A stretch of 61,311 nt of DNA from assembly GCA_903830915.1 (NCBI GenBank), contig CAIKVR010000175.1, forward strand, positions 1 to 61,311. The letters are read 5' to 3'. The notes under the pieces are model-generated. The model was not told the DNA's origin. It did not search any database and was given only the letters and a program-made list of their open reading frames with translations. The translations under genes and the position numbers were made by a program. Shown here piece after piece: positions 1 to 61,311 of the stretch (the stretch's first letter is position 1; each line of letters opens with the position of its first letter). The stretch is from an uncultured Bacteroidales bacterium (GTDB lineage: Bacteria > Bacteroidota > Bacteroidia > Bacteroidales > Paludibacteraceae).

Positions 1-209
1 ATGAGTTATTGCTTAAAACATTTATTCAAAGGTTCGGGATTAACCCGTACTTAAAGAAAAATAGAACTATTATCTCTGAACTAAGGAATTGGGGCACAAT
101 TGCCGCTTAATTTAGAGCTTTTTATAACGAACTATTGTTATATTATTCGAGATAAATTTAGGTTGAAAATAGAATTCTATAAATTGTAATATTAAAATAC
201 CTTTTATTC
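1..209. other. Left-edge stretch without a recognised gene
   Basis: This stretch lies downstream of the last PUL gene. A short open frame occupies bases 1-54 of the plus strand and ends in TAA. It could be the tail of a rightward gene entering from outside the window, but 17 codons are too few to identify. A 12-bp perfect palindrome (ATAGAATTCTAT, 169-180) has no loop and no T-run, so I do not call it a terminator. I see no clear terminator for the SusCD operon here. Confidence 0.4.
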
Positions 210-944
210 TTATTGTCCAACATACTCGGCTTCTATAGTAGAACTATAATTGCGTCGTTCTGATAATGCTCCACTAAGTCGCGCACATACCCGGAAATAA
301 TGTTTACCTGCAGTAATTGTTGGAAATGGTGTTTTCAATGGAAGTTTAAAAGTATTGCTTAATACATTCGCCTGTGTAGCACCACCAGGAGGAACGAATG
401 CAGCTAAAGTATAGTCAAGCAAGTTGGTGAATCCTTCATTTACTCTACTATAACTGCTATACATCACAAATATTTCTGTAATATTTCCTGTATAAGTAAT
501 AGCGGTTGGTTTAGTAATTGTAAAAAACATTGAATCTCGTGCAATATCCAAAGCAATTCGTAAGTATGGAATTCCTTTTATGACAAAATTCTGAGGCGTA
601 GTAGGTGATAATTGTACCCGAATTGTATCGGTAGAAACCATGGGTACCTTTTGGAGATAAAATTTATAGGCCGTTTCTGGTAAGGCGTTTTCAATAAACG
701 TTCCTTTTTCCATAATTCGCAAATCGAAATAAGTGGGATTTGAATATTTCGGATTATCTTCCCGCACACGCACCAAGGCAATATTATCTGCAATTCGGCT
801 TTCAAATGGTTCTCCTGTTTCTGAATCAATTATTTGACCCTTGATTGCACAATTAGGTACCGGATAATTATCAATTTCAGTACATGATACCAGTAATATG
901 GACATTACCATTATCAAAAAATATATTTTCTTCATTTTCTTCAT
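210..944 (-). CDS. DUF3823-type PUL surface lipoprotein
   Basis: The 244-residue protein starts with a short hydrophobic signal and a lipobox (LLVSC), so the mature protein should be a lipoprotein with Cys21 as the lipidated residue. Just after it comes IDNYPVPNCAIKGQIID, which matches the opening of the DUF3823 family: a beta-sandwich protein found next to SusD in many Bacteroidota PULs and thought to be a surface glycan-binding or SusE-like accessory. It is the third gene after SusC and SusD, 56 bp behind SusD, and is surely in the same operon. No catalytic motif is visible. The function in glycan capture is inferred from position and family only. Confidence 0.75.
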   Translation of the reverse strand: MKKMKKIYFLIMVMSILLVSCTEIDNYPVPNCAIKGQIIDSETGEPFESRIADNIALVRVREDNPKYSNPTYFDLRIMEKGTFIENALPETAYKFYLQKVPMVSTDTIRVQLSPTTPQNFVIKGIPYLRIALDIARDSMFFTITKPTAITYTGNITEIFVMYSSYSRVNEGFTNLLDYTLAAFVPPGGATQANVLSNTFKLPLKTPFPTITAGKHYFRVCARLSGALSERRNYSSTIEAEYVGQ

Positions 945-1000
945 TTTTAAAATTTAACATAAAATAAGAAAAAGTATTAGGCTTTTAATTATTAATTTAA

Positions 1001-2854
1001 TTAGTATCCCGGATTATCCACAAAAAGAGGATTAATCGCCAACTCTACAGATGGTATACCATCGTATTGAATTCGCTCTTCAAGATAAGTGATACCTCTT
1101 TGATTTTTTCTTTGCATAATGTATTTATTGTTGGTATAGTCCCACCAAATTTCCAACCCATGTCTGATGCTCGCCTCCGGAATAACTCCACCAATCAAGA
1201 AGTTGCTTCTAAGTTCCCTCCAACGGCGCAAATCCCAAAATAACTGACCTTCGGCAAAAAATTCGGAGCGGCGTTCAGCCCTATACCGTACTTTGGTGAG
1301 TTCGGCTGTTGTTACAAATTCTTTCACGCCTGCGCGTTTTTTTACCAGGTTAATGCATTTCAATCCATTATCAAGTCGGGTTTGAGTTTCAATGGTAGCT
1401 TCCGTGTAATTCAACAATACTTCGGCGTAACGCATTGCAATAAAGTCCGTTTCAGACATCCAATCCTTGCACATCCCTTTTTCTCTGTTTATATCCAGGT
1501 ATTTTTTCATAAAAAACCCAGTGACACAATTCAGAATATTACAACCTCCCGAAGCTCCGGTCCCCATAACTGTATTCGCATTGGGTGCAGAAACAAAGGT
1601 TTTAGTCACTTTATCAAATAATTGCCCATAATTATTACCAGTATAGTTTGTTGTTCCAATACGTACTCCTTTTTGAATAGTAATTTTCACTCCTTTTACA
1701 ATATCATTCGGCAAAATTATCGAGGCAAAAAGGCGGGGGTCTCTACCAGCAAATGCACTTTCAACAGTTGAGAGTGTCGCCGATACAGTAGGCACACCTG
1801 CACTATTAGCACCAAAAAGAGGTGTTGCAGGGCGACCATCTGCAAACTCAAACGCCTCAACACTTTGTAAATAGGGAGAGATTTTTTCTCCATAATCAGG
1901 TTTCAATTGGTATGGTAAAATCAAATAATCCCAGCTATGGGTATGTTTAGTGGCTGTATAATCAAAACCTTTAGCCAAAAGAACTTCAGGACTACTTGCG
2001 GCATTCAGAAAGCTCATTTGAAAGTTTGTAGATCTATCTGCAATGGCATCGTATAATGTATAAGATCCACTGTTTATAACCTGTTCAGCAGCATCCATAC
2101 ATATTTTATAATAGTTATCAGCCCTTGTCATATCAGTAGCTCTAGCCGGATCAACACCTACAAAATGGGATCTATCTACAACACCATATTTAGCTGCCGA
2201 AGCAGCAAAGAGTGCCACTTTCGATTTATATGCTAGTGCTACATATTTATTTGCTCTTCCATAAATTTTGGTTGTACTTAAGTGCAATGCAGCAGAATCT
2301 AAATCACTCAGAATAAAGTCCCAAACTTCCTCTTCCTGATTTCGGGGCAGCATTAATTCTCCAACATTTTCATTGAATGGTTGAGCTTTCTTTAAAATAG
2401 GAACACCACCCCATGTCTTCACTAAATAAAAGTAACAAAATGCTCGTAGGAAATAAGCTTCTGATTTGTAAGCTTGTTTGATAGAATCGGTAAAAGCGGT
2501 TGATTTATCTATTCCTACTATAAATTCGTTAACGTTTCGTATGTTTTTATAAACGGGAGACCATGTATTTGATAAATTTGTATAAGCAGTACCCCAGGTT
2601 TCACCAGCCCATCCCGAAGGACATGATTGTCCATTTGCAGGATATTCGTTTAATTTTCCATTGGTGAAATTAAAATCCTCTATGGGTAAATTTTGATACA
2701 AATTCACAAAGTAGGCTTCAACGGTTGATTCGTTATTAAATACCTCATCGTCAGCGAGTAATTTCCTTGGATATATGTCAAGAAAGTTATCTTTACAGCT
2801 TGATTGTAAGCCAATTGCCAGAAATAATACTATATATAGATTTAGTTTCTTCAT
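1001..2854 (-). CDS. SusD/RagB-family outer-membrane glycan-binding lipoprotein
   Basis: The protein has 617 residues from the ATG chosen at 2854, which gives a clean lipoprotein signal (MKKLNLYIVLFLAIGLQSSC). A longer frame exists to 2890, but it adds 12 residues ahead of the signal and is unlikely. Family signs are the N-terminal CKDNFLDIYPRK segment, helical TPR-like repeats (YKSEAYFLRAFCYFYLVKTWGGVPI), and the C-terminal ERRSEFFAEGQLFWDLRRWRE block. SusD proteins form the lid of the SusC transporter at the outer membrane and bind oligosaccharides. The gene begins 13 bp after the susC stop. Glycan specificity cannot be read from the sequence. Confidence 0.95.
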   Translation of the reverse strand: MKKLNLYIVLFLAIGLQSSCKDNFLDIYPRKLLADDEVFNNESTVEAYFVNLYQNLPIEDFNFTNGKLNEYPANGQSCPSGWAGETWGTAYTNLSNTWSPVYKNIRNVNEFIVGIDKSTAFTDSIKQAYKSEAYFLRAFCYFYLVKTWGGVPILKKAQPFNENVGELMLPRNQEEEVWDFILSDLDSAALHLSTTKIYGRANKYVALAYKSKVALFAASAAKYGVVDRSHFVGVDPARATDMTRADNYYKICMDAAEQVINSGSYTLYDAIADRSTNFQMSFLNAASSPEVLLAKGFDYTATKHTHSWDYLILPYQLKPDYGEKISPYLQSVEAFEFADGRPATPLFGANSAGVPTVSATLSTVESAFAGRDPRLFASIILPNDIVKGVKITIQKGVRIGTTNYTGNNYGQLFDKVTKTFVSAPNANTVMGTGASGGCNILNCVTGFFMKKYLDINREKGMCKDWMSETDFIAMRYAEVLLNYTEATIETQTRLDNGLKCINLVKKRAGVKEFVTTAELTKVRYRAERRSEFFAEGQLFWDLRRWRELRSNFLIGGVIPEASIRHGLEIWWDYTNNKYIMQRKNQRGITYLEERIQYDGIPSVELAINPLFVDNPGY

Positions 2855-2867
2855 GATTTTCGGGAAT

Positions 2868-5800
2868 TTAAAAAGTAAGATTAATACCACTATTCATACT
2901 AAAAGTAACCGGATAAGAGTAAAATCTACCCGAGTTAGCTTCGGGATCCAAAAATCCATATCCATTCTGTATAGTAACAGGATTAAAAGCATTTAAATAA
3001 ATCCTACACTTTGATATAAAGATTTTTTTTGTTATTCTAACTGGAATTGTATAACCAATTTCGATATTCTTCAAGCGTATATAACTTGCATCAAAGAATG
3101 TTCTATCGTTGTTTAGCCAGTCACCACTATTACTTTTACGCTCACCGGTACTCGGATATTTACCTGGAATCCATGAAGCATCGTTATATGGGTCAGCGTA
3201 ATTGATACATTTCCACCTATCGTACCATTGCACCATGGGATTTGCATAATTCCACGCTAAAGGGGTAATAAATTGCATATCCAGATATCTCACTGTATTA
3301 AGTGCTGCACCTTGCCAAAGCATAGAAAAATCGAAGCCCTGATAAGACAGATTGAAGTTTAATCCAAAATACAACAAGGGTTTATTATTACCACCTATAC
3401 CTATAGGTCGTTTATCCTTATCATCAATATAGCCATCGCCATTTTCATCTACAAACTTATAATCACCTGGCAGCACTGATCTGTTTCCGTTGATATCCAT
3501 AATGGGACCATTTGCAATTTCTGCAAAGGTTTTATATACTCCATCTGTTTTGTAACCCCATACTACATCTGCATACCGATATGATTTTGTCGTTTTCCAT
3601 GCAGTATATGAATCCCGAGCCGGAGTTTCCTCAATATATTCATTCATTGTACGGTTAAATGTTATATTTCCTTCAACTCCATACGTTAGCTTCCCAATTT
3701 TGTTTTTATGGCCTAATACTAGTTCAAATCCGGAGGTTCTATCACCATTCAAGTTCTCTTGAGGCAAGGTAGCACCAAAATAATTTGGAATTGACAGGTT
3801 GCGATAACCCAATAACCCTTCACGAGAACGTACAAAATAATCGAGACTCATCGTAAACTTCGATTTCCAAAATGTAAGGTCAAATCCAATGTTTGTCATT
3901 TGCGAAGTGTACCACGTTAGGTTTGGATTTGCAAGATTTTGAATGTTGTAACCCGATACCCATTCTGAACCGAACATGTAACCAGTGGACGGATAATAAT
4001 AACCAGCCTGAAGTTGGTTGTTTGCAGCAGCATCATCTCCTAATTTTCCCCAGGAAGCTCTGATTTTGAAGTTGTCAACAAAATTCAAATTGTTTTTAAC
4101 AAATGGTTCTTCAGATACCCGCCATCCGGCAGATACACCGGGGAAAAGACCCCATCGATTATTCACGGGATATTTAGAAGAGCCATCGTAACGTGCAGTG
4201 ACTTCCAGCAAGTATTTTCCTAAATAGTCGTAATTCACTCTTCCCACGAAACTCCGTTTGGCAGTAGCTGCATAATTAGATCCCACACTATTCGTAGATT
4301 TAATGCCCGAACTTAGATCAGGTATTAAATCGACATTCAAATCTGTAGAGGCATCTGATCTAATTGAATCAACTCTTATCTGCTCATATAATAATAGAGC
4401 CGCAATATTGTGTTTTGTATTAATTTTTGTATTGTAATTTACAGAAAATTGAAAGTTCTTTCGAATGTTTTGTATGGTCGATTCACTAACGTTAGCCGGA
4501 GTGTTGTAGCTTACACCATTATAGACATCATTTGCAGCATCGTAATTGTATAATTCGTATGGTTTGCGAAATGCTTTAGTAAAGCGATTGATATAGTCAT
4601 AACTAAACCGACCTTTGGCGGTTAATCCTTTTACATAAGGTACAGTCCATACCAATTCAAAATTTGACTGCAAAAACTTATCATCATTTTTCTGAAAACC
4701 TGAAATGTCTTTATTAATCAATGCCAGTGGATTTTCGTAAGAATTCGTGTACGAAGCAAGATAATCAGGGTTATTGTTTGCATATGGTCCTTCCATTGGC
4801 AAAGCCGAAATAGCAGGTTTGAAAATCGATATCAAATCTCGATAAGGACTTTCTTTCAATGTATTTATATACCCCAAATTGACATTAAATTTCAGTGATT
4901 TGGAAAGTTGGTTCGATAGGTTTAAACGAAAATTATATTTCTCAGACGAAAGGTCATTTGATATATATAAACCATCTTCTTTGTAATAACCCATTGTTAT
5001 AAAAAACTGAGTCACATCAGTTCCTCCATCAATTGAAATTGAATGTTGTTGTTGAAAAGCCTGTTTTTTAAAAATCAACCCTATATAATCAGTCGAAGGA
5101 AGTTCACCAGTTTTATATTTTTCGATAGTTTCAGGACTATATTTCAATGTGGCAATCAAATCTGCCTCTCTTGTAAAATAATCAGGCAATATAATTCCGG
5201 CATTCATGGATTTTTCGTTCCATAACTCAGCATATTGTGCAGCATTGCATTTTTCAGGAAATGATGTAATATTCACAGAACCAAATCTACCATTGTAACT
5301 TACCCTCGTTTTGGACTTACTACCAGATCTTGTAGTGATCAAAACAACACCATTTGCGGCTTTTACCCCGTATATAGCTGCTGATGCATCTTTCAAGATA
5401 GATACATTATCGATTTCGTAACTCGACAACCGTGAAAATTCCTCTTTACTTCGTTCAACTCCGTCAATGATATAGAGTGGAGTACCAAGACCACGAATAT
5501 CGATGTCGGTGTCGTACGTACCGGGTTCACTTGAATATTGTGCTACACGTACACCGGGTACGCGGCCAGTGAGGGTATTTACTGCATCCATAGAGGCAGT
5601 CTTCTCCATTTCAGTTGCAGAAATTGATGATATTGAACCAGTGAGATTTATTTTTTTCTGTGTACCATAGCCTACAACCACTACCTCATCTATATTTTTA
5701 TTATCCATTTCCAGTATTATCTTCAAATCACTATTATTCTTGATCATAAGCTCTTGTGATTTATAACCTATATAGGAAATTATCAGTATGGATTTTGTAG

Positions 5801-6011
5801 AAACGTTAATTTTAAATTTACCATCACCATCTGTAATAGTCCCTCTGCCTTTCCCCTGAACAATTACATTGGCTCCAATAACAGGCATATTTTCATTATC
5901 CAAAACCACACCATTAATCAAATAAGCTGGTTGGTTAGTTGGAGTTGTATTCTGACTATAGCCAATAAAGCCTAGCATCGTAAACAATAATAAAGTTGTG
6001 TGAAATTTCAT
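2868..6011 (-). CDS. SusC/RagA-family TonB-dependent outer-membrane transporter
   Basis: This 1047-residue protein (ATG at 6011; another in-frame start lies 12 bp upstream) has a signal peptide and a carboxypeptidase-D-like beta-sandwich (about residues 30-110, VIVQGKGRGTITDGDGKF). Next comes the TonB-box-like region (EVVVVGYGTQKK), the plug (NTLTGRVPGVRV, PLYIIDGVER, DASAAIYG) and a long beta-barrel. There is no N-terminal secretin/STN signalling domain, so it is not expected to signal to an ECF anti-sigma factor. It imports oligosaccharides into the periplasm with its SusD partner. It leads the susC-susD-DUF3823 unit and has its own promoter with the shared triple TTAAT element about 70 bp upstream. 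Confidence 0.95.
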   Translation of the reverse strand: MKFHTTLLLFTMLGFIGYSQNTTPTNQPAYLINGVVLDNENMPVIGANVIVQGKGRGTITDGDGKFKINVSTKSILIISYIGYKSQELMIKNNSDLKIILEMDNKNIDEVVVVGYGTQKKINLTGSISSISATEMEKTASMDAVNTLTGRVPGVRVAQYSSEPGTYDTDIDIRGLGTPLYIIDGVERSKEEFSRLSSYEIDNVSILKDASAAIYGVKAANGVVLITTRSGSKSKTRVSYNGRFGSVNITSFPEKCNAAQYAELWNEKSMNAGIILPDYFTREADLIATLKYSPETIEKYKTGELPSTDYIGLIFKKQAFQQQHSISIDGGTDVTQFFITMGYYKEDGLYISNDLSSEKYNFRLNLSNQLSKSLKFNVNLGYINTLKESPYRDLISIFKPAISALPMEGPYANNNPDYLASYTNSYENPLALINKDISGFQKNDDKFLQSNFELVWTVPYVKGLTAKGRFSYDYINRFTKAFRKPYELYNYDAANDVYNGVSYNTPANVSESTIQNIRKNFQFSVNYNTKINTKHNIAALLLYEQIRVDSIRSDASTDLNVDLIPDLSSGIKSTNSVGSNYAATAKRSFVGRVNYDYLGKYLLEVTARYDGSSKYPVNNRWGLFPGVSAGWRVSEEPFVKNNLNFVDNFKIRASWGKLGDDAAANNQLQAGYYYPSTGYMFGSEWVSGYNIQNLANPNLTWYTSQMTNIGFDLTFWKSKFTMSLDYFVRSREGLLGYRNLSIPNYFGATLPQENLNGDRTSGFELVLGHKNKIGKLTYGVEGNITFNRTMNEYIEETPARDSYTAWKTTKSYRYADVVWGYKTDGVYKTFAEIANGPIMDINGNRSVLPGDYKFVDENGDGYIDDKDKRPIGIGGNNKPLLYFGLNFNLSYQGFDFSMLWQGAALNTVRYLDMQFITPLAWNYANPMVQWYDRWKCINYADPYNDASWIPGKYPSTGERKSNSGDWLNNDRTFFDASYIRLKNIEIGYTIPVRITKKIFISKCRIYLNAFNPVTIQNGYGFLDPEANSGRFYSYPVTFSMNSGINLTF

Positions 6012-6081
6012 TGTGCACTTCATATATTTAAGATTAAATTTGAATAGAAAAATTTAACTCATATTCTTAACTTACTCACAA

Positions 6082-6126
6082 CAAAAATAGTTGTAATGAA
6101 TTAATTATGGATTAAAGTTTGATTAA
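6082..6126 (-). promoter_or_regulatory. PUL promoter P1 (susC) with three 11-bp-spaced TTAAT boxes
   Basis: On the minus strand a perfect Bacteroidota -7 element TATTTTTG lies at 6089-6082. Exactly 10 bp upstream begins the first of three TTAAT boxes (plus-strand ATTAA at 6100-6104, 6111-6115 and 6122-6126), each shifted by 11 bp. Spacing and boxes are the same as at 10775-10819 and 42902-42946. No separate -33 TTTG is visible, so transcription probably needs an activator. The expected start is about 65 nt before the susC ATG. Confidence 0.7.
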
Positions 6127-6175
6127 TTATTTTAGTATCAATAAAGAAGAAGCTGAAAATGTTGATTATTTGTGT

Positions 6176-8410
6176 TTAATTCTCTAAACCCCATTCTTTA
6201 TTGGGTTTATCGGCCATTATTAATTCCAGTGTTCCGCCTTCCAGTAACTTTTTGTGAGTAAAAAATGCCGTATTGATCTCTATTCCGTTGAAAAATGCTT
6301 TCTGAATATATTTATTGGTAGCACTTGTACCTTTGGCAATTATTGTAAAAGTGTTTTTATTCGGTAGTTTAATACTTGATTTCTCAAAAACCGGACTACC
6401 AATGGTATAAACCGGCAAACCGGGAGTTACCGGATAAAATCCTAAAGAAGAAAATACTACAAATGCTGACATACCACCACCATCTTCGTCACCCGGAATT
6501 CCAAAGATATTATCTTTAAACCAGACATCAAGCAGGAAACGAATACGTTTTTGAGTTTTCCATGGAGCACCAAAGTAATTGTATAAGTAAGGAATATGAA
6601 GTGAAGGTTCATTACCCATAATATATTGGCCTACCTGACCTGTAGCATCAGGTGCTTCATTCAAATACATTTGTTTCGACATTTCCAATGGCTCACGAAA
6701 TAGCTGATCAAGACGCTCTTCTGCTTTCTTTTTCCCTCCCAATAGAGAAATCAAACCATTTATATCCTGTTGAACTTGCCATGCATAAGTCCAACCATTG
6801 TTTTCGTCGTAATAATCCCTAAATCCGGGACAACCATCCAATTTGGGATTAATCATTATCCATTCCGCTTTTTCATCCTTTGGCATAAAAAGTTGCATTT
6901 GAGGATGCCATAGTTTCTTGTAATTATTGGCAACCTCGGAAAATTTTTTATAATCAGGCTGATTTCCGGTTTCTTTTGCCAATTGAGCCAACGACCAAGC
7001 ATCAAAACTCATTCCTAATGTTACAGCCACTGACTGACGTTTTTCCCAACAATCAACCATTGGTTCGGTTTCCTTTTCACTGGGACGAAGAGCTGGCAGG
7101 AAGCCATTTGTATGATAAAAATCGTCTAATTCTACTTTCGCATTTCCTTGTCTCCATGGCAAAAGAGTGGCTTCTGTCAGATTTTTTTTACAACCTTCGT
7201 AAGCTTTCTTCATATCAAAACCTGCAATACCTTTTCTGTATGCGTCAATAAACAATGACGTGGAATGATAACTATTCATACACATTTGGTTCCCAAGTAC
7301 TTCAGGGAAAGTGGGCATCCAACCACTTTGTTCGTACATTTGTGTGTATGAATTCAGAATGTCACTTTCCATTATAGGATTCAATATTGTGTTTAATGGA
7401 TGTTTGGCCAAATAAGTATCCCAAATCCAATCATCGACAAAAAATGGGCGATCGCTTTTGTGGACTTTCCCATCGTATCCACTGTAGTATTGACCATATT
7501 CATTGATATCAATCATACGTTCATACGTTCGGTAGAGTGAAGTGTAGAATGATCTTTTTTGTGCTTCTGTTCCACCTGTTACTTCAATTTGATTAATAAC
7601 CTTCTCCCATGCCAATTTCCCTTTGGTGACGGTTTGCTCAAAATTTTGATTTGCCATCTCCATAGTGAAATTTCGTTTTGCCTGATCAAAACTAATATAC
7701 GAGATAGCATATTTAATCAAAACAGATTTTTCATTTAAAGCTCCAATACTGATAGATAGTCGATTTTCCGATGGGATGATTTGAATATTTTTCAATATCC
7801 TGCCATTTAAATCTGTTATCTCGCCATAACAATATGCAGACATGGAGCATACTATTGGCGATAGTCCTCTTGTTTTGTATGTGTATTTTTCTTCAATTGT
7901 AAAACCATTCTCGCCAGCATTTTGAGCCTTGAAATTCTCAGTACCTGCAATCAGTATGTTTTTGTTTGTAGATTGAGGAAAATCGATTTTGTAAATAGCA
8001 CACTTCTTAGCCGGAGTGAAACCCACCGTAATTTCGTCTTCAACCAAATAGGTGGAGTAATACCACGGACGAACAACTTCAAGGTCATGATCTATAGCCA
8101 TTTTTCGTTTCCACGATTCGCTGGTTATTTCACCTACCGATACTTTCATTTTCATGATACCTGGTTCGCGATGATTCTCCACCTGCAATGGCCAAGCTGT
8201 TACCTGATCGGCAATATAATCTGGCTTTATTGGAAACATCCGAAGCATCTGATTCGGCAAACTAAAAGTTGGAAAAGTTGGCACTAAGAGTTGTGATACA
8301 TTCCCAATTCTGGGGTCAACGTATTTCGTAAAATCTTCCTGTGCAGAAACATTAAATAGATTGCTCGTGAGTAAAAAGGCTGCTATCAATGTTTTTAAAA
8401 ATCCTTGCAT
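6176..8410 (-). CDS. GH92-family protein, divergent (putative alpha-mannosidase)
   Basis: This is a 744-residue protein with a signal peptide ending near VSAQ. The C-terminal (alpha/alpha)6 barrel has typical GH92 blocks: DDWIWDTYLAKHPL, MGNEPSLHIPYLYNYFGAPWKTQ (Glu601, the position of the catalytic acid in the family) and PGDEDGGGMSAF (residues 641-643 acidic, the region of the catalytic base). GH92 enzymes are calcium-dependent exo-alpha-mannosidases. The N-terminal domain is unusual: it starts FTKYVDPRIGNVSQ and lacks the Gly/His-rich GTGGHGHTFPGA block of its neighbour. It therefore belongs to a different GH92 subgroup and may have another linkage or sugar specificity. It lies 47 bp behind the other GH92 gene, in the same unit. 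Confidence 0.85.
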   Translation of the reverse strand: MQGFLKTLIAAFLLTSNLFNVSAQEDFTKYVDPRIGNVSQLLVPTFPTFSLPNQMLRMFPIKPDYIADQVTAWPLQVENHREPGIMKMKVSVGEITSESWKRKMAIDHDLEVVRPWYYSTYLVEDEITVGFTPAKKCAIYKIDFPQSTNKNILIAGTENFKAQNAGENGFTIEEKYTYKTRGLSPIVCSMSAYCYGEITDLNGRILKNIQIIPSENRLSISIGALNEKSVLIKYAISYISFDQAKRNFTMEMANQNFEQTVTKGKLAWEKVINQIEVTGGTEAQKRSFYTSLYRTYERMIDINEYGQYYSGYDGKVHKSDRPFFVDDWIWDTYLAKHPLNTILNPIMESDILNSYTQMYEQSGWMPTFPEVLGNQMCMNSYHSTSLFIDAYRKGIAGFDMKKAYEGCKKNLTEATLLPWRQGNAKVELDDFYHTNGFLPALRPSEKETEPMVDCWEKRQSVAVTLGMSFDAWSLAQLAKETGNQPDYKKFSEVANNYKKLWHPQMQLFMPKDEKAEWIMINPKLDGCPGFRDYYDENNGWTYAWQVQQDINGLISLLGGKKKAEERLDQLFREPLEMSKQMYLNEAPDATGQVGQYIMGNEPSLHIPYLYNYFGAPWKTQKRIRFLLDVWFKDNIFGIPGDEDGGGMSAFVVFSSLGFYPVTPGLPVYTIGSPVFEKSSIKLPNKNTFTIIAKGTSATNKYIQKAFFNGIEINTAFFTHKKLLEGGTLELIMADKPNKEWGLEN

Positions 8411-8457
8411 AATATTGTATTTTGAATATGACTATTCTTGTGTGTTAGAATTTGGTT

Positions 8458-10731
8458 TTATTTAACTCCCCAATTAATATTTGGAGTACTTCCCATTTCA
8501 ATTTCAATTTTTGACCCTGCCATTAAATCTTTATGTTTTATAATAGGCGTATTAAGTGCCACACCATTAAATTTCACATTTTGGATATATTTGTTTTTTG
8601 CAGAATTATTAGTTACAATAATTTCAATTTTCTTGCCACCAGCGAGTGGTATTGTTACTTTATCGAACAAGGGTCGGCCTAAAGTATATTCCCCACTTGC
8701 AGGACAAACAGGATAAAATCCAATAGCATTCAATACAAACCAGGCTGACATTTGACCACAGTCTTCATTACCTGCCAACCCGTTTGGATCATTAAAATAC
8801 AGTGATTGTTGAATGCTATCCACCAATTGTTGTGTTTTCCAAGGTTGACCTACATAATTATACAAATGTGTAATGTGATGACTCGGCTCATTACCGTGTG
8901 CATATTGTCCAATCAAACCGGATATATCGCTTGATGCCTGACCTAATTGTTCTGACGAAACTGAGAAAAGCGAATCTAATTTATTGATAAATCCCTTTTT
9001 GCCTCCATGAAGTGCAATTAAACCATTCACATCTTGCATCACATACCACGACCATTGCCAGGCATTTCCTTCACAATAATCATCGTTACGATGATTAGAC
9101 ATTTTGGGGTTAAATATTGGGTTCCATTCACCATTCAACATTTTACCTCGCATAAAACCTACATTCTTATCGAAGTATGCTTTGTAAAACATAGCCTTTT
9201 TTGAAAACTCATTGTATTCTTTGTTTTTTCCAAGTGCCTTGGCAAATTGCGCTATACACCAATCGTTATACGCGTATTCTAGGCCTTTTGCTACAGATTC
9301 ATTATCCTTATCGGCTGGACAGTATCCAATGGAATCTTTGTACAATTTTGAAACAGGCATAAACTGATTTTCGAATATTTTCGAATCGATATTACCATTG
9401 TTCAATCGTTGATATTTAGATGCTTTGACACATGCCTCAAACGCCTTTTGTACATCAAAATTCCGGTTGCCTTTCACGTAGGCTTCTACAATCACGGATA
9501 TAGCATGATTGCCAATCATACAACCCGTATAATTTGATGACAAATCCCACATGGGCAGATAGCCTCCCTCATCCTGTTTTCTCAACAAGGTACGTATAAA
9601 GGCTTCGTTTCTTTCGGGTGCGATTAACGTTTGTAATGGATGAAATGCACGGAAAGTATCCCATAACGAGAAAACAGTATAATACTCTTTTTCTTTGCTA
9701 AAATGAATGGTTTTGTCTTGACCACGATAACGTCCATCGACATCCACAAACAGATTGGGACTGATAGCTGTATGATAGAGTGCAGTATAAAAAATCTTTT
9801 TCTGATTTATATTTTTGGTTTCTATCTGAACTTTGGACAATTCAGCGTTCCATCGTGTATTTGTTTCTTTCACAATGGCATCAAAATTCCATTCAGGAAT
9901 TTCCTGCTCAACATTTTTCTTCGCCCCTGTAGCATCCACAGCCGAAATGCCCACTTTTACCATCACCTTTTCATTGTCGGTGGTAGCAAATTGGAGTAAA
10001 GCTTTTACATTGGTTCCTGATATTTCCTTTTGTGATACTATTCTTTCGTCTTCATATACTTTTGCTTGAAAAGGTTTAGAAAACTTTGCATAAAAAAATA
10101 CCGAATGATCTTTGGCCCACCCATTGGTGTTTTTCATTCCCTCAATTTCGGTATCACTGATAATTTTCAGTTTTATTATTGTATTCCTGTGATTTTGCAG
10201 GCTGTGGTTCAAATCTAAAACTATGGCTGCATGCTCTGTTTTCGGGAAAGTGTATCTATGGAAACCAGCTCGTTGAGTGGCAGTAAGTTCGGCTTTCACA
10301 TTGTAGTCCTCCAGCATTACAGCATAATAACCGGGATAAGCTTTTTCAGTTTTGTGCGAAAATTTAGATCGATAACCCGAACGTGGAATTGCTTCATCGC
10401 CACGTTCCATCAATTGACAATTGACAGTAGGCATTAATAAAATATCGCCATAATCGCCTATACCGGTACCGCTGAGGTGAGTATGCGAAAAACCGATGAT
10501 GGTACTATCGGAATAATGATAACCCGAACAAGCATCCCAACCAGCCATACGTGTATCAGGGCTTAGTTGTACCATGCCAAACGGACTAACAGCACCCGGA
10601 AAAGTGTGACCGTGCCCACCAGTGCCAATAAATGGATTTACAAATTGAGTTTTGTTTTGCTGCCCATAGGTATTACCAATGGTCGACGTAAGGAATAAAA
10701 AGAAACCGATTGATACTTGTTTGAAATTCAT
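8458..10731 (-). CDS. GH92-family alpha-mannosidase
   Basis: The protein has 757 residues from the ATG at 10731; the frame extends only to a TTG three codons upstream. The signal peptide ends near NTYGQQ. The mature protein begins with canonical GH92 text (FVNPFIGTGGHGHTFPGA, then MVQLSPDTR). It continues to GNEPSHHITHLYNYVGQPWKTQ (Glu615) and GNEDCGQMSAW (Glu656, Asp657), the acid and base regions of characterised GH92 enzymes. It should remove terminal alpha-mannose residues in the periplasm or at the surface with calcium. It is the first gene of a two-gene GH92 unit, directly behind its own TTAAT-box promoter and isolated from the upstream operon by a terminator. Confidence 0.95.
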   Translation of the reverse strand: MNFKQVSIGFFLFLTSTIGNTYGQQNKTQFVNPFIGTGGHGHTFPGAVSPFGMVQLSPDTRMAGWDACSGYHYSDSTIIGFSHTHLSGTGIGDYGDILLMPTVNCQLMERGDEAIPRSGYRSKFSHKTEKAYPGYYAVMLEDYNVKAELTATQRAGFHRYTFPKTEHAAIVLDLNHSLQNHRNTIIKLKIISDTEIEGMKNTNGWAKDHSVFFYAKFSKPFQAKVYEDERIVSQKEISGTNVKALLQFATTDNEKVMVKVGISAVDATGAKKNVEQEIPEWNFDAIVKETNTRWNAELSKVQIETKNINQKKIFYTALYHTAISPNLFVDVDGRYRGQDKTIHFSKEKEYYTVFSLWDTFRAFHPLQTLIAPERNEAFIRTLLRKQDEGGYLPMWDLSSNYTGCMIGNHAISVIVEAYVKGNRNFDVQKAFEACVKASKYQRLNNGNIDSKIFENQFMPVSKLYKDSIGYCPADKDNESVAKGLEYAYNDWCIAQFAKALGKNKEYNEFSKKAMFYKAYFDKNVGFMRGKMLNGEWNPIFNPKMSNHRNDDYCEGNAWQWSWYVMQDVNGLIALHGGKKGFINKLDSLFSVSSEQLGQASSDISGLIGQYAHGNEPSHHITHLYNYVGQPWKTQQLVDSIQQSLYFNDPNGLAGNEDCGQMSAWFVLNAIGFYPVCPASGEYTLGRPLFDKVTIPLAGGKKIEIIVTNNSAKNKYIQNVKFNGVALNTPIIKHKDLMAGSKIEIEMGSTPNINWGVK

Positions 10732-10774
10732 TTTTTCCAATTAGAAAAGAATTTGATTCTTTATTTATTGGAAA

Positions 10775-10819
10775 CAAAAGTATATTTCGACTATTAATTG
10801 AGACTTAATATTTGATTAA
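10775..10819 (-). promoter_or_regulatory. PUL promoter P2 (GH92 unit) with three 11-bp-spaced boxes
   Basis: A perfect -7 element TACTTTTG occupies 10782-10775 on the minus strand. Ten bp further upstream come the boxes: plus-strand ATTAA at 10793-10797, CTTAA at 10804-10808 (one mismatch) and ATTAA at 10815-10819, exactly 11 bp apart. The 39 bp before the -7 element align without gaps with promoter P1, including a shared TTAATCAAA at the distal box. The predicted start is about 40 nt before the GH92 ATG. Confidence 0.7.
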
Positions 10820-10884
10820 TTGCTGCCCTATTTTGAATTAAATAGTAGAAAAACTGAAAAATAATTTCCATAGAATGTATTTGC

Positions 10885-10915
10885 AAAAAAATAGCCGGGA
10901 TTATAACATCCCGGC
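10885..10915 (-). terminator. Intrinsic terminator after the GH38 gene
   Basis: The stem GCCGGGAT (10894-10901) pairs perfectly with ATCCCGGC (10908-10915) around a 6-nt loop. In minus-strand reading it is followed by a run of seven T (10891-10885). It lies about 40 bp after the GH38 stop codon and separates the long upstream operon from the GH92 unit. Confidence 0.85.
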
Positions 10916-10953
10916 CATCTAAATTAAACATTTCCAATAAGTCAATCCAAAAT

Positions 10954-13900
10954 TTACTTCTGAGTTCTTAGCACAAATTTTCCATTCTCCTTAAAATCAT
11001 CATAGATCGATTGCATCGGTTGTAAGTGATGGGTTGGTGTTGTTGCCACAGTTAATGCCAACAGTTTGATACGATTGTTATCGGGTAGTGTCAAGGTTTT
11101 AGCTCCAACTGGAATTGTAATTTCGTACTTATAAAGATAACAGTACTGATATGCCTCATTCTTTGAAGGATAATTTAAATGACGATGTGAGGCAAACCAA
11201 GCAATATTGTCTGTTTTGACAAATGGGCGTTGCATTTCCACTACCGAATTATTATCACGACTCAAAAACCTTTTGTAGTATTGACCAACATAATCTGCCC
11301 AATTTTGAATTCTAAGTAGTTTAACTTCTCCATCAACCATAAATTTACCCTCTGTATCTCCACTCGATGCGGCCAATAAATAGATTTTAGTAAAATTGCC
11401 AGATGGTAGATTTATAATTTGTCCATTGCAAGCAACTGCATTTTTATCACCATCATTTTTACCTGTTATTGAGAAGCGAATATCTTCACTTACTACCACA
11501 TCCGGTATCAACTCAGCCGGTATGGATCGCTCACCTGCAAAATTACCATCCCACCTATTTTCATCGAAACTAATCACATCTTGATTGCAAGGTAGTACTA
11601 CGGAGGCCTGAACCAAAACTTCAGAAGGTTTAGCTGATTGAAACTTAACCGCAAAACTACGAATGGTATAATGACTTAAATCAAAACTAAGTATACCATT
11701 GTTCACATTTGCGTTTCCTATTCGTTGCTCTTGTCCGTTGACTTCATAAGCATCTACGACATTAGCAGGAAAACTTAGTTTTACGCTTTTGAGGTCTTCG
11801 CCCGAAAGTTCGTTTACTCGTACCAAGTAATAATCTGCATTCTCCATTTTTTTGAATGCCATCAAACCTGCTTGCGGATTATTGATAGAAATCATAGAAA
11901 ACGTTTGACCAAACTTGCCTTCGTGTTTTGGTGTTTCGAAAGCCACCAATGGCTGGTTGAAAAACTTGGCTTGCCAAGGTGATTCAGCTTTTGACCAATT
12001 ACCACTATGTCCAAACACGGCATATTTCACATCATGAATGCCCCAATCCTGTGTGCTTTGATAGGCAAACGAATTGCCCTGGGCATTTGCTTTTGGAGTA
12101 TAAAGCAAGGTCAGGCGCAGTGTATTATCATCAGGCTTATCTGAACCAAACTTACAATCTTCCAGTATAGTGACACCATATTTCCCTGATTTATCTGTCA
12201 AATCAAACCATTCTTTGGAAGGAACTTCGAACTTCTTTTCATTATTATTTCCTCTTTTAATTGTTCCAACGCCAAGGTTATAAGTAGCATTTTCATTCGA
12301 AACCGCCAATGGAAAAGAAGCTTTCAGACACGCTTCGCGTGATTGCCAGTCGATTTTATTTGATACCTCTAATCGTTTACCAGCTTCCCCTGCAGATAAA
12401 CTATAAAATTGTACAATCTCTGAATTCAACCCCTTGCGTTGCACTTTAAGTGTAATACGCACAGGACCTTGCTCCGCAATTGTAATTACAGCATCTTTAT
12501 CCATAAAATCGATGGCCACTTTCTGACGGTCTTTCCAGTCCATGTTCCATGCCGGCCATTCCTTAGGTTGCTCTTGCAAAAATTCCAGTCGTGCCGGCTT
12601 CGATAATAACTCCCTATCTGCTTTTTTATCGAAAATACTCAACACATCTCCATTCATAGCCAATTTTACTTTATAATAACTATTTTCCAACGTGTTATCT
12701 GTAACCGAAAGAGTTGTCGATTTATTGGACAGCGATTCACGGACATCATATACCGCCATTCCGGCTGATGGAACTTGAGCCAGAAACAAAAACTTTATTT
12801 TATTGCCATTCCTTTCTGTAATTTGTGAAGGAACTTCTTTTCCATTTTTATCAAATACAGCTATTGAATTGGGAACTGTGCTATATTCCAGCTGTGCCGT
12901 TACTACATCTTCACGTAGTTTCGCCACCGAATTATAAACTACCACTGATTTACCTTGGGCTTGTGTATTCATTTTTGCAACAATTGCACTTACTCCGTTT
13001 TTCATTACTTCGGCAAACCCATTGGCAGCAATAAACTCATCGTTCCATGCATATTCGTAAGCTTTTGGAATACTTGTTCCAGGCAAAATATCATGAAACT
13101 GACTTCCCAACACCAAATCCCAGGCTTTATTCAACTTTTGAAATGGATAAGCAGCACCTCCCAACCAATCTGCCACTACAGAAACCTGTTCGGCTGATTG
13201 TGCCAACAATTCATTTTTACGATTCATCCGTTTCATAAAGGCCTGTGAAGTCATAGAACCTGCACTGTGCTCTATGAGCAACAAATCACCAGAATAAACA
13301 GGGAGTTTGGCTCTTATCTCTGGAGTAATATCTTTATACATCTGATCTGAAGAACTCAACAACACTTTGAGGTTAGCATCTGGATTATTCAAACTTCCAA
13401 TAGCATTTTTTATATCATTTTCACGTGGTGATCCACCCCGGTCCCCCGAACCATAATAACGATAATCAAAGGCATATCCTGTTTTTTTCTGATTATCATT
13501 TATTCGGTTAATCCATTTATCGGCTTTATCTAATCTTTTTTCAACACTTCCATTGTAATCTGACGCATTTAAAGCAGCGATAATTCCTTTGCCATCAGGG
13601 CCATTCCAAACTCCAACATTAAATGGGACACCTGCTGCAGAATGCCACGTCAATTTTTGAGTGGAGAAACCCAACAATCCGCAATGATTGAAAACCGTAG
13701 GCAAATTGCACAAAAAACCAAAACAATCGGGCAGCATATAATCAACACTCTGTTTTTCAAACTCCTTGCGAAAAAAATCATTACCATAAAGAATCTGACG
13801 CACCAACGATTCAGACGAAGAGATATTCACCTCGCCTTCGTCAACAGAAGAACCGGAAACATGCCAACGACCTTGTTTTACATATTCTTGTACTTTTTTG

Positions 13901-14196
13901 AATAATTCAGGATAATACTCTTTCATCATATTATACCGACGCGAACCCGTAAAGTTGAAAGTATAATCAGGATATTTCTCAAAAAGGCGGAAATTCTCTA
14001 CCATCGTGTTCAAAATGTATTCATTGATGGTGGTAGGATAATCCCAGTTCCATTCCGTATCCAAATGTGCATACCCAACCGTGTAAAGTAAGCGGTCTTT
14101 GGTAATATCATACGATTCCTTTTTTATCAAAGGTTGTGCAGACGAAAACTGAGATAGGATTCCAGTTAAAAGGAAATAAAGAAATGTTTTTTTCAT
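10954..14196 (-). CDS. GH38-family alpha-mannosidase
   Basis: This is a 1080-residue protein with a signal peptide (cleavage near FSSAQ). The N-terminal (beta/alpha)7 domain carries the GH38 zinc motif AHLDTEWNW (His44, Asp46) and the nucleophile segment PDCFGF (Asp157). The region VLGSQFHDILPGTS, with its metal-binding histidine, also fits the family. Long beta-sandwich domains follow, and the last 300 residues contain an extra jelly-roll-like part absent from short GH38 proteins. Expected activity is retaining, zinc-dependent cleavage of alpha-mannosides. It is the last gene of the long operon, 10 bp after the preceding sulfatase, and is followed by a strong terminator. Confidence 0.93.
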   Translation of the reverse strand: MKKTFLYFLLTGILSQFSSAQPLIKKESYDITKDRLLYTVGYAHLDTEWNWDYPTTINEYILNTMVENFRLFEKYPDYTFNFTGSRRYNMMKEYYPELFKKVQEYVKQGRWHVSGSSVDEGEVNISSSESLVRQILYGNDFFRKEFEKQSVDYMLPDCFGFLCNLPTVFNHCGLLGFSTQKLTWHSAAGVPFNVGVWNGPDGKGIIAALNASDYNGSVEKRLDKADKWINRINDNQKKTGYAFDYRYYGSGDRGGSPRENDIKNAIGSLNNPDANLKVLLSSSDQMYKDITPEIRAKLPVYSGDLLLIEHSAGSMTSQAFMKRMNRKNELLAQSAEQVSVVADWLGGAAYPFQKLNKAWDLVLGSQFHDILPGTSIPKAYEYAWNDEFIAANGFAEVMKNGVSAIVAKMNTQAQGKSVVVYNSVAKLREDVVTAQLEYSTVPNSIAVFDKNGKEVPSQITERNGNKIKFLFLAQVPSAGMAVYDVRESLSNKSTTLSVTDNTLENSYYKVKLAMNGDVLSIFDKKADRELLSKPARLEFLQEQPKEWPAWNMDWKDRQKVAIDFMDKDAVITIAEQGPVRITLKVQRKGLNSEIVQFYSLSAGEAGKRLEVSNKIDWQSREACLKASFPLAVSNENATYNLGVGTIKRGNNNEKKFEVPSKEWFDLTDKSGKYGVTILEDCKFGSDKPDDNTLRLTLLYTPKANAQGNSFAYQSTQDWGIHDVKYAVFGHSGNWSKAESPWQAKFFNQPLVAFETPKHEGKFGQTFSMISINNPQAGLMAFKKMENADYYLVRVNELSGEDLKSVKLSFPANVVDAYEVNGQEQRIGNANVNNGILSFDLSHYTIRSFAVKFQSAKPSEVLVQASVVLPCNQDVISFDENRWDGNFAGERSIPAELIPDVVVSEDIRFSITGKNDGDKNAVACNGQIINLPSGNFTKIYLLAASSGDTEGKFMVDGEVKLLRIQNWADYVGQYYKRFLSRDNNSVVEMQRPFVKTDNIAWFASHRHLNYPSKNEAYQYCYLYKYEITIPVGAKTLTLPDNNRIKLLALTVATTPTHHLQPMQSIYDDFKENGKFVLRTQK

Positions 14197-14206
14197 TTTT
14201 CTGTAA

Positions 14207-15550
14207 TTAATTATTGTTATTTTTTTTCTGCCATGGAACTTGTCCAGCTTTTAGAATATGCTGCATTAACGCTCTCCTAATTGTATCAAATTCTGGTGTA
14301 TTTGTGTTTTGTAAAGGTTTCTTTTCTTGCATATCCTCCTCAATATTATAAAATTGAAATGCATTAGATGGTCGGTTCTGAACCATTTTTAAGTTTTTAT
14401 ACCTACATGCAAAATAATCACGCCCTAGATATTCTAATCCACCTTCTCTACGTGTCCAAACAAGAAACCGATCGTCGGTAATTTGCTTTTCAGCTCTCAA
14501 TAAGGGTGCTATCGAAATTGCGTCAATTGGTTGGGATATCTTTGTACCTGTCAATTCACAGATTGTTGGAAAAAAATCGAAAAGCATTACAAGATTATCA
14601 TTCACAGCCGACTGTATATGATTTTTCCAATAAACACCGCCGGGTACGTGTATTCCCCCTTCGTACATATCTTGCTTACCACCTCTGTAAGGGTGATTAT
14701 TTGCTTCGGAAGGAAGATTCCCACCATTGTCAGAAGCAAAAAAGATGACTGTATTTTCTATTTGGCCGTTTTTTTGAAGTTCATCGTAAAGTTGTCCTAT
14801 ATTATAATCCAAATGTTCTATAAGGGCAACAAGTTTCGCTCGTTTACTACTCATTTCCGGTTGTCTTAGTTTAACCCTATCAAGCCATTCTTGAGGAGCT
14901 TGTTCCGGAAAGTGAGGTGCATTATAAGCTAAATAAAGAAAAAAAGGATGGGGGGATGATTTTTGCTCATTCACATAACTAATAGCCCAATTGGTAAAAA
15001 TATCAGTTGCATGACCTTTGGGAAAAACCAATTCTCTATTTTCAAACATTAAATCCTTGCCCTGGCGTTTATGGGTGTAGTAATCATCCATCATATCTCC
15101 CAAAAAACCATGGAAATAATCGAATCCTCTTTCAGTGGGTGTATTGGGAGACTCTAATCCCAAATGCCACTTACCAATTATAGCCGTATGATACTGCTCA
15201 TTTTTGAGCAATTGTGGCAATAAAATTGCATCCCTTCGCAAATAACCCCAGCTATCGTTTGGATTCGTTCGAATTACACCTGGTACACCGACTAAATCTG
15301 GGAATTCACCGGTTAACAAAGCCGCTCTACTGGGGGAAGAAACAGTACAATTTGCATATAAATTTGTAAAACGAATTCCCTTATTTAACAAAAGATCAAT
15401 ATTGGGAGTTTTAATATCGTTAGCCTGTCCCTGACAGGATAAATCTCCAAATCCTAAATCATCAACAAGAATGATTATTATATTAGGAGTTTTTGCCATT
15501 AGTGAACTACTTGACAAAGCAAACAAACTTAAAAAATAACCTATTCTCAT
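14207..15550 (-). CDS. S1-family sulfatase, serine type
   Basis: This 447-residue sulfatase has an N-terminal signal. The metal site starts with ILVDDLGFGDLSC, and the modification site is SSPSRAALLTG, whose first serine (Ser71) is converted to formylglycine. IIGKWHLG and FASDNGG supply further active-site residues. Serine instead of cysteine means maturation by an anaerobic radical-SAM sulfatase-maturating enzyme (anSME), which is not encoded in this window. It should remove a sulfate ester from a glycan. It lies 111 bp behind another sulfatase and 10 bp ahead of the GH38 gene. The position on the sugar that it desulfates cannot be read from the sequence. Confidence 0.93.
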   Translation of the reverse strand: MRIGYFLSLFALSSSSLMAKTPNIIIILVDDLGFGDLSCQGQANDIKTPNIDLLLNKGIRFTNLYANCTVSSPSRAALLTGEFPDLVGVPGVIRTNPNDSWGYLRRDAILLPQLLKNEQYHTAIIGKWHLGLESPNTPTERGFDYFHGFLGDMMDDYYTHKRQGKDLMFENRELVFPKGHATDIFTNWAISYVNEQKSSPHPFFLYLAYNAPHFPEQAPQEWLDRVKLRQPEMSSKRAKLVALIEHLDYNIGQLYDELQKNGQIENTVIFFASDNGGNLPSEANNHPYRGGKQDMYEGGIHVPGGVYWKNHIQSAVNDNLVMLFDFFPTICELTGTKISQPIDAISIAPLLRAEKQITDDRFLVWTRREGGLEYLGRDYFACRYKNLKMVQNRPSNAFQFYNIEEDMQEKKPLQNTNTPEFDTIRRALMQHILKAGQVPWQKKNNNN

Positions 15551-15661
15551 CGTATTTTGTATTTATTCATAGTTAAAGTAAACAGCCCTACCCAATTTTC
15601 GAAAGCTATATCACCAAACTTGTTGTATAGGTTTTTTATAATTAAACAATTTTTCCGACCT

Positions 15662-17104
15662 TTATTCATGATCGTTTTTTGATTGTATCTTTGATTTAAT
15701 TCCCACTTTTATTAAATCAACACTATCAAAATTCAACGTTCGTTGAATTTTGAGTTCTGCACGCATATTTTCTAATACAGTTTTCATATTAGATTCACTT
15801 ACAAGATTATGCATTTCAAAGGGGTCGTTTTTCAAATTAAAAAGTTGCTCTGTTTGAATGCCATCCACTGTATAGGATATTAACTTCCAATCTCCCTTAC
15901 GCACAGCGCGTTGAAAATTTCTATAGGAATAAAACATCGTGGTACGTGGACTTAGGTTATTTCCAATAAATGGCTGCCCTTGTACACTTGCCGGAATAGG
16001 GGTTCCTGTTAAATTGCAAATCGTTGGAAAAATGTCGAACAAATAAACAAAATTGGAATTTATTTTCCCTTTTTCTATATTTTTACCCGATATAACAAGG
16101 GGTACTTTCACACTATGTTCATATACATTTTGCTTACCCATCAAACCATGTTGTCCAAGTGCCAAGCCATTATCAGCAGCAAAAATAATAATGGTATTAT
16201 CATATAAACCTTTTTCTTTTAAAGACTTGACTATATCGCCAATTTGATCGTCCAAATGAGTAATCATAGCATAATAATCCCTGATATGTAACTTTATTTC
16301 TTGCGGATTACGTGGTAATGAAGCCAATTTCTCATCTCTAACCGTCAATTCACCATTATCAAATGGATGTGCAAGCATAAAATTTTGGGGAGTCCTAATC
16401 TTAGCGGTATCATACATTGCCAGATATTTAGGCGGCATCTTGCGTGGATCATGTGGAGAGGTAAAGGCTACATACAGGAAAAATGGCCTTTTGTCTGAAT
16501 ACGTTTTAATAAATTTAACGGCTGCATCTTTGAATATTTCGGATGAGTGTTTGCCCGCATAAAAATGATCGGCATTAACCATTTTATTTTTATTCCATGG
16601 AGGGGCCATTTTAGAATCGTATCTACCAGTTGAATCATAGTAGTTTAACGGAACAGAAAACTGATCGGTCATTCCACCAAAGAAAATATCACATCCACCC
16701 TGAAATGTTCGATTAAACGCAGAGGTGTTATTGTGCCATTTTCCAATGCCATAGGTCGTATAACCCGCTTTACCCAAACACTCTCCAATAGTAGTTTGAT
16801 TTTCAGCAATATTAGATCCACCTCCGGATCCAATAGAAAATAAATTGCGTCCTGTAACGAGCATATTCCTACTGGGGGCACTTACGGCAGCTTGACTGCC
16901 CCCCATGATATAGCTGTTAGTGAAAGAAGTTCCGGATTTCACCAACTTATCTATATTTGGTGTAATCACTTCGTCACCACCTAATGCATGTATGGTTCCC
17001 TGAGCTCGCTGGTCGTCTGCTAGAAGAATTAGAATATTAGGTCTTTGTGCAAATGAATGAACAGTTCCTAATGCTAAAAACGAAAGAAGGTTTTTAATTT
17101 TCAT
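15662..17104 (-). CDS. S1-family sulfatase, serine type
   Basis: The protein has 480 residues and a signal peptide (MKIKNLLSFLALGTVHSFAQ). Active-site blocks are ILLADDQRAQGT, SAPSRNMLVTGRN (Ser75 is the formylglycine site), YGIGKWHN and FAADNGLALGQHG. The GQHGLMGKQN segment and the N-terminal QRAQGT variation place it in a different sulfatase subfamily from the 14207 gene, so it probably removes a differently placed sulfate. The 52-bp gap to the upstream sulfatase has no promoter that I can see; it is a middle gene of the long operon. Confidence 0.92.
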   Translation of the reverse strand: MKIKNLLSFLALGTVHSFAQRPNILILLADDQRAQGTIHALGGDEVITPNIDKLVKSGTSFTNSYIMGGSQAAVSAPSRNMLVTGRNLFSIGSGGGSNIAENQTTIGECLGKAGYTTYGIGKWHNNTSAFNRTFQGGCDIFFGGMTDQFSVPLNYYDSTGRYDSKMAPPWNKNKMVNADHFYAGKHSSEIFKDAAVKFIKTYSDKRPFFLYVAFTSPHDPRKMPPKYLAMYDTAKIRTPQNFMLAHPFDNGELTVRDEKLASLPRNPQEIKLHIRDYYAMITHLDDQIGDIVKSLKEKGLYDNTIIIFAADNGLALGQHGLMGKQNVYEHSVKVPLVISGKNIEKGKINSNFVYLFDIFPTICNLTGTPIPASVQGQPFIGNNLSPRTTMFYSYRNFQRAVRKGDWKLISYTVDGIQTEQLFNLKNDPFEMHNLVSESNMKTVLENMRAELKIQRTLNFDSVDLIKVGIKSKIQSKNDHE

Positions 17105-17156
17105 AAGATAAAAGTATTAAATATAAAATCATAATATTTGAGAATTGATAAATAAA

Positions 17157-19109
17157 TTAGTTTATCATTGGCACTTCAGTAATAGAAATATTCTTGGCTT
17201 TAAATGCATTTTTATTAAACGTGTCGATAAAAATTTCCTGAATAATCTCTCCTTTTAAGTTTTTAATCACAATATTATCTATATAAACAGTCGCTTTACC
17301 TACTCCATTGAATTTATAAGTAATGCCGAATTGAGTAAATTTAGTGGGGGCAAAGGAACTTAAGCCAACGGCAATATGCTTCCAGTTTGTATCAAAAACT
17401 TTTGGCGATTGAAGTAATTTACCAGTCAGATCCACTCCGAGAGCGCCTGTAAAAACAGACACATTCGCCTTTAAAGGCGACAGGTAACAGAATGAAAGTT
17501 TTGCTTCGGTATCAACTTTTATATCGTACTCTATATAGGTGTCCGGAAGAACTTTAAACTCCTTACCAAACAAGAAGATTGTCTGCTTTTTAGAATCAAC
17601 CGGTGAATTGTTTTCTATTTCTATCACCAACGCACTGCCTGACGGATTCGGTTTTTGGGCAACAATAGGTAGTGGTAAATGTGTTGTTGCCACTCCCATT
17701 TTACGACATTCTATATCAATCTGTTTCAACATTTGTGTCACAACTTCCGGGTTTGAGGCCGAAACATTTTTGGTTTCGCTAATGTCATTCAACATATCGT
17801 ATAATTCAACCTTGTTGTAATATCTGAATAGTTTCCATTTATCTGAACGAAGCACATCGTGGTCTCTCCATGTCCAATAATAGAATCGTTCGGCTTGTGG
17901 TTTGGCAGTGCCTTTAATGTTTTCTACTAAAGAAACACCATCCAGATTTTTTGGCATTGTTTGTTTGCTTTTGGTCAACGATGATAAAGTCGGAAATACA
18001 TCCAGGTAACCACACATTTCGCTTACTTCTTTTACCGTGTTTGGTACTACCGATTTTGGAACCATCATTGCTGCAGCTGAGTGAATTCCACCTTCGTACA
18101 TCGTATGTTTATAACCTCTGAAAGGAGTATTATTCCCAAAAACAGTAACTCCACCATTGTCACAAAAGAACAGTACAATTGTATTTTCCAATTGTTTCGT
18201 TTTTTTGAGGTAATCCATTATTTTACCGACATTGTCGTCGAGCGAAATTTTCACAGCAGAATATAACATTGCCTTCTCCTCAGGCGAAAGTGGTTCAACT
18301 TTTTGTAACCAGGACTCATCTTTATACTTTTGAGCATTAAATTTCAAAAATGGAGGTGCATCGTCTAAGGAAGCTACTCTATAATCATGCATTGACCTCA
18401 TCTTTAAAACTTTATCACGAATAGATGCCGGAACTCTTTTCAATGCTTCTTCGGTAACATTCAACGGTGTATGTACCGCATTGAAAGGCACATAGCAAAG
18501 GTATGGACGATTTTCACTTTGACTTTTGGTCATAAAATCAATCGCATATTTCGAAATCAAATCAGTAGAATAATCCATTTCATCTTCCACCTGCTTATCG
18601 TCATGATACCAGCCTGTCCAAGCCTTCGAGAAATAGTCAATTCCACCGGCATAAAAACCAACAAAACGGTCGAAACCATATTTATTAACAGTGATTGCAT
18701 CTTTTTTGCGCAGGGGCGATTCGCTGTTGTGCCATTTTCCGAAAAGCCCGGTTTTGTAACCTTCTTTCTGTAAATAATTTCCTATATTCGGGAGTTTTGG
18801 GTCTAAATCTCCACCAACTTCGGGAGCTTGTCCAATACGCAATGGATTAATTCCGGTTAACATTCCACCACGGGTAGGACTACTAACATTACAAGTCATA
18901 AAGTTATTGAACCTGACACCTTGTTCAAATATTTTATCTATATTGGGTGTTGGCGTATCACTACCGGTAAAACTTAAATCGCCATGCCCCATATCATCGG
19001 CCAAAATTATGACTACATTAGGTTGAGTTGTTTTTTGTGCAAGGGCGGTTATACCCAACGAACCGAATGTACCCAACATTGCCAAATTAATAGAATTGCT
19101 GTTTCTCAT
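17157..19109 (-). CDS. S1-family sulfatase with C-terminal beta-sandwich extension, serine type
   Basis: This sulfatase is long, 650 residues. Blocks are ILADDMGHGDLSF, SSPTRGGMLTG (Ser76 as formylglycine site), LFGKWHNSESP and FFCDNGGVTVFGNNTPFRGYKHTMYEGG. The catalytic part ends near residue 480. The last 170 residues look like a beta-sandwich (YIEYDIKVDTEAKLSFCYLS) that might bind carbohydrate, which is inference. The signal peptide is weakly shaped but ends in ALAQ. It is 27 bp downstream of the beta-helix gene and 52 bp upstream of the next sulfatase, consistent with co-transcription. Confidence 0.92.
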   Translation of the reverse strand: MRNSNSINLAMLGTFGSLGITALAQKTTQPNVVIILADDMGHGDLSFTGSDTPTPNIDKIFEQGVRFNNFMTCNVSSPTRGGMLTGINPLRIGQAPEVGGDLDPKLPNIGNYLQKEGYKTGLFGKWHNSESPLRKKDAITVNKYGFDRFVGFYAGGIDYFSKAWTGWYHDDKQVEDEMDYSTDLISKYAIDFMTKSQSENRPYLCYVPFNAVHTPLNVTEEALKRVPASIRDKVLKMRSMHDYRVASLDDAPPFLKFNAQKYKDESWLQKVEPLSPEEKAMLYSAVKISLDDNVGKIMDYLKKTKQLENTIVLFFCDNGGVTVFGNNTPFRGYKHTMYEGGIHSAAAMMVPKSVVPNTVKEVSEMCGYLDVFPTLSSLTKSKQTMPKNLDGVSLVENIKGTAKPQAERFYYWTWRDHDVLRSDKWKLFRYYNKVELYDMLNDISETKNVSASNPEVVTQMLKQIDIECRKMGVATTHLPLPIVAQKPNPSGSALVIEIENNSPVDSKKQTIFLFGKEFKVLPDTYIEYDIKVDTEAKLSFCYLSPLKANVSVFTGALGVDLTGKLLQSPKVFDTNWKHIAVGLSSFAPTKFTQFGITYKFNGVGKATVYIDNIVIKNLKGEIIQEIFIDTFNKNAFKAKNISITEVPMIN

Positions 19110-19136
19110 TTATGTATTTTAAATTATTAGAAGACT

Positions 19137-22085
19137 TTACATTATCACAAGTTTTTTAGAAATACGATTCAAACCATCATCTATGGTAATTATATATATC
19201 CCTTTTGCATAAGATGATACATTTATTGTATCAGAATTGGGATTTAATTCTGAAGTGAAAAAATTACGACCATTCAGATCAAATATCTGTACTTTAATCA
19301 GGTTTGAAAGCTCTATAGATTGATTTGAAGAAAATTTCACAACACCATTTGAAGGATTTGGATAAATACTTAAACCGTCATTACTTGAATTATTCTCAAC
19401 CAATCCGGATATTATTTTTTTTGTTAAGGGTGAACACCCAACTAAATCAACAGCATTGCTTATCAAATATGTATTAGTAGAGATTGAACCTTGAAAATTA
19501 ATAGTAGATAAGTCATTAGCAATTGCATGACTTAAAGTGCACCCACCTCTTTGAAACATATTTTCAATCTTAACCACGGCATTACCATTGGCTATAACAA
19601 AATTATTCAATGATATGGTCTGATAACCGGATTGAATCAATAGCTGTCCGTTATTTATTTTGTAACCAGTATCCGGTGAAGCAAAACTTATCGTATTAAT
19701 TATACTTATTTTCCCTTTAGATGAAGCGCTTAAATCAAACCTACCAAATGAAGCGTCTGACATCGCAATCGGGTGATAGGTATTAGCAACTACTTTCAGG
19801 TCAATATCTCCATTAGATGCTACTTCATAAAAATTATCTCCTTCACCACCACTTAGTAGTGACACCATCTTCGGAGAGCCTTTAACTATAAATCCTTTAA
19901 ATGGACTATTATAGAAGTTGGCATAGAAACTGATAGACCCATCGCCGTACACATTGCAAGCAGTTCCCTTTGGATATAATTTAACGTATTCGGTAGCTAA
20001 AGGGGCCGTATATTTTATGCCGTTTGATATGGTGCTCGAACTATTGAATAAACTCCAATCCAACGCGCCCCTAATTCCCCTGAAATACACGGGATTTGTT
20101 TGCATATTCTCAATCTTAGTCGGATTAACACCCGCAAAAACACTTAAACAATTCCCTAAAGGTGTAGCAAAATAAAAATCAATAAAATGACCACCACCAC
20201 TAACTGAGTTGAAATCAATGCCATTGTTTGCATTAGGAATCACAACATTTTGAATCCAACAATTTGATCCTGTAGCTCGTATGATGTAGGGTAGGTCATA
20301 AATTATCGAATCTCCTTTCAGTTCGTTATACTTTTGTTGTGGCCTGTATATAAGCAGCCCACGTACACCTGAATTTTCTTTCAGTGAAATAAAAGCCGAA
20401 TCACCCGGTTTCGAGAGATCCAGATAACTTAGCAATATACTTCGAAAATTGTCAGTTATGGCAGGCAAATCATGCACACCCCTTAGTTCAACTCCACTTG
20501 GAATTATTAAATTTCCATTCACACGATAGGCACCACCAGGTACATATACTATTCCACCACCATTATTTTCTGCAGCTTTTAAAGCAGCCCTAAAAGCGTA
20601 TGTATTATCAGTTACAATGTCCCCTTTTGCCCCATAATCTTTTACATTAAATAAGCTCGCATTGTCAATTTTACTTGGTAATGGGCGAACTGCAAATTGA
20701 TAGGTTTCTAATTGAGGATCCGTTCCAGTATTACTTGAGGAGGAATCAATGACAATATTTGTGTAATTCTTATTCTCTGAGATTATTTTGGGAGTATTGT
20801 TCAAATATATATTTCCCGAAATTGCAGCTTGCAAAACACCAGAATACATATAAATGTGATTTTGAGTACTACTAAAAGCCTGAGGCTTAATGAATCTACA
20901 CCCCAACACCATTAAATTTCCACTTTTCTTTGTAATGGCGTTTGTATCTTGCCAATCTAAAAAATCACACTTTGTAAATCCCAGTGCGCCTGACTCACTA
21001 TAAATAAGCGTCCCTGTACTTTTGAAACTACAACTATCAAATATTAATGCATCATCACTACTCTGACTTAAGGCAATACAATTGATCCCATCCACATCTA
21101 TAGTCCCTTTTGAAAAAGCCCAACCTTGAATTTTATATACATCGGCATTAATGCCAACTCTGCATTTAGATATATTGAAATCGTACAATTTCATATTGCT
21201 TTGCCCGGCTATTCCATTATCCAAAGCGCCTATAAAAATTCCAGTATCATAACCACTAATTTCAAGACTGCCAATAATTCCATTATCACTATTAGCAAAC
21301 TCAATCCCAACACTATTCATAGCACGAATACAGGTAAGGATTTCAAGTTGTGTTGGTGCATTAGCCAGTCCTGATTGTGCCCAATATTGAGGAGAAAAAT
21401 GAACATTACTTATACGAGGTACAGCTGCTGCCTTGTTCAATCTCACACCTTTGTATAATGGGGAACCATATACATTTCTCATATTGGGGTAACCAATAGT
21501 TAATGAGTCTGGTTCATACCTAACACCTTGATAGGAATTTATTAAACTAATATTCTGTACCGTTTGCAATTGTCCTTTACAACGGATGGTATAAGGATAT
21601 GCAACTGGAGAATTTGCATTTTGCTCGGGATAAAAAATGCTCAAATCACGAATTCCGGTTCCACTTGCTAAAAGAATTGGGGAGTCTGCATCAGGGTTAG
21701 CTTTCGAGTTATAAATGCAAAGAATCGTACCTTTTACACTTTTATCAACATCGGTTGGTTTTTTCCAATCCCCCCTCAAAGTTACTCCTTCTTTCCAAAC
21801 TAAATTACCATTAATTCTATATTGACCCTCAGGCAAATAAACAATCCCACCAAGAGTTGCCGCGCAATCATTCATGGCACTTTGTATAGCAAAAGTGGCA
21901 TCGTTCACACCTGTTTTATCTGCATTATAAGGTGATAAAGTTGCATCGTATGACACAACAGGAACATCCCAATCGGAATACTTAGTAGTCACAACTTGGG
22001 GCTTTCCTTGCGTAAATTGCGCCTTTACAGGGAATGAAAATTGACAAAAAAAGATTACAACTAAATAAAAAATTATTTTCTTCAT
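19137..22085 (-). CDS. Secreted tandem beta-helix protein (pectate-lyase-superfamily type) with T9SS sorting domain
   Basis: The protein has 982 residues from the ATG at 22085, which gives a standard signal peptide (MKKIIFYLVV... VKAQ). Two halves each begin like the pectate-lyase-superfamily N-terminal cap: first TGVNDATFAIQSAMNDCAAT with GGIVYLPEGQYRINGNL, then again FNVKDYGAKGDIVTDNTYAF with GGGIVYVPGGAYRVNGNL. The protein therefore appears to be an internal duplication of a right-handed parallel beta-helix. The last 80 residues (IYPNPSNGVVKFSSN to KKLVIM) are a type A T9SS sorting domain, so it should be exported to the cell surface. The family includes polysaccharide lyases and hydrolases, but I cannot assign catalytic residues. 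It may be the surface endo-acting enzyme of this locus, which is inference. Confidence 0.8.
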   Translation of the reverse strand: MKKIIFYLVVIFFCQFSFPVKAQFTQGKPQVVTTKYSDWDVPVVSYDATLSPYNADKTGVNDATFAIQSAMNDCAATLGGIVYLPEGQYRINGNLVWKEGVTLRGDWKKPTDVDKSVKGTILCIYNSKANPDADSPILLASGTGIRDLSIFYPEQNANSPVAYPYTIRCKGQLQTVQNISLINSYQGVRYEPDSLTIGYPNMRNVYGSPLYKGVRLNKAAAVPRISNVHFSPQYWAQSGLANAPTQLEILTCIRAMNSVGIEFANSDNGIIGSLEISGYDTGIFIGALDNGIAGQSNMKLYDFNISKCRVGINADVYKIQGWAFSKGTIDVDGINCIALSQSSDDALIFDSCSFKSTGTLIYSESGALGFTKCDFLDWQDTNAITKKSGNLMVLGCRFIKPQAFSSTQNHIYMYSGVLQAAISGNIYLNNTPKIISENKNYTNIVIDSSSSNTGTDPQLETYQFAVRPLPSKIDNASLFNVKDYGAKGDIVTDNTYAFRAALKAAENNGGGIVYVPGGAYRVNGNLIIPSGVELRGVHDLPAITDNFRSILLSYLDLSKPGDSAFISLKENSGVRGLLIYRPQQKYNELKGDSIIYDLPYIIRATGSNCWIQNVVIPNANNGIDFNSVSGGGHFIDFYFATPLGNCLSVFAGVNPTKIENMQTNPVYFRGIRGALDWSLFNSSSTISNGIKYTAPLATEYVKLYPKGTACNVYGDGSISFYANFYNSPFKGFIVKGSPKMVSLLSGGEGDNFYEVASNGDIDLKVVANTYHPIAMSDASFGRFDLSASSKGKISIINTISFASPDTGYKINNGQLLIQSGYQTISLNNFVIANGNAVVKIENMFQRGGCTLSHAIANDLSTINFQGSISTNTYLISNAVDLVGCSPLTKKIISGLVENNSSNDGLSIYPNPSNGVVKFSSNQSIELSNLIKVQIFDLNGRNFFTSELNPNSDTINVSSYAKGIYIITIDDGLNRISKKLVIM

Positions 22086-22189
22086 TGTATTGGTTTGTTT
22101 GTTCATAAAATTCATTTGATATTCAATTCGTCTGATATAATTTTCAATTGGTAATTAGTTATCTGATTTTATGCTGTATTCTTGAAGCA

Positions 22190-25100
22190 TTATTTAAGAA
22201 GATTATTAATCATATTACTCAGTAATTTTCCGGCAATTGGATCGGTTGTTGATTTTTCGACGGTCATGCTTGAAATTATCACTGTGCCATTATCATTAAT
22301 TTTCAAAAGCGGAAAACCTTTGATTGATTCAACATATTCCGAACGTTGTTCCATTTCGCCATTTATGTACCCGTGAATTTTGGTTTGTGAAGCCAATAAT
22401 TCCAGTTTTGGGTCGCGTTTAATTTTGAAAGAGGCTGTACAAACTGTAGGAACTTCTCTTTTATTATTATTGAAATAGCGTAATTCCAGTTCATCAATGC
22501 CTTCGAATATGTCCGATTCAGGGATCTCCATATTCGCAATATCGCCTTCAGTTGGTACAATCCAGTCGGTGATAAACTCCGGATACATTGCTTTTGAAGC
22601 ATTTTCGGAGTTCAATATCAATACTTTTCCACCTTTTGCAATCCTGTTTTTTATATCCGAAATTTCAGAATTTGAGGTATTTCTGTCTTGATTAATTCCA
22701 GAGAAAATATACAAATCGGCTTTCGTATTCAATGCATCAGTTACGTTTGAAGTCACAGTACAATTTATACCTACATAATCAAAAGCCTTTTTAATATTAT
22801 TGAAATCAACCAACACTATTTTTTTGTTGCTTGCTATGGCTTGATTGTATGACTTTTGTGCAAATAGCAACTTGTATTCGTTTGCAGAAATTACTTTTCC
22901 ATTCTCGGTCAATTCCAGCATCAACTTTCCCTCCGTTTTATTTGTAGGTAATATTTCCGGAATTGTGATTGTGGGAGAAATCCACTGACGACTATAGTTT
23001 GCAACTGTAGGAAATGACTCATTCCCAGTAGCCAACATAGTACCATTAGTATCAACTAATTTCCAAGTCAGATTTGTTGGTTGCAAGGCACTTCCATCCT
23101 CTTTATCATTTATTACGCAAACCCTAACAGGGATTTTAGTACCTGCATAAAAATGACGTCCCCATAATTCTGCCGATACTAGTACCGGTTGCATTGCCCG
23201 TTTCATGGCATAATAAGTGGGATATGGTTCAATTTTATCGGCATCGTAAACATTTCGGAACCATGTCAACAAGGCAAAATGGAGAATACCGGATGCTTTA
23301 TCGTTTGACCGGCGTAGTGCTTCGGCCAATTCGCCAGTGATAAACGATTGTACATTTAGAAAAGCGTTCGGGTCCCCATAAGCATAAGCCTGATCTCCAA
23401 TCAAAACCTGTGGATTTTGGTGTACAAGTGTATAAAATCGTGTGGCATGACCAGTTTCATTGGTTGGATAACCTGTTGACATCTCCTGACTAATCAACGG
23501 ACGACCTTCATTGCGATTATCTCGTTGAAATTCACCATTAAACTGCTTGAAAACAGTATGATTGTACCAGTTTGTATAAGCATGAATATCGTCGATATCT
23601 CCATCGTCGATGGTTTTGAAGAAGTCACTGCCGAATTTCTTTTCATTTCGTTTGTAATTTGAATCGAAACAAACCGGACGGGTTGTATCGATCTGCTTCA
23701 TTCTCTTCACAACATCCGAAATAATTTTCATCTTTAATTTAGCTGTTTCAAGATTCGGCTCATTATCGTAGAACTTCATTTCGTTATTTACAGTCCAAAA
23801 CAACAACGAAGGGTGATTGCGATTTTTCTTCAACAGTCGAAGAAACTCATCTGCCCACATATCAATCAGTTTTTGGTCGGGCATCGAACTATTTATCATC
23901 AACCATGGCCACGTGCCTTCGAAACTTATACCTACACCATTTTTATCGGCTGCATCCATCCAAAGCTGATTATAAGGTGTTGTGTGAGTACGTGTAACAT
24001 CCATATTTCCTGCTTTCATAAGCTGATAAAAAGTATTTGCCAGTTTTTCATCATTGGGTGCTAACGCAAAAGGTGTGTGGTTGCCACCACGAAGCCAATA
24101 AGGATTTCCGTTCAGATACAAAAGTCCGTTTTTCGATTCAAATGTGCGGAAACCTGAAGTGATTGTCGTTTTATCAAGCTCTGATTTACCATTCAATAAT
24201 GTAAAACTAAAATCATAGAGATTGGGCGATTGTGGCGACCACAGTTTAGGTTTCAATCCATTTACTATTATGCTAAACATTTTCTCTTCTCCAGCTTTCA
24301 ATTCTACATTTTTGAGATTTTCAGCAGCATAAAGAGTTTGGCTGTTTGATTTGTCGGCAATAAGAGAACTAATTGAAAACCGGATAGATTTAGCACTGCT
24401 GTTTTTGGCAGTAATTTCAAATGTAGCACCAGTTAAGGTGGGCTTGATATACACATCTGAAATTTTTACCGGGTTGGCAATGATTAGTTTCACAGGCTGC
24501 CATATACCTGCAGGGTCCTCATTATAAAATCCATGTGCAATGTCTTTCAACATTTTGTTGGTAACAGGTACCGATACGGCCACATCTACAATCTTATCTG
24601 CATCGGCAATATTATTGACAAAATCCCGGGTTACTTTTACTGTAACTAAATTCCTTCCGGGTTTAAACAGATGCGTTCCATCCACTTTGAATTCTCCAAA
24701 CATACCCACATTAGCACCAGCCTTTTCACCATTTATAAATACCTCTGCTACTTTAGATACAGCATCGAATACCAATTCCATCTGTTTTCCCTTGGCATTT
24801 TCTGGTAATTCTATCCACTGTCTGTACCAGGCTGCTTTGGTTTGGCGGTAATCGAAGGTATAACCGGTACAACGCTGTGTTTCTTTATTGTAATATGAAT
24901 CTGAAACTCCTTTCGGAAACTTATTGTTATTCATTGTTTCGCCATGCAGCCAAATACGGATTGGGTTCCAAAAATTTGGAACAGACAAAATGTGCCAATT
25001 GTTATCATCAGTCGTTAGAGATATTGCTGCGTTTTGATCATTCATCTGATAAGTCGGCATAAAAAGCCAGTTCCCATTTAATGAAATTTCTGTTCTTGCA

Positions 25101-25834
25101 TTCTTGAGTGTGCTTATATTGATTGGTTTATATGCAGCACGTTCATCTTGTCGTTTTGCTTCTTTCGCCTCTTTGGTAATTATTTTTTTGTATTCCAGTA
25201 CAGGTATATTCGCTAAATAATCAGCATGAATCTCCTTAATAGATAAATTGTCGTACTCCGTTTCGAGCCAACCTCCACCCAGAATCACCTCTCCCGTGGT
25301 AGCCAATTTTGAGTTTTTGTCAGTCACATCAATACGTGGAAGTTTTTCATTGTTTAGAAATATTTGGGTTCTTGCACCACATGCAACAATTCGGAAATCA
25401 TACCAAGTATCTGTTTCAGGGTGAAAGTCAATAGGAACAACACTTAACAACTCATCTGCTCCCATATATCCCATTCGACTGAAATATAACTGATCTTGCA
25501 ATCCACCTTGAAAACCTATCACATACCGATCATTTCGATTATACGCTCTGAACCCCGACCATATTTGTACCTGACCTGCCGTTTTTGGTGAACGGGCACT
25601 GTATTTAATTTCGTAATTCGACCAATAGGTTTTTCCGAAGGTACTGTACGATTTTTTTGTCAACAGTATTCCGTGAGTAATTTTACAAGTTCCTCTACCT
25701 GTTTTCTTTAAACTAATACGATCATTTTCAAACTTTTCCTCCAACTTGAAGTTCTCATCCTGTGCCATTGATATAACAGGGGAAAAGAGAATAAAAAGAA
25801 ACAACCAGATAGAATAGTTTTTTAATCCCAACAT
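22190..25834 (-). CDS. GH2-family glycoside hydrolase with N-terminal LamG-like domain
   Basis: This is a large 1214-residue protein. A signal peptide (to SMAQ) is followed by a concanavalin/LamG-like domain (about residues 25-205, with SGFRAYNRNDRYVIG and TWYDFRIVACG). Then come the GH2 jelly roll (AEVFINGEKAG), an immunoglobulin-like domain and a TIM barrel. The acid/base is Glu685 in TVNNEM and the nucleophile Glu784 in ISQEMSTG. The final 220 residues (KIVLVDFNNIKKAFD onward) resemble a glutamine-amidotransferase-like fold often fused to GH2 enzymes. GH2 covers beta-galactosidase, beta-mannosidase and beta-glucuronidase; the sugar cannot be fixed here. The gene sits between the GH38-like and beta-helix genes with 83 and 104 bp gaps. 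Confidence 0.9.
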   Translation of the reverse strand: MLGLKNYSIWLFLFILFSPVISMAQDENFKLEEKFENDRISLKKTGRGTCKITHGILLTKKSYSTFGKTYWSNYEIKYSARSPKTAGQVQIWSGFRAYNRNDRYVIGFQGGLQDQLYFSRMGYMGADELLSVVPIDFHPETDTWYDFRIVACGARTQIFLNNEKLPRIDVTDKNSKLATTGEVILGGGWLETEYDNLSIKEIHADYLANIPVLEYKKIITKEAKEAKRQDERAAYKPINISTLKNARTEISLNGNWLFMPTYQMNDQNAAISLTTDDNNWHILSVPNFWNPIRIWLHGETMNNNKFPKGVSDSYYNKETQRCTGYTFDYRQTKAAWYRQWIELPENAKGKQMELVFDAVSKVAEVFINGEKAGANVGMFGEFKVDGTHLFKPGRNLVTVKVTRDFVNNIADADKIVDVAVSVPVTNKMLKDIAHGFYNEDPAGIWQPVKLIIANPVKISDVYIKPTLTGATFEITAKNSSAKSIRFSISSLIADKSNSQTLYAAENLKNVELKAGEEKMFSIIVNGLKPKLWSPQSPNLYDFSFTLLNGKSELDKTTITSGFRTFESKNGLLYLNGNPYWLRGGNHTPFALAPNDEKLANTFYQLMKAGNMDVTRTHTTPYNQLWMDAADKNGVGISFEGTWPWLMINSSMPDQKLIDMWADEFLRLLKKNRNHPSLLFWTVNNEMKFYDNEPNLETAKLKMKIISDVVKRMKQIDTTRPVCFDSNYKRNEKKFGSDFFKTIDDGDIDDIHAYTNWYNHTVFKQFNGEFQRDNRNEGRPLISQEMSTGYPTNETGHATRFYTLVHQNPQVLIGDQAYAYGDPNAFLNVQSFITGELAEALRRSNDKASGILHFALLTWFRNVYDADKIEPYPTYYAMKRAMQPVLVSAELWGRHFYAGTKIPVRVCVINDKEDGSALQPTNLTWKLVDTNGTMLATGNESFPTVANYSRQWISPTITIPEILPTNKTEGKLMLELTENGKVISANEYKLLFAQKSYNQAIASNKKIVLVDFNNIKKAFDYVGINCTVTSNVTDALNTKADLYIFSGINQDRNTSNSEISDIKNRIAKGGKVLILNSENASKAMYPEFITDWIVPTEGDIANMEIPESDIFEGIDELELRYFNNNKREVPTVCTASFKIKRDPKLELLASQTKIHGYINGEMEQRSEYVESIKGFPLLKINDNGTVIISSMTVEKSTTDPIAGKLLSNMINNLLK

Positions 25835-25917
25835 TATATTTAATGATTCATTTTAAGATTTAGATTGATCGTCAAAATCAACTTGTGTAATTTAATATTT
25901 TCAATTTGCTTTCAATA

Positions 25918-28572
25918 TCAAAACACAAAAGATGCAGGTACATACTTATTCAGATTGAAAGAAAATTTTCCGTTTTTCACCTCAATAGGAAGACCTTCTT
26001 TCACACCACGTAAATTTACCGGCTGAACAGATTTAACCTTTTTACCTTCAGGTAATGTAACGGTACATTGACCCGATATTCCAGCCTGTTCCCACAAACG
26101 TAGTACAGTTCCATCTCCATCTGGATTGTTACCAAATGCTGTAACCAAAATTCCAGTTCTTGAAATCGTCAATCCCTGCATTTTTGTATTCAACTTGCCC
26201 GCCTCACCTTCAGCTTCACCTACTAACAATGGAACACGAGCTTCCCAAGACTTTACTGTCATGTTGACAATTGTTTGTTCATCTTTATGTTTTGGCCACA
26301 CACGGACTCTTTCCGTCCACGAACCTTCTTGCCACAATGGGAAATTGGTATTCCACATATTATTATATAGATTAACAAAAATAGTCGGGATAGTTGGAAC
26401 GTAGTCCATTGAGAATTTCCATAAACCGGGCACTCCAAAACTTAAAAGAGGTGAATCCATAGGCGACAACACAACACCTGTATTATCAGCCTGAGTTACT
26501 GAAACACCTGTTGCCACAGCCATCAAATGACGATTGGAACCTGGAACAATATTCACAGCCGGATTAATTGGACCACCAAGACGACCGATAGTAAATGTTG
26601 GTTTATCAACCGCAAATGGAAAACACAACCATCCACCTTCTGCTTGTTTATCAGGCGTTTTATTCTCTACCTTCCATTCAACATCTACAATTGCTTCGTT
26701 TTTAGGAAATGTAAATACGAGTGTATAAGCTTCAGCAAAACCTTCAGTTTTACTGGTGGTCAGTGTAGCAATATCGGCAACATCGGAATGCGCTACTGAA
26801 ATATGCCAATCACCAGGGGTAAAGGTGAGATAGGGAACTTTTGTAGCATCAGGTATTCCGGTTTTTCCAAAATCGTCCAAACCCCAACCACTCTGAATAC
26901 GGCTATAAACACTTGTGAAACGTTTCACTTCGTTCGAGCTAAAACGCTCGTGCATAAATTGACCTAACACAAAAGGAGATGATTTATCAATCAGCTCTCG
27001 ATTGGTTTTCTTCTCTTTTAAAGAGATGATTCCACCTCTTTTTAAATCAAATTCAACAGAAAAATTGGGGGTAATTAAATTAGTTTGTTCATCATAAGAA
27101 TTTGGTCTGCTTTGAAGGCCATTTTCTAAAATTGTAACATATCCATTAGCAGGAATGTCCTTCACAAAAATAGTATTGCCATTATTGCCTGGAAGTTTTA
27201 CAAGACCCGAACGTTTCCATGGTAAAGCGTTGTAAACTACATAACGTTTACCAACAGCACTAACAGATTTAGCCAACAAATTTAAACGGAGCGATAGTTC
27301 ATCTGTTACTATTTCATTAACGTTTCGTATGTACTTTCTGTGTTCATCGTATGACTTCAACCATAAGGTTTTACTACCCCTTTGGGTGTCCGTCGCCAGA
27401 CTTTTTTTTAATTTGCTATAATCACCATCTACAGGGACTGGTTCATTTTTGGCCTCTTTAAGCCATTTTTTCCAGTCTTCACCAAAACTATATCGTGGTC
27501 CGAACGCTGCGTTCATTCCCCAGGTATGCTCACCATACAACAAGCTTTGTTCGTATGCTTTCTCTAATTTCTTAGACAATGGAGCTGTTTGAATGCCCCA
27601 CATATTTAACTGCGTATTCAACCCATCAAGTACAGGTTCCAGAGGACGGATATTTCGAGCAATTTTTGTTTCCTGAGGATTAGAAAGCAAGCCATGTATC
27701 CAAGTATCAGGTGTATCTCCTTTAATCGTTTGCAATACAGGATTTTCAGACAAAACAGCTCTTGCAAAATCATCTAAGGTACCTAAATGAATCTTTATAT
27801 TTGGCATTTCCTTTTCTGCATAAGCGAGTAACTTATCAATTTCATTTTCAGTTGGGGGTCCGTGATTATCTCCTGTCATGACCATTGCCAAATAGTTTCT
27901 ACTAGGCCAACCTGACGTTGGTTTTATATCTGAGCCGTATAATGCAGTATATTGACAAAGAATTTTTGACCCATCTGCACCCTCCCACCAAAACAATTGT
28001 GGAAAGCGGGGATATTGGCTTGATGGATTGCAACCCAATTGGAGAAATTTGACACCTGCATGACTCAATAATGTAGGCAATACCCAAGAATGACTCGGCA
28101 CATCAGTCATTTTAGCGCTAATTGGCAATGGTAATCCATAAGTTCTAGCTATTGAGGAAGAATAGCTAAAGCCTCTAACTAAATCTTCATAGTCGAGCGA
28201 CTCAGTGTGCATGGTAAATGGAAGTGCATGTACGACTAACAAACCATTTTTAATCGCATTTTCAATTCTTGATTTTCGCTCTGGTGTTTGTAAGGGTCCA
28301 AGTATCTGTGCCTGTAGTGGCCAACCTGCTAAGGTCCACGCAAAACGTTTTTCAACTGGTTGTGACGTGCTTTTTTCAATCACATTCAAAGCATTATCCA
28401 TCATTTCAGCTCTATAACGCGCAAAAACGACTTCGGGAAAATCAGTAAAACCCAAATCAAAATGAGTTTTGAAAACCACCCAAACATCAGTCACTTTCAC
28501 TCCTTCTGTTTGAGCTTTAGTTGACATTATAAGACCTAAAAGAACAAGTACAATTAAAGTTTTCCTTTTCAT
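25918..28572 (-). CDS. GH38-like secreted protein (possibly the DUF5054 group)
   Basis: The protein has 884 residues from the ATG at 28572; the frame runs two codons further to a TTG. After the signal peptide (STKAQ) the start VWVVFKTHFDLGFTDFP keeps the HxD zinc pair of GH38 (His37, Asp39), and MTDVPSHSW places an aspartate (Asp157) where GH38 has its nucleophile. Later regions read as a barrel (LYGEHTWGMNAAFGPR) followed by beta-sandwich domains (VEWKVENKTPDKQAEGGW). It resembles the group annotated as DUF5054; I am not certain of that accession. A mannosidase-like activity is plausible because the metal and nucleophile positions are kept, but specificity is unknown. It is co-oriented and 19-26 bp from the upstream esterase gene. 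Confidence 0.8.
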   Translation of the reverse strand: MKRKTLIVLVLLGLIMSTKAQTEGVKVTDVWVVFKTHFDLGFTDFPEVVFARYRAEMMDNALNVIEKSTSQPVEKRFAWTLAGWPLQAQILGPLQTPERKSRIENAIKNGLLVVHALPFTMHTESLDYEDLVRGFSYSSSIARTYGLPLPISAKMTDVPSHSWVLPTLLSHAGVKFLQLGCNPSSQYPRFPQLFWWEGADGSKILCQYTALYGSDIKPTSGWPSRNYLAMVMTGDNHGPPTENEIDKLLAYAEKEMPNIKIHLGTLDDFARAVLSENPVLQTIKGDTPDTWIHGLLSNPQETKIARNIRPLEPVLDGLNTQLNMWGIQTAPLSKKLEKAYEQSLLYGEHTWGMNAAFGPRYSFGEDWKKWLKEAKNEPVPVDGDYSKLKKSLATDTQRGSKTLWLKSYDEHRKYIRNVNEIVTDELSLRLNLLAKSVSAVGKRYVVYNALPWKRSGLVKLPGNNGNTIFVKDIPANGYVTILENGLQSRPNSYDEQTNLITPNFSVEFDLKRGGIISLKEKKTNRELIDKSSPFVLGQFMHERFSSNEVKRFTSVYSRIQSGWGLDDFGKTGIPDATKVPYLTFTPGDWHISVAHSDVADIATLTTSKTEGFAEAYTLVFTFPKNEAIVDVEWKVENKTPDKQAEGGWLCFPFAVDKPTFTIGRLGGPINPAVNIVPGSNRHLMAVATGVSVTQADNTGVVLSPMDSPLLSFGVPGLWKFSMDYVPTIPTIFVNLYNNMWNTNFPLWQEGSWTERVRVWPKHKDEQTIVNMTVKSWEARVPLLVGEAEGEAGKLNTKMQGLTISRTGILVTAFGNNPDGDGTVLRLWEQAGISGQCTVTLPEGKKVKSVQPVNLRGVKEGLPIEVKNGKFSFNLNKYVPASFVF

Positions 28573-28597
28573 TATCAATATTTAAAGATTACCTTAA

Positions 28598-30568
28598 TTA
28601 ATTCGTCTGATTAACTTTTCCAGTTGTAATGCCCGGCCAGTTGTCTGTTCTGAACGGTGAAGCAGGCAATCCTTCTTTGTTATATAAATTGCAGCCTTCA
28701 GGATAACTTGTATAAGCATAACGTACGGCTATCGGCTTAGAAATTCCATTGGTTGTAACCACGACTGTATTTCCGACTATTTCGGCATGTGCAGCCACAA
28801 AATTTTTGCTTTCATCGGCAATTGTAAATTGCTTCAATTCCCCATTTTTTGCTTCAAGACCCGAACCAAGATTGTCGAAAGTGATAATGACTTTCTCTCC
28901 AACAACTTTCATCGACTTATAAATCGGTCCGGAAGTAACCTGTTTATCATCTTTGTATGCCACTTTCATCGCTGCCAACGCCAAACGAGAACCCGCTTCT
29001 TTTTTGTAAATTGGATGTATATCTTTTGGTTCGCCAATGTCAATCCCTACTGCCATTCCGGTGTTGGGAACTTTCGACAAAGTCATTAATTGTGCCTCCC
29101 GAAGTTCAGGCCAGTCTTGTTTAGCATTTGATTCAAAAGCTGCCAATTGCATGAATATAAATGGGAAATTTCCCTGATTGAATTTTGTACGCCAATCACT
29201 TATCATAGCTGGAAAGAGGGTTTTATACTCTTCGGAACGGTCGGAATTACTCTCACCCTGATACCACACAACCCCTTTTATGGAAAAAGGAAGTAGAGGA
29301 CTAACCATTCCATTGTAAAGTGAAGTAGCTAAATTTTGTACATTATATTCGCCAGGCTTTGGAGGAATAACCGCTCCGGACTTGAATTTCCAATCTCCCG
29401 AAATTATTAATTCTTTATCTCCCGATTTGAAATTTCTTTTATCTTCAGAGAAAAAACCACCCCTGCCACTAAAATTCACGATACGTACTGCAATTGTATT
29501 CTCACCTACTTTAAGTAATTTTGAGGGAACGGTATATTTGCGAATGGTATAACCATCTGTTGCCCCTATCCATTGACCATTGAAGTAAGTAGAATCGGCA
29601 TCGTCCATTCTTCCAAGCACTATTGTTGCATCCAATTTTGTCATTTTTTCAGTCAAAACTATGGTTTTTCTAAACCAGAATGAACCTGTTTTATCCGTAA
29701 AACCGAATTTACTTACAAAGTCCGGTTCAGAAATTACAGTCCATCCATTTTCGTCGATATTACCGGCCCATTCGGCTTTTCCCGAAACATATCCTTTATC
29801 TTCTTTTTGCAGTCTGTTATCCCAGTTTTTCCAGTTTTTCCGAAAATCCACTCGTTTTTGTTCCAACTTAACCGGGTCTTTTAATACATTGATGTCTGTA
29901 TTAAATTGCGGAAATTCCTTTAAACCTTCTATACTCGTCCATGCCTCTGCTTTAGTACCACCCCAACTTGAACGAATCAATCCAATTGGAACATTTAGTT
30001 GTTTGTATAATTCAAGACCAAAGAAATAGCCTATAGCACTGAAATCAAGAGTGCTAGTAGGATTTGTAGCCTTCCAACCACTGCTAATGAAATCGTTCAA
30101 AGGCTCAGCTGACACCGCTTTCTCCACAGAAAACTGCCGAATATTATCGTTGGTAGAATTCGCAATTTCTGTAGCATATTTGGCCTTAAAACGTTCTGCT
30201 CTGAGTTGATATTCCATATTCGACTGACCGGAACAAATCCAGACTTCACCCATTAATATATTATGGATAGTTAAATCACTGCCATCGCCTTTTATTGTCA
30301 TCTTGTAAGGACCACCGGCTTTAGTTGCATCTAATTTTGTACTCCATTTGCCGGAAGCATCAGTAATCGTTTTGTAAGTTTTAGCATTAAAATTAACCTG
30401 TATTTCTGAGCCCTTGGTTGCCCAACCCCAAATATTGACTTTGACATCGCGTTGCAATATCATATTATCGCCAACAATAGCCGGTAGTTTAATTGATGCT
30501 TGGCTTAAATTAAAGACTATTAAAAGTAGAACTAAACATAATACTCTTTGAAACATTTGTGTTTTCAT
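28598..30568 (-). CDS. Sialate O-acetylesterase-family SGNH esterase
   Basis: This is a 656-residue protein with a signal peptide. It has the SGNH block I GEVWICSGQSNMEYQL (Ser116 nucleophile) and the later VVWYQGESNSDRSEEY, both diagnostic of the sialate O-acetylesterase family. The C-terminal IDIGEPKDIHPIYKKEAGSRLALAA supplies the Asp-His pair. A GH2-like jelly roll is inserted between the blocks (SFWFRKTIVLTEK, STYFNGQWIGATDGY), as in many Bacteroidota members. In PULs these enzymes remove acetyl groups from many sugars and not only from sialic acid. No sialidase is present here, so acetylated mannan or a similar glycan is a better guess than sialate. It lies 32 bp behind the GH43 gene. 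Confidence 0.9.
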   Translation of the reverse strand: MKTQMFQRVLCLVLLLIVFNLSQASIKLPAIVGDNMILQRDVKVNIWGWATKGSEIQVNFNAKTYKTITDASGKWSTKLDATKAGGPYKMTIKGDGSDLTIHNILMGEVWICSGQSNMEYQLRAERFKAKYATEIANSTNDNIRQFSVEKAVSAEPLNDFISSGWKATNPTSTLDFSAIGYFFGLELYKQLNVPIGLIRSSWGGTKAEAWTSIEGLKEFPQFNTDINVLKDPVKLEQKRVDFRKNWKNWDNRLQKEDKGYVSGKAEWAGNIDENGWTVISEPDFVSKFGFTDKTGSFWFRKTIVLTEKMTKLDATIVLGRMDDADSTYFNGQWIGATDGYTIRKYTVPSKLLKVGENTIAVRIVNFSGRGGFFSEDKRNFKSGDKELIISGDWKFKSGAVIPPKPGEYNVQNLATSLYNGMVSPLLPFSIKGVVWYQGESNSDRSEEYKTLFPAMISDWRTKFNQGNFPFIFMQLAAFESNAKQDWPELREAQLMTLSKVPNTGMAVGIDIGEPKDIHPIYKKEAGSRLALAAMKVAYKDDKQVTSGPIYKSMKVVGEKVIITFDNLGSGLEAKNGELKQFTIADESKNFVAAHAEIVGNTVVVTTNGISKPIAVRYAYTSYPEGCNLYNKEGLPASPFRTDNWPGITTGKVNQTN

Positions 30569-30600
30569 TTATTTTATTTTTTAAAAGTTACTTTTTTCTA

Positions 30601-32187
30601 TTATTTATTGGATAATTTGCTATCATACCGTATCGAAATTTTCGAGTATTGGGCTTTCGACTCAGCACCAACTATAAATCCCACTCTTGGTGAATATCCC
30701 CATTGAGCTACAAAAGAACCATCAACTGTTACTGAATTATTTACTAAAACAGCATTCCAGGTAGTACCATTTTCCGACCAATAAAACCTGAAATATCGAC
30801 CACAAATGGCTTCGTATTTCAATAAAACAGATTTACTATTCTTAATCTTTTGTATGGCTAAAATATCTTTTACTCCTTTATTGACTTTGTAAAGCACCAA
30901 TTCCGAATGGTCAATCGTTAATGCAATATGGTTTTGCTGATTGCTGTAAATGCCTATTCCTGAATGTATCTGATTTGGTATAATCTGAGTAGATAATTCA
31001 TAATCACCTGATTTTGGTCGTAAGCCGACGAACGTTGTTGTCTTTTGGTTGTTGGTAATATCCAAACAGCTATTTTTGATTTTTATCAAAGGTTTTGGAC
31101 AATTGACATCCCATTCCCAAAAATCAAGATTCTTATTGGTTGAGAAATCATCTTCCCAAATAGACTCATTCGTTTGAATTGAATTTTTAAACGGAACTTC
31201 AGAAGATACTGAAGGATTTTTCCCTGTTTTGAAATAGGGCCATCCGGTTTCATTGTTCCAAACCACTTCATCGAGCATTCCCTGACGTCCTATATATTCG
31301 AAATCTACCCCATTATAAGCATGATACAAATAGAAAAAACGCTCATCGGGAGTATCTACCAGTGTGCCATGTCCGCTACATTTCCATGTGCTGCCACCTT
31401 CCAATATCGGATTTCCGGCATACTGCTCCCAACCGTTCTTCAGGTTTTTTGAACGTGCCACCATCACCCGATAATCACATTTATTGTCGCAACAACCACC
31501 AATCGAATAGAAAAGATAATAAAAACCATTATGCTTCATTAAGCAGGGACCCTCATCACCGGCACCTTTCCAACCTTTGTTGTGGTCGGTTAAAGTAAAA
31601 GGTTCTCCAGCCAAATGCAGTCCGTCAGCACTCAGTTCCGATGCTAAAATTTCAATTTCGCGCCCTTTAGTCAAACCGTAGGCTTTCCAGCAAATATAGC
31701 GTTTTCCATCATCATCTTTAAAAACAAAAGCATCAATGGCTTCTTCGCCCCATTCAATGATAATGCCGTGATCAGTAAACCCTTTTCGTATATCCTTCGA
31801 TGTGGCAACTCCGATACAGGCTACCCTATTGTCTTTGCGTTTGGTGGTATAGTAAACGTAAAAAATACCATCCTGATAATAAAGTTCCGGTGCCCAAAAA
31901 TCATCGGATGACCACTTTGGCGGCTCTTGAAAAACAGCTCCAATTTGTTTCCAGTTAATCAAATCTTTCGATTCATAGATAGGATAATTTGGGGCAAAAT
32001 CAAAACTTGTACCTGCGGCATAGAATGTTTTCCCAACCCGAATAATAGTAGGGTCGGGAAAATCTCCTTTAATGACAGGGTTTTTATACAGATTTGGAGT
32101 CTTTCCAGAACTCAGATTACTAAATGTAAAGAGAATAATCGAAATAAATACGATAAGATGAGAATTAATAATATCCCTATTTTTCAT
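30601..32187 (-). CDS. GH43-family glycosidase with C-terminal beta-sandwich
   Basis: The 528-residue protein has an N-terminal hydrophobic signal and a five-bladed propeller with the three GH43 acids: Asp45 in GDFPDPTII (base), Asp152 in AIDAFVFKDDDGK (pKa modulator) and Glu212 in GDEGPCLMK (acid). SSDDFWAPELYY is the usual family block. The last 190 residues (IWEDDFSTNKNLDFWEWD onward) form a concanavalin-like domain, as in beta-xylosidase-type GH43 enzymes. Beta-xylosidase, alpha-arabinofuranosidase or galactosidase activity is possible. A CC-DNKCD cysteine cluster (GGCCDNKCDYRV) inside the propeller is unusual. It is separated by about 40 bp from the next GH43-type gene upstream. Confidence 0.9.
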   Translation of the reverse strand: MKNRDIINSHLIVFISIILFTFSNLSSGKTPNLYKNPVIKGDFPDPTIIRVGKTFYAAGTSFDFAPNYPIYESKDLINWKQIGAVFQEPPKWSSDDFWAPELYYQDGIFYVYYTTKRKDNRVACIGVATSKDIRKGFTDHGIIIEWGEEAIDAFVFKDDDGKRYICWKAYGLTKGREIEILASELSADGLHLAGEPFTLTDHNKGWKGAGDEGPCLMKHNGFYYLFYSIGGCCDNKCDYRVMVARSKNLKNGWEQYAGNPILEGGSTWKCSGHGTLVDTPDERFFYLYHAYNGVDFEYIGRQGMLDEVVWNNETGWPYFKTGKNPSVSSEVPFKNSIQTNESIWEDDFSTNKNLDFWEWDVNCPKPLIKIKNSCLDITNNQKTTTFVGLRPKSGDYELSTQIIPNQIHSGIGIYSNQQNHIALTIDHSELVLYKVNKGVKDILAIQKIKNSKSVLLKYEAICGRYFRFYWSENGTTWNAVLVNNSVTVDGSFVAQWGYSPRVGFIVGAESKAQYSKISIRYDSKLSNK

Positions 32188-32229
32188 TATAATCCATTTT
32201 ATTAATCCTCAAATTCCTATTTAATAAAT

Positions 32230-34149
32230 TCAGAACAACTCACTTACCCAACCCTGAAGTCCTAATTCCATGTTTTTAACATTAACTGTTTTCAGGTGTA
32301 TCGAAAAAATATTCTGACCTTTGTGCAGACTCTTTAGAACTACTCCCGAGAGACTGAAACGTTGTAAATTACCATTGGATTTTATATTTTCGCCGATATT
32401 AATGTTATTCAAATAAAACGATGCCTGCCCTTTGAACTTGTACGTTAATGTCAATAATGATATTTTATCAAAACTTACTTCAAAAGTTTTTCGCAAGTAG
32501 AAGTCACCAACCTTACCATTTGTATTTGCTGCAAGAGATGCTGAATCCTCACCGTAAGCCAAATATCCATTCTGAGGAAATTGAAAAGTTGAATCTTTTT
32601 TAAACCAATCCTTGCTTTGTACCTTATCTGTCATGAACCACGGAAAACCTAGTTTCCCATTCGGAATCAACTGTTTCTGCTTCATAACTATCTCATCTTT
32701 TGTCCCCAAAGGCTGAAAATATCCTTTTTGATTCACTTCCATGGGTACTATACCTGGCTGCTCGTAAAAAGGAGAATTACTATCGAAGCCAAACATGGTA
32801 GCATACCATTTTCCCTCTTTGGATTGAATGTAATTATTATGTCCGCCATGTGGAATGGCAAGATAGGGTGAACTGTAAGGACCATAAGGATTATCCGCAG
32901 AACCCACAATACTTGAATATCCAAATTCATTAATGTTCTCGGCGCAAGTGATAAAATAAGTTGAACCATTCTTAAACATCGAAATACCCTCAAAACCGAT
33001 ATACCCTCCGTCCGTTGTTTTTAAAATACGAGGAGTTTCAGCAAGATCAGACATGTCGCTTTTCATCAAAGCAATATACCTGTTCTTATAGATTAGATAA
33101 GTTTTTTTGTCTGTGTCCTGAAACAATGATGGGTCTATGTAGTTAGTCAATTGTCTATTCAGAAAGTCTTTGTATGGCCCTTGGGGTTTTCCGGTAGTAC
33201 TTTTCAACAATCCAATGAATTGGGCATTTGTTGAATAAACAATATAATAATTTCCGTCAATATAATGAATTTCAGGAGCCCAGAGTGAAATTTTATTCAT
33301 GTTTCCTTTTGCCTTCTCCTTCAACCAATCCGGTGCCTCTTTAAATGACCAGACATTCCCGAGAAACTCCCATTTCTTTAAATTTAAAGAACGATAAACA
33401 GGAATACTTCCATCGTTTCCAATCCAGAAATCAGGATATCCACTAGTTCCAGTCACATAATACGCACCATCATGACCTTCAGTAATTGCAAAATCGCGAA
33501 TTGAAATATCCATGATAGGATGCAAATGACGAACAATATCATTTGCAGAAGGCATAGCGGGCATTTCGATTGGAACAGGATTAATAAACCCAATCAAGCC
33601 CATATCAAAAAAGTTCTTTTTGCCACCAATCAATTCTACAGTCACTATATTGTCAAAATCCTTGAAAGTTTCTTTATTCTTTGGTTCAATATTTATATAA
33701 CCCTTGGTTGGCAAATCAGATTGATAGATTTCTTTTCCATTCACTAAAACTCTTGCAGAGCCCGTGTGTGCAATACGCAATAAAATTTTAGCCGGTCTAC
33801 CACCTTGTTGATGATATTTCCGACGAAGCCAAAGATTTCCTTCTGACCACTTTGTTCTACATTTTAATTCATCCATGGTCGTATTCCCAATTGGAAAATC
33901 ACCAGATTCCCATTTTGTATCGCTACATTCAGCTGTATACCAATCGGGAGTAGGCAAAGTGGTTTTATAAAACCATAACTGCGGTGCTTTCTCTCCCGTA
34001 TGAATAAGATTTCGTTTTGGTACTAACTCTGACAAACTATTCTGTACATATTTTTCTGACACTGAATAGTTTAATTCATTACCCATTGAATGTACACCTA
34101 CAACAAAAAAGATGGCAGTGATGCTCAATAGATGCTTTTTGAATCTCAT
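32230..34149 (-). CDS. GH43-like protein flanked by jelly-roll domains
   Basis: This protein has 639 residues. The N-terminal 190 residues read like a GH2-type sugar-binding jelly roll (NLWLRRKYHQQGGRPAKILLRI, GSARVLVNGKEIYQ). The middle is a GH43-type propeller with Asp219 in ISIRDFAI, Asp339 in YIDPSLFQDTD and Glu387 in GFEGISMFK, so the acid triad seems present. The C-terminal 100 residues again look like a jelly roll (FEVSFDKISLLTLTYKFKG). KISLWAPEIHYIDGNYYIVYS is the GH43 signature. A signal peptide is present and is cleaved near HSMG. The flanking arrangement is unlike ordinary GH43 enzymes. The substrate is unknown. Confidence 0.8.
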   Translation of the reverse strand: MRFKKHLLSITAIFFVVGVHSMGNELNYSVSEKYVQNSLSELVPKRNLIHTGEKAPQLWFYKTTLPTPDWYTAECSDTKWESGDFPIGNTTMDELKCRTKWSEGNLWLRRKYHQQGGRPAKILLRIAHTGSARVLVNGKEIYQSDLPTKGYINIEPKNKETFKDFDNIVTVELIGGKKNFFDMGLIGFINPVPIEMPAMPSANDIVRHLHPIMDISIRDFAITEGHDGAYYVTGTSGYPDFWIGNDGSIPVYRSLNLKKWEFLGNVWSFKEAPDWLKEKAKGNMNKISLWAPEIHYIDGNYYIVYSTNAQFIGLLKSTTGKPQGPYKDFLNRQLTNYIDPSLFQDTDKKTYLIYKNRYIALMKSDMSDLAETPRILKTTDGGYIGFEGISMFKNGSTYFITCAENINEFGYSSIVGSADNPYGPYSSPYLAIPHGGHNNYIQSKEGKWYATMFGFDSNSPFYEQPGIVPMEVNQKGYFQPLGTKDEIVMKQKQLIPNGKLGFPWFMTDKVQSKDWFKKDSTFQFPQNGYLAYGEDSASLAANTNGKVGDFYLRKTFEVSFDKISLLTLTYKFKGQASFYLNNINIGENIKSNGNLQRFSLSGVVLKSLHKGQNIFSIHLKTVNVKNMELGLQGWVSELF

Positions 34150-34203
34150 TTACAATTATTTATTCAAATAATACTTTGGGTCATTTTGTTATATCTCCGA
34201 TTC

Positions 34204-37200
34204 TCAATTCTCTATCGCAGTTTTAAGTTGCTCATCAAAAGCTTTGTTATTGCTTTCCATTGTTACACGAATGCTTCCCTGATTAGGTTGTGTAAAAGAA
34301 TTACTCACAGCTTTTATCAGAAAATGATTCCACCCTTGTTTTAATGGAATGCTGTTGTATGTTATTCTTTTTCGGGTATCCTCTTTATCGGCTTTAGTAA
34401 CTTTTAAAGGTCGTCCATTCATCAATACCTTTGCATCGCTATTGACGGTGATCTGAAGTGAAACCTGCGGCAAATCGGGACCCGAATTCAGCAAATCGCT
34501 CAAATCGACAGGTGAAAACACCCAGTAACTGAAATAGGTAGCAAAAACAGTTTCGGGACCCGCTTGAGCCATCTTTTTGAAAATAAACAAGTCATCACCC
34601 ACATTGGTTACCATTTTCCAGGGCATTCCGACCTCTTTTGTATTTTGCTTTGGTTTTACAGTTTCTTCGGGAATGTATTTGGTCGACATTGTGGTTGCTA
34701 AATCGTCACTACCAAAACGTCCCAATGAAAGAGCACGAACCAATACTTTACCTGAAAAAGCTGATACTGTTAAATCTTGTTTTGGATTGAGTTTCAAACC
34801 AATATTTTTAAAGAGTTTAATGTACATATTTACGTGATTTGCACTAATGCCCTCCAATTCAATAGTAGAAACCAGATAATTGCCATTACCTTGTTTGTGT
34901 TCTGCCAATACCGGAGTTTGTTTGTTTTCAAGTTCGGAGCGATAAACACTGATTGTTTTTGAGTATTCACCACCGGTAATCCAACGCAACCATTCCGTAT
35001 TATTACGGAATAACAAGGTATTACCTTTATCAATAAAATCACCTTTCAATGTATAATTGCAAATGGTTTTGTTCACCGCATCTTCTGCAAAATAGAGTTC
35101 TTTATAGTATATGGATGCAGCTCTTGGATCATTCAAATTTGGAACTAATGAAGACGCTTTATCGGGAACACACTGTACGGCAGTTGGCAAAATCTGATTA
35201 GCAATTACCGCTTTCTCAGGGTTTAAACCTACCAATAATACAGTACCACCGTTTTTAATCACCTTGTCTGCTGTCTTCTTTACATCCTCTATTGATTTTT
35301 CATCTATCGTCTTTACATCGATAATCAAGAACTTATTTAATTTGTCGGATTCCACCAATGGCACACCAATCGATTTTAAGTTTGAATAAATACGGGTTTG
35401 TTTGTCACCCATAAAGCTTACCTGATCTATCGGGTTATTTATTTCAGGTGCCTTTATTTCATTCATTTGTTTGTCACGTTGATCCCATTTGCAAGCCTGA
35501 GCGCCATTGGGCGCCATGGCAGATTGCATGGCCGTATAAAGCGGATATGGATTTAGTAATGGTAGTGCTGGATCATAACCCGGATTTAGGGTCAATGAGT
35601 ATGGGGCAATACGCTCCGGCTGAATGCCGGGCTTGCCTTCTGCATAAGGTTCAAAGAAAACACCATCAGTTAGTTTTAACGCTTTTGCTGCAGGATTCTT
35701 TAATCCTAAAGGCAGTGGTTTTAATCCATGCCAAACCAAATTCCAAACATTTAAAACATCGGCACTATCTTTCCGCAAAGTTCTGATAAGGTTATAATCT
35801 TCAATGGCTAAGCCATCCATGCGGTCGTTGAAACTGCGGTATGCTCTATCCCCAACAAATGGTTCGTAATATCCGGCCTTTCCATAGTATGAACTTCCTC
35901 CTTCTGTTACACCCCACGGTTTATTTTTGGGGATTACATCGCTATAAGCTCCTCCGGTATGAATGGTATAAACATTCAATCTACCGTCCAAATCTTTATC
36001 GCCATCGCTTTGTACCCAATCGCGGGTAGGGTCTAATCTTTGGGCTATTTTGGTAAGATCAAAAATTTTATCATAGGTTTTTTGTTGAAAGTCAGGATCA
36101 TTTTTTGCTTGCCAAACCAATACGCAACGTACTTCGTTAGATACACTCCAACCCATTACGGAAGGGTGATTTCTATCACGTCGTACCAAATTCTCTATAT
36201 GTTTCTGATTGCGTTGCCAGAATAGATCCGATTCATAATTAAATCCAACATGACTTCCAAAAATACCACTTTCATCCATTAACAACATTCCCATTTCGTC
36301 AGCCATGTCATAAAAAAAGCTCGGATATGGCATGGCGTGGGGTCGCACCAAATTAATGTATGCATCTTTTGCAATGTTGTACCATGCCCATGCATACCGA
36401 CGTGTCATGGCTGGAATTCCAGTAAAGTGCCAACCTTCGTGCATCAACTGTTCTCGTCTTCCATTAAGCATAACGTGCCCATTCTCAATTTTAATTTCAC
36501 GCCATCCAAAGCGTTGATAGTATTTATCAATCGTATTTTTACCGGATTGTAATTGAGCAACCCCTGCATAAAGATTCGGATTTCCTCGTGTCCAAAGCTC
36601 CCATTTTTTCAATCTTCCTTTTACATCCGCTTTCAGTGTTATTATTTTCTTATGTCCGGGCTCCAAAATTACTTTTTCCGACAACAATTTCATTGTTTCT
36701 TCACCCAATGTCCACGAAATTTCTGGAGCCAGTAACACATTCTGTTTTGAGAGGTCTGTTTTATTTATCCATTCATAAATGGGCAATTGTACCTGAACTT
36801 CTTGTTTCTTGCTGCTATTATTAACCAATTCCACATCTACCAACAAAACATCCTGTTTCAATTGAGGCTGAAAGAACATATCGGTAATATGTACGTTCGG
36901 TTTTGCTAACACAAACACATCCTGCCAAACACCAATAGCATCCATTAGCCAAAAGCTACCGGTTGGATAGGTAATAGAACCATATTTTCCTTTCAGATTA
37001 TTTAATTTCGCGTCCCGTATTCCTAACAAGATTTCATTTTCCTTTCCCCACACTACCGCATTAGTAATATCATATTCTCCGGGCAATGCATTATCAAATT
37101 GTTCGGCAATCTCTTTGTTATTCACGATTATACTACAATCACCTGCTACTGCCTGCAAATGAAGGAAAATACTTTTTCCTTTCCATGATTCAGGTATCGT

Positions 37201-37593
37201 TACTTTTTTGCGGATCCAACCCATTTTGACAGTGTTCCAGCTTTCGGGATATGAGGGATAAGTGCGACTGTCCATACCTTGTCCTGTTTTATCGTGTAAA
37301 ATGGAATTTACATTCCAGGGCGATGGAATTTTTAATCGTACCTTTTCCCATTTATCATCATCCGGCAAGGGTAATTCAGGTTGAACTCCAAGGTCTTTTT
37401 TCCAATTACCCGGTACTTTCACGGGTTGAAACTCCCAATAACCATTTATACATATTTCTTCCCGATAAGGTTTTTCCGGGGCTTTTACCCAACCTTCAGC
37501 TGGTGCCATATCGCGAGTGAATTTTACGCCTTGCCCAAAAGAGGACAAAACTACCAATGAGAATAATGCGGTAAGTGTGATTCTGATTTTCAT
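34204..37593 (-). CDS. GH2-family glycoside hydrolase, multidomain
   Basis: The protein has 1129 residues. The signal peptide ends near SSFGQ. GH2 domains are in order: jelly roll (SIFLHLQAVAGDCSIIVNNKE), immunoglobulin-like, and TIM barrel with acid/base Glu487 in WSVSNEVRC and nucleophile Glu564 in GVTEGGSSYYG. HPSVMGWSVSNEV is the family signature. Behind the barrel is a glutamine-amidotransferase-like region (FLIIDVKTIDEKSIEDVKK, GTVLLVGLNPEKA), and the C-terminal jelly roll holds VNSDAKVLMNGRPLKV. It is a second GH2 in the operon, not closely similar to the 22190 protein, so probably a different linkage. The specific sugar is unresolved. Confidence 0.9.
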   Translation of the reverse strand: MKIRITLTALFSLVVLSSFGQGVKFTRDMAPAEGWVKAPEKPYREEICINGYWEFQPVKVPGNWKKDLGVQPELPLPDDDKWEKVRLKIPSPWNVNSILHDKTGQGMDSRTYPSYPESWNTVKMGWIRKKVTIPESWKGKSIFLHLQAVAGDCSIIVNNKEIAEQFDNALPGEYDITNAVVWGKENEILLGIRDAKLNNLKGKYGSITYPTGSFWLMDAIGVWQDVFVLAKPNVHITDMFFQPQLKQDVLLVDVELVNNSSKKQEVQVQLPIYEWINKTDLSKQNVLLAPEISWTLGEETMKLLSEKVILEPGHKKIITLKADVKGRLKKWELWTRGNPNLYAGVAQLQSGKNTIDKYYQRFGWREIKIENGHVMLNGRREQLMHEGWHFTGIPAMTRRYAWAWYNIAKDAYINLVRPHAMPYPSFFYDMADEMGMLLMDESGIFGSHVGFNYESDLFWQRNQKHIENLVRRDRNHPSVMGWSVSNEVRCVLVWQAKNDPDFQQKTYDKIFDLTKIAQRLDPTRDWVQSDGDKDLDGRLNVYTIHTGGAYSDVIPKNKPWGVTEGGSSYYGKAGYYEPFVGDRAYRSFNDRMDGLAIEDYNLIRTLRKDSADVLNVWNLVWHGLKPLPLGLKNPAAKALKLTDGVFFEPYAEGKPGIQPERIAPYSLTLNPGYDPALPLLNPYPLYTAMQSAMAPNGAQACKWDQRDKQMNEIKAPEINNPIDQVSFMGDKQTRIYSNLKSIGVPLVESDKLNKFLIIDVKTIDEKSIEDVKKTADKVIKNGGTVLLVGLNPEKAVIANQILPTAVQCVPDKASSLVPNLNDPRAASIYYKELYFAEDAVNKTICNYTLKGDFIDKGNTLLFRNNTEWLRWITGGEYSKTISVYRSELENKQTPVLAEHKQGNGNYLVSTIELEGISANHVNMYIKLFKNIGLKLNPKQDLTVSAFSGKVLVRALSLGRFGSDDLATTMSTKYIPEETVKPKQNTKEVGMPWKMVTNVGDDLFIFKKMAQAGPETVFATYFSYWVFSPVDLSDLLNSGPDLPQVSLQITVNSDAKVLMNGRPLKVTKADKEDTRKRITYNSIPLKQGWNHFLIKAVSNSFTQPNQGSIRVTMESNNKAFDEQLKTAIEN

Positions 37594-37635
37594 GTTTTAT
37601 TTTTTTTGTTACTACTTATTTAACCGAGTTTTAAT

Positions 37636-39846
37636 TTATATTTTCCGAACAACGGTAATTTTATCTTTAAGTCGAATATCTTCAGACGAACTTCCTATTA
37701 ACACATCAAAAGTACCAGGTTCCAATACGAATTGGTGGGTTTTTTCATCGTAAAAAGCCAGTTTATCTGCCGGAACTGTAAACGAGACGGTCTTTAGTTC
37801 TCCTGATTTTAGAGATATTTTTTCAAACCCCCGAAGTTCTTTTGCCGGTTTAATTACGCTACATTTCACATCATGCAGATATAGCTGAACAACTTCGTCG
37901 CCTTCTCGTTTTCCAATATTTTCAATCTCCACTCTTACCAATACATTACCATCCTGATTTATCTTTTTAGATGATAATTGCATATTTGAGTATTTGAATC
38001 TTGTATAACTTAAACCATGACCAAATGCAAATAAGGGTTTCCCTTTAAGATACATGTAGGTATAACCTTTGGAAATGTCATATTCATCCTTAGAAGGCAC
38101 CTGATCATCAGATGCATATACAGTCAATGGCATTTTACCACCCGGATTTACATTCCCGAAAATAATGTCAGCAGTAGCATTTCCACTTTCTTCGCCGCCC
38201 CACCAGGCTTCAATCATAGCCGGAACATGCTCCTTTATCCAGGGAACTGCAAGTGGTCCGGCATTCATTTCAACAACTACTGTTTTTGGATTTACTGCCA
38301 TAATAGCTTTCACAAGTTCTTCCTGATTTCCAGGCAATCCAAGTGTTTTTCTATCTAGTCCTTCCGCTTCAGTGCCAAGGGTAGTCCCAATATAGAGTAG
38401 TACCACGTCAGCTTTCTTAGCAATTTCTATTGCTTTTTTAAGTTCAGACTCCCGATTAAAAGGAGTTGGCTTCGGATCTTTTTTCCCATGTTCAAGTGGC
38501 ATTTCTGCTCCTACGGCAAACAAAATATCAGTTCCTTTTGCTGCACGGTTCTTTATTCCTTGCAAAGGTGTAACTGGATTTAGTGCTATTCCGCTATATC
38601 CTCCTACCGTGAATATATTTGCATGTGGTCCAATTACGGCAATTGTTTTAAGTTTGTTTGTATCAAGTGGGAGAAAGTTATTATCATTCTTCAAAAGAAT
38701 TATTGATTTTTGTGCAACCTTAAGTGATAGAGCACGATGTTTCGGACTACAAATAACGCTTAATGGGATTTTGCTATATGTAACCAACTCTGAAGGGTCA
38801 AATTCACCTAACCTAAAGCGATCCTGCATGACACGAAAGACAGCATCATCAAGCCGTTCAAGGGGTAATATTCCCATTTTCACAGCTATGGGTATATACT
38901 CCATAAATTCTTTATCAGAAAAATCGCATCCGGCGATTAATGATTTGGCAACTGCATCCTCATAAGTCATTTTTCCCTTCTCATGACCATTCACCATTGA
39001 TTCAACACCCCCAAGATCAGAAACGACAAATCCTTTAAAACCCCATTGTTTTTTGAGTATATCCGTCAATAAAAATTGATTGATATTGTTAGGAGTGCCG
39101 TTTATAGCATTGTAGGAAGCCATAACAGATTGTGCCTGCCCATCAACAACACAGTCACGAAAATGAGGCAACCAATATTCAAAAAGCATCCTTTCACTAA
39201 CTTTTGCATTTAATTTTAGACGGTCCTTTTCCACATTATTAACTGCATAATGCTTTAATGTTGCAACAAGTTTTAGGTATTTAGGGTCATTTCCCTGAAG
39301 CCCTTTTACATAAGCAACACCCAAACGACCAGTAAGAAAAGGATCTTCACTATAGGTTTCATTTATCCTACCCCAATAAGGATTTCTGCTCACATTTACA
39401 ACCGGAGAACGATAAATCAGACCCTTTTTTTCACCATCAAAATTTGCATCGTTATGCCAAGCATTATAAATTGCACGGGCTTCATCTGAAATCGCAGTGG
39501 CCATTTCATGAATCAAGGTTGGATCCCAAGTGGCGCCCATTGCGATAGAAACAGGAAACATGGTTGTTGGTTTGTTCCACCATACACCGTGAAGGCATTG
39601 GTTCCATTTATCTGATTTAATATTAAACCGAACTAGATCAGGAGCCTTATGATTGAGAAGTTGAGCTTTCTCTTCAAGTGTAAGCCTTGAAATAAGATCA
39701 TTTACACGATTTTCAAACGATTGATTAACATCAAGATACAATGGGGATTGAGTTGATTGTGAATGTAATACCACCCAATGACAAATAAGTAAACAAAGAA
39801 GTATTAGTCTAAGAAAACGACTGTTAATTGAAAATATATTTGACAT
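37636..39846 (-). CDS. GH3-family beta-glycosidase
   Basis: The protein has 736 residues from the ATG at 39846. The frame extends eight codons further upstream, but the chosen start gives the signal peptide directly (MSNIFSINSRFLRLILL). Domain 1 is the GH3 barrel, with KHYAVNN and the nucleophile segment FVVSDLGG (Asp277; the residue after it is Leu where most GH3 have Trp). Domain 2 is the alpha/beta sandwich (GPHANIFTVGGYSG). The fibronectin-III-like C-terminus is present (VVQLYLHDVKCSVIKPAKELRGF). Members are beta-glucosidases, beta-xylosidases and related enzymes; the Leu variant makes assignment harder. It lies between a GH43 and a GH2 gene in the operon. Confidence 0.92.
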   Translation of the reverse strand: MSNIFSINSRFLRLILLCLLICHWVVLHSQSTQSPLYLDVNQSFENRVNDLISRLTLEEKAQLLNHKAPDLVRFNIKSDKWNQCLHGVWWNKPTTMFPVSIAMGATWDPTLIHEMATAISDEARAIYNAWHNDANFDGEKKGLIYRSPVVNVSRNPYWGRINETYSEDPFLTGRLGVAYVKGLQGNDPKYLKLVATLKHYAVNNVEKDRLKLNAKVSERMLFEYWLPHFRDCVVDGQAQSVMASYNAINGTPNNINQFLLTDILKKQWGFKGFVVSDLGGVESMVNGHEKGKMTYEDAVAKSLIAGCDFSDKEFMEYIPIAVKMGILPLERLDDAVFRVMQDRFRLGEFDPSELVTYSKIPLSVICSPKHRALSLKVAQKSIILLKNDNNFLPLDTNKLKTIAVIGPHANIFTVGGYSGIALNPVTPLQGIKNRAAKGTDILFAVGAEMPLEHGKKDPKPTPFNRESELKKAIEIAKKADVVLLYIGTTLGTEAEGLDRKTLGLPGNQEELVKAIMAVNPKTVVVEMNAGPLAVPWIKEHVPAMIEAWWGGEESGNATADIIFGNVNPGGKMPLTVYASDDQVPSKDEYDISKGYTYMYLKGKPLFAFGHGLSYTRFKYSNMQLSSKKINQDGNVLVRVEIENIGKREGDEVVQLYLHDVKCSVIKPAKELRGFEKISLKSGELKTVSFTVPADKLAFYDEKTHQFVLEPGTFDVLIGSSSEDIRLKDKITVVRKI

Positions 39847-39898
39847 AATATCTTCTTTTATATTGTACAAAGTTTAACTTTACGTGATACAATAAACA

Positions 39899-41023
39899 CT
39901 ACCAAGTGACTGTCTGCTTGGTATAACTAGGTTGATTACTGTGTAAATCGCCATTTTTGTCAATCCAAAATGGATCAATACCCAAAAATTCTACACGATA
40001 AGGACCTTTCAGTTTCGCTTCTTTTGTTCCATTTGGAAAAAAATCTTTGTATTGGTGGTCAGGATTTTTATCATCGTAAGGAAGTTCCACATGACAACAA
40101 ATCCAATCCCGTCCATCAGGTCCTTTAAAAATGGTATTATGTCCACAGCCTAAATATGGACTTTGGGGGTCGCCATTGAATTTTGGATTATTCTTGTTTT
40201 GAGCTCCATAGAAAGGACTATTTGCTCCTTTAGTGTACGGACCCAATGGACTTTTTGCCATAGCATACCCAATCTCATATCCTCTTGTGTTTGAAGAGTA
40301 TAGCAAGTAGTAAGTCCCATTTCGTTTGAAAGCCATAGGTCCTTCGATAATTCCGGCATCCCATTTCCCTAATTCGCGATCAATTAACTTCTTCTTTTCT
40401 CCAACAAGTTCCATTTTCTCTAAATCTACTTCGCAACCCCAAATGTCGGAGACAAAAAGATAAGTACGACCATCATCGTCTGTCAACAAACTGGCATCAT
40501 TTGCATTCGCCCAAAGCGGCTTATCAATAGTCGCTATTTTATAAGGTCCGTCTATTTTATCCGACACTGCCACACCCACATTCATGCTTTTGTAAATAGT
40601 TTTACCGCTTAAATCCTGACAATTAAAAGTCAGATAGTATTTTTTGCCCTTTTTATGAATTTCGGGTGCCCAAAATTTCTCCCGATACCAAGCTCCTTCG
40701 GGTACATATTTACTATCTATTAAAACTTTATGGAAATTCCAGTGAAGCAAATCTTTTGAGCGCCACATTTTCACACCAGGCGATAAATCGTCACCATTCT
40801 TAGAACCCCAAAACGGAGGAGCACTTCCAATTAGATAGTACTCACCTTTGTATGGGATAATCTGTGGGTCACGAATGGCAGGAATGTCTTTACTAATAAT
40901 AGGATTCTGATAGGTAAATGAGCGTTTCTCCATCTGTCCTGAAACAGAATTGCTTAACAGTAAATTGAGAACTACTGTTAATAGCATTATTCTTTGAAAG
41001 CTTTTATTTATTTTCACCTCCAT
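39899..41023 (-). CDS. GH43-family glycosidase, single domain
   Basis: The protein has 374 residues from the ATG at 41023, chosen because it is close to the signal peptide (LLLSNSVSGQ); an in-frame start at 41053 would leave only 4 bp after the sulfatase stop. The propeller acids are Asp52 in AIRDPQII, the aspartate in NANDASLLTDDDG, and the glutamate in IIEGPMAFK. EKFWAPEIHKKGKKYYLTF is the GH43 core block. No extra domain follows, so this is a compact exo- or endo-acting GH43. It is the second gene of the long operon, right behind the first sulfatase. Confidence 0.92.
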   Translation of the reverse strand: MEVKINKSFQRIMLLTVVLNLLLSNSVSGQMEKRSFTYQNPIISKDIPAIRDPQIIPYKGEYYLIGSAPPFWGSKNGDDLSPGVKMWRSKDLLHWNFHKVLIDSKYVPEGAWYREKFWAPEIHKKGKKYYLTFNCQDLSGKTIYKSMNVGVAVSDKIDGPYKIATIDKPLWANANDASLLTDDDGRTYLFVSDIWGCEVDLEKMELVGEKKKLIDRELGKWDAGIIEGPMAFKRNGTYYLLYSSNTRGYEIGYAMAKSPLGPYTKGANSPFYGAQNKNNPKFNGDPQSPYLGCGHNTIFKGPDGRDWICCHVELPYDDKNPDHQYKDFFPNGTKEAKLKGPYRVEFLGIDPFWIDKNGDLHSNQPSYTKQTVTW

Positions 41024-41057
41024 AAAATTTATGTTCTCTGTTTGAAACCTCATACTA

Positions 41058-42827
41058 TCAATCTTTTCTTTCCAAACTTACGTAATATGCTCCACACAAA
41101 TCTTTTCCCGTTTGATCTGAGAACCATGCTTGTAGGGTATTTCTCCCTTTAGTTAAAGGTAACTCTACTTCAATAAATTTAGCTTCGGGAATGACATTCA
41201 GTGTTATTACATTATCTTTATTGAGTGTAATATTACCCTTACTAATTGGTAATGCTTTTCCAGGTAGAAGTTTTGTTCCACCAATGGCCTGCTCGGGACC
41301 GGCTACAGTCAATTGTCTATTCAAATGAAATGGCCAACGGCTGAGTTTTACTAAATACTTACCACTTTGAGCTACATCAAGTAAGAAATATCCACCTCGT
41401 GGAGCACCCGCCCCCTCAGCTATCCTTACACGATTATCAACATCATCTCCAATCCAGTTATTTGAAGTCAGTACAACCGGATTCTCTACTTTGGAGCCAA
41501 CTACAACCGGTATCAATTCATCAATACCTGCCGCTAATTTTGCCCACCATTGCTCATAATACGATTTCATATTTTTGAGAATGTCAGGATTAGCCGATGC
41601 TACATTTTTTACTTGTCCGGGGTCGTTGCTGACATCATATAATTCATTACCAGCTACTAATCGCCACGATTTCCACACAACACATCCTTTGTACTTCATA
41701 GGTTTTTGGCGACCGCCATATTGAACCACAAGCATGCGTTCGTTCAGGTTATTTTTTGTGTCTTTTAATAGTGGTTTCAAACTTTTTCCATCAAAATCTG
41801 TGTTTGTCGGTTGTTTTAAACCAATCATATCAATAAATGTGGGTAACAAATCCTGTATCTGGGCAGCCTCATTAACCGTTCGTGGTTTTCCTAACTTGCC
41901 TGCAGGCCAAAGGAAAAAACAAGAAGCCCTATGACCACCATCATAATCAACGCCTTTTCCTCCGCGCATATTGGCATTGTAAACTTTCAACCCTCCTGTT
42001 CCACCATTGTCATTCATTACAACAATAATTGTATTTTCTTTCAATTTATTTTTTATCAACCATTGATCCAGTTTTTCGACGTTTTTATCTATATTCCTAA
42101 TCATTCCAAAGAAGGCGGAAGTATTATTGTCTAAACCCTGTTGTTTATAAAAATTATAGTCTTCTTCAGGAGCAAAGAATGGACCATGTGGGGTATTTGT
42201 AGCTAGGTACGTGAAAAATGGTTGCTTATTCTTACTCATTTCTGTCATCCAGCTCATTGCTTCATCAAACCAAAAATCGGTACAATATTTCATAGAAAAG
42301 TTCGTTTTCGTTCCATCGAGATAACGCACCTGATAATAATCATTATCATACTCCGCTTCCGACGACAAGCCAAAACCTTTGAACCAAACACATTTATCAA
42401 AACCTCTGTCCATAGGTCTATCCGGATAGTTATCACCCAAATGCCATTTACCAAATATCCCTGTTTGATACCCATTATCTTTGAAAATTTGGGGCATAGT
42501 TGGAATATCTCTTTGCATTAGGTTCCGCCCTGCAGGAACCATACAAGCTTTGTTGTGAATAGCATCCATCCCTGTCAGTAGCTGTCCACGTGTGGGTGTA
42601 CTTACCGGCGCCACATGAAAATTACTGAAGCTTACACTTTCGTCGTGAAGTTTATCAAGGTTTGGCGTTTTTAGAATTGGATTTCCATTGCACGAAAAAT
42701 CACCAAAGCCCTGGTCATCCGTAAGTAGTACTATGACATTGGGTTTCTGCTGCGAAAGAGTTGGTAAAGTGGCTGCTACAAACATATTTGCAATTAATAA
42801 GCCTTTTTTACGGTTCAAAATTCCCAT
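41058..42827 (-). CDS. S1-family sulfatase with C-terminal beta-sandwich, serine type
   Basis: The protein has 589 residues. Blocks are VLLTDDQGFGDFSCNG, STPTRGQLLTGMD (Ser76 is the formylglycine site), IFGKWHLGDNYPDRP and MNDNGGTGGLKVYN. The signal is short (AATLPTLSQQ). About 150 residues after the catalytic part form a beta-sandwich (GGYFLLDVAQSGKYLVKLSRWPF). It is the promoter-proximal gene of the long operon: its ATG follows promoter P3 by about 70 nt, so it should be the first enzyme made after induction. It needs an anSME encoded elsewhere. Confidence 0.93.
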   Translation of the reverse strand: MGILNRKKGLLIANMFVAATLPTLSQQKPNVIVLLTDDQGFGDFSCNGNPILKTPNLDKLHDESVSFSNFHVAPVSTPTRGQLLTGMDAIHNKACMVPAGRNLMQRDIPTMPQIFKDNGYQTGIFGKWHLGDNYPDRPMDRGFDKCVWFKGFGLSSEAEYDNDYYQVRYLDGTKTNFSMKYCTDFWFDEAMSWMTEMSKNKQPFFTYLATNTPHGPFFAPEEDYNFYKQQGLDNNTSAFFGMIRNIDKNVEKLDQWLIKNKLKENTIIVVMNDNGGTGGLKVYNANMRGGKGVDYDGGHRASCFFLWPAGKLGKPRTVNEAAQIQDLLPTFIDMIGLKQPTNTDFDGKSLKPLLKDTKNNLNERMLVVQYGGRQKPMKYKGCVVWKSWRLVAGNELYDVSNDPGQVKNVASANPDILKNMKSYYEQWWAKLAAGIDELIPVVVGSKVENPVVLTSNNWIGDDVDNRVRIAEGAGAPRGGYFLLDVAQSGKYLVKLSRWPFHLNRQLTVAGPEQAIGGTKLLPGKALPISKGNITLNKDNVITLNVIPEAKFIEVELPLTKGRNTLQAWFSDQTGKDLCGAYYVSLERKD

Positions 42828-42901
42828 CGTAATTTCTTTTATGTATTAAATTTTTGTACTAAGCATTTCGATTTCCTTTATAAAAAATACTAATGATTGT
42901 G

Positions 42902-42946
42902 CAAATGTATCATGATGCTATTAATTTTAGATTAAATAATAATTAA
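42902..42946 (-). promoter_or_regulatory. PUL promoter P3 (long operon) with three 11-bp-spaced TTAAT boxes
   Basis: The -7 element TACATTTG is at 42909-42902 on the minus strand. Ten bp upstream the boxes begin: plus-strand ATTAA at 42920-42924, 42931-42935 and 42942-42946, all perfect and exactly 11 bp apart. This is the cleanest of the three copies in the window. It lies between the regulator gene and the first sulfatase gene, about 70 nt before that ATG, and no other candidate promoter is visible until 10954. Confidence 0.75.
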
Positions 42947-43077
42947 TGACGCAAATATATTGAAGTATTTTGGGGATTCATGTTTTAGATAGTAGTTTTC
43001 TAACCAAAACAGATATACTTCAATCTTTATCAAAAGAAACAAAGTTTGATTTAGGATTGATAAGCAGGGTTCATATG

Positions 43078-43118
43078 TTACTGAACCCGATTCACATAAT
43101 GAGAATCGGGTTCAGTAA
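43078..43118. other. Long perfect hairpin downstream of the regulator gene
   Basis: A 16-bp perfect inverted repeat (43078-43093 with 43103-43118, core CTGAACCCGATTC) closes a 9-nt loop. It begins 78 bp after the regulator stop codon and about 130 bp before the promoter P3 boxes. No T-run follows on either strand, so it is not a textbook intrinsic terminator, though a terminator or RNA-stabilising role for the regulator transcript is the simplest explanation. Confidence 0.7.
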
Positions 43119-43195
43119 ACATTTTAAAACAATAAGGAAATACCGAACTAAGATAATGTCATTTCGGGTTTATGAATTTACTAATCGAAGAGTAT

Positions 43196-45736
43196 TTATT
43201 TTTGCATTTCCCGAAACTGATCAAATGATTCCTTATAAGAAGTTCCCATTAAAGTTTTATATTCTTCTAGAAACTTATCAAAATATTGTTTTGCTTGTCC
43301 TTTTTTGCCTAGATTATACAAGGAATAAACTTTCAGTTTTGCGGCATCTTCGTCGATGTTGTCATGCAAAAGTATTGCATCTGAAATTCTTAACAACAAT
43401 ACTAAATTGGCACTTATTTCTGCATTTTGAGACAGATGACTCAGTGTTTCAATCACGAGATTTGTATAATCACCCTTAAAACTATCCAACCATTCATCCT
43501 GAACGTTGGGAAGTAAAACCCCTCTTGAAGCTATATTGACAAATTCATGTACAACATCTAAATTTAATTGTTGTTGCTTTTTTATTAAATCAATCAGATA
43601 CATTACGTTTTTATAGTCACAAAATACATCTTTCCCTATTTGAATTGACCAATAACTATTATTGTTTATAAGCTCCAAATCTCCAACCTTTTTCAATAAA
43701 AGTCTTAATTTACTGAAGTTTACATTTCGGTTATTTCTGGCACTATCTGCATCTTTATCGTACCACAAAATATCTGTAAGCTCCTGTGAAGAAATACCCT
43801 GTCCATTTTTTACCGTGTAAAGAATTATTAACACAAACAACTGACTAATTGTAGGCGTAAAACTTCCGGTTATATTAATTCCATCAACATCTACTGTTTG
43901 GAAACACCCTAATAAATTAACCGATGAGGGTTTTAATTCAATTTCGGGTACATTGTATTCAAAATTTGATACCGTCTCAGTTAGGTTTCCAACAGTATTA
44001 TTCGAATTGAGTTTCCTTTTTCTAACAATAAAATACAGGGGAATAAGCAATGCCAGAATAAATAAATAATACCATTTCCATATTGATGCTGTTTCCTCCT
44101 CTTGCAATACCTCTTTAGGTTGCAACGGTGGATATGCTATTGAGTAAATATTGATTTCTGATATATTATTTTTTGATACGGACGTGATTGCCAAAAGTTG
44201 AGATGTTTTGGCGCAATAAAATAAATCGCAATATGATTCAACATCTTTGAATTTATATGGTATTGAATCTCCAAGTATTTTATATTCCGGTTTGTCAATT
44301 GAAAGTTCCATTAATTTTATACTTGTGGAGTACCGTGTGTTTGAATAAGACAAGTTGTAAAAAGCCCCTTTTTCTTTATTAATAACCAAAGAGTTACCGT
44401 TTGTAAAATGTTCATTCGGAATCTTCAATTCCCATACTTTAGTTGCTTCCAGGGTTTGTGGATTGATTTTATAAAGATCATAATAATTTCGAGGGAACTC
44501 TTCCTGATTGCCAGTTTTACTTCCATATCCTCCAAAATAGAGCAATTCACCATTATCCAAAGATCCCAGACTTCCTAAATAACGAGGTGGAATGTGTGAT
44601 GAAATATCATGTTGTTTCCATTCTTTATTTTTAAACGAATACCTCATAACGTCACCTTTATATTTGTGATAACCATAACCACCAAATGTGATTAAAGTAC
44701 TATCTTTTAAATCCAAATATTTACTATGATGCCAAAATTGAGGGAGTACAATCTGATTATTTTCATTAGACCAAACTTTCGTTTGAAAATCAAACATGGC
44801 TAGATTTGTATTGTCAAAAGAATAGGACACCAGTTTGTGGGTATTCTTATTATAAACAAGTTGATTTGCTCTACAATTATAAGCCTCACCTTTGTTTGCC
44901 TTAAATGAGTCAATTTGTTCGGAATTGGCATTGTAAGTGATGATAGATTTTCTATTTACGATAAACAGGCGCTCGTTTACGTCGTCAAAAGCAAACTGTG
45001 GACAGATATAAGGCAAAACAAAATGAGCTTTTTGTTGCCACTTTACATGCTTATCTATTTCCCAAACAGGATTTAAACAGTTTGCTTTTTGATTTACACA
45101 TTCATCAAAAACCTTATCAGTAGCATGTTTTTCAAGTTTCCAATTCCGAATAACCTCTTTCTTTTCATTAGAAATAAGAATATCCCGAATAGTCATTGGA
45201 GGAACATCGGTAGTAGAAAATGAAGAATGTTTATTCAATCCAAAAAACACATCAATGCTTTTCAACTTCTTTGAATCAAAAACTACAGATTTCTGCCAGT
45301 CATTTATTCTTAGGTTGATTTGTTTCTTCTGAAAATTGTAAGTCAACGTAATTTTAGCCCATGAACCAACTTTAAAATCTTTTAGATCAGCTTTTCGAAC
45401 CTGCAATAATGATTTCATTCCCGAAACCAATGAAAATATATATTCGTTTGAAGAAATATCTGATACTAAATCAATGTTTACGCTATCGTTACCAATAATA
45501 CGGAAAACATATCCGAATGTTTGTTCCTGATTTCTAAGTTGAATATCAAATTGGAGAGAGAATCCATTGGGCAAGTCCAACTTCTTTTGGGGTGTTAAAT
45601 TTAAGCCGGTACGCTTATCCTGGTCAACTTCAAAAGAGCAAAAACGAAGGCCTCGGTTATAAATATTTTGAGCATTCCCACAAATCGGAATACAAATAAT
45701 TATCAATAGTATTATTTTCTTGTAGAATGATCTCAT
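43196..45736 (-). CDS. Membrane-spanning LamG/kelch sensor with SARP-type transcriptional output
   Basis: The protein has 846 residues from the ATG at 45736 (upstream start only TTG at 45763). Order of parts: signal or first hydrophobic segment (IILLIIICIPICGNAQ); a concanavalin/LamG-like domain (about 25-200; GSWAKITLTYNFQKKQINLRIN); a kelch-like propeller (about 230-530; LITFGGYGYHKYKGDV, ELLYFGGYGSKTGN); one transmembrane helix (about 552-571, IWKWYYLFILALLIPLYFIV) followed by RKRK. The cytoplasmic part has a winged helix (about 606-700; FTPTISQLFVLIILYT, ELTDILWYDKDADSARNNRN, VNFSKLRLLLKK) and a helical BTAD-like domain to the end (KVYSLYNLGKKGQAKQYFDKFLEEY). The N-A-x-x-x-V-x-x-S-K-L-R pattern is typical of SARP regulators. 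It lies directly upstream of the operon headed by P3 and is the only regulator in the locus. Sensing of a glycan is inferred. Confidence 0.85.
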   Translation of the reverse strand: MRSFYKKIILLIIICIPICGNAQNIYNRGLRFCSFEVDQDKRTGLNLTPQKKLDLPNGFSLQFDIQLRNQEQTFGYVFRIIGNDSVNIDLVSDISSNEYIFSLVSGMKSLLQVRKADLKDFKVGSWAKITLTYNFQKKQINLRINDWQKSVVFDSKKLKSIDVFFGLNKHSSFSTTDVPPMTIRDILISNEKKEVIRNWKLEKHATDKVFDECVNQKANCLNPVWEIDKHVKWQQKAHFVLPYICPQFAFDDVNERLFIVNRKSIITYNANSEQIDSFKANKGEAYNCRANQLVYNKNTHKLVSYSFDNTNLAMFDFQTKVWSNENNQIVLPQFWHHSKYLDLKDSTLITFGGYGYHKYKGDVMRYSFKNKEWKQHDISSHIPPRYLGSLGSLDNGELLYFGGYGSKTGNQEEFPRNYYDLYKINPQTLEATKVWELKIPNEHFTNGNSLVINKEKGAFYNLSYSNTRYSTSIKLMELSIDKPEYKILGDSIPYKFKDVESYCDLFYCAKTSQLLAITSVSKNNISEINIYSIAYPPLQPKEVLQEEETASIWKWYYLFILALLIPLYFIVRKRKLNSNNTVGNLTETVSNFEYNVPEIELKPSSVNLLGCFQTVDVDGINITGSFTPTISQLFVLIILYTVKNGQGISSQELTDILWYDKDADSARNNRNVNFSKLRLLLKKVGDLELINNNSYWSIQIGKDVFCDYKNVMYLIDLIKKQQQLNLDVVHEFVNIASRGVLLPNVQDEWLDSFKGDYTNLVIETLSHLSQNAEISANLVLLLRISDAILLHDNIDEDAAKLKVYSLYNLGKKGQAKQYFDKFLEEYKTLMGTSYKESFDQFREMQK

Positions 45737-45760
45737 TAATATTAAAATGATATTTAAGTG

Positions 45761-45768
45761 CAAATGTA
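45761..45768 (-). promoter_or_regulatory. Probable -7 element of the regulator gene
   Basis: A perfect TACATTTG lies 25 bp upstream of the regulator ATG in minus-strand reading. There are no TTAAT boxes at the spacing seen at the three PUL promoters and no clear -33 box. The regulator therefore seems to be expressed independently of its own regulon. The AT-rich stretch from 45769 to 45957 shows nothing else. Confidence 0.4.
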
Positions 45769-45957
45769 ATCATTCTTTGTACATAGAATACGATTTAACA
45801 TACAAAATAATATGATAATAAGCAAAATAATCAAATAATATTTTGTAAATAAATATAATGTAACTGATTATCTTTTCTAACATATTTGTCTGTGTAGTTT
45901 ATTTGCATGCTATCCTTATACTGATAAATTACTAAAACCAATACTTCAAACTAACTA

Positions 45958-46209
45958 CTAAGCACCAAATAAAGAAGATTTTTTGATATTTGCCACGGCA
46001 AGTATTGCCAAGAAAGGATTTTGATTATTCTTTTTGGCAGTTTTAAAGATAGAATGAATTTGACAGTAAGTATCAGTTTCCATTTGGGATTTGAACATAC
46101 CACTTACCTTCTGTTTTACTTTTAGATTCCTAATGGCTCTTTCGGAAGCGTTGTTTTCATACGGAGCGTAAGGGTCAAAAAGGAATTTAAGTTGAATACT
46201 CAGGAGCAA
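45958..46209 (-). pseudogene. IS66-type transposase C-terminal remnant
   Basis: The translated remnant keeps only about 80 residues, including YENNASERAIRNLKVKQK followed by VSGMF. This is the C-terminal segment of IS66-family DDE transposases (family pattern NN-x-x-E-R-x-x-R-x-x-K-x-x-K-x-x-S-G). A stop codon precedes it in frame at 46216-46218, and no upstream catalytic core is present, so the gene is dead. It marks the junction between the PUL and the neighbouring chromosome and may be a trace of the event that brought the locus in or rearranged this spot. I found no inverted terminal repeats around it. Confidence 0.75.
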
Positions 46210-46259
46210 ACGAAGTTATTCAATAATTAAGCTACCATACAAGTAGACCCTAATTACTT

Positions 46260-47087
46260 CTATTCAGCCTTTTCAGCCAACACGATTTTGGAACTGCCAG
46301 TGTTTTTAACAGGTTCAATTTGTCCCACAAAACCCACACTTCCATACTCGATTCCGACACAAACTAAATAAGTGAAATGGCTCATCACATCCGTTGGAAT
46401 TATCTTTTCCAATGTCAACTCAAAACTTTGTTCAGAAATTAATTCGTTGGTGGAAAGCCATTCAGTTTCGGTCATGACAGACATTGCAGGATAAGATTCC
46501 GAAAAGAATTGATAAGGCTTAAATTTCCGTTTCTCCTCATCAAAATAAATATCGGATATCAGTCCCAATGAGAACTTCAACCGGAAATAGGACACTTTCC
46601 GCACGTTATACAAATCGTTTTGAGTATTAATTCGGGGAAGTTTTATGCTTAACGATTGCGCTTCTTTATTCAGCTCAAACTGGATATATGCCCTGAAAAC
46701 AGAATTAAATGTAAAATTCCGGTTCAGATTAAATCCCTCAAGTGCCTGCGGGTACTTGCTTAATTCCAGCCAGCGTTCGCCGATAACATGTTCTGTATCC
46801 AGATTGATCAGCTTTTTCCCCATTCCATTCCATACCGGTGAAACATTAAAATCACCCATTTTTTTGAATGCGCTGGTTGCCTGATTAAGATATCTTGAAA
46901 AAAGCACGCAGGCAGCCCATTCATCTTGGTGTTTCCGCACCAATTCAAATTCAGCGCCTTTTTTCATTCTCTCTTTTGATGGTCCGCCTTTCATCCGCAT
47001 AAAAACCTTATCACTCCCTTTCATTGTATAATAAGAATATTCCTGAACGCCTCCGGTAATTTGAAAAGGTCCTTTTACTGTTGCCAT
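46260..47087 (-). CDS. Conserved Bacteroidota hypothetical protein
   Basis: The protein has 275 residues, no signal peptide and no transmembrane segment. The opening (MATVKGPFQITGGVQEYSYYT, then MRMKGGPSKERMKKG) resembles a family of short proteins common in Bacteroidota genomes that begin with a similar K-G-x-x-x-x-x-G motif and a following KGG segment. Their function is unknown. The rest is a mixed alpha/beta sequence without recognisable catalytic residues. The gene stands alone, between the IS66 remnant and metG, and has an unusual array of five 11-bp repeats upstream. The long upstream region suggests that its expression is regulated. Confidence 0.75.
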   Translation of the reverse strand: MATVKGPFQITGGVQEYSYYTMKGSDKVFMRMKGGPSKERMKKGAEFELVRKHQDEWAACVLFSRYLNQATSAFKKMGDFNVSPVWNGMGKKLINLDTEHVIGERWLELSKYPQALEGFNLNRNFTFNSVFRAYIQFELNKEAQSLSIKLPRINTQNDLYNVRKVSYFRLKFSLGLISDIYFDEEKRKFKPYQFFSESYPAMSVMTETEWLSTNELISEQSFELTLEKIIPTDVMSHFTYLVCVGIEYGSVGFVGQIEPVKNTGSSKIVLAEKAE

Positions 47088-47192
47088 ATTGTTGTTTTTT
47101 TGTTTTGATTAAATTCTACCCTGATAGCTATGAACTCCATAGTAAGTTCATAGACAAAATCTATTACAAAATTATATATTTATTTTAAATTA

Positions 47193-47200
47193 CAAAAATA
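47193..47200 (-). promoter_or_regulatory. Probable -7 element of the hypothetical gene
   Basis: A perfect TATTTTTG lies 106 bp upstream of the ATG at 47087 in minus-strand reading. A second candidate (TAATTTTG) lies at 47174-47167. The repeat array at 47231-47280 is 30 bp further upstream, a plausible place for an activator. Confidence 0.4.
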
Positions 47201-47230
47201 TCAATGTAATAATGCAATACTTAAAAGCGT

Positions 47231-47280
47231 TGTGATATTACTGTAATTAGAATGTAATGTTTCTGTGATGTGACTGTAAT
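47231..47280. repeat. Five direct TGTRAT repeats at exact 11-bp period
   Basis: Plus-strand hexamers TGTGAT, TGTAAT, TGTAAT, TGTGAT and TGTAAT begin at 47231, 47242, 47253, 47264 and 47275, with unrelated 5-bp spacers. The period of 11 bp is close to one helical turn, so all copies face one side of the DNA. The array lies in the 424-bp gap between the hypothetical gene and metG and most likely is a multi-site operator. The rest of this gap is AT-rich and carries the -7 elements and metG leader noted separately. Confidence 0.75.
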
Positions 47281-47414
47281 GTATATTACTATTCTATAGT
47301 TTTAACATAAGTATGGTAGCAAGAAAGTATCAGTTGTTTTGGAAAGGGAATAATCTCCGATACATTTTAGTTCATTACCAAAGAATAATAATTCCAAATT
47401 TCATTATTTGTCCG

Positions 47415-47422
47415 TATCTTTG
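47415..47422 (+). promoter_or_regulatory. Probable -7 element of metG
   Basis: TATCTTTG, followed by CA, matches the Bacteroidota -7 consensus (TAnnTTTG). It sits 89 bp before the metG ATG. No good TTTG lies 19-21 bp upstream. Confidence 0.5.
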
Positions 47423-47431
47423 CAGCCCGAT

Positions 47432-47504
47432 TTGGTTTATGGTTAGTCGGTTGACCCGTTAATTGGTTAATCGGTTATACAAAACGAATAAACCAATAAA
47501 CCAA
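47432..47504 (+). repeat. metG leader with repeat and complementary segments
   Basis: Just before the start codon the leader repeats AATAAACC about three times with an 8-bp period. The segment TTGGTTTAT (47432-47440) is exactly complementary to ATAAACCAA at 47488-47496 and again at 47496-47504, so the transcript can form alternative stems over the ribosome-binding region. A GGTTAnTCGGTT-like segment also recurs in between. Confidence 0.5.
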
Positions 47505-47511
47505 TAAACTT

Positions 47512-49551
47512 ATGACTACATTCAAACGTACCACCGTAACTTCGGCTTTGCCTTATGCCAACGGACCTGTTCATATCGGTCACCTGGCGGGTGTATATGT
47601 TCCTGCTGATATTTATGTACGCTACCTTAGGCTGAAAGGCGAGGAAGTGCTTTTTGTCGGAGGATCGGACGAACACGGTGTGCCTATTACCATCAAAGCC
47701 AAAAAAGAAGGCGTTTCGCCTCAGGATATTGTGGATCGTTACCACAGAATTATCAAAAAATCCTTCGAAGATTTTGGAGTTTCGTTTGATATTTATTCGC
47801 GTACCACTTCCAAAACACACAAAGAACTGGCTTCAGATATTTTCAAAACCATTTATGATAAAGGCGGTTTTGTGGAGAAAACCAGCGAACAATATTACGA
47901 CGAAACGGCTCAACAATTTCTTGCCGACCGTTACATTACCGGAAAATGTCCGCATTGCGGTAACGAAAATGCCTACGGCGACCAATGCGAATCCTGCGGA
48001 ACTTCATTGAACCCAACCGATTTGATTAATCCTAAATCGGCAATCAGCGGTTCAGCTCCTGTAATGCGCGAAACCAAACACTGGTATCTCCCACTCGACC
48101 AGCACGAAGCCTGGTTGCGTCAGTGGATTCTGGAAGACCACAAAGAATGGAAACCGAACGTGTACGGACAGTGCAAAAGCTGGCTCGATATGGGTTTACA
48201 GCCCCGTGCCGTAAGTCGTGACCTGGACTGGGGAATTCCGGTACCGGTTGCCGGTGCCGATGGTAAAGTATTGTATGTGTGGTTCGATGCGCCGATTGGT
48301 TATATTTCGAACACCAAAGAACTGCTGCCCGACAGTTGGGAAAAATGGTGGAAAGACCCTGAAACACGCTTGCTGCATTTTATCGGTAAAGACAATATTG
48401 TGTTCCACTGTATCGTGTTTCCGGCCATGCTGAAAGCCGAAGGTTCGTATATTTTGCCGGATAATGTTCCGGCTAATGAATTTTTAAATCTCGAAGGTGA
48501 TAAAATTTCTACCTCGCGCAACTGGGCGGTGTGGTTACATGAATATCTGGAAGATTTTCCCGGAAAACAGGACGTTTTGCGCTATGTGTTGACTGCCAAT
48601 GCTCCCGAAACCAAAGACAACGACTTTACCTGGAAAGATTTTCAGGCACGCAATAATAACGAGTTAGTTGCCATTTTTGGTAACTTTATCAACCGTGCGC
48701 TGGTACTTACTCAGAAATATTACGATGGCATAGTTCCGGCTTTGGGTGAACTGACAGACTACGACAAACAAACGCTTGACGAATTTGTAAACGTAAAAGC
48801 TGACGTAGAAAAATTACTCAACAATTTCCGCTTCCGCGATGCGCAAAAAGAAGCGATGAATCTGGCCCGAATCGGCAACAAATATCTGGCAGATACTGAG
48901 CCCTGGAAAGTGGCCAAAACCGATATGGACCGTGTGGCAACCATTATGCATCTGAGTTTGCAAATTGCTGCTAATCTTGCCATTGCATTCGAACCATTTT
49001 TGCCTTTTACTTCAGCAAAATTACGCACCATGCTGAATCTTTCCACTTTCGATTGGAAAGAACTCGGTCGGATTGACCTGCTGAAAGCCGGCGACCAACT
49101 TGGAACTCCTGAATTGCTTTTCGAGAAAATTGAGGATGAAACCATAGCAGCGCAGGTTCAAAAATTGCTGGACACTAAAAAGGCAAACGAAGTTGCTGCT
49201 TACAAACCAGCACCGGTAAAAGAAAATGTGGCTTTCGAAGATTTTACGAAACTGGATATCCGCGTGGCTACAGTGCTCGATTGCCAAAAAGTACCAAAAG
49301 CAGATAAATTGCTGCAGTTCCGGTTAGCTGATGGTATGGAGGAACGCACCATTTTGTCGGGTATAGCAGCCTACTACCCAAATCCGGAAGAGTTGATTGG
49401 TACGCAGGTTTGCTTTATTGCCAATTTCGAACCACGCAAACTTCGTGGTGTGATGAGCGAAGGTATGATTCTTTCAGCTGAAGATGCTGATGGAAAACTG
49501 GTATTGATACGGCCAAGTGCCACAGTTACGAATGGTGTGGAAGTGAAATGA
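47512..49551 (+). CDS. metG: Methionine-tRNA ligase (MetRS)
   Basis: The 679-residue protein charges tRNA-Met in the cytosol. It has the class I signature [12 protein letters not shown] (HIGH at 21-24), a zinc domain with [18 protein letters not shown], and KISTS (331-335) in place of KMSKS. An anticodon-binding helical part follows. The C-terminal tRNA-binding OB domain ([24 protein letters not shown]) is complete, so this is the long dimeric form. The start follows a leader with an 8-bp repeat. Codon usage and GC are higher than in the PUL, consistent with core chromosome. It is convergent with the antiporter gene downstream. Confidence 0.98.
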
Positions 49552-49596
49552 CCTCACTCATAGACCCTATCTACGTGGAGAGGAGAAATTTAGAAA

Positions 49597-49624
49597 CGTC
49601 TGACTAATAAATTTTAGTTGGACG
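49597..49624. other. Weak hairpin between metG and the antiporter gene
   Basis: An interrupted stem (CGTC-tg-ACTAA pairing with TTAGT-tg-GACG) lies 46 bp after the metG stop in the 203-bp convergent gap. It could stop both transcripts, but there is no strong T-run. Nothing else is visible in the gap. Confidence 0.35.
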
Positions 49625-49754
49625 GTTTAAATTATAGAGGTATTTAACCCATCTTGCAGATTTTCAGTCTCAACAGGTTAAATTGCAGTTAAAAAAGTCA
49701 TACAGAAATAGGGCGCATTAGTTTTTGAATCACCCTGTTTTATTTATCAATTAA

Positions 49755-52118
49755 CTACATTTCGGCCGACATCAAATCGATGGGAAGATTCGGAATATGC
49801 TTATTACGTGCTCCGGTATGCCAACGGCTGTTCTTCTTATTGATAATAAGTGTTGATGGTATATTTTCCAAATCATCTTTTCTCGATTCAGAAAGGAGAT
49901 TCCAGGTAGGACAGCTTATTAGGAGAAAACTTTGTTTGGCAAACACCGCTGATGAAAGCCTTGATGCTTTAATCATTTTTACTTCATTGGGAAATTGTTG
50001 ACGCAATTGATTAATTCCTTGTCGAATCACTTCGCTGGTTGTAGCAAGCTTATTCACATCAACAATACTGACAATCACATTTCTGTTATTGCGGATAAGC
50101 CGACGTGCATAACGCAACAAGAATTCATCCGATTCATCGTAAAGGTACACCAGTGTGGTTGTAATACTTGTAAAACCACGGTTGATAAAAATACCTACAC
50201 TGCAATTTGTATTATCAACAAAATACTTCGTTTTATCTTTAATAAGTGTTCCGGGGAAGAAGAATTGCTGTTGTTTGAAGATATTATTTACCATCCGGTT
50301 AAGCCAGCGTACATTCTGGAAGCGGGTGGTTTCTTTGAAAAACGGAATTCCGGATAACGAAACTCCTGCACCAACCAGCAGAAAATCAAAATTATTATGA
50401 TTGGTGGTTTTTACAATCTCCGATTCAATAATATCTGCAACTTTATATTCTGTTTCAATAGGTATATTCCGTAGATTTGCTTCCTCTTTAATTATTTTGA
50501 AACTTTCAACCGAAAATTGTTCACCAAAAATCGGGTTTGTATCCGTACCGGGTGTAATATGCAACGCTGTAACTTCCAGCGAATTTTTCGTTCCATCCAA
50601 TACTGTTTTAGCTACATCGAGTAATGCTTTTCCATTCTCAGGATTTCCAACAGCAATGAGCGTTTTGAAAATGCCCTGAGTTTTTTGGATAATGTATTCT
50701 TTTTCAATATCTTTTTCGGGAAATATGTAATTAATCAGTGATAAAGCCGGTGTGGTCATAAAGGTAGTTACCAAAGCCATTATGACTAACATAACGAAAA
50801 TAGCCGGCGGTAAAATACCCATTTCGTACCCGATATTCAGGACAATAAGTTCCATCAGCCCGCGTGTATTCATCAATACACCGATTGATAGGCTGTCTTT
50901 CCACGATTCGCCTAAAATCCGGGCAGTAAATGCTCCTCCGACAAACTTCCCTCCAACTGCTACCAAAATAAAGATTCCACAAATTCCCCATAAATAAGGC
51001 GAATTGAGCAATCCTATTTCGGTACGTAAACCCGTGAATACAAAGAATAACGGCAATAACAATGTCACTGAAACATCTTCAATTTTATCAATAATAAGTT
51101 TTCTGAAATTTGGCAACTGAGGCATTACAACTCCAGCCAAAAATGCTCCGAAAAGAGCGTGAATTCCAATTACTTGTGTAATAAATGACGATACAATCAA
51201 AATAAGCAGCAGAAATGCCACAATGCTTTTATTCAACACCTCACTGTTACTATAAATCTCACCCACTCTTTTCAAGAAAGGTTTGACGATAAGTAACATA
51301 AATATTACATATAGAACCGAGAATCCAATAGTATATAATGAACTTATAAAACTTCCCGTTTTGGCAATGGCAATTACAGCAGCCAGAATACACCAGGCAG
51401 TTACATCATCGTTTGCAGCACTGGCAATAGCCATGGTTCCCAAATGAGTTTTGCTCAATCCTTTTTCCTGAACAATACGAGCCAGAACGGGAAAGGCTGT
51501 AATACTCATGGAGATACCTATAAACAAGGCAAATGATAGAAAATCAGTATGACTGGCAGCAAATTCTTTGTAAACAAAATAAGCCAGAGTCATCCCCAGT
51601 AAATATGGAATCAGAATGCTTGCATGACTAATTACGTAGGTTTGACTTATTTTCTGTTTCAGAACGCCTACATTCAAATCCATACCTACGGTAAACATAA
51701 ACAATATAAGTCCTAATTGACTTATAATGTATAAGTTGCCTAACGAATTAGCCGCAAAAAGGAAATGAAATGCCTCGGGATAGAAATAACCTAATAGTGA
51801 TGGACCAAGAACGATACCTGCCAGAATTTCACCAATAACGGTAGGTTGTCCAATTTTTTTAAACAAATAACCAAAAAGGCGGGAAACTATTAGTATGGAA
51901 ATAATCTGCAGCAGAAGCATGGATGCTGGTTCTGCCAGATTATGTAAGATAGAGAATTTGAACATATCCAAACCACTACCACTAAGAACAGCATGAACTT
52001 TAAGTGGTGCTAGGCCATCAAATATCTCTCCTTTTTGAAACAGAAGATAGGTAAATACGGCAAACAAAGCCAGCATGACGATATAAAAAAGCCAGGTACG
52101 GAGTTGCGTATTTTTCAT
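49755..52118 (-). CDS. CPA2-family cation:proton antiporter with cytoplasmic USP-like domain
   Basis: The protein has 787 residues from the ATG at 52118, since the longer frame begins only with TTG. After one extra N-terminal helix come about 12 membrane segments of the Na+/H+ exchanger fold (GQPTVIGEILAGIVLGPSLLG, FMFTVGMDLNVGVLK, SAANDDVTAWCILA). The last 300 residues are soluble (TLIAVGNPENGKALLDVAK, LLVGAGVSLSGIPF, STLIINKK) and resemble universal-stress-type domains. It should exchange K+ or Na+ for protons. The gene stands alone, convergent with metG and divergent from the TerC gene. Confidence 0.92.
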   Translation of the reverse strand: MKNTQLRTWLFYIVMLALFAVFTYLLFQKGEIFDGLAPLKVHAVLSGSGLDMFKFSILHNLAEPASMLLLQIISILIVSRLFGYLFKKIGQPTVIGEILAGIVLGPSLLGYFYPEAFHFLFAANSLGNLYIISQLGLILFMFTVGMDLNVGVLKQKISQTYVISHASILIPYLLGMTLAYFVYKEFAASHTDFLSFALFIGISMSITAFPVLARIVQEKGLSKTHLGTMAIASAANDDVTAWCILAAVIAIAKTGSFISSLYTIGFSVLYVIFMLLIVKPFLKRVGEIYSNSEVLNKSIVAFLLLILIVSSFITQVIGIHALFGAFLAGVVMPQLPNFRKLIIDKIEDVSVTLLLPLFFVFTGLRTEIGLLNSPYLWGICGIFILVAVGGKFVGGAFTARILGESWKDSLSIGVLMNTRGLMELIVLNIGYEMGILPPAIFVMLVIMALVTTFMTTPALSLINYIFPEKDIEKEYIIQKTQGIFKTLIAVGNPENGKALLDVAKTVLDGTKNSLEVTALHITPGTDTNPIFGEQFSVESFKIIKEEANLRNIPIETEYKVADIIESEIVKTTNHNNFDFLLVGAGVSLSGIPFFKETTRFQNVRWLNRMVNNIFKQQQFFFPGTLIKDKTKYFVDNTNCSVGIFINRGFTSITTTLVYLYDESDEFLLRYARRLIRNNRNVIVSIVDVNKLATTSEVIRQGINQLRQQFPNEVKMIKASRLSSAVFAKQSFLLISCPTWNLLSESRKDDLENIPSTLIINKKNSRWHTGARNKHIPNLPIDLMSAEM

Positions 52119-52226
52119 ATTATCTGCTAAACTATTATTCAGTAATTCAATGTTTGTTGAACACAAAAATAACAGCTACGAGCTGCAAATCGTTCAGTGA
52201 CAAACAATGAAATATTTAAGCGAGTG

Positions 52227-52234
52227 CAAAGATA
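52227..52234 (-). promoter_or_regulatory. Probable -7 element of the antiporter gene
   Basis: TATCTTTG on the minus strand, about 110 bp before the antiporter ATG. A T-rich palindrome (TTAAGAA, four T, TTCTTAA; 52265-52282) lies between this promoter and the divergent one. Confidence 0.45.
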
Positions 52235-52300
52235 ATAATTTTTTGAAGTTAAGTGATTCAGAAATTAAGAATTTTTTCTTAAACTCACTGTAGGAACTAT

Positions 52301-52332
52301 TTTGCATATTTGGGTTTTATTGATTTACTTTG
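52301..52332 (+). promoter_or_regulatory. Probable promoter of the TerC-family gene
   Basis: TTTG (52301-52304), a 20-bp spacer and TTACTTTG (52325-52332) fit the Bacteroidota -33/-7 pattern with one mismatch in the -7 box. The predicted start is about 20 nt before the ATG at 52360. Confidence 0.5.
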
Positions 52333-52359
52333 TATCAAGTTTCAAAAAAACAGAAATTG

Positions 52360-53295
52360 ATGGGAATCGGAATAGAATTTTGGTTAGTTTTTATTGCCTT
52401 TGTAGCTGTAATGCTCAGTATGGATTTATTTGTTTTTCATAAAAAAGACAAAGCAGTGAACATGAAGGAAGCATTACTGTGGAGCGCATTCTGGATTAGT
52501 CTGGCTATTGCATTTAATTATGGCGTTTATTATTACTTTGGGAAAATAAAAGCGGTCGAATTTCTTACCGGTTACCTTATTGAGGAGTCGTTGAGTGTCG
52601 ATAACCTGTTTGTGTTTATTCTTATATTCGGATTTTTCAAAATCGATGCTAAATTTCAACACAAAATCCTTTTTTGGGGCATTATTGGTGCAATTATTAT
52701 GCGGGCATTTTTCATTTTTGCCGGTGTGGCGCTTATTCAGAAATTTGTGTGGGTAATGTACCTGTTTGGAGCGTTCCTTGTTTACACTGGTATTAAACTC
52801 ATTTTCGAAAAAGACGATGCTGAATACAATCCTAACAAGAATTTCTTTATCCGCGGCTTTAAAAAAGTATTTCCGGTAACAAATGACACGTCAAAATCGA
52901 GTTTCTTTGTTCGTCGGGACAAAATTCTGTATGCTACTCCTTTTTTTATTACTTTGCTGGTTATTGAAGCTTCCGATCTGATTTTCGCAGTGGATTCTAT
53001 CCCGGCTGTGCTTTCAGTTTCCAAAGATCCGTTTATCGTTTACACTTCGAATATATTTGCCATTTTGGGTTTGCGCTCAATGTATTTTGCGCTCAACGGC
53101 ATCATGGCCTATTTCCATTACCTGAAATATGCGCTGTCCGGTATTCTGACTTTTATCGGAATAAAAATGATGGTGAATGAATTCTGTGTAGAATTTGGCT
53201 ACCATTTCCAAATATCTAACTTTGTTTCGCTGGGAGTGATTGTGTCATTTCTGACAATATCAATTTTGCTTTCGGTGGCAATAAAGAAGAAGTAA
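52360..53295 (+). CDS. TerC/Alx-family integral membrane protein
   Basis: The protein has 311 residues from the ATG at 52360; an upstream TTG in frame overlaps the promoter. Nine or so membrane helices hold the family acidic residues (LSMDLFVF, EESLSVDNLFVFILIF, IEASDLIFAVDSIPAVLSV). Known relatives handle manganese efflux or are linked to tellurite resistance. No ter operon neighbours are present, so a metal-export or pH-related role is more likely than tellurite resistance. The stop is 7 bp from the stop of the convergent MFS gene. Confidence 0.93.
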   Translation: MGIGIEFWLVFIAFVAVMLSMDLFVFHKKDKAVNMKEALLWSAFWISLAIAFNYGVYYYFGKIKAVEFLTGYLIEESLSVDNLFVFILIFGFFKIDAKFQHKILFWGIIGAIIMRAFFIFAGVALIQKFVWVMYLFGAFLVYTGIKLIFEKDDAEYNPNKNFFIRGFKKVFPVTNDTSKSSFFVRRDKILYATPFFITLLVIEASDLIFAVDSIPAVLSVSKDPFIVYTSNIFAILGLRSMYFALNGIMAYFHYLKYALSGILTFIGIKMMVNEFCVEFGYHFQISNFVSLGVIVSFLTISILLSVAIKKK

Positions 53296-53302
53296 AACGG
53301 CT

Positions 53303-54553
53303 TTATTTCAACGATAATTTTCGCAACACCGGATTGATTTTCGCCGTAGCAGCTACCACAATCAGTGTCATTATTCCACCAAAAGCAACCGACGGAACCA
53401 ACCCCATAAACTTAGCCGCGATTCCCGACTCGAATGCACCCAACTCGTTGGACGAACCGATAAAAATGCTATTAACCGACCCAACCCGACCACGCATGTG
53501 TTCCGGTGTGTAAAGTTGCAGAATCGTTCCACGAATCACCACACTCACATTATCGAACACACCACTCAGGATTAAAAGTGCTACCGAAAGCCAGAAAAAA
53601 GTGGAAAATGCAAATCCAATCATACACAACCCAAAAGCTGCCACGCACAGCAGCAAAATTCGTCCGCTGTTATTAACAGGAGGATTAAACATTAGGTAAA
53701 TGGATGTAAAAATGGATCCAATAGCGGGACAAGCACGCAGAAATCCCAACCCTTCGGGTCCTACATGCAAAATATCGGATGCATAAACCGGCAACATAGC
53801 CACCGCACCACCAAACAGCACCGCAAACATATCAAGCGAGAATGCTCCAACCAATTCGGGCGATTTCATCACGAAACGAATGCCTTCACCTATTCGGCTA
53901 ATCATATCTTCAGTAGCAGAATCCAGTTTCCGAATCGTGTGTGCCACTTTCAAACCATTCACCATTGCCAGGGAAATCAGGTAAATAAAGAATACAGAAC
54001 CATATGCAACTGAAATTGACGAGAATGCATAAACCAATCCGCCAATAGCCGGTCCAACTACAGCTGCCGTTTGCCAGTTGGCACTATTCCAGGTCGCAGC
54101 ATTAGCATAATCTTTCTTATCCACAATATAACCGAGCAAAGCAGTGTTCGCAGGCATCAAAATTCCACGTGAAATTCCGGTCAGGAAAATGGTTATAAAA
54201 ATGGGCCAAATTCCAAACCGCTCAAAGGAATGAAAGGACTGAATGCTGTAAAGCGTTAGGATAGCCGAGCCAATAAGCAGCAAAAGTGTGGTAAAACGAA
54301 TGATTTTCTTTTTGTCCCATAAATCAACATAATGACCGGCAAACAATGAAACGGAAACCTGCGGTAGCACTTCCACCAACCCAATCATTCCTAACCAAAC
54401 CACATTTTTAGTCAGAAAATACATGTGCCAGCTCACAATCACCGACTGCATGAGCGTGGCCGTAGTCATAAAAAACCGATAACCCAGAAAATACCTGAAA
54501 TTGCGGTAGCGAATGGCTTGAAATGCTTCGTTTGAAGATAGATTTGGGGACAT
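53303..54553 (-). CDS. MFS transporter (enterobactin exporter-like MFS_3 group)
   Basis: This 416-residue protein has 12 hydrophobic segments. The family text appears early (FRYFLGYRFFMTTATLMQSVIV, GLVEVLPQVSVSLFAGHYVDLWDKKKI) with the MFS loop motif between helices 2 and 3 (GHYVDLWDKKK). The second half begins near SPELVGAFSLDMFAVLFGG. The substrate is unknown; relatives are drug or siderophore exporters. It follows the esterase gene by only 5 bp, so the two are co-transcribed. Confidence 0.88.
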   Translation of the reverse strand: MSPNLSSNEAFQAIRYRNFRYFLGYRFFMTTATLMQSVIVSWHMYFLTKNVVWLGMIGLVEVLPQVSVSLFAGHYVDLWDKKKIIRFTTLLLLIGSAILTLYSIQSFHSFERFGIWPIFITIFLTGISRGILMPANTALLGYIVDKKDYANAATWNSANWQTAAVVGPAIGGLVYAFSSISVAYGSVFFIYLISLAMVNGLKVAHTIRKLDSATEDMISRIGEGIRFVMKSPELVGAFSLDMFAVLFGGAVAMLPVYASDILHVGPEGLGFLRACPAIGSIFTSIYLMFNPPVNNSGRILLLCVAAFGLCMIGFAFSTFFWLSVALLILSGVFDNVSVVIRGTILQLYTPEHMRGRVGSVNSIFIGSSNELGAFESGIAAKFMGLVPSVAFGGIMTLIVVAATAKINPVLRKLSLK

Positions 54554-54558
54554 CGTTT

Positions 54559-55380
54559 TTATTTCCTCAATCCTTTAAAACAACTGTTAAAAAACAGGAG
54601 CTGATAGTTCACCGAGTTCGTCCAGTAATTCCAGTTGTGAGATCCGGGGCGTTCGGTGTAATCGTGGTCGATATTCAAAGCCATTAACCGGCGGTGCAAT
54701 GCTGCATTTATTTGATAGAAAAAATCGGAAGTACCGCAATCAATAATCAGGTCAAGATCTTTATTTTTCAGATTTTCAATCAGATTTATCACCGAACGGT
54801 TATCCCATTCCCCAGGGTTAGTTTCATAAGTTCCCAATCGTTTGGCGATGTCCCAACTTTTAGTGTTAAACCGCAAATCCACTCCACCACTCATACTGCC
54901 AGCATGTGCAAACAGGTTTTTGTTGCGGATAGCCAGATACAATGCTCCGTGACCACCCATGCTGAGTCCGGTAATAGCACGTGCATTACGGTTGGGTATG
55001 GTGGCATAATGCGCATCGACGTACGCAAGCAAATCTTTAATAATATACGACTCATACTGAAAAGTCGAATCAACCGGACTATCCAAATACCAACTGCTGT
55101 AACCGCCATCGGGGCAGACAATTATAAACTGATGTTCAGTGGAAAGTGCCTTGATAGTAGGAACAGTTTTAATCCATTTTGCATAATTATCGCTATAGCC
55201 ATGAAGCAAATACACCACCGGATAATGTTTGTGCTTTGAATAATTTTCGGGTACGATAACCACGTTTTTGATTTCTTTATGCATTTTAGTGGACATAACG
55301 GAAACAGTGTCCACTTGATTACGTGAAAAACCAAACTGAACGAGCAAAAGAACTGCTAAAAGGATAATGAATCGTTTCAT
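54559..55380 (-). CDS. Secreted alpha/beta-hydrolase esterase (esterase D/FrmB-like)
   Basis: The protein has 273 residues and a signal peptide (AVLLLVQFGFS). The fold is shown by YLLHGYSDNYAKW (oxyanion strand), the nucleophile elbow ITGLSMGGHGALYLA (Ser140), DCGTSDFF (acid) and GSHNWNYW (catalytic histidine). This family contains tributyrin esterases, feruloyl-esterase-like CE1 enzymes and S-formylglutathione hydrolases; with a signal peptide a carbohydrate or xenobiotic esterase is more likely. It is the first gene of a pair with the MFS transporter, so an export-coupled detoxification unit is possible, though not proven. Confidence 0.88.
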   Translation of the reverse strand: MKRFIILLAVLLLVQFGFSRNQVDTVSVMSTKMHKEIKNVVIVPENYSKHKHYPVVYLLHGYSDNYAKWIKTVPTIKALSTEHQFIIVCPDGGYSSWYLDSPVDSTFQYESYIIKDLLAYVDAHYATIPNRNARAITGLSMGGHGALYLAIRNKNLFAHAGSMSGGVDLRFNTKSWDIAKRLGTYETNPGEWDNRSVINLIENLKNKDLDLIIDCGTSDFFYQINAALHRRLMALNIDHDYTERPGSHNWNYWTNSVNYQLLFFNSCFKGLRK

Positions 55381-55396
55381 AAATTTGTTTTTTTAT

Positions 55397-55425
55397 CGAC
55401 CCTGTCGCTCAGAGCGATGGGGTCG
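55397..55425. repeat. Hairpin with TCGCTC core between two genes
   Basis: The outer stem CGACCC pairs with GGGTCG, and the inner TCGC pairs with GCGA around a 5-nt loop. It lies 11 bp after the stop of the 55436 gene and 17 bp before the esterase ATG. No T-run follows in the minus direction. It resembles the hairpin at 56829-56853 in its centre. Confidence 0.55.
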
Positions 55426-55435
55426 GTACAGGTTT

Positions 55436-56725
55436 TTACTTCTTTTCTAATTGTTTTTGAATCTTTTTAATGGCCGTGTCGATTGATTTTTCGGGTTCTA
55501 TCACATTAAATTCGCCCCAGAATTTTGGATCGGAGAATCCATCTGCTTCATCGCTGATAATCACCGAAGGTTTCAATCGGTCTTTGTAATTAAACGATTT
55601 GACCTCAGCTCCTTGTCCCCAATCGGTTACAGCCATTTCCACCGTGGAAAAATAATTGGTATTGAATAACCGCTTCTTCCAGATTATTTTCATACCCAAC
55701 TCAATTCGGCTATAGGCATAATACCATTTTCCATCTTTTTCCAGGTAATCAACCCTGTATTTCGTTTCGGTAGGATATGCACGCGCATTGAATGGTTTTT
55801 TCTGGATAAACATCGATGCAGCAGCATCTTTATCCTTAATATTCAGACTAAAAACAGCCGTTTTCAAAGCCAGGCTTTTGGCATCGACATAAAGCTTTCC
55901 AACATACATTGGATTGTTTGTAGTTGGACGCTGTTTAAAATCAAGCACATAAATCAGGCGATTATCTTCACGGGTGGAATGATCGAAGGTAAATTCGTAG
56001 TTTGCAATCATATCGTCAGTAAAAATAAACTCGGGATTTTTCATTATATCCAGGTAAAGCGAATTAAATGGTCCACCCTGAAGTTTGAAAGCCAGCGTAT
56101 CCAGCTTATTGTAATCTGTTTGCTTGCGCGATTTGAAGAGTCGCACTGCATCAGCTTTGAGTGATGTGTATGGTTGTTTATTTACTTCCACCACTGCTTC
56201 GGCAAGCGACACGTATGTACGGCTTTTACGGATAGTTTCACGGTAAAACGCCGTCATTAAGGTTGGTGAGTTGAAATAATTCTCACCCCGCTTTTCCAAA
56301 ACTGCACGCATCAGCACTTCAGCATCTTTCGAGATGACATTCAACTCAGGCAGTTCAATCGACGTCGGTTCAAGTTCTATGCGGGCTTTGCCCAAATCGG
56401 CCAACGTAGCCAGTTTGTTTTTATAACCGATAAAACTAATTTTTACTTTCGGATTCTGTAGGTCTTTGGTGATTTTAATCGAATAATCACCTTCGGAATT
56501 GGAAATGGTAGAAATATTAGTCCCAATAACAGTCAGACCGGCATAAGCAAGCGTAGCACCCGATTTTTTATCAACAATTTTACCTTTATACTCTGTAAAA
56601 TTGTCGTTATGTTCTATCTCTGGCAGCGTTGTCGAAGCCATAGCAGCAACAGGCAAAAACAGAAAAGCCAGCAGGATTAGCAAAAAGCCCGAAACCAGTT
56701 TCATTCTAAGATTATGTGTTTTCAT
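55436..56725 (-). CDS. Carboxypeptidase-like-domain (CarboxypepD_reg) secreted or outer-membrane protein
   Basis: This 429-residue protein has a signal peptide (FLLILLAFLFLPVAAMA), then a CarboxypepD_reg-like beta-sandwich (about 45-120; YKGKIVDKKSGATLAYAGLTV, NSEGDYSI). The rest is a beta-rich domain (FYRETIRKSRTYVSLAEAVVEV; VLDFKQRPTTNNPMYVGKLYVD) of the kind seen in Bacteroidota envelope proteins of unknown role. There is no TonB plug and no barrel, so it is not a transporter. The gene stands alone, flanked on each side by related hairpins. An ATG seven codons downstream is also a possible start. Confidence 0.75.
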   Translation of the reverse strand: MKTHNLRMKLVSGFLLILLAFLFLPVAAMASTTLPEIEHNDNFTEYKGKIVDKKSGATLAYAGLTVIGTNISTISNSEGDYSIKITKDLQNPKVKISFIGYKNKLATLADLGKARIELEPTSIELPELNVISKDAEVLMRAVLEKRGENYFNSPTLMTAFYRETIRKSRTYVSLAEAVVEVNKQPYTSLKADAVRLFKSRKQTDYNKLDTLAFKLQGGPFNSLYLDIMKNPEFIFTDDMIANYEFTFDHSTREDNRLIYVLDFKQRPTTNNPMYVGKLYVDAKSLALKTAVFSLNIKDKDAAASMFIQKKPFNARAYPTETKYRVDYLEKDGKWYYAYSRIELGMKIIWKKRLFNTNYFSTVEMAVTDWGQGAEVKSFNYKDRLKPSVIISDEADGFSDPKFWGEFNVIEPEKSIDTAIKKIQKQLEKK

Positions 56726-56754
56726 TGCGCTTTTGTATTAAAAATTACAACATG

Positions 56755-56762
56755 CAAAAATA
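56755..56762 (-). promoter_or_regulatory. Probable -7 element of the 55436 gene
   Basis: TATTTTTG on the minus strand 29 bp before the ATG at 56725. No clear -33 box. Confidence 0.4.
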
Positions 56763-56828
56763 CGATTAAATTTACATCCTTGTTGTATTTTAATTCAAAA
56801 TTACACTGTGCTATCAAAAACAACACCG

Positions 56829-56853
56829 CCCCAGTCGCTCGAAGAGACTGGGG
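56829..56853 (-). terminator. Probable terminator of the endonuclease gene
   Basis: CCCCAGT pairs with ACTGGGG, with CTC-gaa-GAG inside and a 2-nt bulge. It sits 27 bp after the endonuclease stop and is followed, in minus-strand reading, by GGTGTTGTTTTTG. Confidence 0.6.
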
Positions 56854-56880
56854 AGGTAAAAGCAAAATGAGTCATCAGTT

Positions 56881-57921
56881 CTAATGTCTTACTACTATTT
56901 TCTCAGACATTCTGGTAGAACCGGTATAAACAGTAAGCATATACATCCCATTTTGAAGATGGTCGACTGACAAGGTAGTGTCGGCCGATAATTTACCATT
57001 CTGAACTAATATTCCACTAAGATTATAAATGTTATAAGCAGTTGTAGTCGGGTTCTTTACCATAACTTTCAGATAGGTACGAGCCGGACTCGGATAGGTT
57101 GTAAACGTGATAGTTTTCCATGCTTTACCCACGTATTTTCCCCAAATAAATTCTGCAAAATCAGGGTAATCAACAAAAGGATTACGGTTTCTTTGTAGCA
57201 AATAAACGGCATTATTCCGGTTTATTTCTTTTGTACTTACCGGATCCTGTCGATGCCATTTCAATAGTAAAGCAATGGCCTTATCACTAAAAACCGGATA
57301 AGTGCCACCCAGCAACATACTTTCAGTCCCAATGCTTGTCCAACGGCTTGAATAATCTTCATAGCAGGTAACCATATACATATAGTCACGGGCAAAATCA
57401 CCCTTATACTCGTCGGCAGGTTCAAAAACAGTTCCATTGTACTTAGGTGAATACGAGGTAGAATAACCAATCTTAACCACACCATTTGTAAAATCGGTGG
57501 AACCGGTAACAACCCCCAGCGGAAAATTTGATTTGGCCATATTGGCATCATAATCCGATGGATACAAATTATGTAAATCCGTACCCATTGGGATAGAATT
57601 TTCCTGACCCGATGCCACTCCAAACCAACTCTTCGGAAGCGAATGTTCGCGATTTAAACCATAAAAACTTGTACGCTGATTATTAGAATACATATCCCAA
57701 AAATAACCATTCGGATTCCAGTCTGTTGACAGAAAATACGTACTTGAGCTATAATAATCTAATTGGACATGCGGGCGAATAATTGTATAAATAGCTGTTT
57801 TCAGAGCAGCTCCGGCTTTTCCATTGGCAGCATTATAGTATCCATCAGGAGCCTGAGAGTATGTAATTGCTGTAAAAAAGAACATCCACAGTAGGAGTTG
57901 TATTTTACCTATTCGGAACAT
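56881..57921 (-). CDS. Secreted endonuclease I (EndA/NucM family) with T9SS sorting domain
   Basis: The protein has 346 residues from the ATG at 57921, giving signal MFRIGKIQLLLWMFFFTAITYSQ in two overlapping parts; the longer frame begins 13 codons upstream. The nuclease domain carries LNREHSLPKSWF (His93, the catalytic residue of the family) and DLHNLYPSDYDANMAKSNFPLG. The last 75 residues (TYPSPARTYLKVMVKN to KIVVRH) are a T9SS sorting domain. The enzyme cuts DNA outside the cell, probably for nutrient use or biofilm DNA. The gene stands alone between two hairpins that look like terminators. Confidence 0.93.
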   Translation of the reverse strand: MFRIGKIQLLLWMFFFTAITYSQAPDGYYNAANGKAGAALKTAIYTIIRPHVQLDYYSSSTYFLSTDWNPNGYFWDMYSNNQRTSFYGLNREHSLPKSWFGVASGQENSIPMGTDLHNLYPSDYDANMAKSNFPLGVVTGSTDFTNGVVKIGYSTSYSPKYNGTVFEPADEYKGDFARDYMYMVTCYEDYSSRWTSIGTESMLLGGTYPVFSDKAIALLLKWHRQDPVSTKEINRNNAVYLLQRNRNPFVDYPDFAEFIWGKYVGKAWKTITFTTYPSPARTYLKVMVKNPTTTAYNIYNLSGILVQNGKLSADTTLSVDHLQNGMYMLTVYTGSTRMSEKIVVRH

Positions 57922-57957
57922 ATCAGAAATTTTTGAAAGATTATTTTTTTGAGCTTG

Positions 57958-57991
57958 CAAATGTACAAATTATAATCACTGTTGAAAACAA
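57958..57991 (-). promoter_or_regulatory. Probable promoter of the endonuclease gene
   Basis: TACATTTG at 57965-57958 on the minus strand is a perfect -7 box. A TTG at 57991-57989 lies 23 bp upstream, slightly far for a -33 element. Confidence 0.4.
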
Positions 57992-58042
57992 CCAGAAACA
58001 AAAAAGCATATAAATACATTTTCAGTGCTTTATTTCGATAAA

Positions 58043-58073
58043 AAACCCGCTTTTCAAATCGAAAAGCGGGTTT
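58043..58073 (-). terminator. Intrinsic terminator of the CoA-transferase gene
   Basis: AAACCCGCTTTTC (58043-58055) pairs perfectly over 13 bp with GAAAAGCGGGTTT (58061-58073), with a 5-nt loop. In the minus direction a T-run follows (GGGTTTTTTATC), and in the plus direction another (CATTTTTTTT), so it may act both ways. Confidence 0.85.
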
Positions 58074-58097
58074 CATTTTTTTTCTACAAAACAATGC

Positions 58098-59603
58098 CTA
58101 TTGGTACTTTTCCCAATTCGTTGTGAGCATTGAACCGGTTTTCATAAATTCTGTGTGCATTCCAAAACAAGCATGCAAATCGGTTGGTGTATGACAAGGA
58201 CCTGACAAATCCAAATAATCACGAAGTATTTGTTGGTACGAAGGATCTACACAATTTTCGATAATTTCCTCAGCACGTTGAATAGGTGATTTCCCACGCA
58301 GGTCGGCCACACCATGTTCAGTTATGATAATATTCACCGAATGTTCGTTCTGGTCTACATGTGATACCATTGGAACAATTGCACTTATATCACCTTTTTT
58401 AGCGGTGGAAGGTGTGGTGAAAATGGAAATATACGCACTGCGTGTAAAGTCGGCCGAACCACCAATACCGTTCATCATTTTAGAGCCCATAACGTGCGTA
58501 CTGTTCACATTTCCGAAGATATCTGCTTCAAGAGCTGTATTTATAGTAATCAAACCCAAACGACGTGCCAGCTCCGGACTGTTTGACATTTCCTGCGGAC
58601 GAAGCACAATTTTATCGCGGAAAAATTCCAGGTTCTGATACATTTCCTGCAATACAGGTGTGGTAATAGTAAGCGAACAACCACTTGCAAACCTGATTTT
58701 ACCACTTTTCAGCAAATCAATAACTGAGTCCTGAATTACTTCGGTGTACATTTCGAACGATGGAATTTCCGGATTCGTTCCCAGTGAAGCCATTACAGCG
58801 TTGGCAATATTTCCAACACCCGACTGAATAGGCAAGAATTCTGCAGGAATGCGTCCCGATTTAATTTCGGAGGCAAGAAAAGAAGCTACATTCTGACCAA
58901 TTTTATCGGTAACCTCATCCGTTGGCGTAAATCCACCTACTTCATCATCACGATATGTTTCAACCACACAAAGAATCTTTTTTGGATCAACTTTTACCAC
59001 TGGAATACCCATGCGGTCGGACGGCGTAAGCAGCGTCATTGGCAAGCGGTGAGGAGGATCGGCGGGTTCAAAAATATCGTGGAAACCCCTGAGTTCTTTC
59101 GGATGTTTGTGGTTCCATTCCACTATTATATGGTCGGCTAATCCGGCAATGGTTGGTGAAATTCCCACTCCGGTAGTCAGCACCAGTTCGCCTTCAGTTG
59201 TTATATCACACACTTCAAGAATAGCAAAATTAGGGCGTGGCATAAATCCGAAACGTAAATGAGGTGCAATGGACGACAAGTGCATATCAAAATATGGAGC
59301 TCGTTCAGCATTCAAAGCCGAGCGCAAATCTTTGTTAGACTGATACGGAGTGCGGAATAAAACTGCATTGGCACGAGCCAATGCACCATCAAGCGAATCG
59401 CCTGTTGAAGCTCCGGTGTACATTCCTATTTTAAACTCTTTACCTTCGGCATGAAATGCTTCGGCACGTTTGGCAATAGCTGTCGGCACTTCTTTAGGAC
59501 ATCCGGCCGGTGTAAAACCACTAAAACCGATTATATCTCCATCATTTACATAACTTGCGGCCTCTTCGGCACTTACAAACTTATACGTTTCCTGTAATGT
59601 CAT
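58098..59603 (-). CDS. Acetyl-CoA hydrolase/transferase family protein (probable succinyl-CoA:acetate CoA-transferase)
   Basis: The 501-residue cytosolic protein starts with FVSAEEAASYVNDGDIIGFSGFTPAG, the CoA-transferase fold start. IPIQSGVGNIANAVMASL-like text and the segment MYTEVIQDSVIDL follow; Glu288 in that segment is at the position of the glutamyl-CoA intermediate in related enzymes (my alignment by eye). The C-terminal block HGVADLRGKSPIQRA is also diagnostic. It moves CoA between acetate and succinyl-CoA, fitting succinate/propionate-type fermentation. It is monocistronic, with a strong terminator at its end. Confidence 0.92.
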   Translation of the reverse strand: MTLQETYKFVSAEEAASYVNDGDIIGFSGFTPAGCPKEVPTAIAKRAEAFHAEGKEFKIGMYTGASTGDSLDGALARANAVLFRTPYQSNKDLRSALNAERAPYFDMHLSSIAPHLRFGFMPRPNFAILEVCDITTEGELVLTTGVGISPTIAGLADHIIVEWNHKHPKELRGFHDIFEPADPPHRLPMTLLTPSDRMGIPVVKVDPKKILCVVETYRDDEVGGFTPTDEVTDKIGQNVASFLASEIKSGRIPAEFLPIQSGVGNIANAVMASLGTNPEIPSFEMYTEVIQDSVIDLLKSGKIRFASGCSLTITTPVLQEMYQNLEFFRDKIVLRPQEMSNSPELARRLGLITINTALEADIFGNVNSTHVMGSKMMNGIGGSADFTRSAYISIFTTPSTAKKGDISAIVPMVSHVDQNEHSVNIIITEHGVADLRGKSPIQRAEEIIENCVDPSYQQILRDYLDLSGPCHTPTDLHACFGMHTEFMKTGSMLTTNWEKYQ

Positions 59604-59653
59604 TTTTGTTGAAAAAATTAGGTGAGTAAATCAGAAATTTTTCATTTCGGGCA

Positions 59654-59661
59654 CAAAATTA
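59654..59661 (-). promoter_or_regulatory. Probable -7 element of the CoA-transferase gene
   Basis: TAATTTTG on the minus strand, 50 bp before the ATG at 59603, matches TAnnTTTG. No good -33 box is visible. Confidence 0.4.
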
Positions 59662-59909
59662 GCAAATAAATTCCGTTTGTCTATGGAAAAACCGGACTAA
59701 TTAAAGAAATATTTCATTAATTGTTTTTCACTTACGAAATGATAATTATTTTGAAATATTTTTATGATTTAAAACCTTTTTATTTGGAAAAACTACAAAG
59801 AGAAAGCAATATTGAAAAGCCACAGTTTCATTCAGCATATTACTTAAGTTGTGTTTTCGTGTTTATATAAATAAAATCAATTTCAAACCGTTATTTCAAA
59901 AAAAATACG

Positions 59910-59917
59910 GATATTTG
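59910..59917 (+). promoter_or_regulatory. Possible -7 element of pepD
   Basis: GATATTTG, followed by CA, matches the -7 consensus in 7 of 8 positions and lies about 100 bp before the pepD ATG. Confidence 0.3.
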
Positions 59918-59979
59918 CATGAATAAAAAAGAATAATTATTCAGGAAAGAAAATTTTTCCCCGACAAATCATATCTTCC

Positions 59980-60012
59980 AATCGTAAATTACAAATCAAA
60001 AATCGTAAATTA
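59980..60012 (+). repeat. 12-bp direct repeat in the pepD leader
   Basis: AATCGTAAATTA occurs at 59980-59991 and again at 60001-60012, a 21-bp period, ending 7 bp before the ATG. The copy next to the start covers the ribosome-binding region. Confidence 0.6.
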
Positions 60013-60019
60013 TATAAGT

Positions 60020-61311
60020 ATGAATACAACTGATATCCGCAATCTGGAACCCAAACCGATTTGGGAAAACTTCTACAGTCTGACCCGCGTTCCGCGTCCT
60101 TCACACAAAAAAGAAGAAATCGGTGCTTTTCTTGAAAGTTTCGGAAAATCGCTCGGACTTGAAACACTTCGCGATGAAATAGGAAATGTGCTTGTTCGCA
60201 AACCTGCCACACCGGGCATGGAGAGCCGTAAAGGTGTGGTACTTCAGGCACACATGGACATGGTTCCACAGAAAAACAGTAACGTTGCACACAATTTCCA
60301 AACCGACCCAATTGATGCATATATCGATGGCGAATGGGTAACCGCTCGTGATACAACTCTTGGTGCCGACAACGGTATTGGACTAGCGGCAGCAATGTCT
60401 ATTCTTCAGTCGAAGGACGTTCCACATCCTGCCATTGAAATGTTTATCACTGTGGATGAAGAAACCGGTATGTTTGGCGCATTCGGACTTCAACCCAATT
60501 TCCTGAATGGAGATATTTTGATAAATATGGATTCAGAAGATGAAGGTGAACTGTATGTTGGTTGCGCCGGTGGAATTGATGCTGATATTACTTTCCGTTA
60601 TAAGGAAGTTGAAATTCCTGAAGGTGATGTGGCGTTGAAAGTATCGCTTACCGGACTGAAAGGTGGTCACTCGGGTGTAGATATTCATTTGCAACGCGCC
60701 AATGCCAACAAGTTGATGTTCCGCTTTCTGAAAGAAGCTGTAGCAGAACTGGAAGCTCGTTTGGCAAGTATTGATGGAGGTAGTTTGCGCAATGCCATTC
60801 CACGTGAAGCATTTGCAGTGATAACTGTTCCGGCCGATGGTGTTGACGATATGATTGATTTCGTACAGGAGTGCGAAGAATTATTCATAACCGAATATCA
60901 GGGTGTTGAAGATAAAATTTCATTTACCGTTGAGCAGGTTGATTTACCAACCGGATTGATTCCAGAAGAAGTACAGGACGATTTAATTAATGGTGTAACC
61001 GCTTGCCCCAATGGCGTTTCACGTTTTATTCCGGAATTGCCAACTGTAGTGGAAACCTCTAATAATCTGGCCATTATCAAATCGGATGGAAATTCAGTAA
61101 TTGTTCGTTGCCTGATTCGCAGCTCGGTGGAAAGCCGCAAAGAAGAACTGGCTTCGATGGTGGTAAGCGTATTCTCACTGGCAGGTGCTAAGGTGGACTT
61201 AGTAGGTGGATATCCGGGTTGGAAACCAAATCTTGAATCGCCAATCTTGAAAGTAATGAGCAAAGTGTACGAAGATAAATTTGGCAAAACCCCAAAGGTA
61301 ATGATTATTCA
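60020..61311 (+). CDS. pepD: Aminoacyl-histidine dipeptidase (PepD, M20 family), 3' end cut by window
   Basis: Translation from the ATG at 60020 stays open for 430 codons to the window edge; a full PepD is about 485 residues, so some 55 are missing. The M20 metal ligands are seen in VVLQAHMDMVP (His and Asp), TLGADNGIGLA (bridging Asp) and TVDEETGMFGA (Glu pair). LTGLKGGHSGVDIHLQRANA is the lid-domain block typical of PepD. It is a cytosolic zinc dipeptidase with broad specificity, including Xaa-His dipeptides. It starts MNTTDIRNLEPKPIWENFY, close to Bacteroides relatives in shape. Confidence 0.95.
   Translation, partial: MNTTDIRNLEPKPIWENFYSLTRVPRPSHKKEEIGAFLESFGKSLGLETLRDEIGNVLVRKPATPGMESRKGVVLQAHMDMVPQKNSNVAHNFQTDPIDAYIDGEWVTARDTTLGADNGIGLAAAMSILQSKDVPHPAIEMFITVDEETGMFGAFGLQPNFLNGDILINMDSEDEGELYVGCAGGIDADITFRYKEVEIPEGDVALKVSLTGLKGGHSGVDIHLQRANANKLMFRFLKEAVAELEARLASIDGGSLRNAIPREAFAVITVPADGVDDMIDFVQECEELFITEYQGVEDKISFTVEQVDLPTGLIPEEVQDDLINGVTACPNGVSRFIPELPTVVETSNNLAIIKSDGNSVIVRCLIRSSVESRKEELASMVVSVFSLAGAKVDLVGGYPGWKPNLESPILKVMSKVYEDKFGKTPKVMII

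Follow-up and report, generated by a model that had tools for sequence, protein, structure and literature searches.

We found that a lake bacterium, an uncultured member of the Bacteroidales (Paludibacteraceae), seems to switch on its glycan-digesting genes from promoters that share one operator-like element of three TTAA boxes at 11-bp steps, most likely the binding site of a membrane-spanning regulator encoded next to these genes. The cytoplasmic part of this regulator has the predicted fold of the SARP proteins known as antibiotic switches in Streptomyces, and the element often occurs together with this regulator family across Bacteroidales. The window (the whole stretch of DNA analyzed here) comprises 61,311 nucleotides of contig CAIKVR010000175.1 (assembly GCA_903830915.1). 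The features of the locus are listed in Table 1.

Table 1. Features of the glycan locus. Positions are those of the window, except for the two sites on contig C215, a contig of the same glycan locus.
Position	Strand	Feature	Details	Basis
42902-42946	minus	Operator-promoter of the 14-gene operon	TTAAT 42942-42946, 42931-42935, 42920-42924; -7 box TACATTTG 42902-42909; a further TAnnTTTG upstream at 42952-42959	Sequence; ortholog in genome G042 (locus L086:5588)
10775-10819	minus	Operator-promoter of the GH92 pair	TTAAT 10815-10819, TTAAG 10804-10808, TTAAT 10793-10797; -7 box TACTTTTG 10775-10782	Sequence; counterpart in G042, contig C404
6082-6126	minus	Operator-promoter of susC/susD	TTAAT 6122-6126, 6111-6115, 6100-6104; -7 box TATTTTTG 6082-6089	Sequence; counterpart in G042, contig C404
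C215:8369-8413	minus	Exact match to the element		Whole-genome scan
C215:14522-14566	minus	Exact match to the element		Whole-genome scan
43199-45736	minus	Regulator	846 aa: N-terminal hydrophobic segment, beta-rich domain, kelch propeller, one predicted transmembrane helix, predicted cytoplasmic SARP-like part	Sequence; Pfam; AlphaFold2
44102-45655	minus	Ectodomain (about residues 28-545)	Beta-rich domain plus kelch propeller; periplasmic side inferred from the topology	Pfam Kelch_4; AlphaFold2
43997-44080	minus	Predicted transmembrane helix	Residues about 553-580	By eye from the sequence; helix in AlphaFold2 model
43637-43930	minus	Predicted winged-helix DNA-binding domain	Residues about 603-700; conserved helix SARNNRNVNFSKLR	AlphaFold2; structure comparison
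43211-43618	minus	Predicted BTAD-like helical domain	Residues about 707-842	AlphaFold2; structure comparison
10954-42827	minus	14-gene operon	Sulfatases, GH43, GH3, GH2, GH38 and others; gaps 4-111 bp; no TAnnTTTG on that strand in any of the 13 internal gaps	Pfam
6176-10740	minus	Two GH92 genes		Pfam
1001-6023	minus	susC-like (2868-6023) and susD-like (1001-2890) genes		Pfam

The initial annotation described three TTAAT boxes at 11-bp steps, ending 10 bp before a perfect TAnnTTTG -7 box, at the heads of three transcription units of the PUL. This was confirmed: the three 45-bp strings align without a gap, and eight of their nine boxes are perfect. With up to 2 mismatches the window contains exactly these three sites, while 100 dinucleotide shuffles gave a mean of 0.09 and none with three. 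In the whole 4.74-Mb genome the exact pattern (TTAA-11bp-TTAA-11bp-TTAA-10bp-TAnnTTTG) occurs five times, namely at these three sites and at two sites on contig C215, so the regulon has at least five such promoters. There was no match with 1 mismatch and there were four with 2 mismatches, whereas at up to 3 mismatches the control (141) exceeded the observed number (80), so that only the exact form is informative. The claim that these are the only recognizable promoters of the three units is nearly but not wholly right. In the 18 gaps between the 19 listed PUL genes the only TAnnTTTG boxes on that strand are those of two of the sites, but the leader of the 14-gene operon contains a second one just upstream of its operator. 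The reported lack of a clear -33 box is in line with the genus sites: TTTG at 17-23 bp before the -7 box is found in 0 of 44 sites against 33 of 628 other TAnnTTTG strings of the same loci, and TTG in 1 of 44 against 97 of 628, although this contrast is weak since the fixed boxes leave less room for either word. In addition, G is also accepted as fifth base (40 of 129 boxes in 43 genus sites, with T in 86).

In 48 Paludibacter genomes the exact pattern occurs 56 times against a single occurrence of the reversed control pattern, while variants with 10- or 12-bp steps occur 0 times. We also searched the genus loci for TTAA[TGC] triples at 11 bp without using the -7 box. Of the 65 triples found, 42 have TAnnTTTG at gap 10, two at gap 21 and none at any other gap from 0 to 25, and 18 of the 21 without a box are opposite-strand readings of sites that have one. 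Of the 48 distinct sites that could be examined for context (the rest of the 56 lay outside the retrieved DNA), all but one lie outside open reading frames of 80 or more residues or overlap one by at most 7 bp, and the exception depends on the start codon chosen. Forty-three or 44 sites entered the composition and -33 analyses because part of the loci (L035-L060) was left out and flanks were required. Allowing one mismatch in seven genus genomes gave 10 further matches against 5 control hits and was thus mostly uninformative, except where matches abut a regulator. The first downstream genes (20 of 48 scanned) encode sulfatases, GH92, metallophosphatases, GH43, GH130 and others.

The presence of the element follows the regulator. 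Sites are found in 9 of 11 genomes with a close relative of the window's regulator and in 1 of 37 others (Fisher 3e-7, not corrected for relatedness). For 10 of 14 such regulators a site lies 34-253 bp behind the last codon of the regulator gene, pointing at the next operon, with one box mismatch in 3 of these 10. We found incongruences in the genus as well. Genome G043 (67% identical regulator) has no site even at 1 mismatch, with its regulator lying 146 bp from a contig end; the two closer regulators of genome G037 have no adjacent site, its sites being on another contig; and genome G018 has a frameshifted regulator and no site. In 48 regulator loci of other Bacteroidales (873,540 bp) there are 34 strand-readings at lag 11 (19 distinct places in 15 loci), against 0-6 readings at each of lags 7-10 and 12-18. 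Within 600 bp of the regulator and with at most 1 mismatch, triples occur in 19 of 48 loci at lag 11, in 9 at lag 12 and in 0-4 at lags 8-10 and 13-15, and one clade uses 12 bp. However, only 4 of the 34 readings in these order-level loci have T[AT]nnTTTG at gap 10, and 45 of 79 regulators in the tree (from which rows with under 150 matched model positions were dropped) have no exact triple in the DNA examined. A word-agnostic scan of these 45 loci revealed no other repeat (0, 1, 0, 1, 3, 0, 0 and 0 at lags 8 to 15), and a similar scan of 10 weak-homologue loci gave no excess at lag 11 or 12 worth following, although lag 12 had a few high scores. Conversely, 30 of 364 order genomes without a detected regulator carry the pattern, several at Pho genes, and no relative of the regulator lies in the 40 loci retrieved around order-level sites, 6 of which are from regulator-bearing genomes. 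Regulator counts are lower bounds, since only the best six first-look candidates were scored for most genomes.

The initial annotation regarded the neighboring protein as a SARP-type regulator, which is supported mainly at the level of the predicted fold. The AlphaFold2 model of residues 591-846 (pLDDT 93.8) was compared with known structures, and the six PDB chains found by Foldseek below E 1e-3 are all EmbR or AfsR. These chains reach Z 14.4-15.1 over 232-235 residues (EmbR 15.1, AfsR 14.9), with the next chain at 9.9 over 73, while sequence identity is only 13-16%. Pfam finds no BTAD (PF03704) or Trans_reg_C (PF00486) in the window protein at E 0.01; of 30 rows of the set A2, three match BTAD (best E 2.4e-4) and one matches Trans_reg_C (0.0061). 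Searches of the regulator against NCBIfam and of its C-terminus against PDB sequences gave nothing useful.

We consider it most likely, with good confidence, that the 45-bp elements are operator-promoters of one regulon and that three ATTAA(T/G) boxes on one face of the helix are bound head-to-tail by three copies of the SARP-like domain of the membrane protein. The last box ends 10 bp before TAnnTTTG, so the bound array would cover the place of the missing -33 element and contact RNA polymerase/sigma there, as AfsR does. The kelch ectodomain presumably senses, directly or indirectly, a glycan fragment in the periplasm, and the signal would cross the single membrane helix without phosphorylation. 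Binding by this protein, activation, the number of protomers and the signal are inferred from computation alone. The proposal of the initial annotation, an activator operator that replaces the -33 contact, is supported.

The main alternative is that the triples are boxes of PhoB or another OmpR/PhoB-type response regulator, so that the PUL answers to phosphate or another two-component signal. In other Bacteroidales the same 11/11/10 geometry before T[AT]nnTTTG occurs upstream of pstS (3 of 3 scanned match PstS models) and of response-regulator genes with Response_reg and Trans_reg_C (5 of 5 scanned), and the two of these run against NCBIfam have PhoB models as best score, albeit below the cut-offs. 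Metallophosphatases are also among the genus regulon genes (4 of 20 scanned). We should note that the Pho-type sites were collected with the same pattern, and their geometry is therefore partly imposed by the search; the independent part is that 53 order-level hits stand against 4 controls (at least one hit, in genome G421, being a simple tandem repeat) and that Pho genes recur. The box differs, however: 14 Pho-type sites (8 of them at the genes just named) have C before TTAA in 24 of 42 boxes, C as fifth base in 23 and T in 19, and AT next in 19, whereas 43 genus sites have A before TTAA in 96 of 129 boxes and T or G as fifth base in 126 of 129. The own pstS gene has no triple upstream, 36 of 37 Paludibacter genomes without a strong regulator have no site (although the presence of PhoB in these 37 was not checked), and sites abut the kelch regulator gene. 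We therefore regard the Pho reading as unlikely.

Repression by the same regulator, blocking the -33 region until the glycan arrives, is conceivable because the boxes overlap the place of a -33 contact, but it seems very doubtful: a promoter with a perfect -7 box and no -33 element presumably needs help rather than blocking, and the AfsR structure on such repeats is an initiation complex with activation (PMC10936776). Also very improbable is a structural element (phased AT tracts, UP-element-like bending) or an alternative sigma factor without a dedicated activator. The boxes are AT-rich and in helical phase and the window has a G+C content of 37%, but word and gap are exact, steps of 10 or 12 bp are absent in the genus, 38 of 48 Paludibacter genomes have no site and presence tracks one protein family. 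Moreover, the -7 box is the ordinary TAnnTTTG of the primary sigma factor (PMC7366714). This box and the absence of a sigma-factor Pfam match among the 28 window proteins scanned (not every open reading frame) also speak against ECF sigma/anti-sigma regulation. A chance alignment in AT-rich DNA is refuted for the exact form, with 5 occurrences in the genome against about 0.02 expected from the genus control (1 in 48 genomes; Poisson 3e-11).

SARP sites of actinobacteria are direct repeats 11 or 22 bp apart with the 3' repeat 8 bp from -10 (PMC10936776), and AfsR likewise acts over a poor or missing upstream element. The present element has three boxes where the afs box has two, a TTAA(T/G) box and 10 bp (counted from a 5-bp box; this would be 8 bp if the unit were 7 bp long) to TAnnTTTG, and the protein spans the membrane with a kelch ectodomain. 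PhoB is also a winged-helix activator and probably acts, as at the E. coli Pho box, on 11-bp direct repeats before the -10-type element, but with a two-component receiver domain, a different box and different genes. HTCS and SusR-like PUL regulators of Bacteroides similarly combine sensor and DNA-binding part in one polypeptide encoded beside the PUL. HTCS contain kinase, receiver and AraC domains, none of which was found by Pfam in 43196-45763 at E 0.01 (only kelch-type models), and use repeats of two 12-16 bp sites with 5-9 bp spacers, while SusR-like sites are 67 or 77 bp apart (PMC3878776). The ToxR/TcpP/CadC-type transmembrane activators (TcpP chain 9gdr_H, Z 7.9) appear to have a membrane-tethered winged-helix domain with a periplasmic part as well, although here the order of parts is reversed (DNA-binding domain C-terminal) and a BTAD-like domain is present. 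No paper on SARP- or kelch-type PUL regulators in Bacteroidota was found in the literature searched, which lacked most subscription journals, and the main text of PMC3878776 mentions neither SARP nor kelch. The idea that some Bacteroides mannan PULs carry a SARP gene found no support, BT2628 and BT3786 being listed as HTCS.

A wider reading, which we consider probable but less certain, is a Bacteroidota-wide and so far unnamed class of PUL regulators: single-polypeptide membrane proteins with a periplasmic kelch sensor and a cytoplasmic SARP-fold activator, many of them reading one operator type of three TTAA boxes one helical turn apart, placed just before the -7 box. In this reading, one clade (Seramator, Proteiniphilum, Parabacteroides and relatives) has moved to 12-bp steps, so that protomer contacts must have co-evolved with spacing.

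PUL control in Bacteroidota is described mainly through HTCS, SusR-like and ECF systems. The present interpretation adds a further, apparently undescribed class with a predicted, short and searchable operator, so that regulons can be read straight from genomes. It carries the SARP activation geometry out of actinobacteria into a phylum with a different promoter, joined to a transmembrane sensor with no phosphorelay, and could offer an orthogonal inducible promoter for Bacteroidales. The 11 to 12 bp switch within one clade is a natural experiment on how tandem winged-helix activators measure spacing.

The three promoter elements that the initial annotation placed at the heads of the PUL transcription units are exactly where it had located them. 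With 2 mismatches allowed the window still holds only these three, while shuffled sequences give 0.09 on average. In the whole genome (4.74 Mb, 436 contigs) the exact form TTAAN7TTAAN7TTAAN11TAnnTTTG occurs five times and nowhere with a single mismatch. The two extra sites are on contig C215, upstream of two large proteins, one without a Pfam match and a longer one with Shr-like_HID, PATR, and Por_Secre_tail matches. In the relative G042, one contig (C404) carries the counterparts of both C215 and part of the window, 6.6 kb apart, so the five sites very likely belong to one locus. By its enzymes (GH92, GH38, GH43, GH2, GH3, sulfatases, and SusCD), this locus looks like a mannan-type, sulfated-glycan PUL. 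The genome has one match to the cytoplasmic part of the neighboring regulator at an E-value of 1e-5 or better. The initial annotation found no other promoters for these transcription units, but the -7 boxes of the operators are not the only ones. In the 18 gaps between the 19 listed PUL genes, the only TAnnTTTG boxes on that strand are indeed those of the sites at 6082 and 10775, yet the leader of the 14-gene operon has a second box between the regulator gene and the operator.

Coordinates of the regulator start, additional boxes, counterpart regions, and related sites (L, locus; C, contig)
Coordinates	Strand	Feature
window 45736		ATG of the regulator gene (846 residues)
window 42952-42959	minus	Second TAnnTTTG box between the regulator gene and the first operator
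window about 45949-46190	minus	Stretch upstream of the regulator gene that looks by eye like a remnant of an IS66-type transposase end
L112 (C215) 12603-14471		Large protein behind an extra operator, no Pfam match
L112 (C215) 4443-8330		Large protein behind an extra operator, with Shr-like_HID, PATR, and Por_Secre_tail matches
C404:4108-14380		Counterpart of C215 in G042
C404:21007-29277		Counterpart of window 210-8481 in G042
L134:10854; L135:10883; L138:10884; L140:3017; L141:11006		Closely similar 12-bp-spaced operators behind the regulator in Seramator, Proteiniphilum, Parabacteroides, and relatives, 10 bp before a TTnnTTTG -7 box
L274:9984; L275:10009		Two nearly identical TTAAG-type triples with the same geometry in genome G292 (same family)
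L279:10023/10048		Back-to-back triples upstream of a conserved 45-residue ORF (MYIQIDP..) of unknown function
L280:2165		Similar single site upstream of the conserved 45-residue ORF

The genus is taken to be Paludibacter (Paludibacteraceae, Bacteroidales), as contigs of the relatives G042, G010, and G001 have the lengths of records titled uncultured Bacteroidales, Paludibacter sp., and Paludibacter jiangxiensis. In 48 genomes of the genus the pattern occurs 56 times in 10 genomes, and the reversed pattern once. With steps of 12 or 10 bp and all else equal it occurs 0 times. Close relatives of the regulator's cytoplasmic part (at least 170 bits) are present in 11 genomes, nine of which have sites, while of the other 37 genomes only one has a site (G041, which also has the single control hit; Fisher p 3e-7, without correction for relatedness). 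The two exceptions are G018 and G043, neither of which has a site at 1 mismatch. The regulator of G043 lies 146 bp from a contig end, while that of G018 is broken by a frameshift, which would represent a loss of both regulator and operator together, if not an assembly error or an effect of the 83% completeness of this genome. Allowing 1 mismatch in seven genomes gave 10 further matches (four in G046, two in G015, two in G037, and one each in G006 and G041) against five control hits, so most of these are uncertain. Those at regulator genes in G046 and G015 are nevertheless counted below as 1-mismatch sites.

Of 14 close regulators in the genus loci, 10 have a site (at most 1 box mismatch, a perfect -7 box, and a gap of exactly 10) located 34-253 bp behind their last codon and pointing at the next operon. 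Seven of these 10 sites are exact. The four regulators without such a site are those of L089 (contig end), L093 (the frameshifted gene of G018), and L097 and L098 (both G037). We examined 48 distinct sites of the 56, and all but one lie outside ORFs of 80 or more residues or overlap one by at most 7 bp, with the next ORF starting at most 254 bp downstream. The exception (locus L095) depends on the TTG start codon taken. Twenty of the first downstream proteins were scanned, two of them from C215. They comprise four sulfatases, four metallophosphatases, three GH92, and one each of GH43, GH130, GH99 (below cut-off), cupin, CotH, SusC-type receptor, beta-helix, a PATR/Por_Secre_tail protein, and one protein without a match.

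To avoid circularity, we also searched the genus loci only for TTAA[TGC] triples at 11 bp, which gave 65 triples. TAnnTTTG then lies at gap 10 in 42 of them, at gap 21 in two, and at no other gap between 0 and 25. Of the remaining 21, 18 are opposite-strand readings of a site that has its box, since ATTAAT is palindromic. We should note that these loci were selected partly because they hold sites, so the count of 42 is not a genome-wide rate, and the absence of other gaps is the relevant observation. An A precedes TTAA in 96 of 129 boxes, and the fifth base is T in 86, G in 40, A in two, and C in one.

Beyond the genus, a profile of the cytoplasmic part (30 rows) finds relatives in 29 of 393 Bacteroidales genomes (49 places, including the one studied here). 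In loci of up to 20 kb around the 48 others, triples at 11 bp give 34 strand-readings, corresponding to 19 distinct places in 15 loci, while at lags 7-10 and 12-18 there are 0-6 readings each. Within 600 bp of the regulator gene, exact triples are found at lag 11 in nine of 48 loci, at lag 12 in one, and at lags 8-10 and 13-15 in none. With at most one mismatch these numbers become 19, 9, and 0-4, respectively. The link to the -7 box is weaker here, with T[AT]nnTTTG at gap 10 for four of the 34 readings and at gap 11 for one. In named records, lag-12 triples stand beside the regulators of Seramator, Proteiniphilum, Parabacteroides, and others, and eight of 10 lag-12 readings have T[AT]nnTTTG at gap 10, only one of them being TAnnTTTG. 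On a tree of 79 regulators, the six loci with an adjacent lag-12 triple form one clade (100/98), while lag 11 is scattered over distant branches. The 11-bp step looks old and the 12-bp step derived, at least there. Three loci with a more distant lag-12 triple (L131, L132, and L203) branch elsewhere. Against a general link between regulator and triple, 45 of the 79 regulators have no exact triple in the DNA examined. In 395 genomes of the class, four outside the order have a match. Two are full-length and have an exact triple, at 11 bp (L299) and at 12 bp (L300), neither with a perfect TAnnTTTG at gap 10. One weaker match (L301) has none. The fourth, L302 (genome G541, another order), is a short piece with the end of a regulator gene and an exact site including its -7 box, almost identical to that of Paludibacter G001 (L094), indicating either transfer or contamination of the assembled genome.

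In the regulator, Pfam detects only kelch-type repeats. The full-length structural model (pLDDT 88.0, pTM 0.61) has a beta-rich N-terminal domain, a beta-propeller matching kelch structures, a helix at residues 553-580 that reads as a membrane span, and the cytoplasmic part. The latter alone is modeled at pLDDT 93.8. The six PDB chains with an E-value under 1e-3 are EmbR or AfsR, aligned over 232-235 of 256 residues at Z 14.4-15.1, while the next chain has Z 9.9 over 73 residues. Invariant or nearly invariant residues of the family include N78, R80, V82, L87, and R88 of the third helix (numbering of the 256-residue piece), as expected if the DNA word hardly changes.

For AfsR, two SARP protomers have been described side by side on 11-bp direct repeats, over the -35 region and in contact with sigma region 4, on a promoter with poor elements, and SARPs in general have repeats 11 or 22 bp apart with the 3' repeat 8 bp from -10 (PMC10936776). 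In Bacteroides, the primary promoter is TAnnTTTG at -7 with TTTG near -33 (PMC7366714). Here, TTTG is absent from the -33 place in all 44 sites examined, while 33 of 628 other boxes have it (TTG, one of 44 against 97 of 628), and the boxes cover that place. The contrast is weak, however, because the fixed boxes leave less room for either word. The simplest reading is a three-protomer array that stands in for the -33 contact. No kinase or receiver domain was found by Pfam, so the signal should presumably pass through the membrane helix directly.

The main alternative is that the triples are recognized by a PhoB-type activator. With B as fifth base and T[AT]nnTTTG, the order-level pattern occurs 53 times in 38 of 393 genomes against four controls. 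Eight of these genomes have the regulator and 30 do not (Fisher 0.003), and no relative of the regulator lies in the 40 loci analyzed around such sites. One genome without a detected kelch regulator, G292, carries two TTAAG-type triples with the same geometry, one of which precedes a 748-residue ORF. Several sites lie upstream of pstS (L253, L267, and L268; 3 of 3 scanned match PstS models) and of response regulators with Response_reg and Trans_reg_C (L266, L272, L276, L278, and L286; 5 of 5 scanned), PhoB models scoring best in the two that were run against NCBIfam, though below their cut-offs. These promoters carry three TTAA[CT] boxes, often preceded by C, at 11-bp steps and 10 bp before T[AT]nnTTTG, and represent a candidate Pho box of this order. 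PhoB-type activators thus seem to use the same geometry in this order, which fits their winged-helix fold, and a lone 11/11/10 triple is not proof of the kelch regulator. Yet the boxes differ, the pstS gene of the genome studied here has no triple, and adjacency and co-occurrence point to the kelch protein. We consider this alternative unlikely.

The elements observed in the initial annotation are confirmed, and their interpretation as operators of the neighboring regulator is supported in the parts open to computation, binding and activation being inferred. We found no description of the operator or the regulator class in the papers that could be searched. While we do not classify the protein as a SARP by sequence, it is, by its predicted structure, a fold-level relative of SARPs and most likely works like one.
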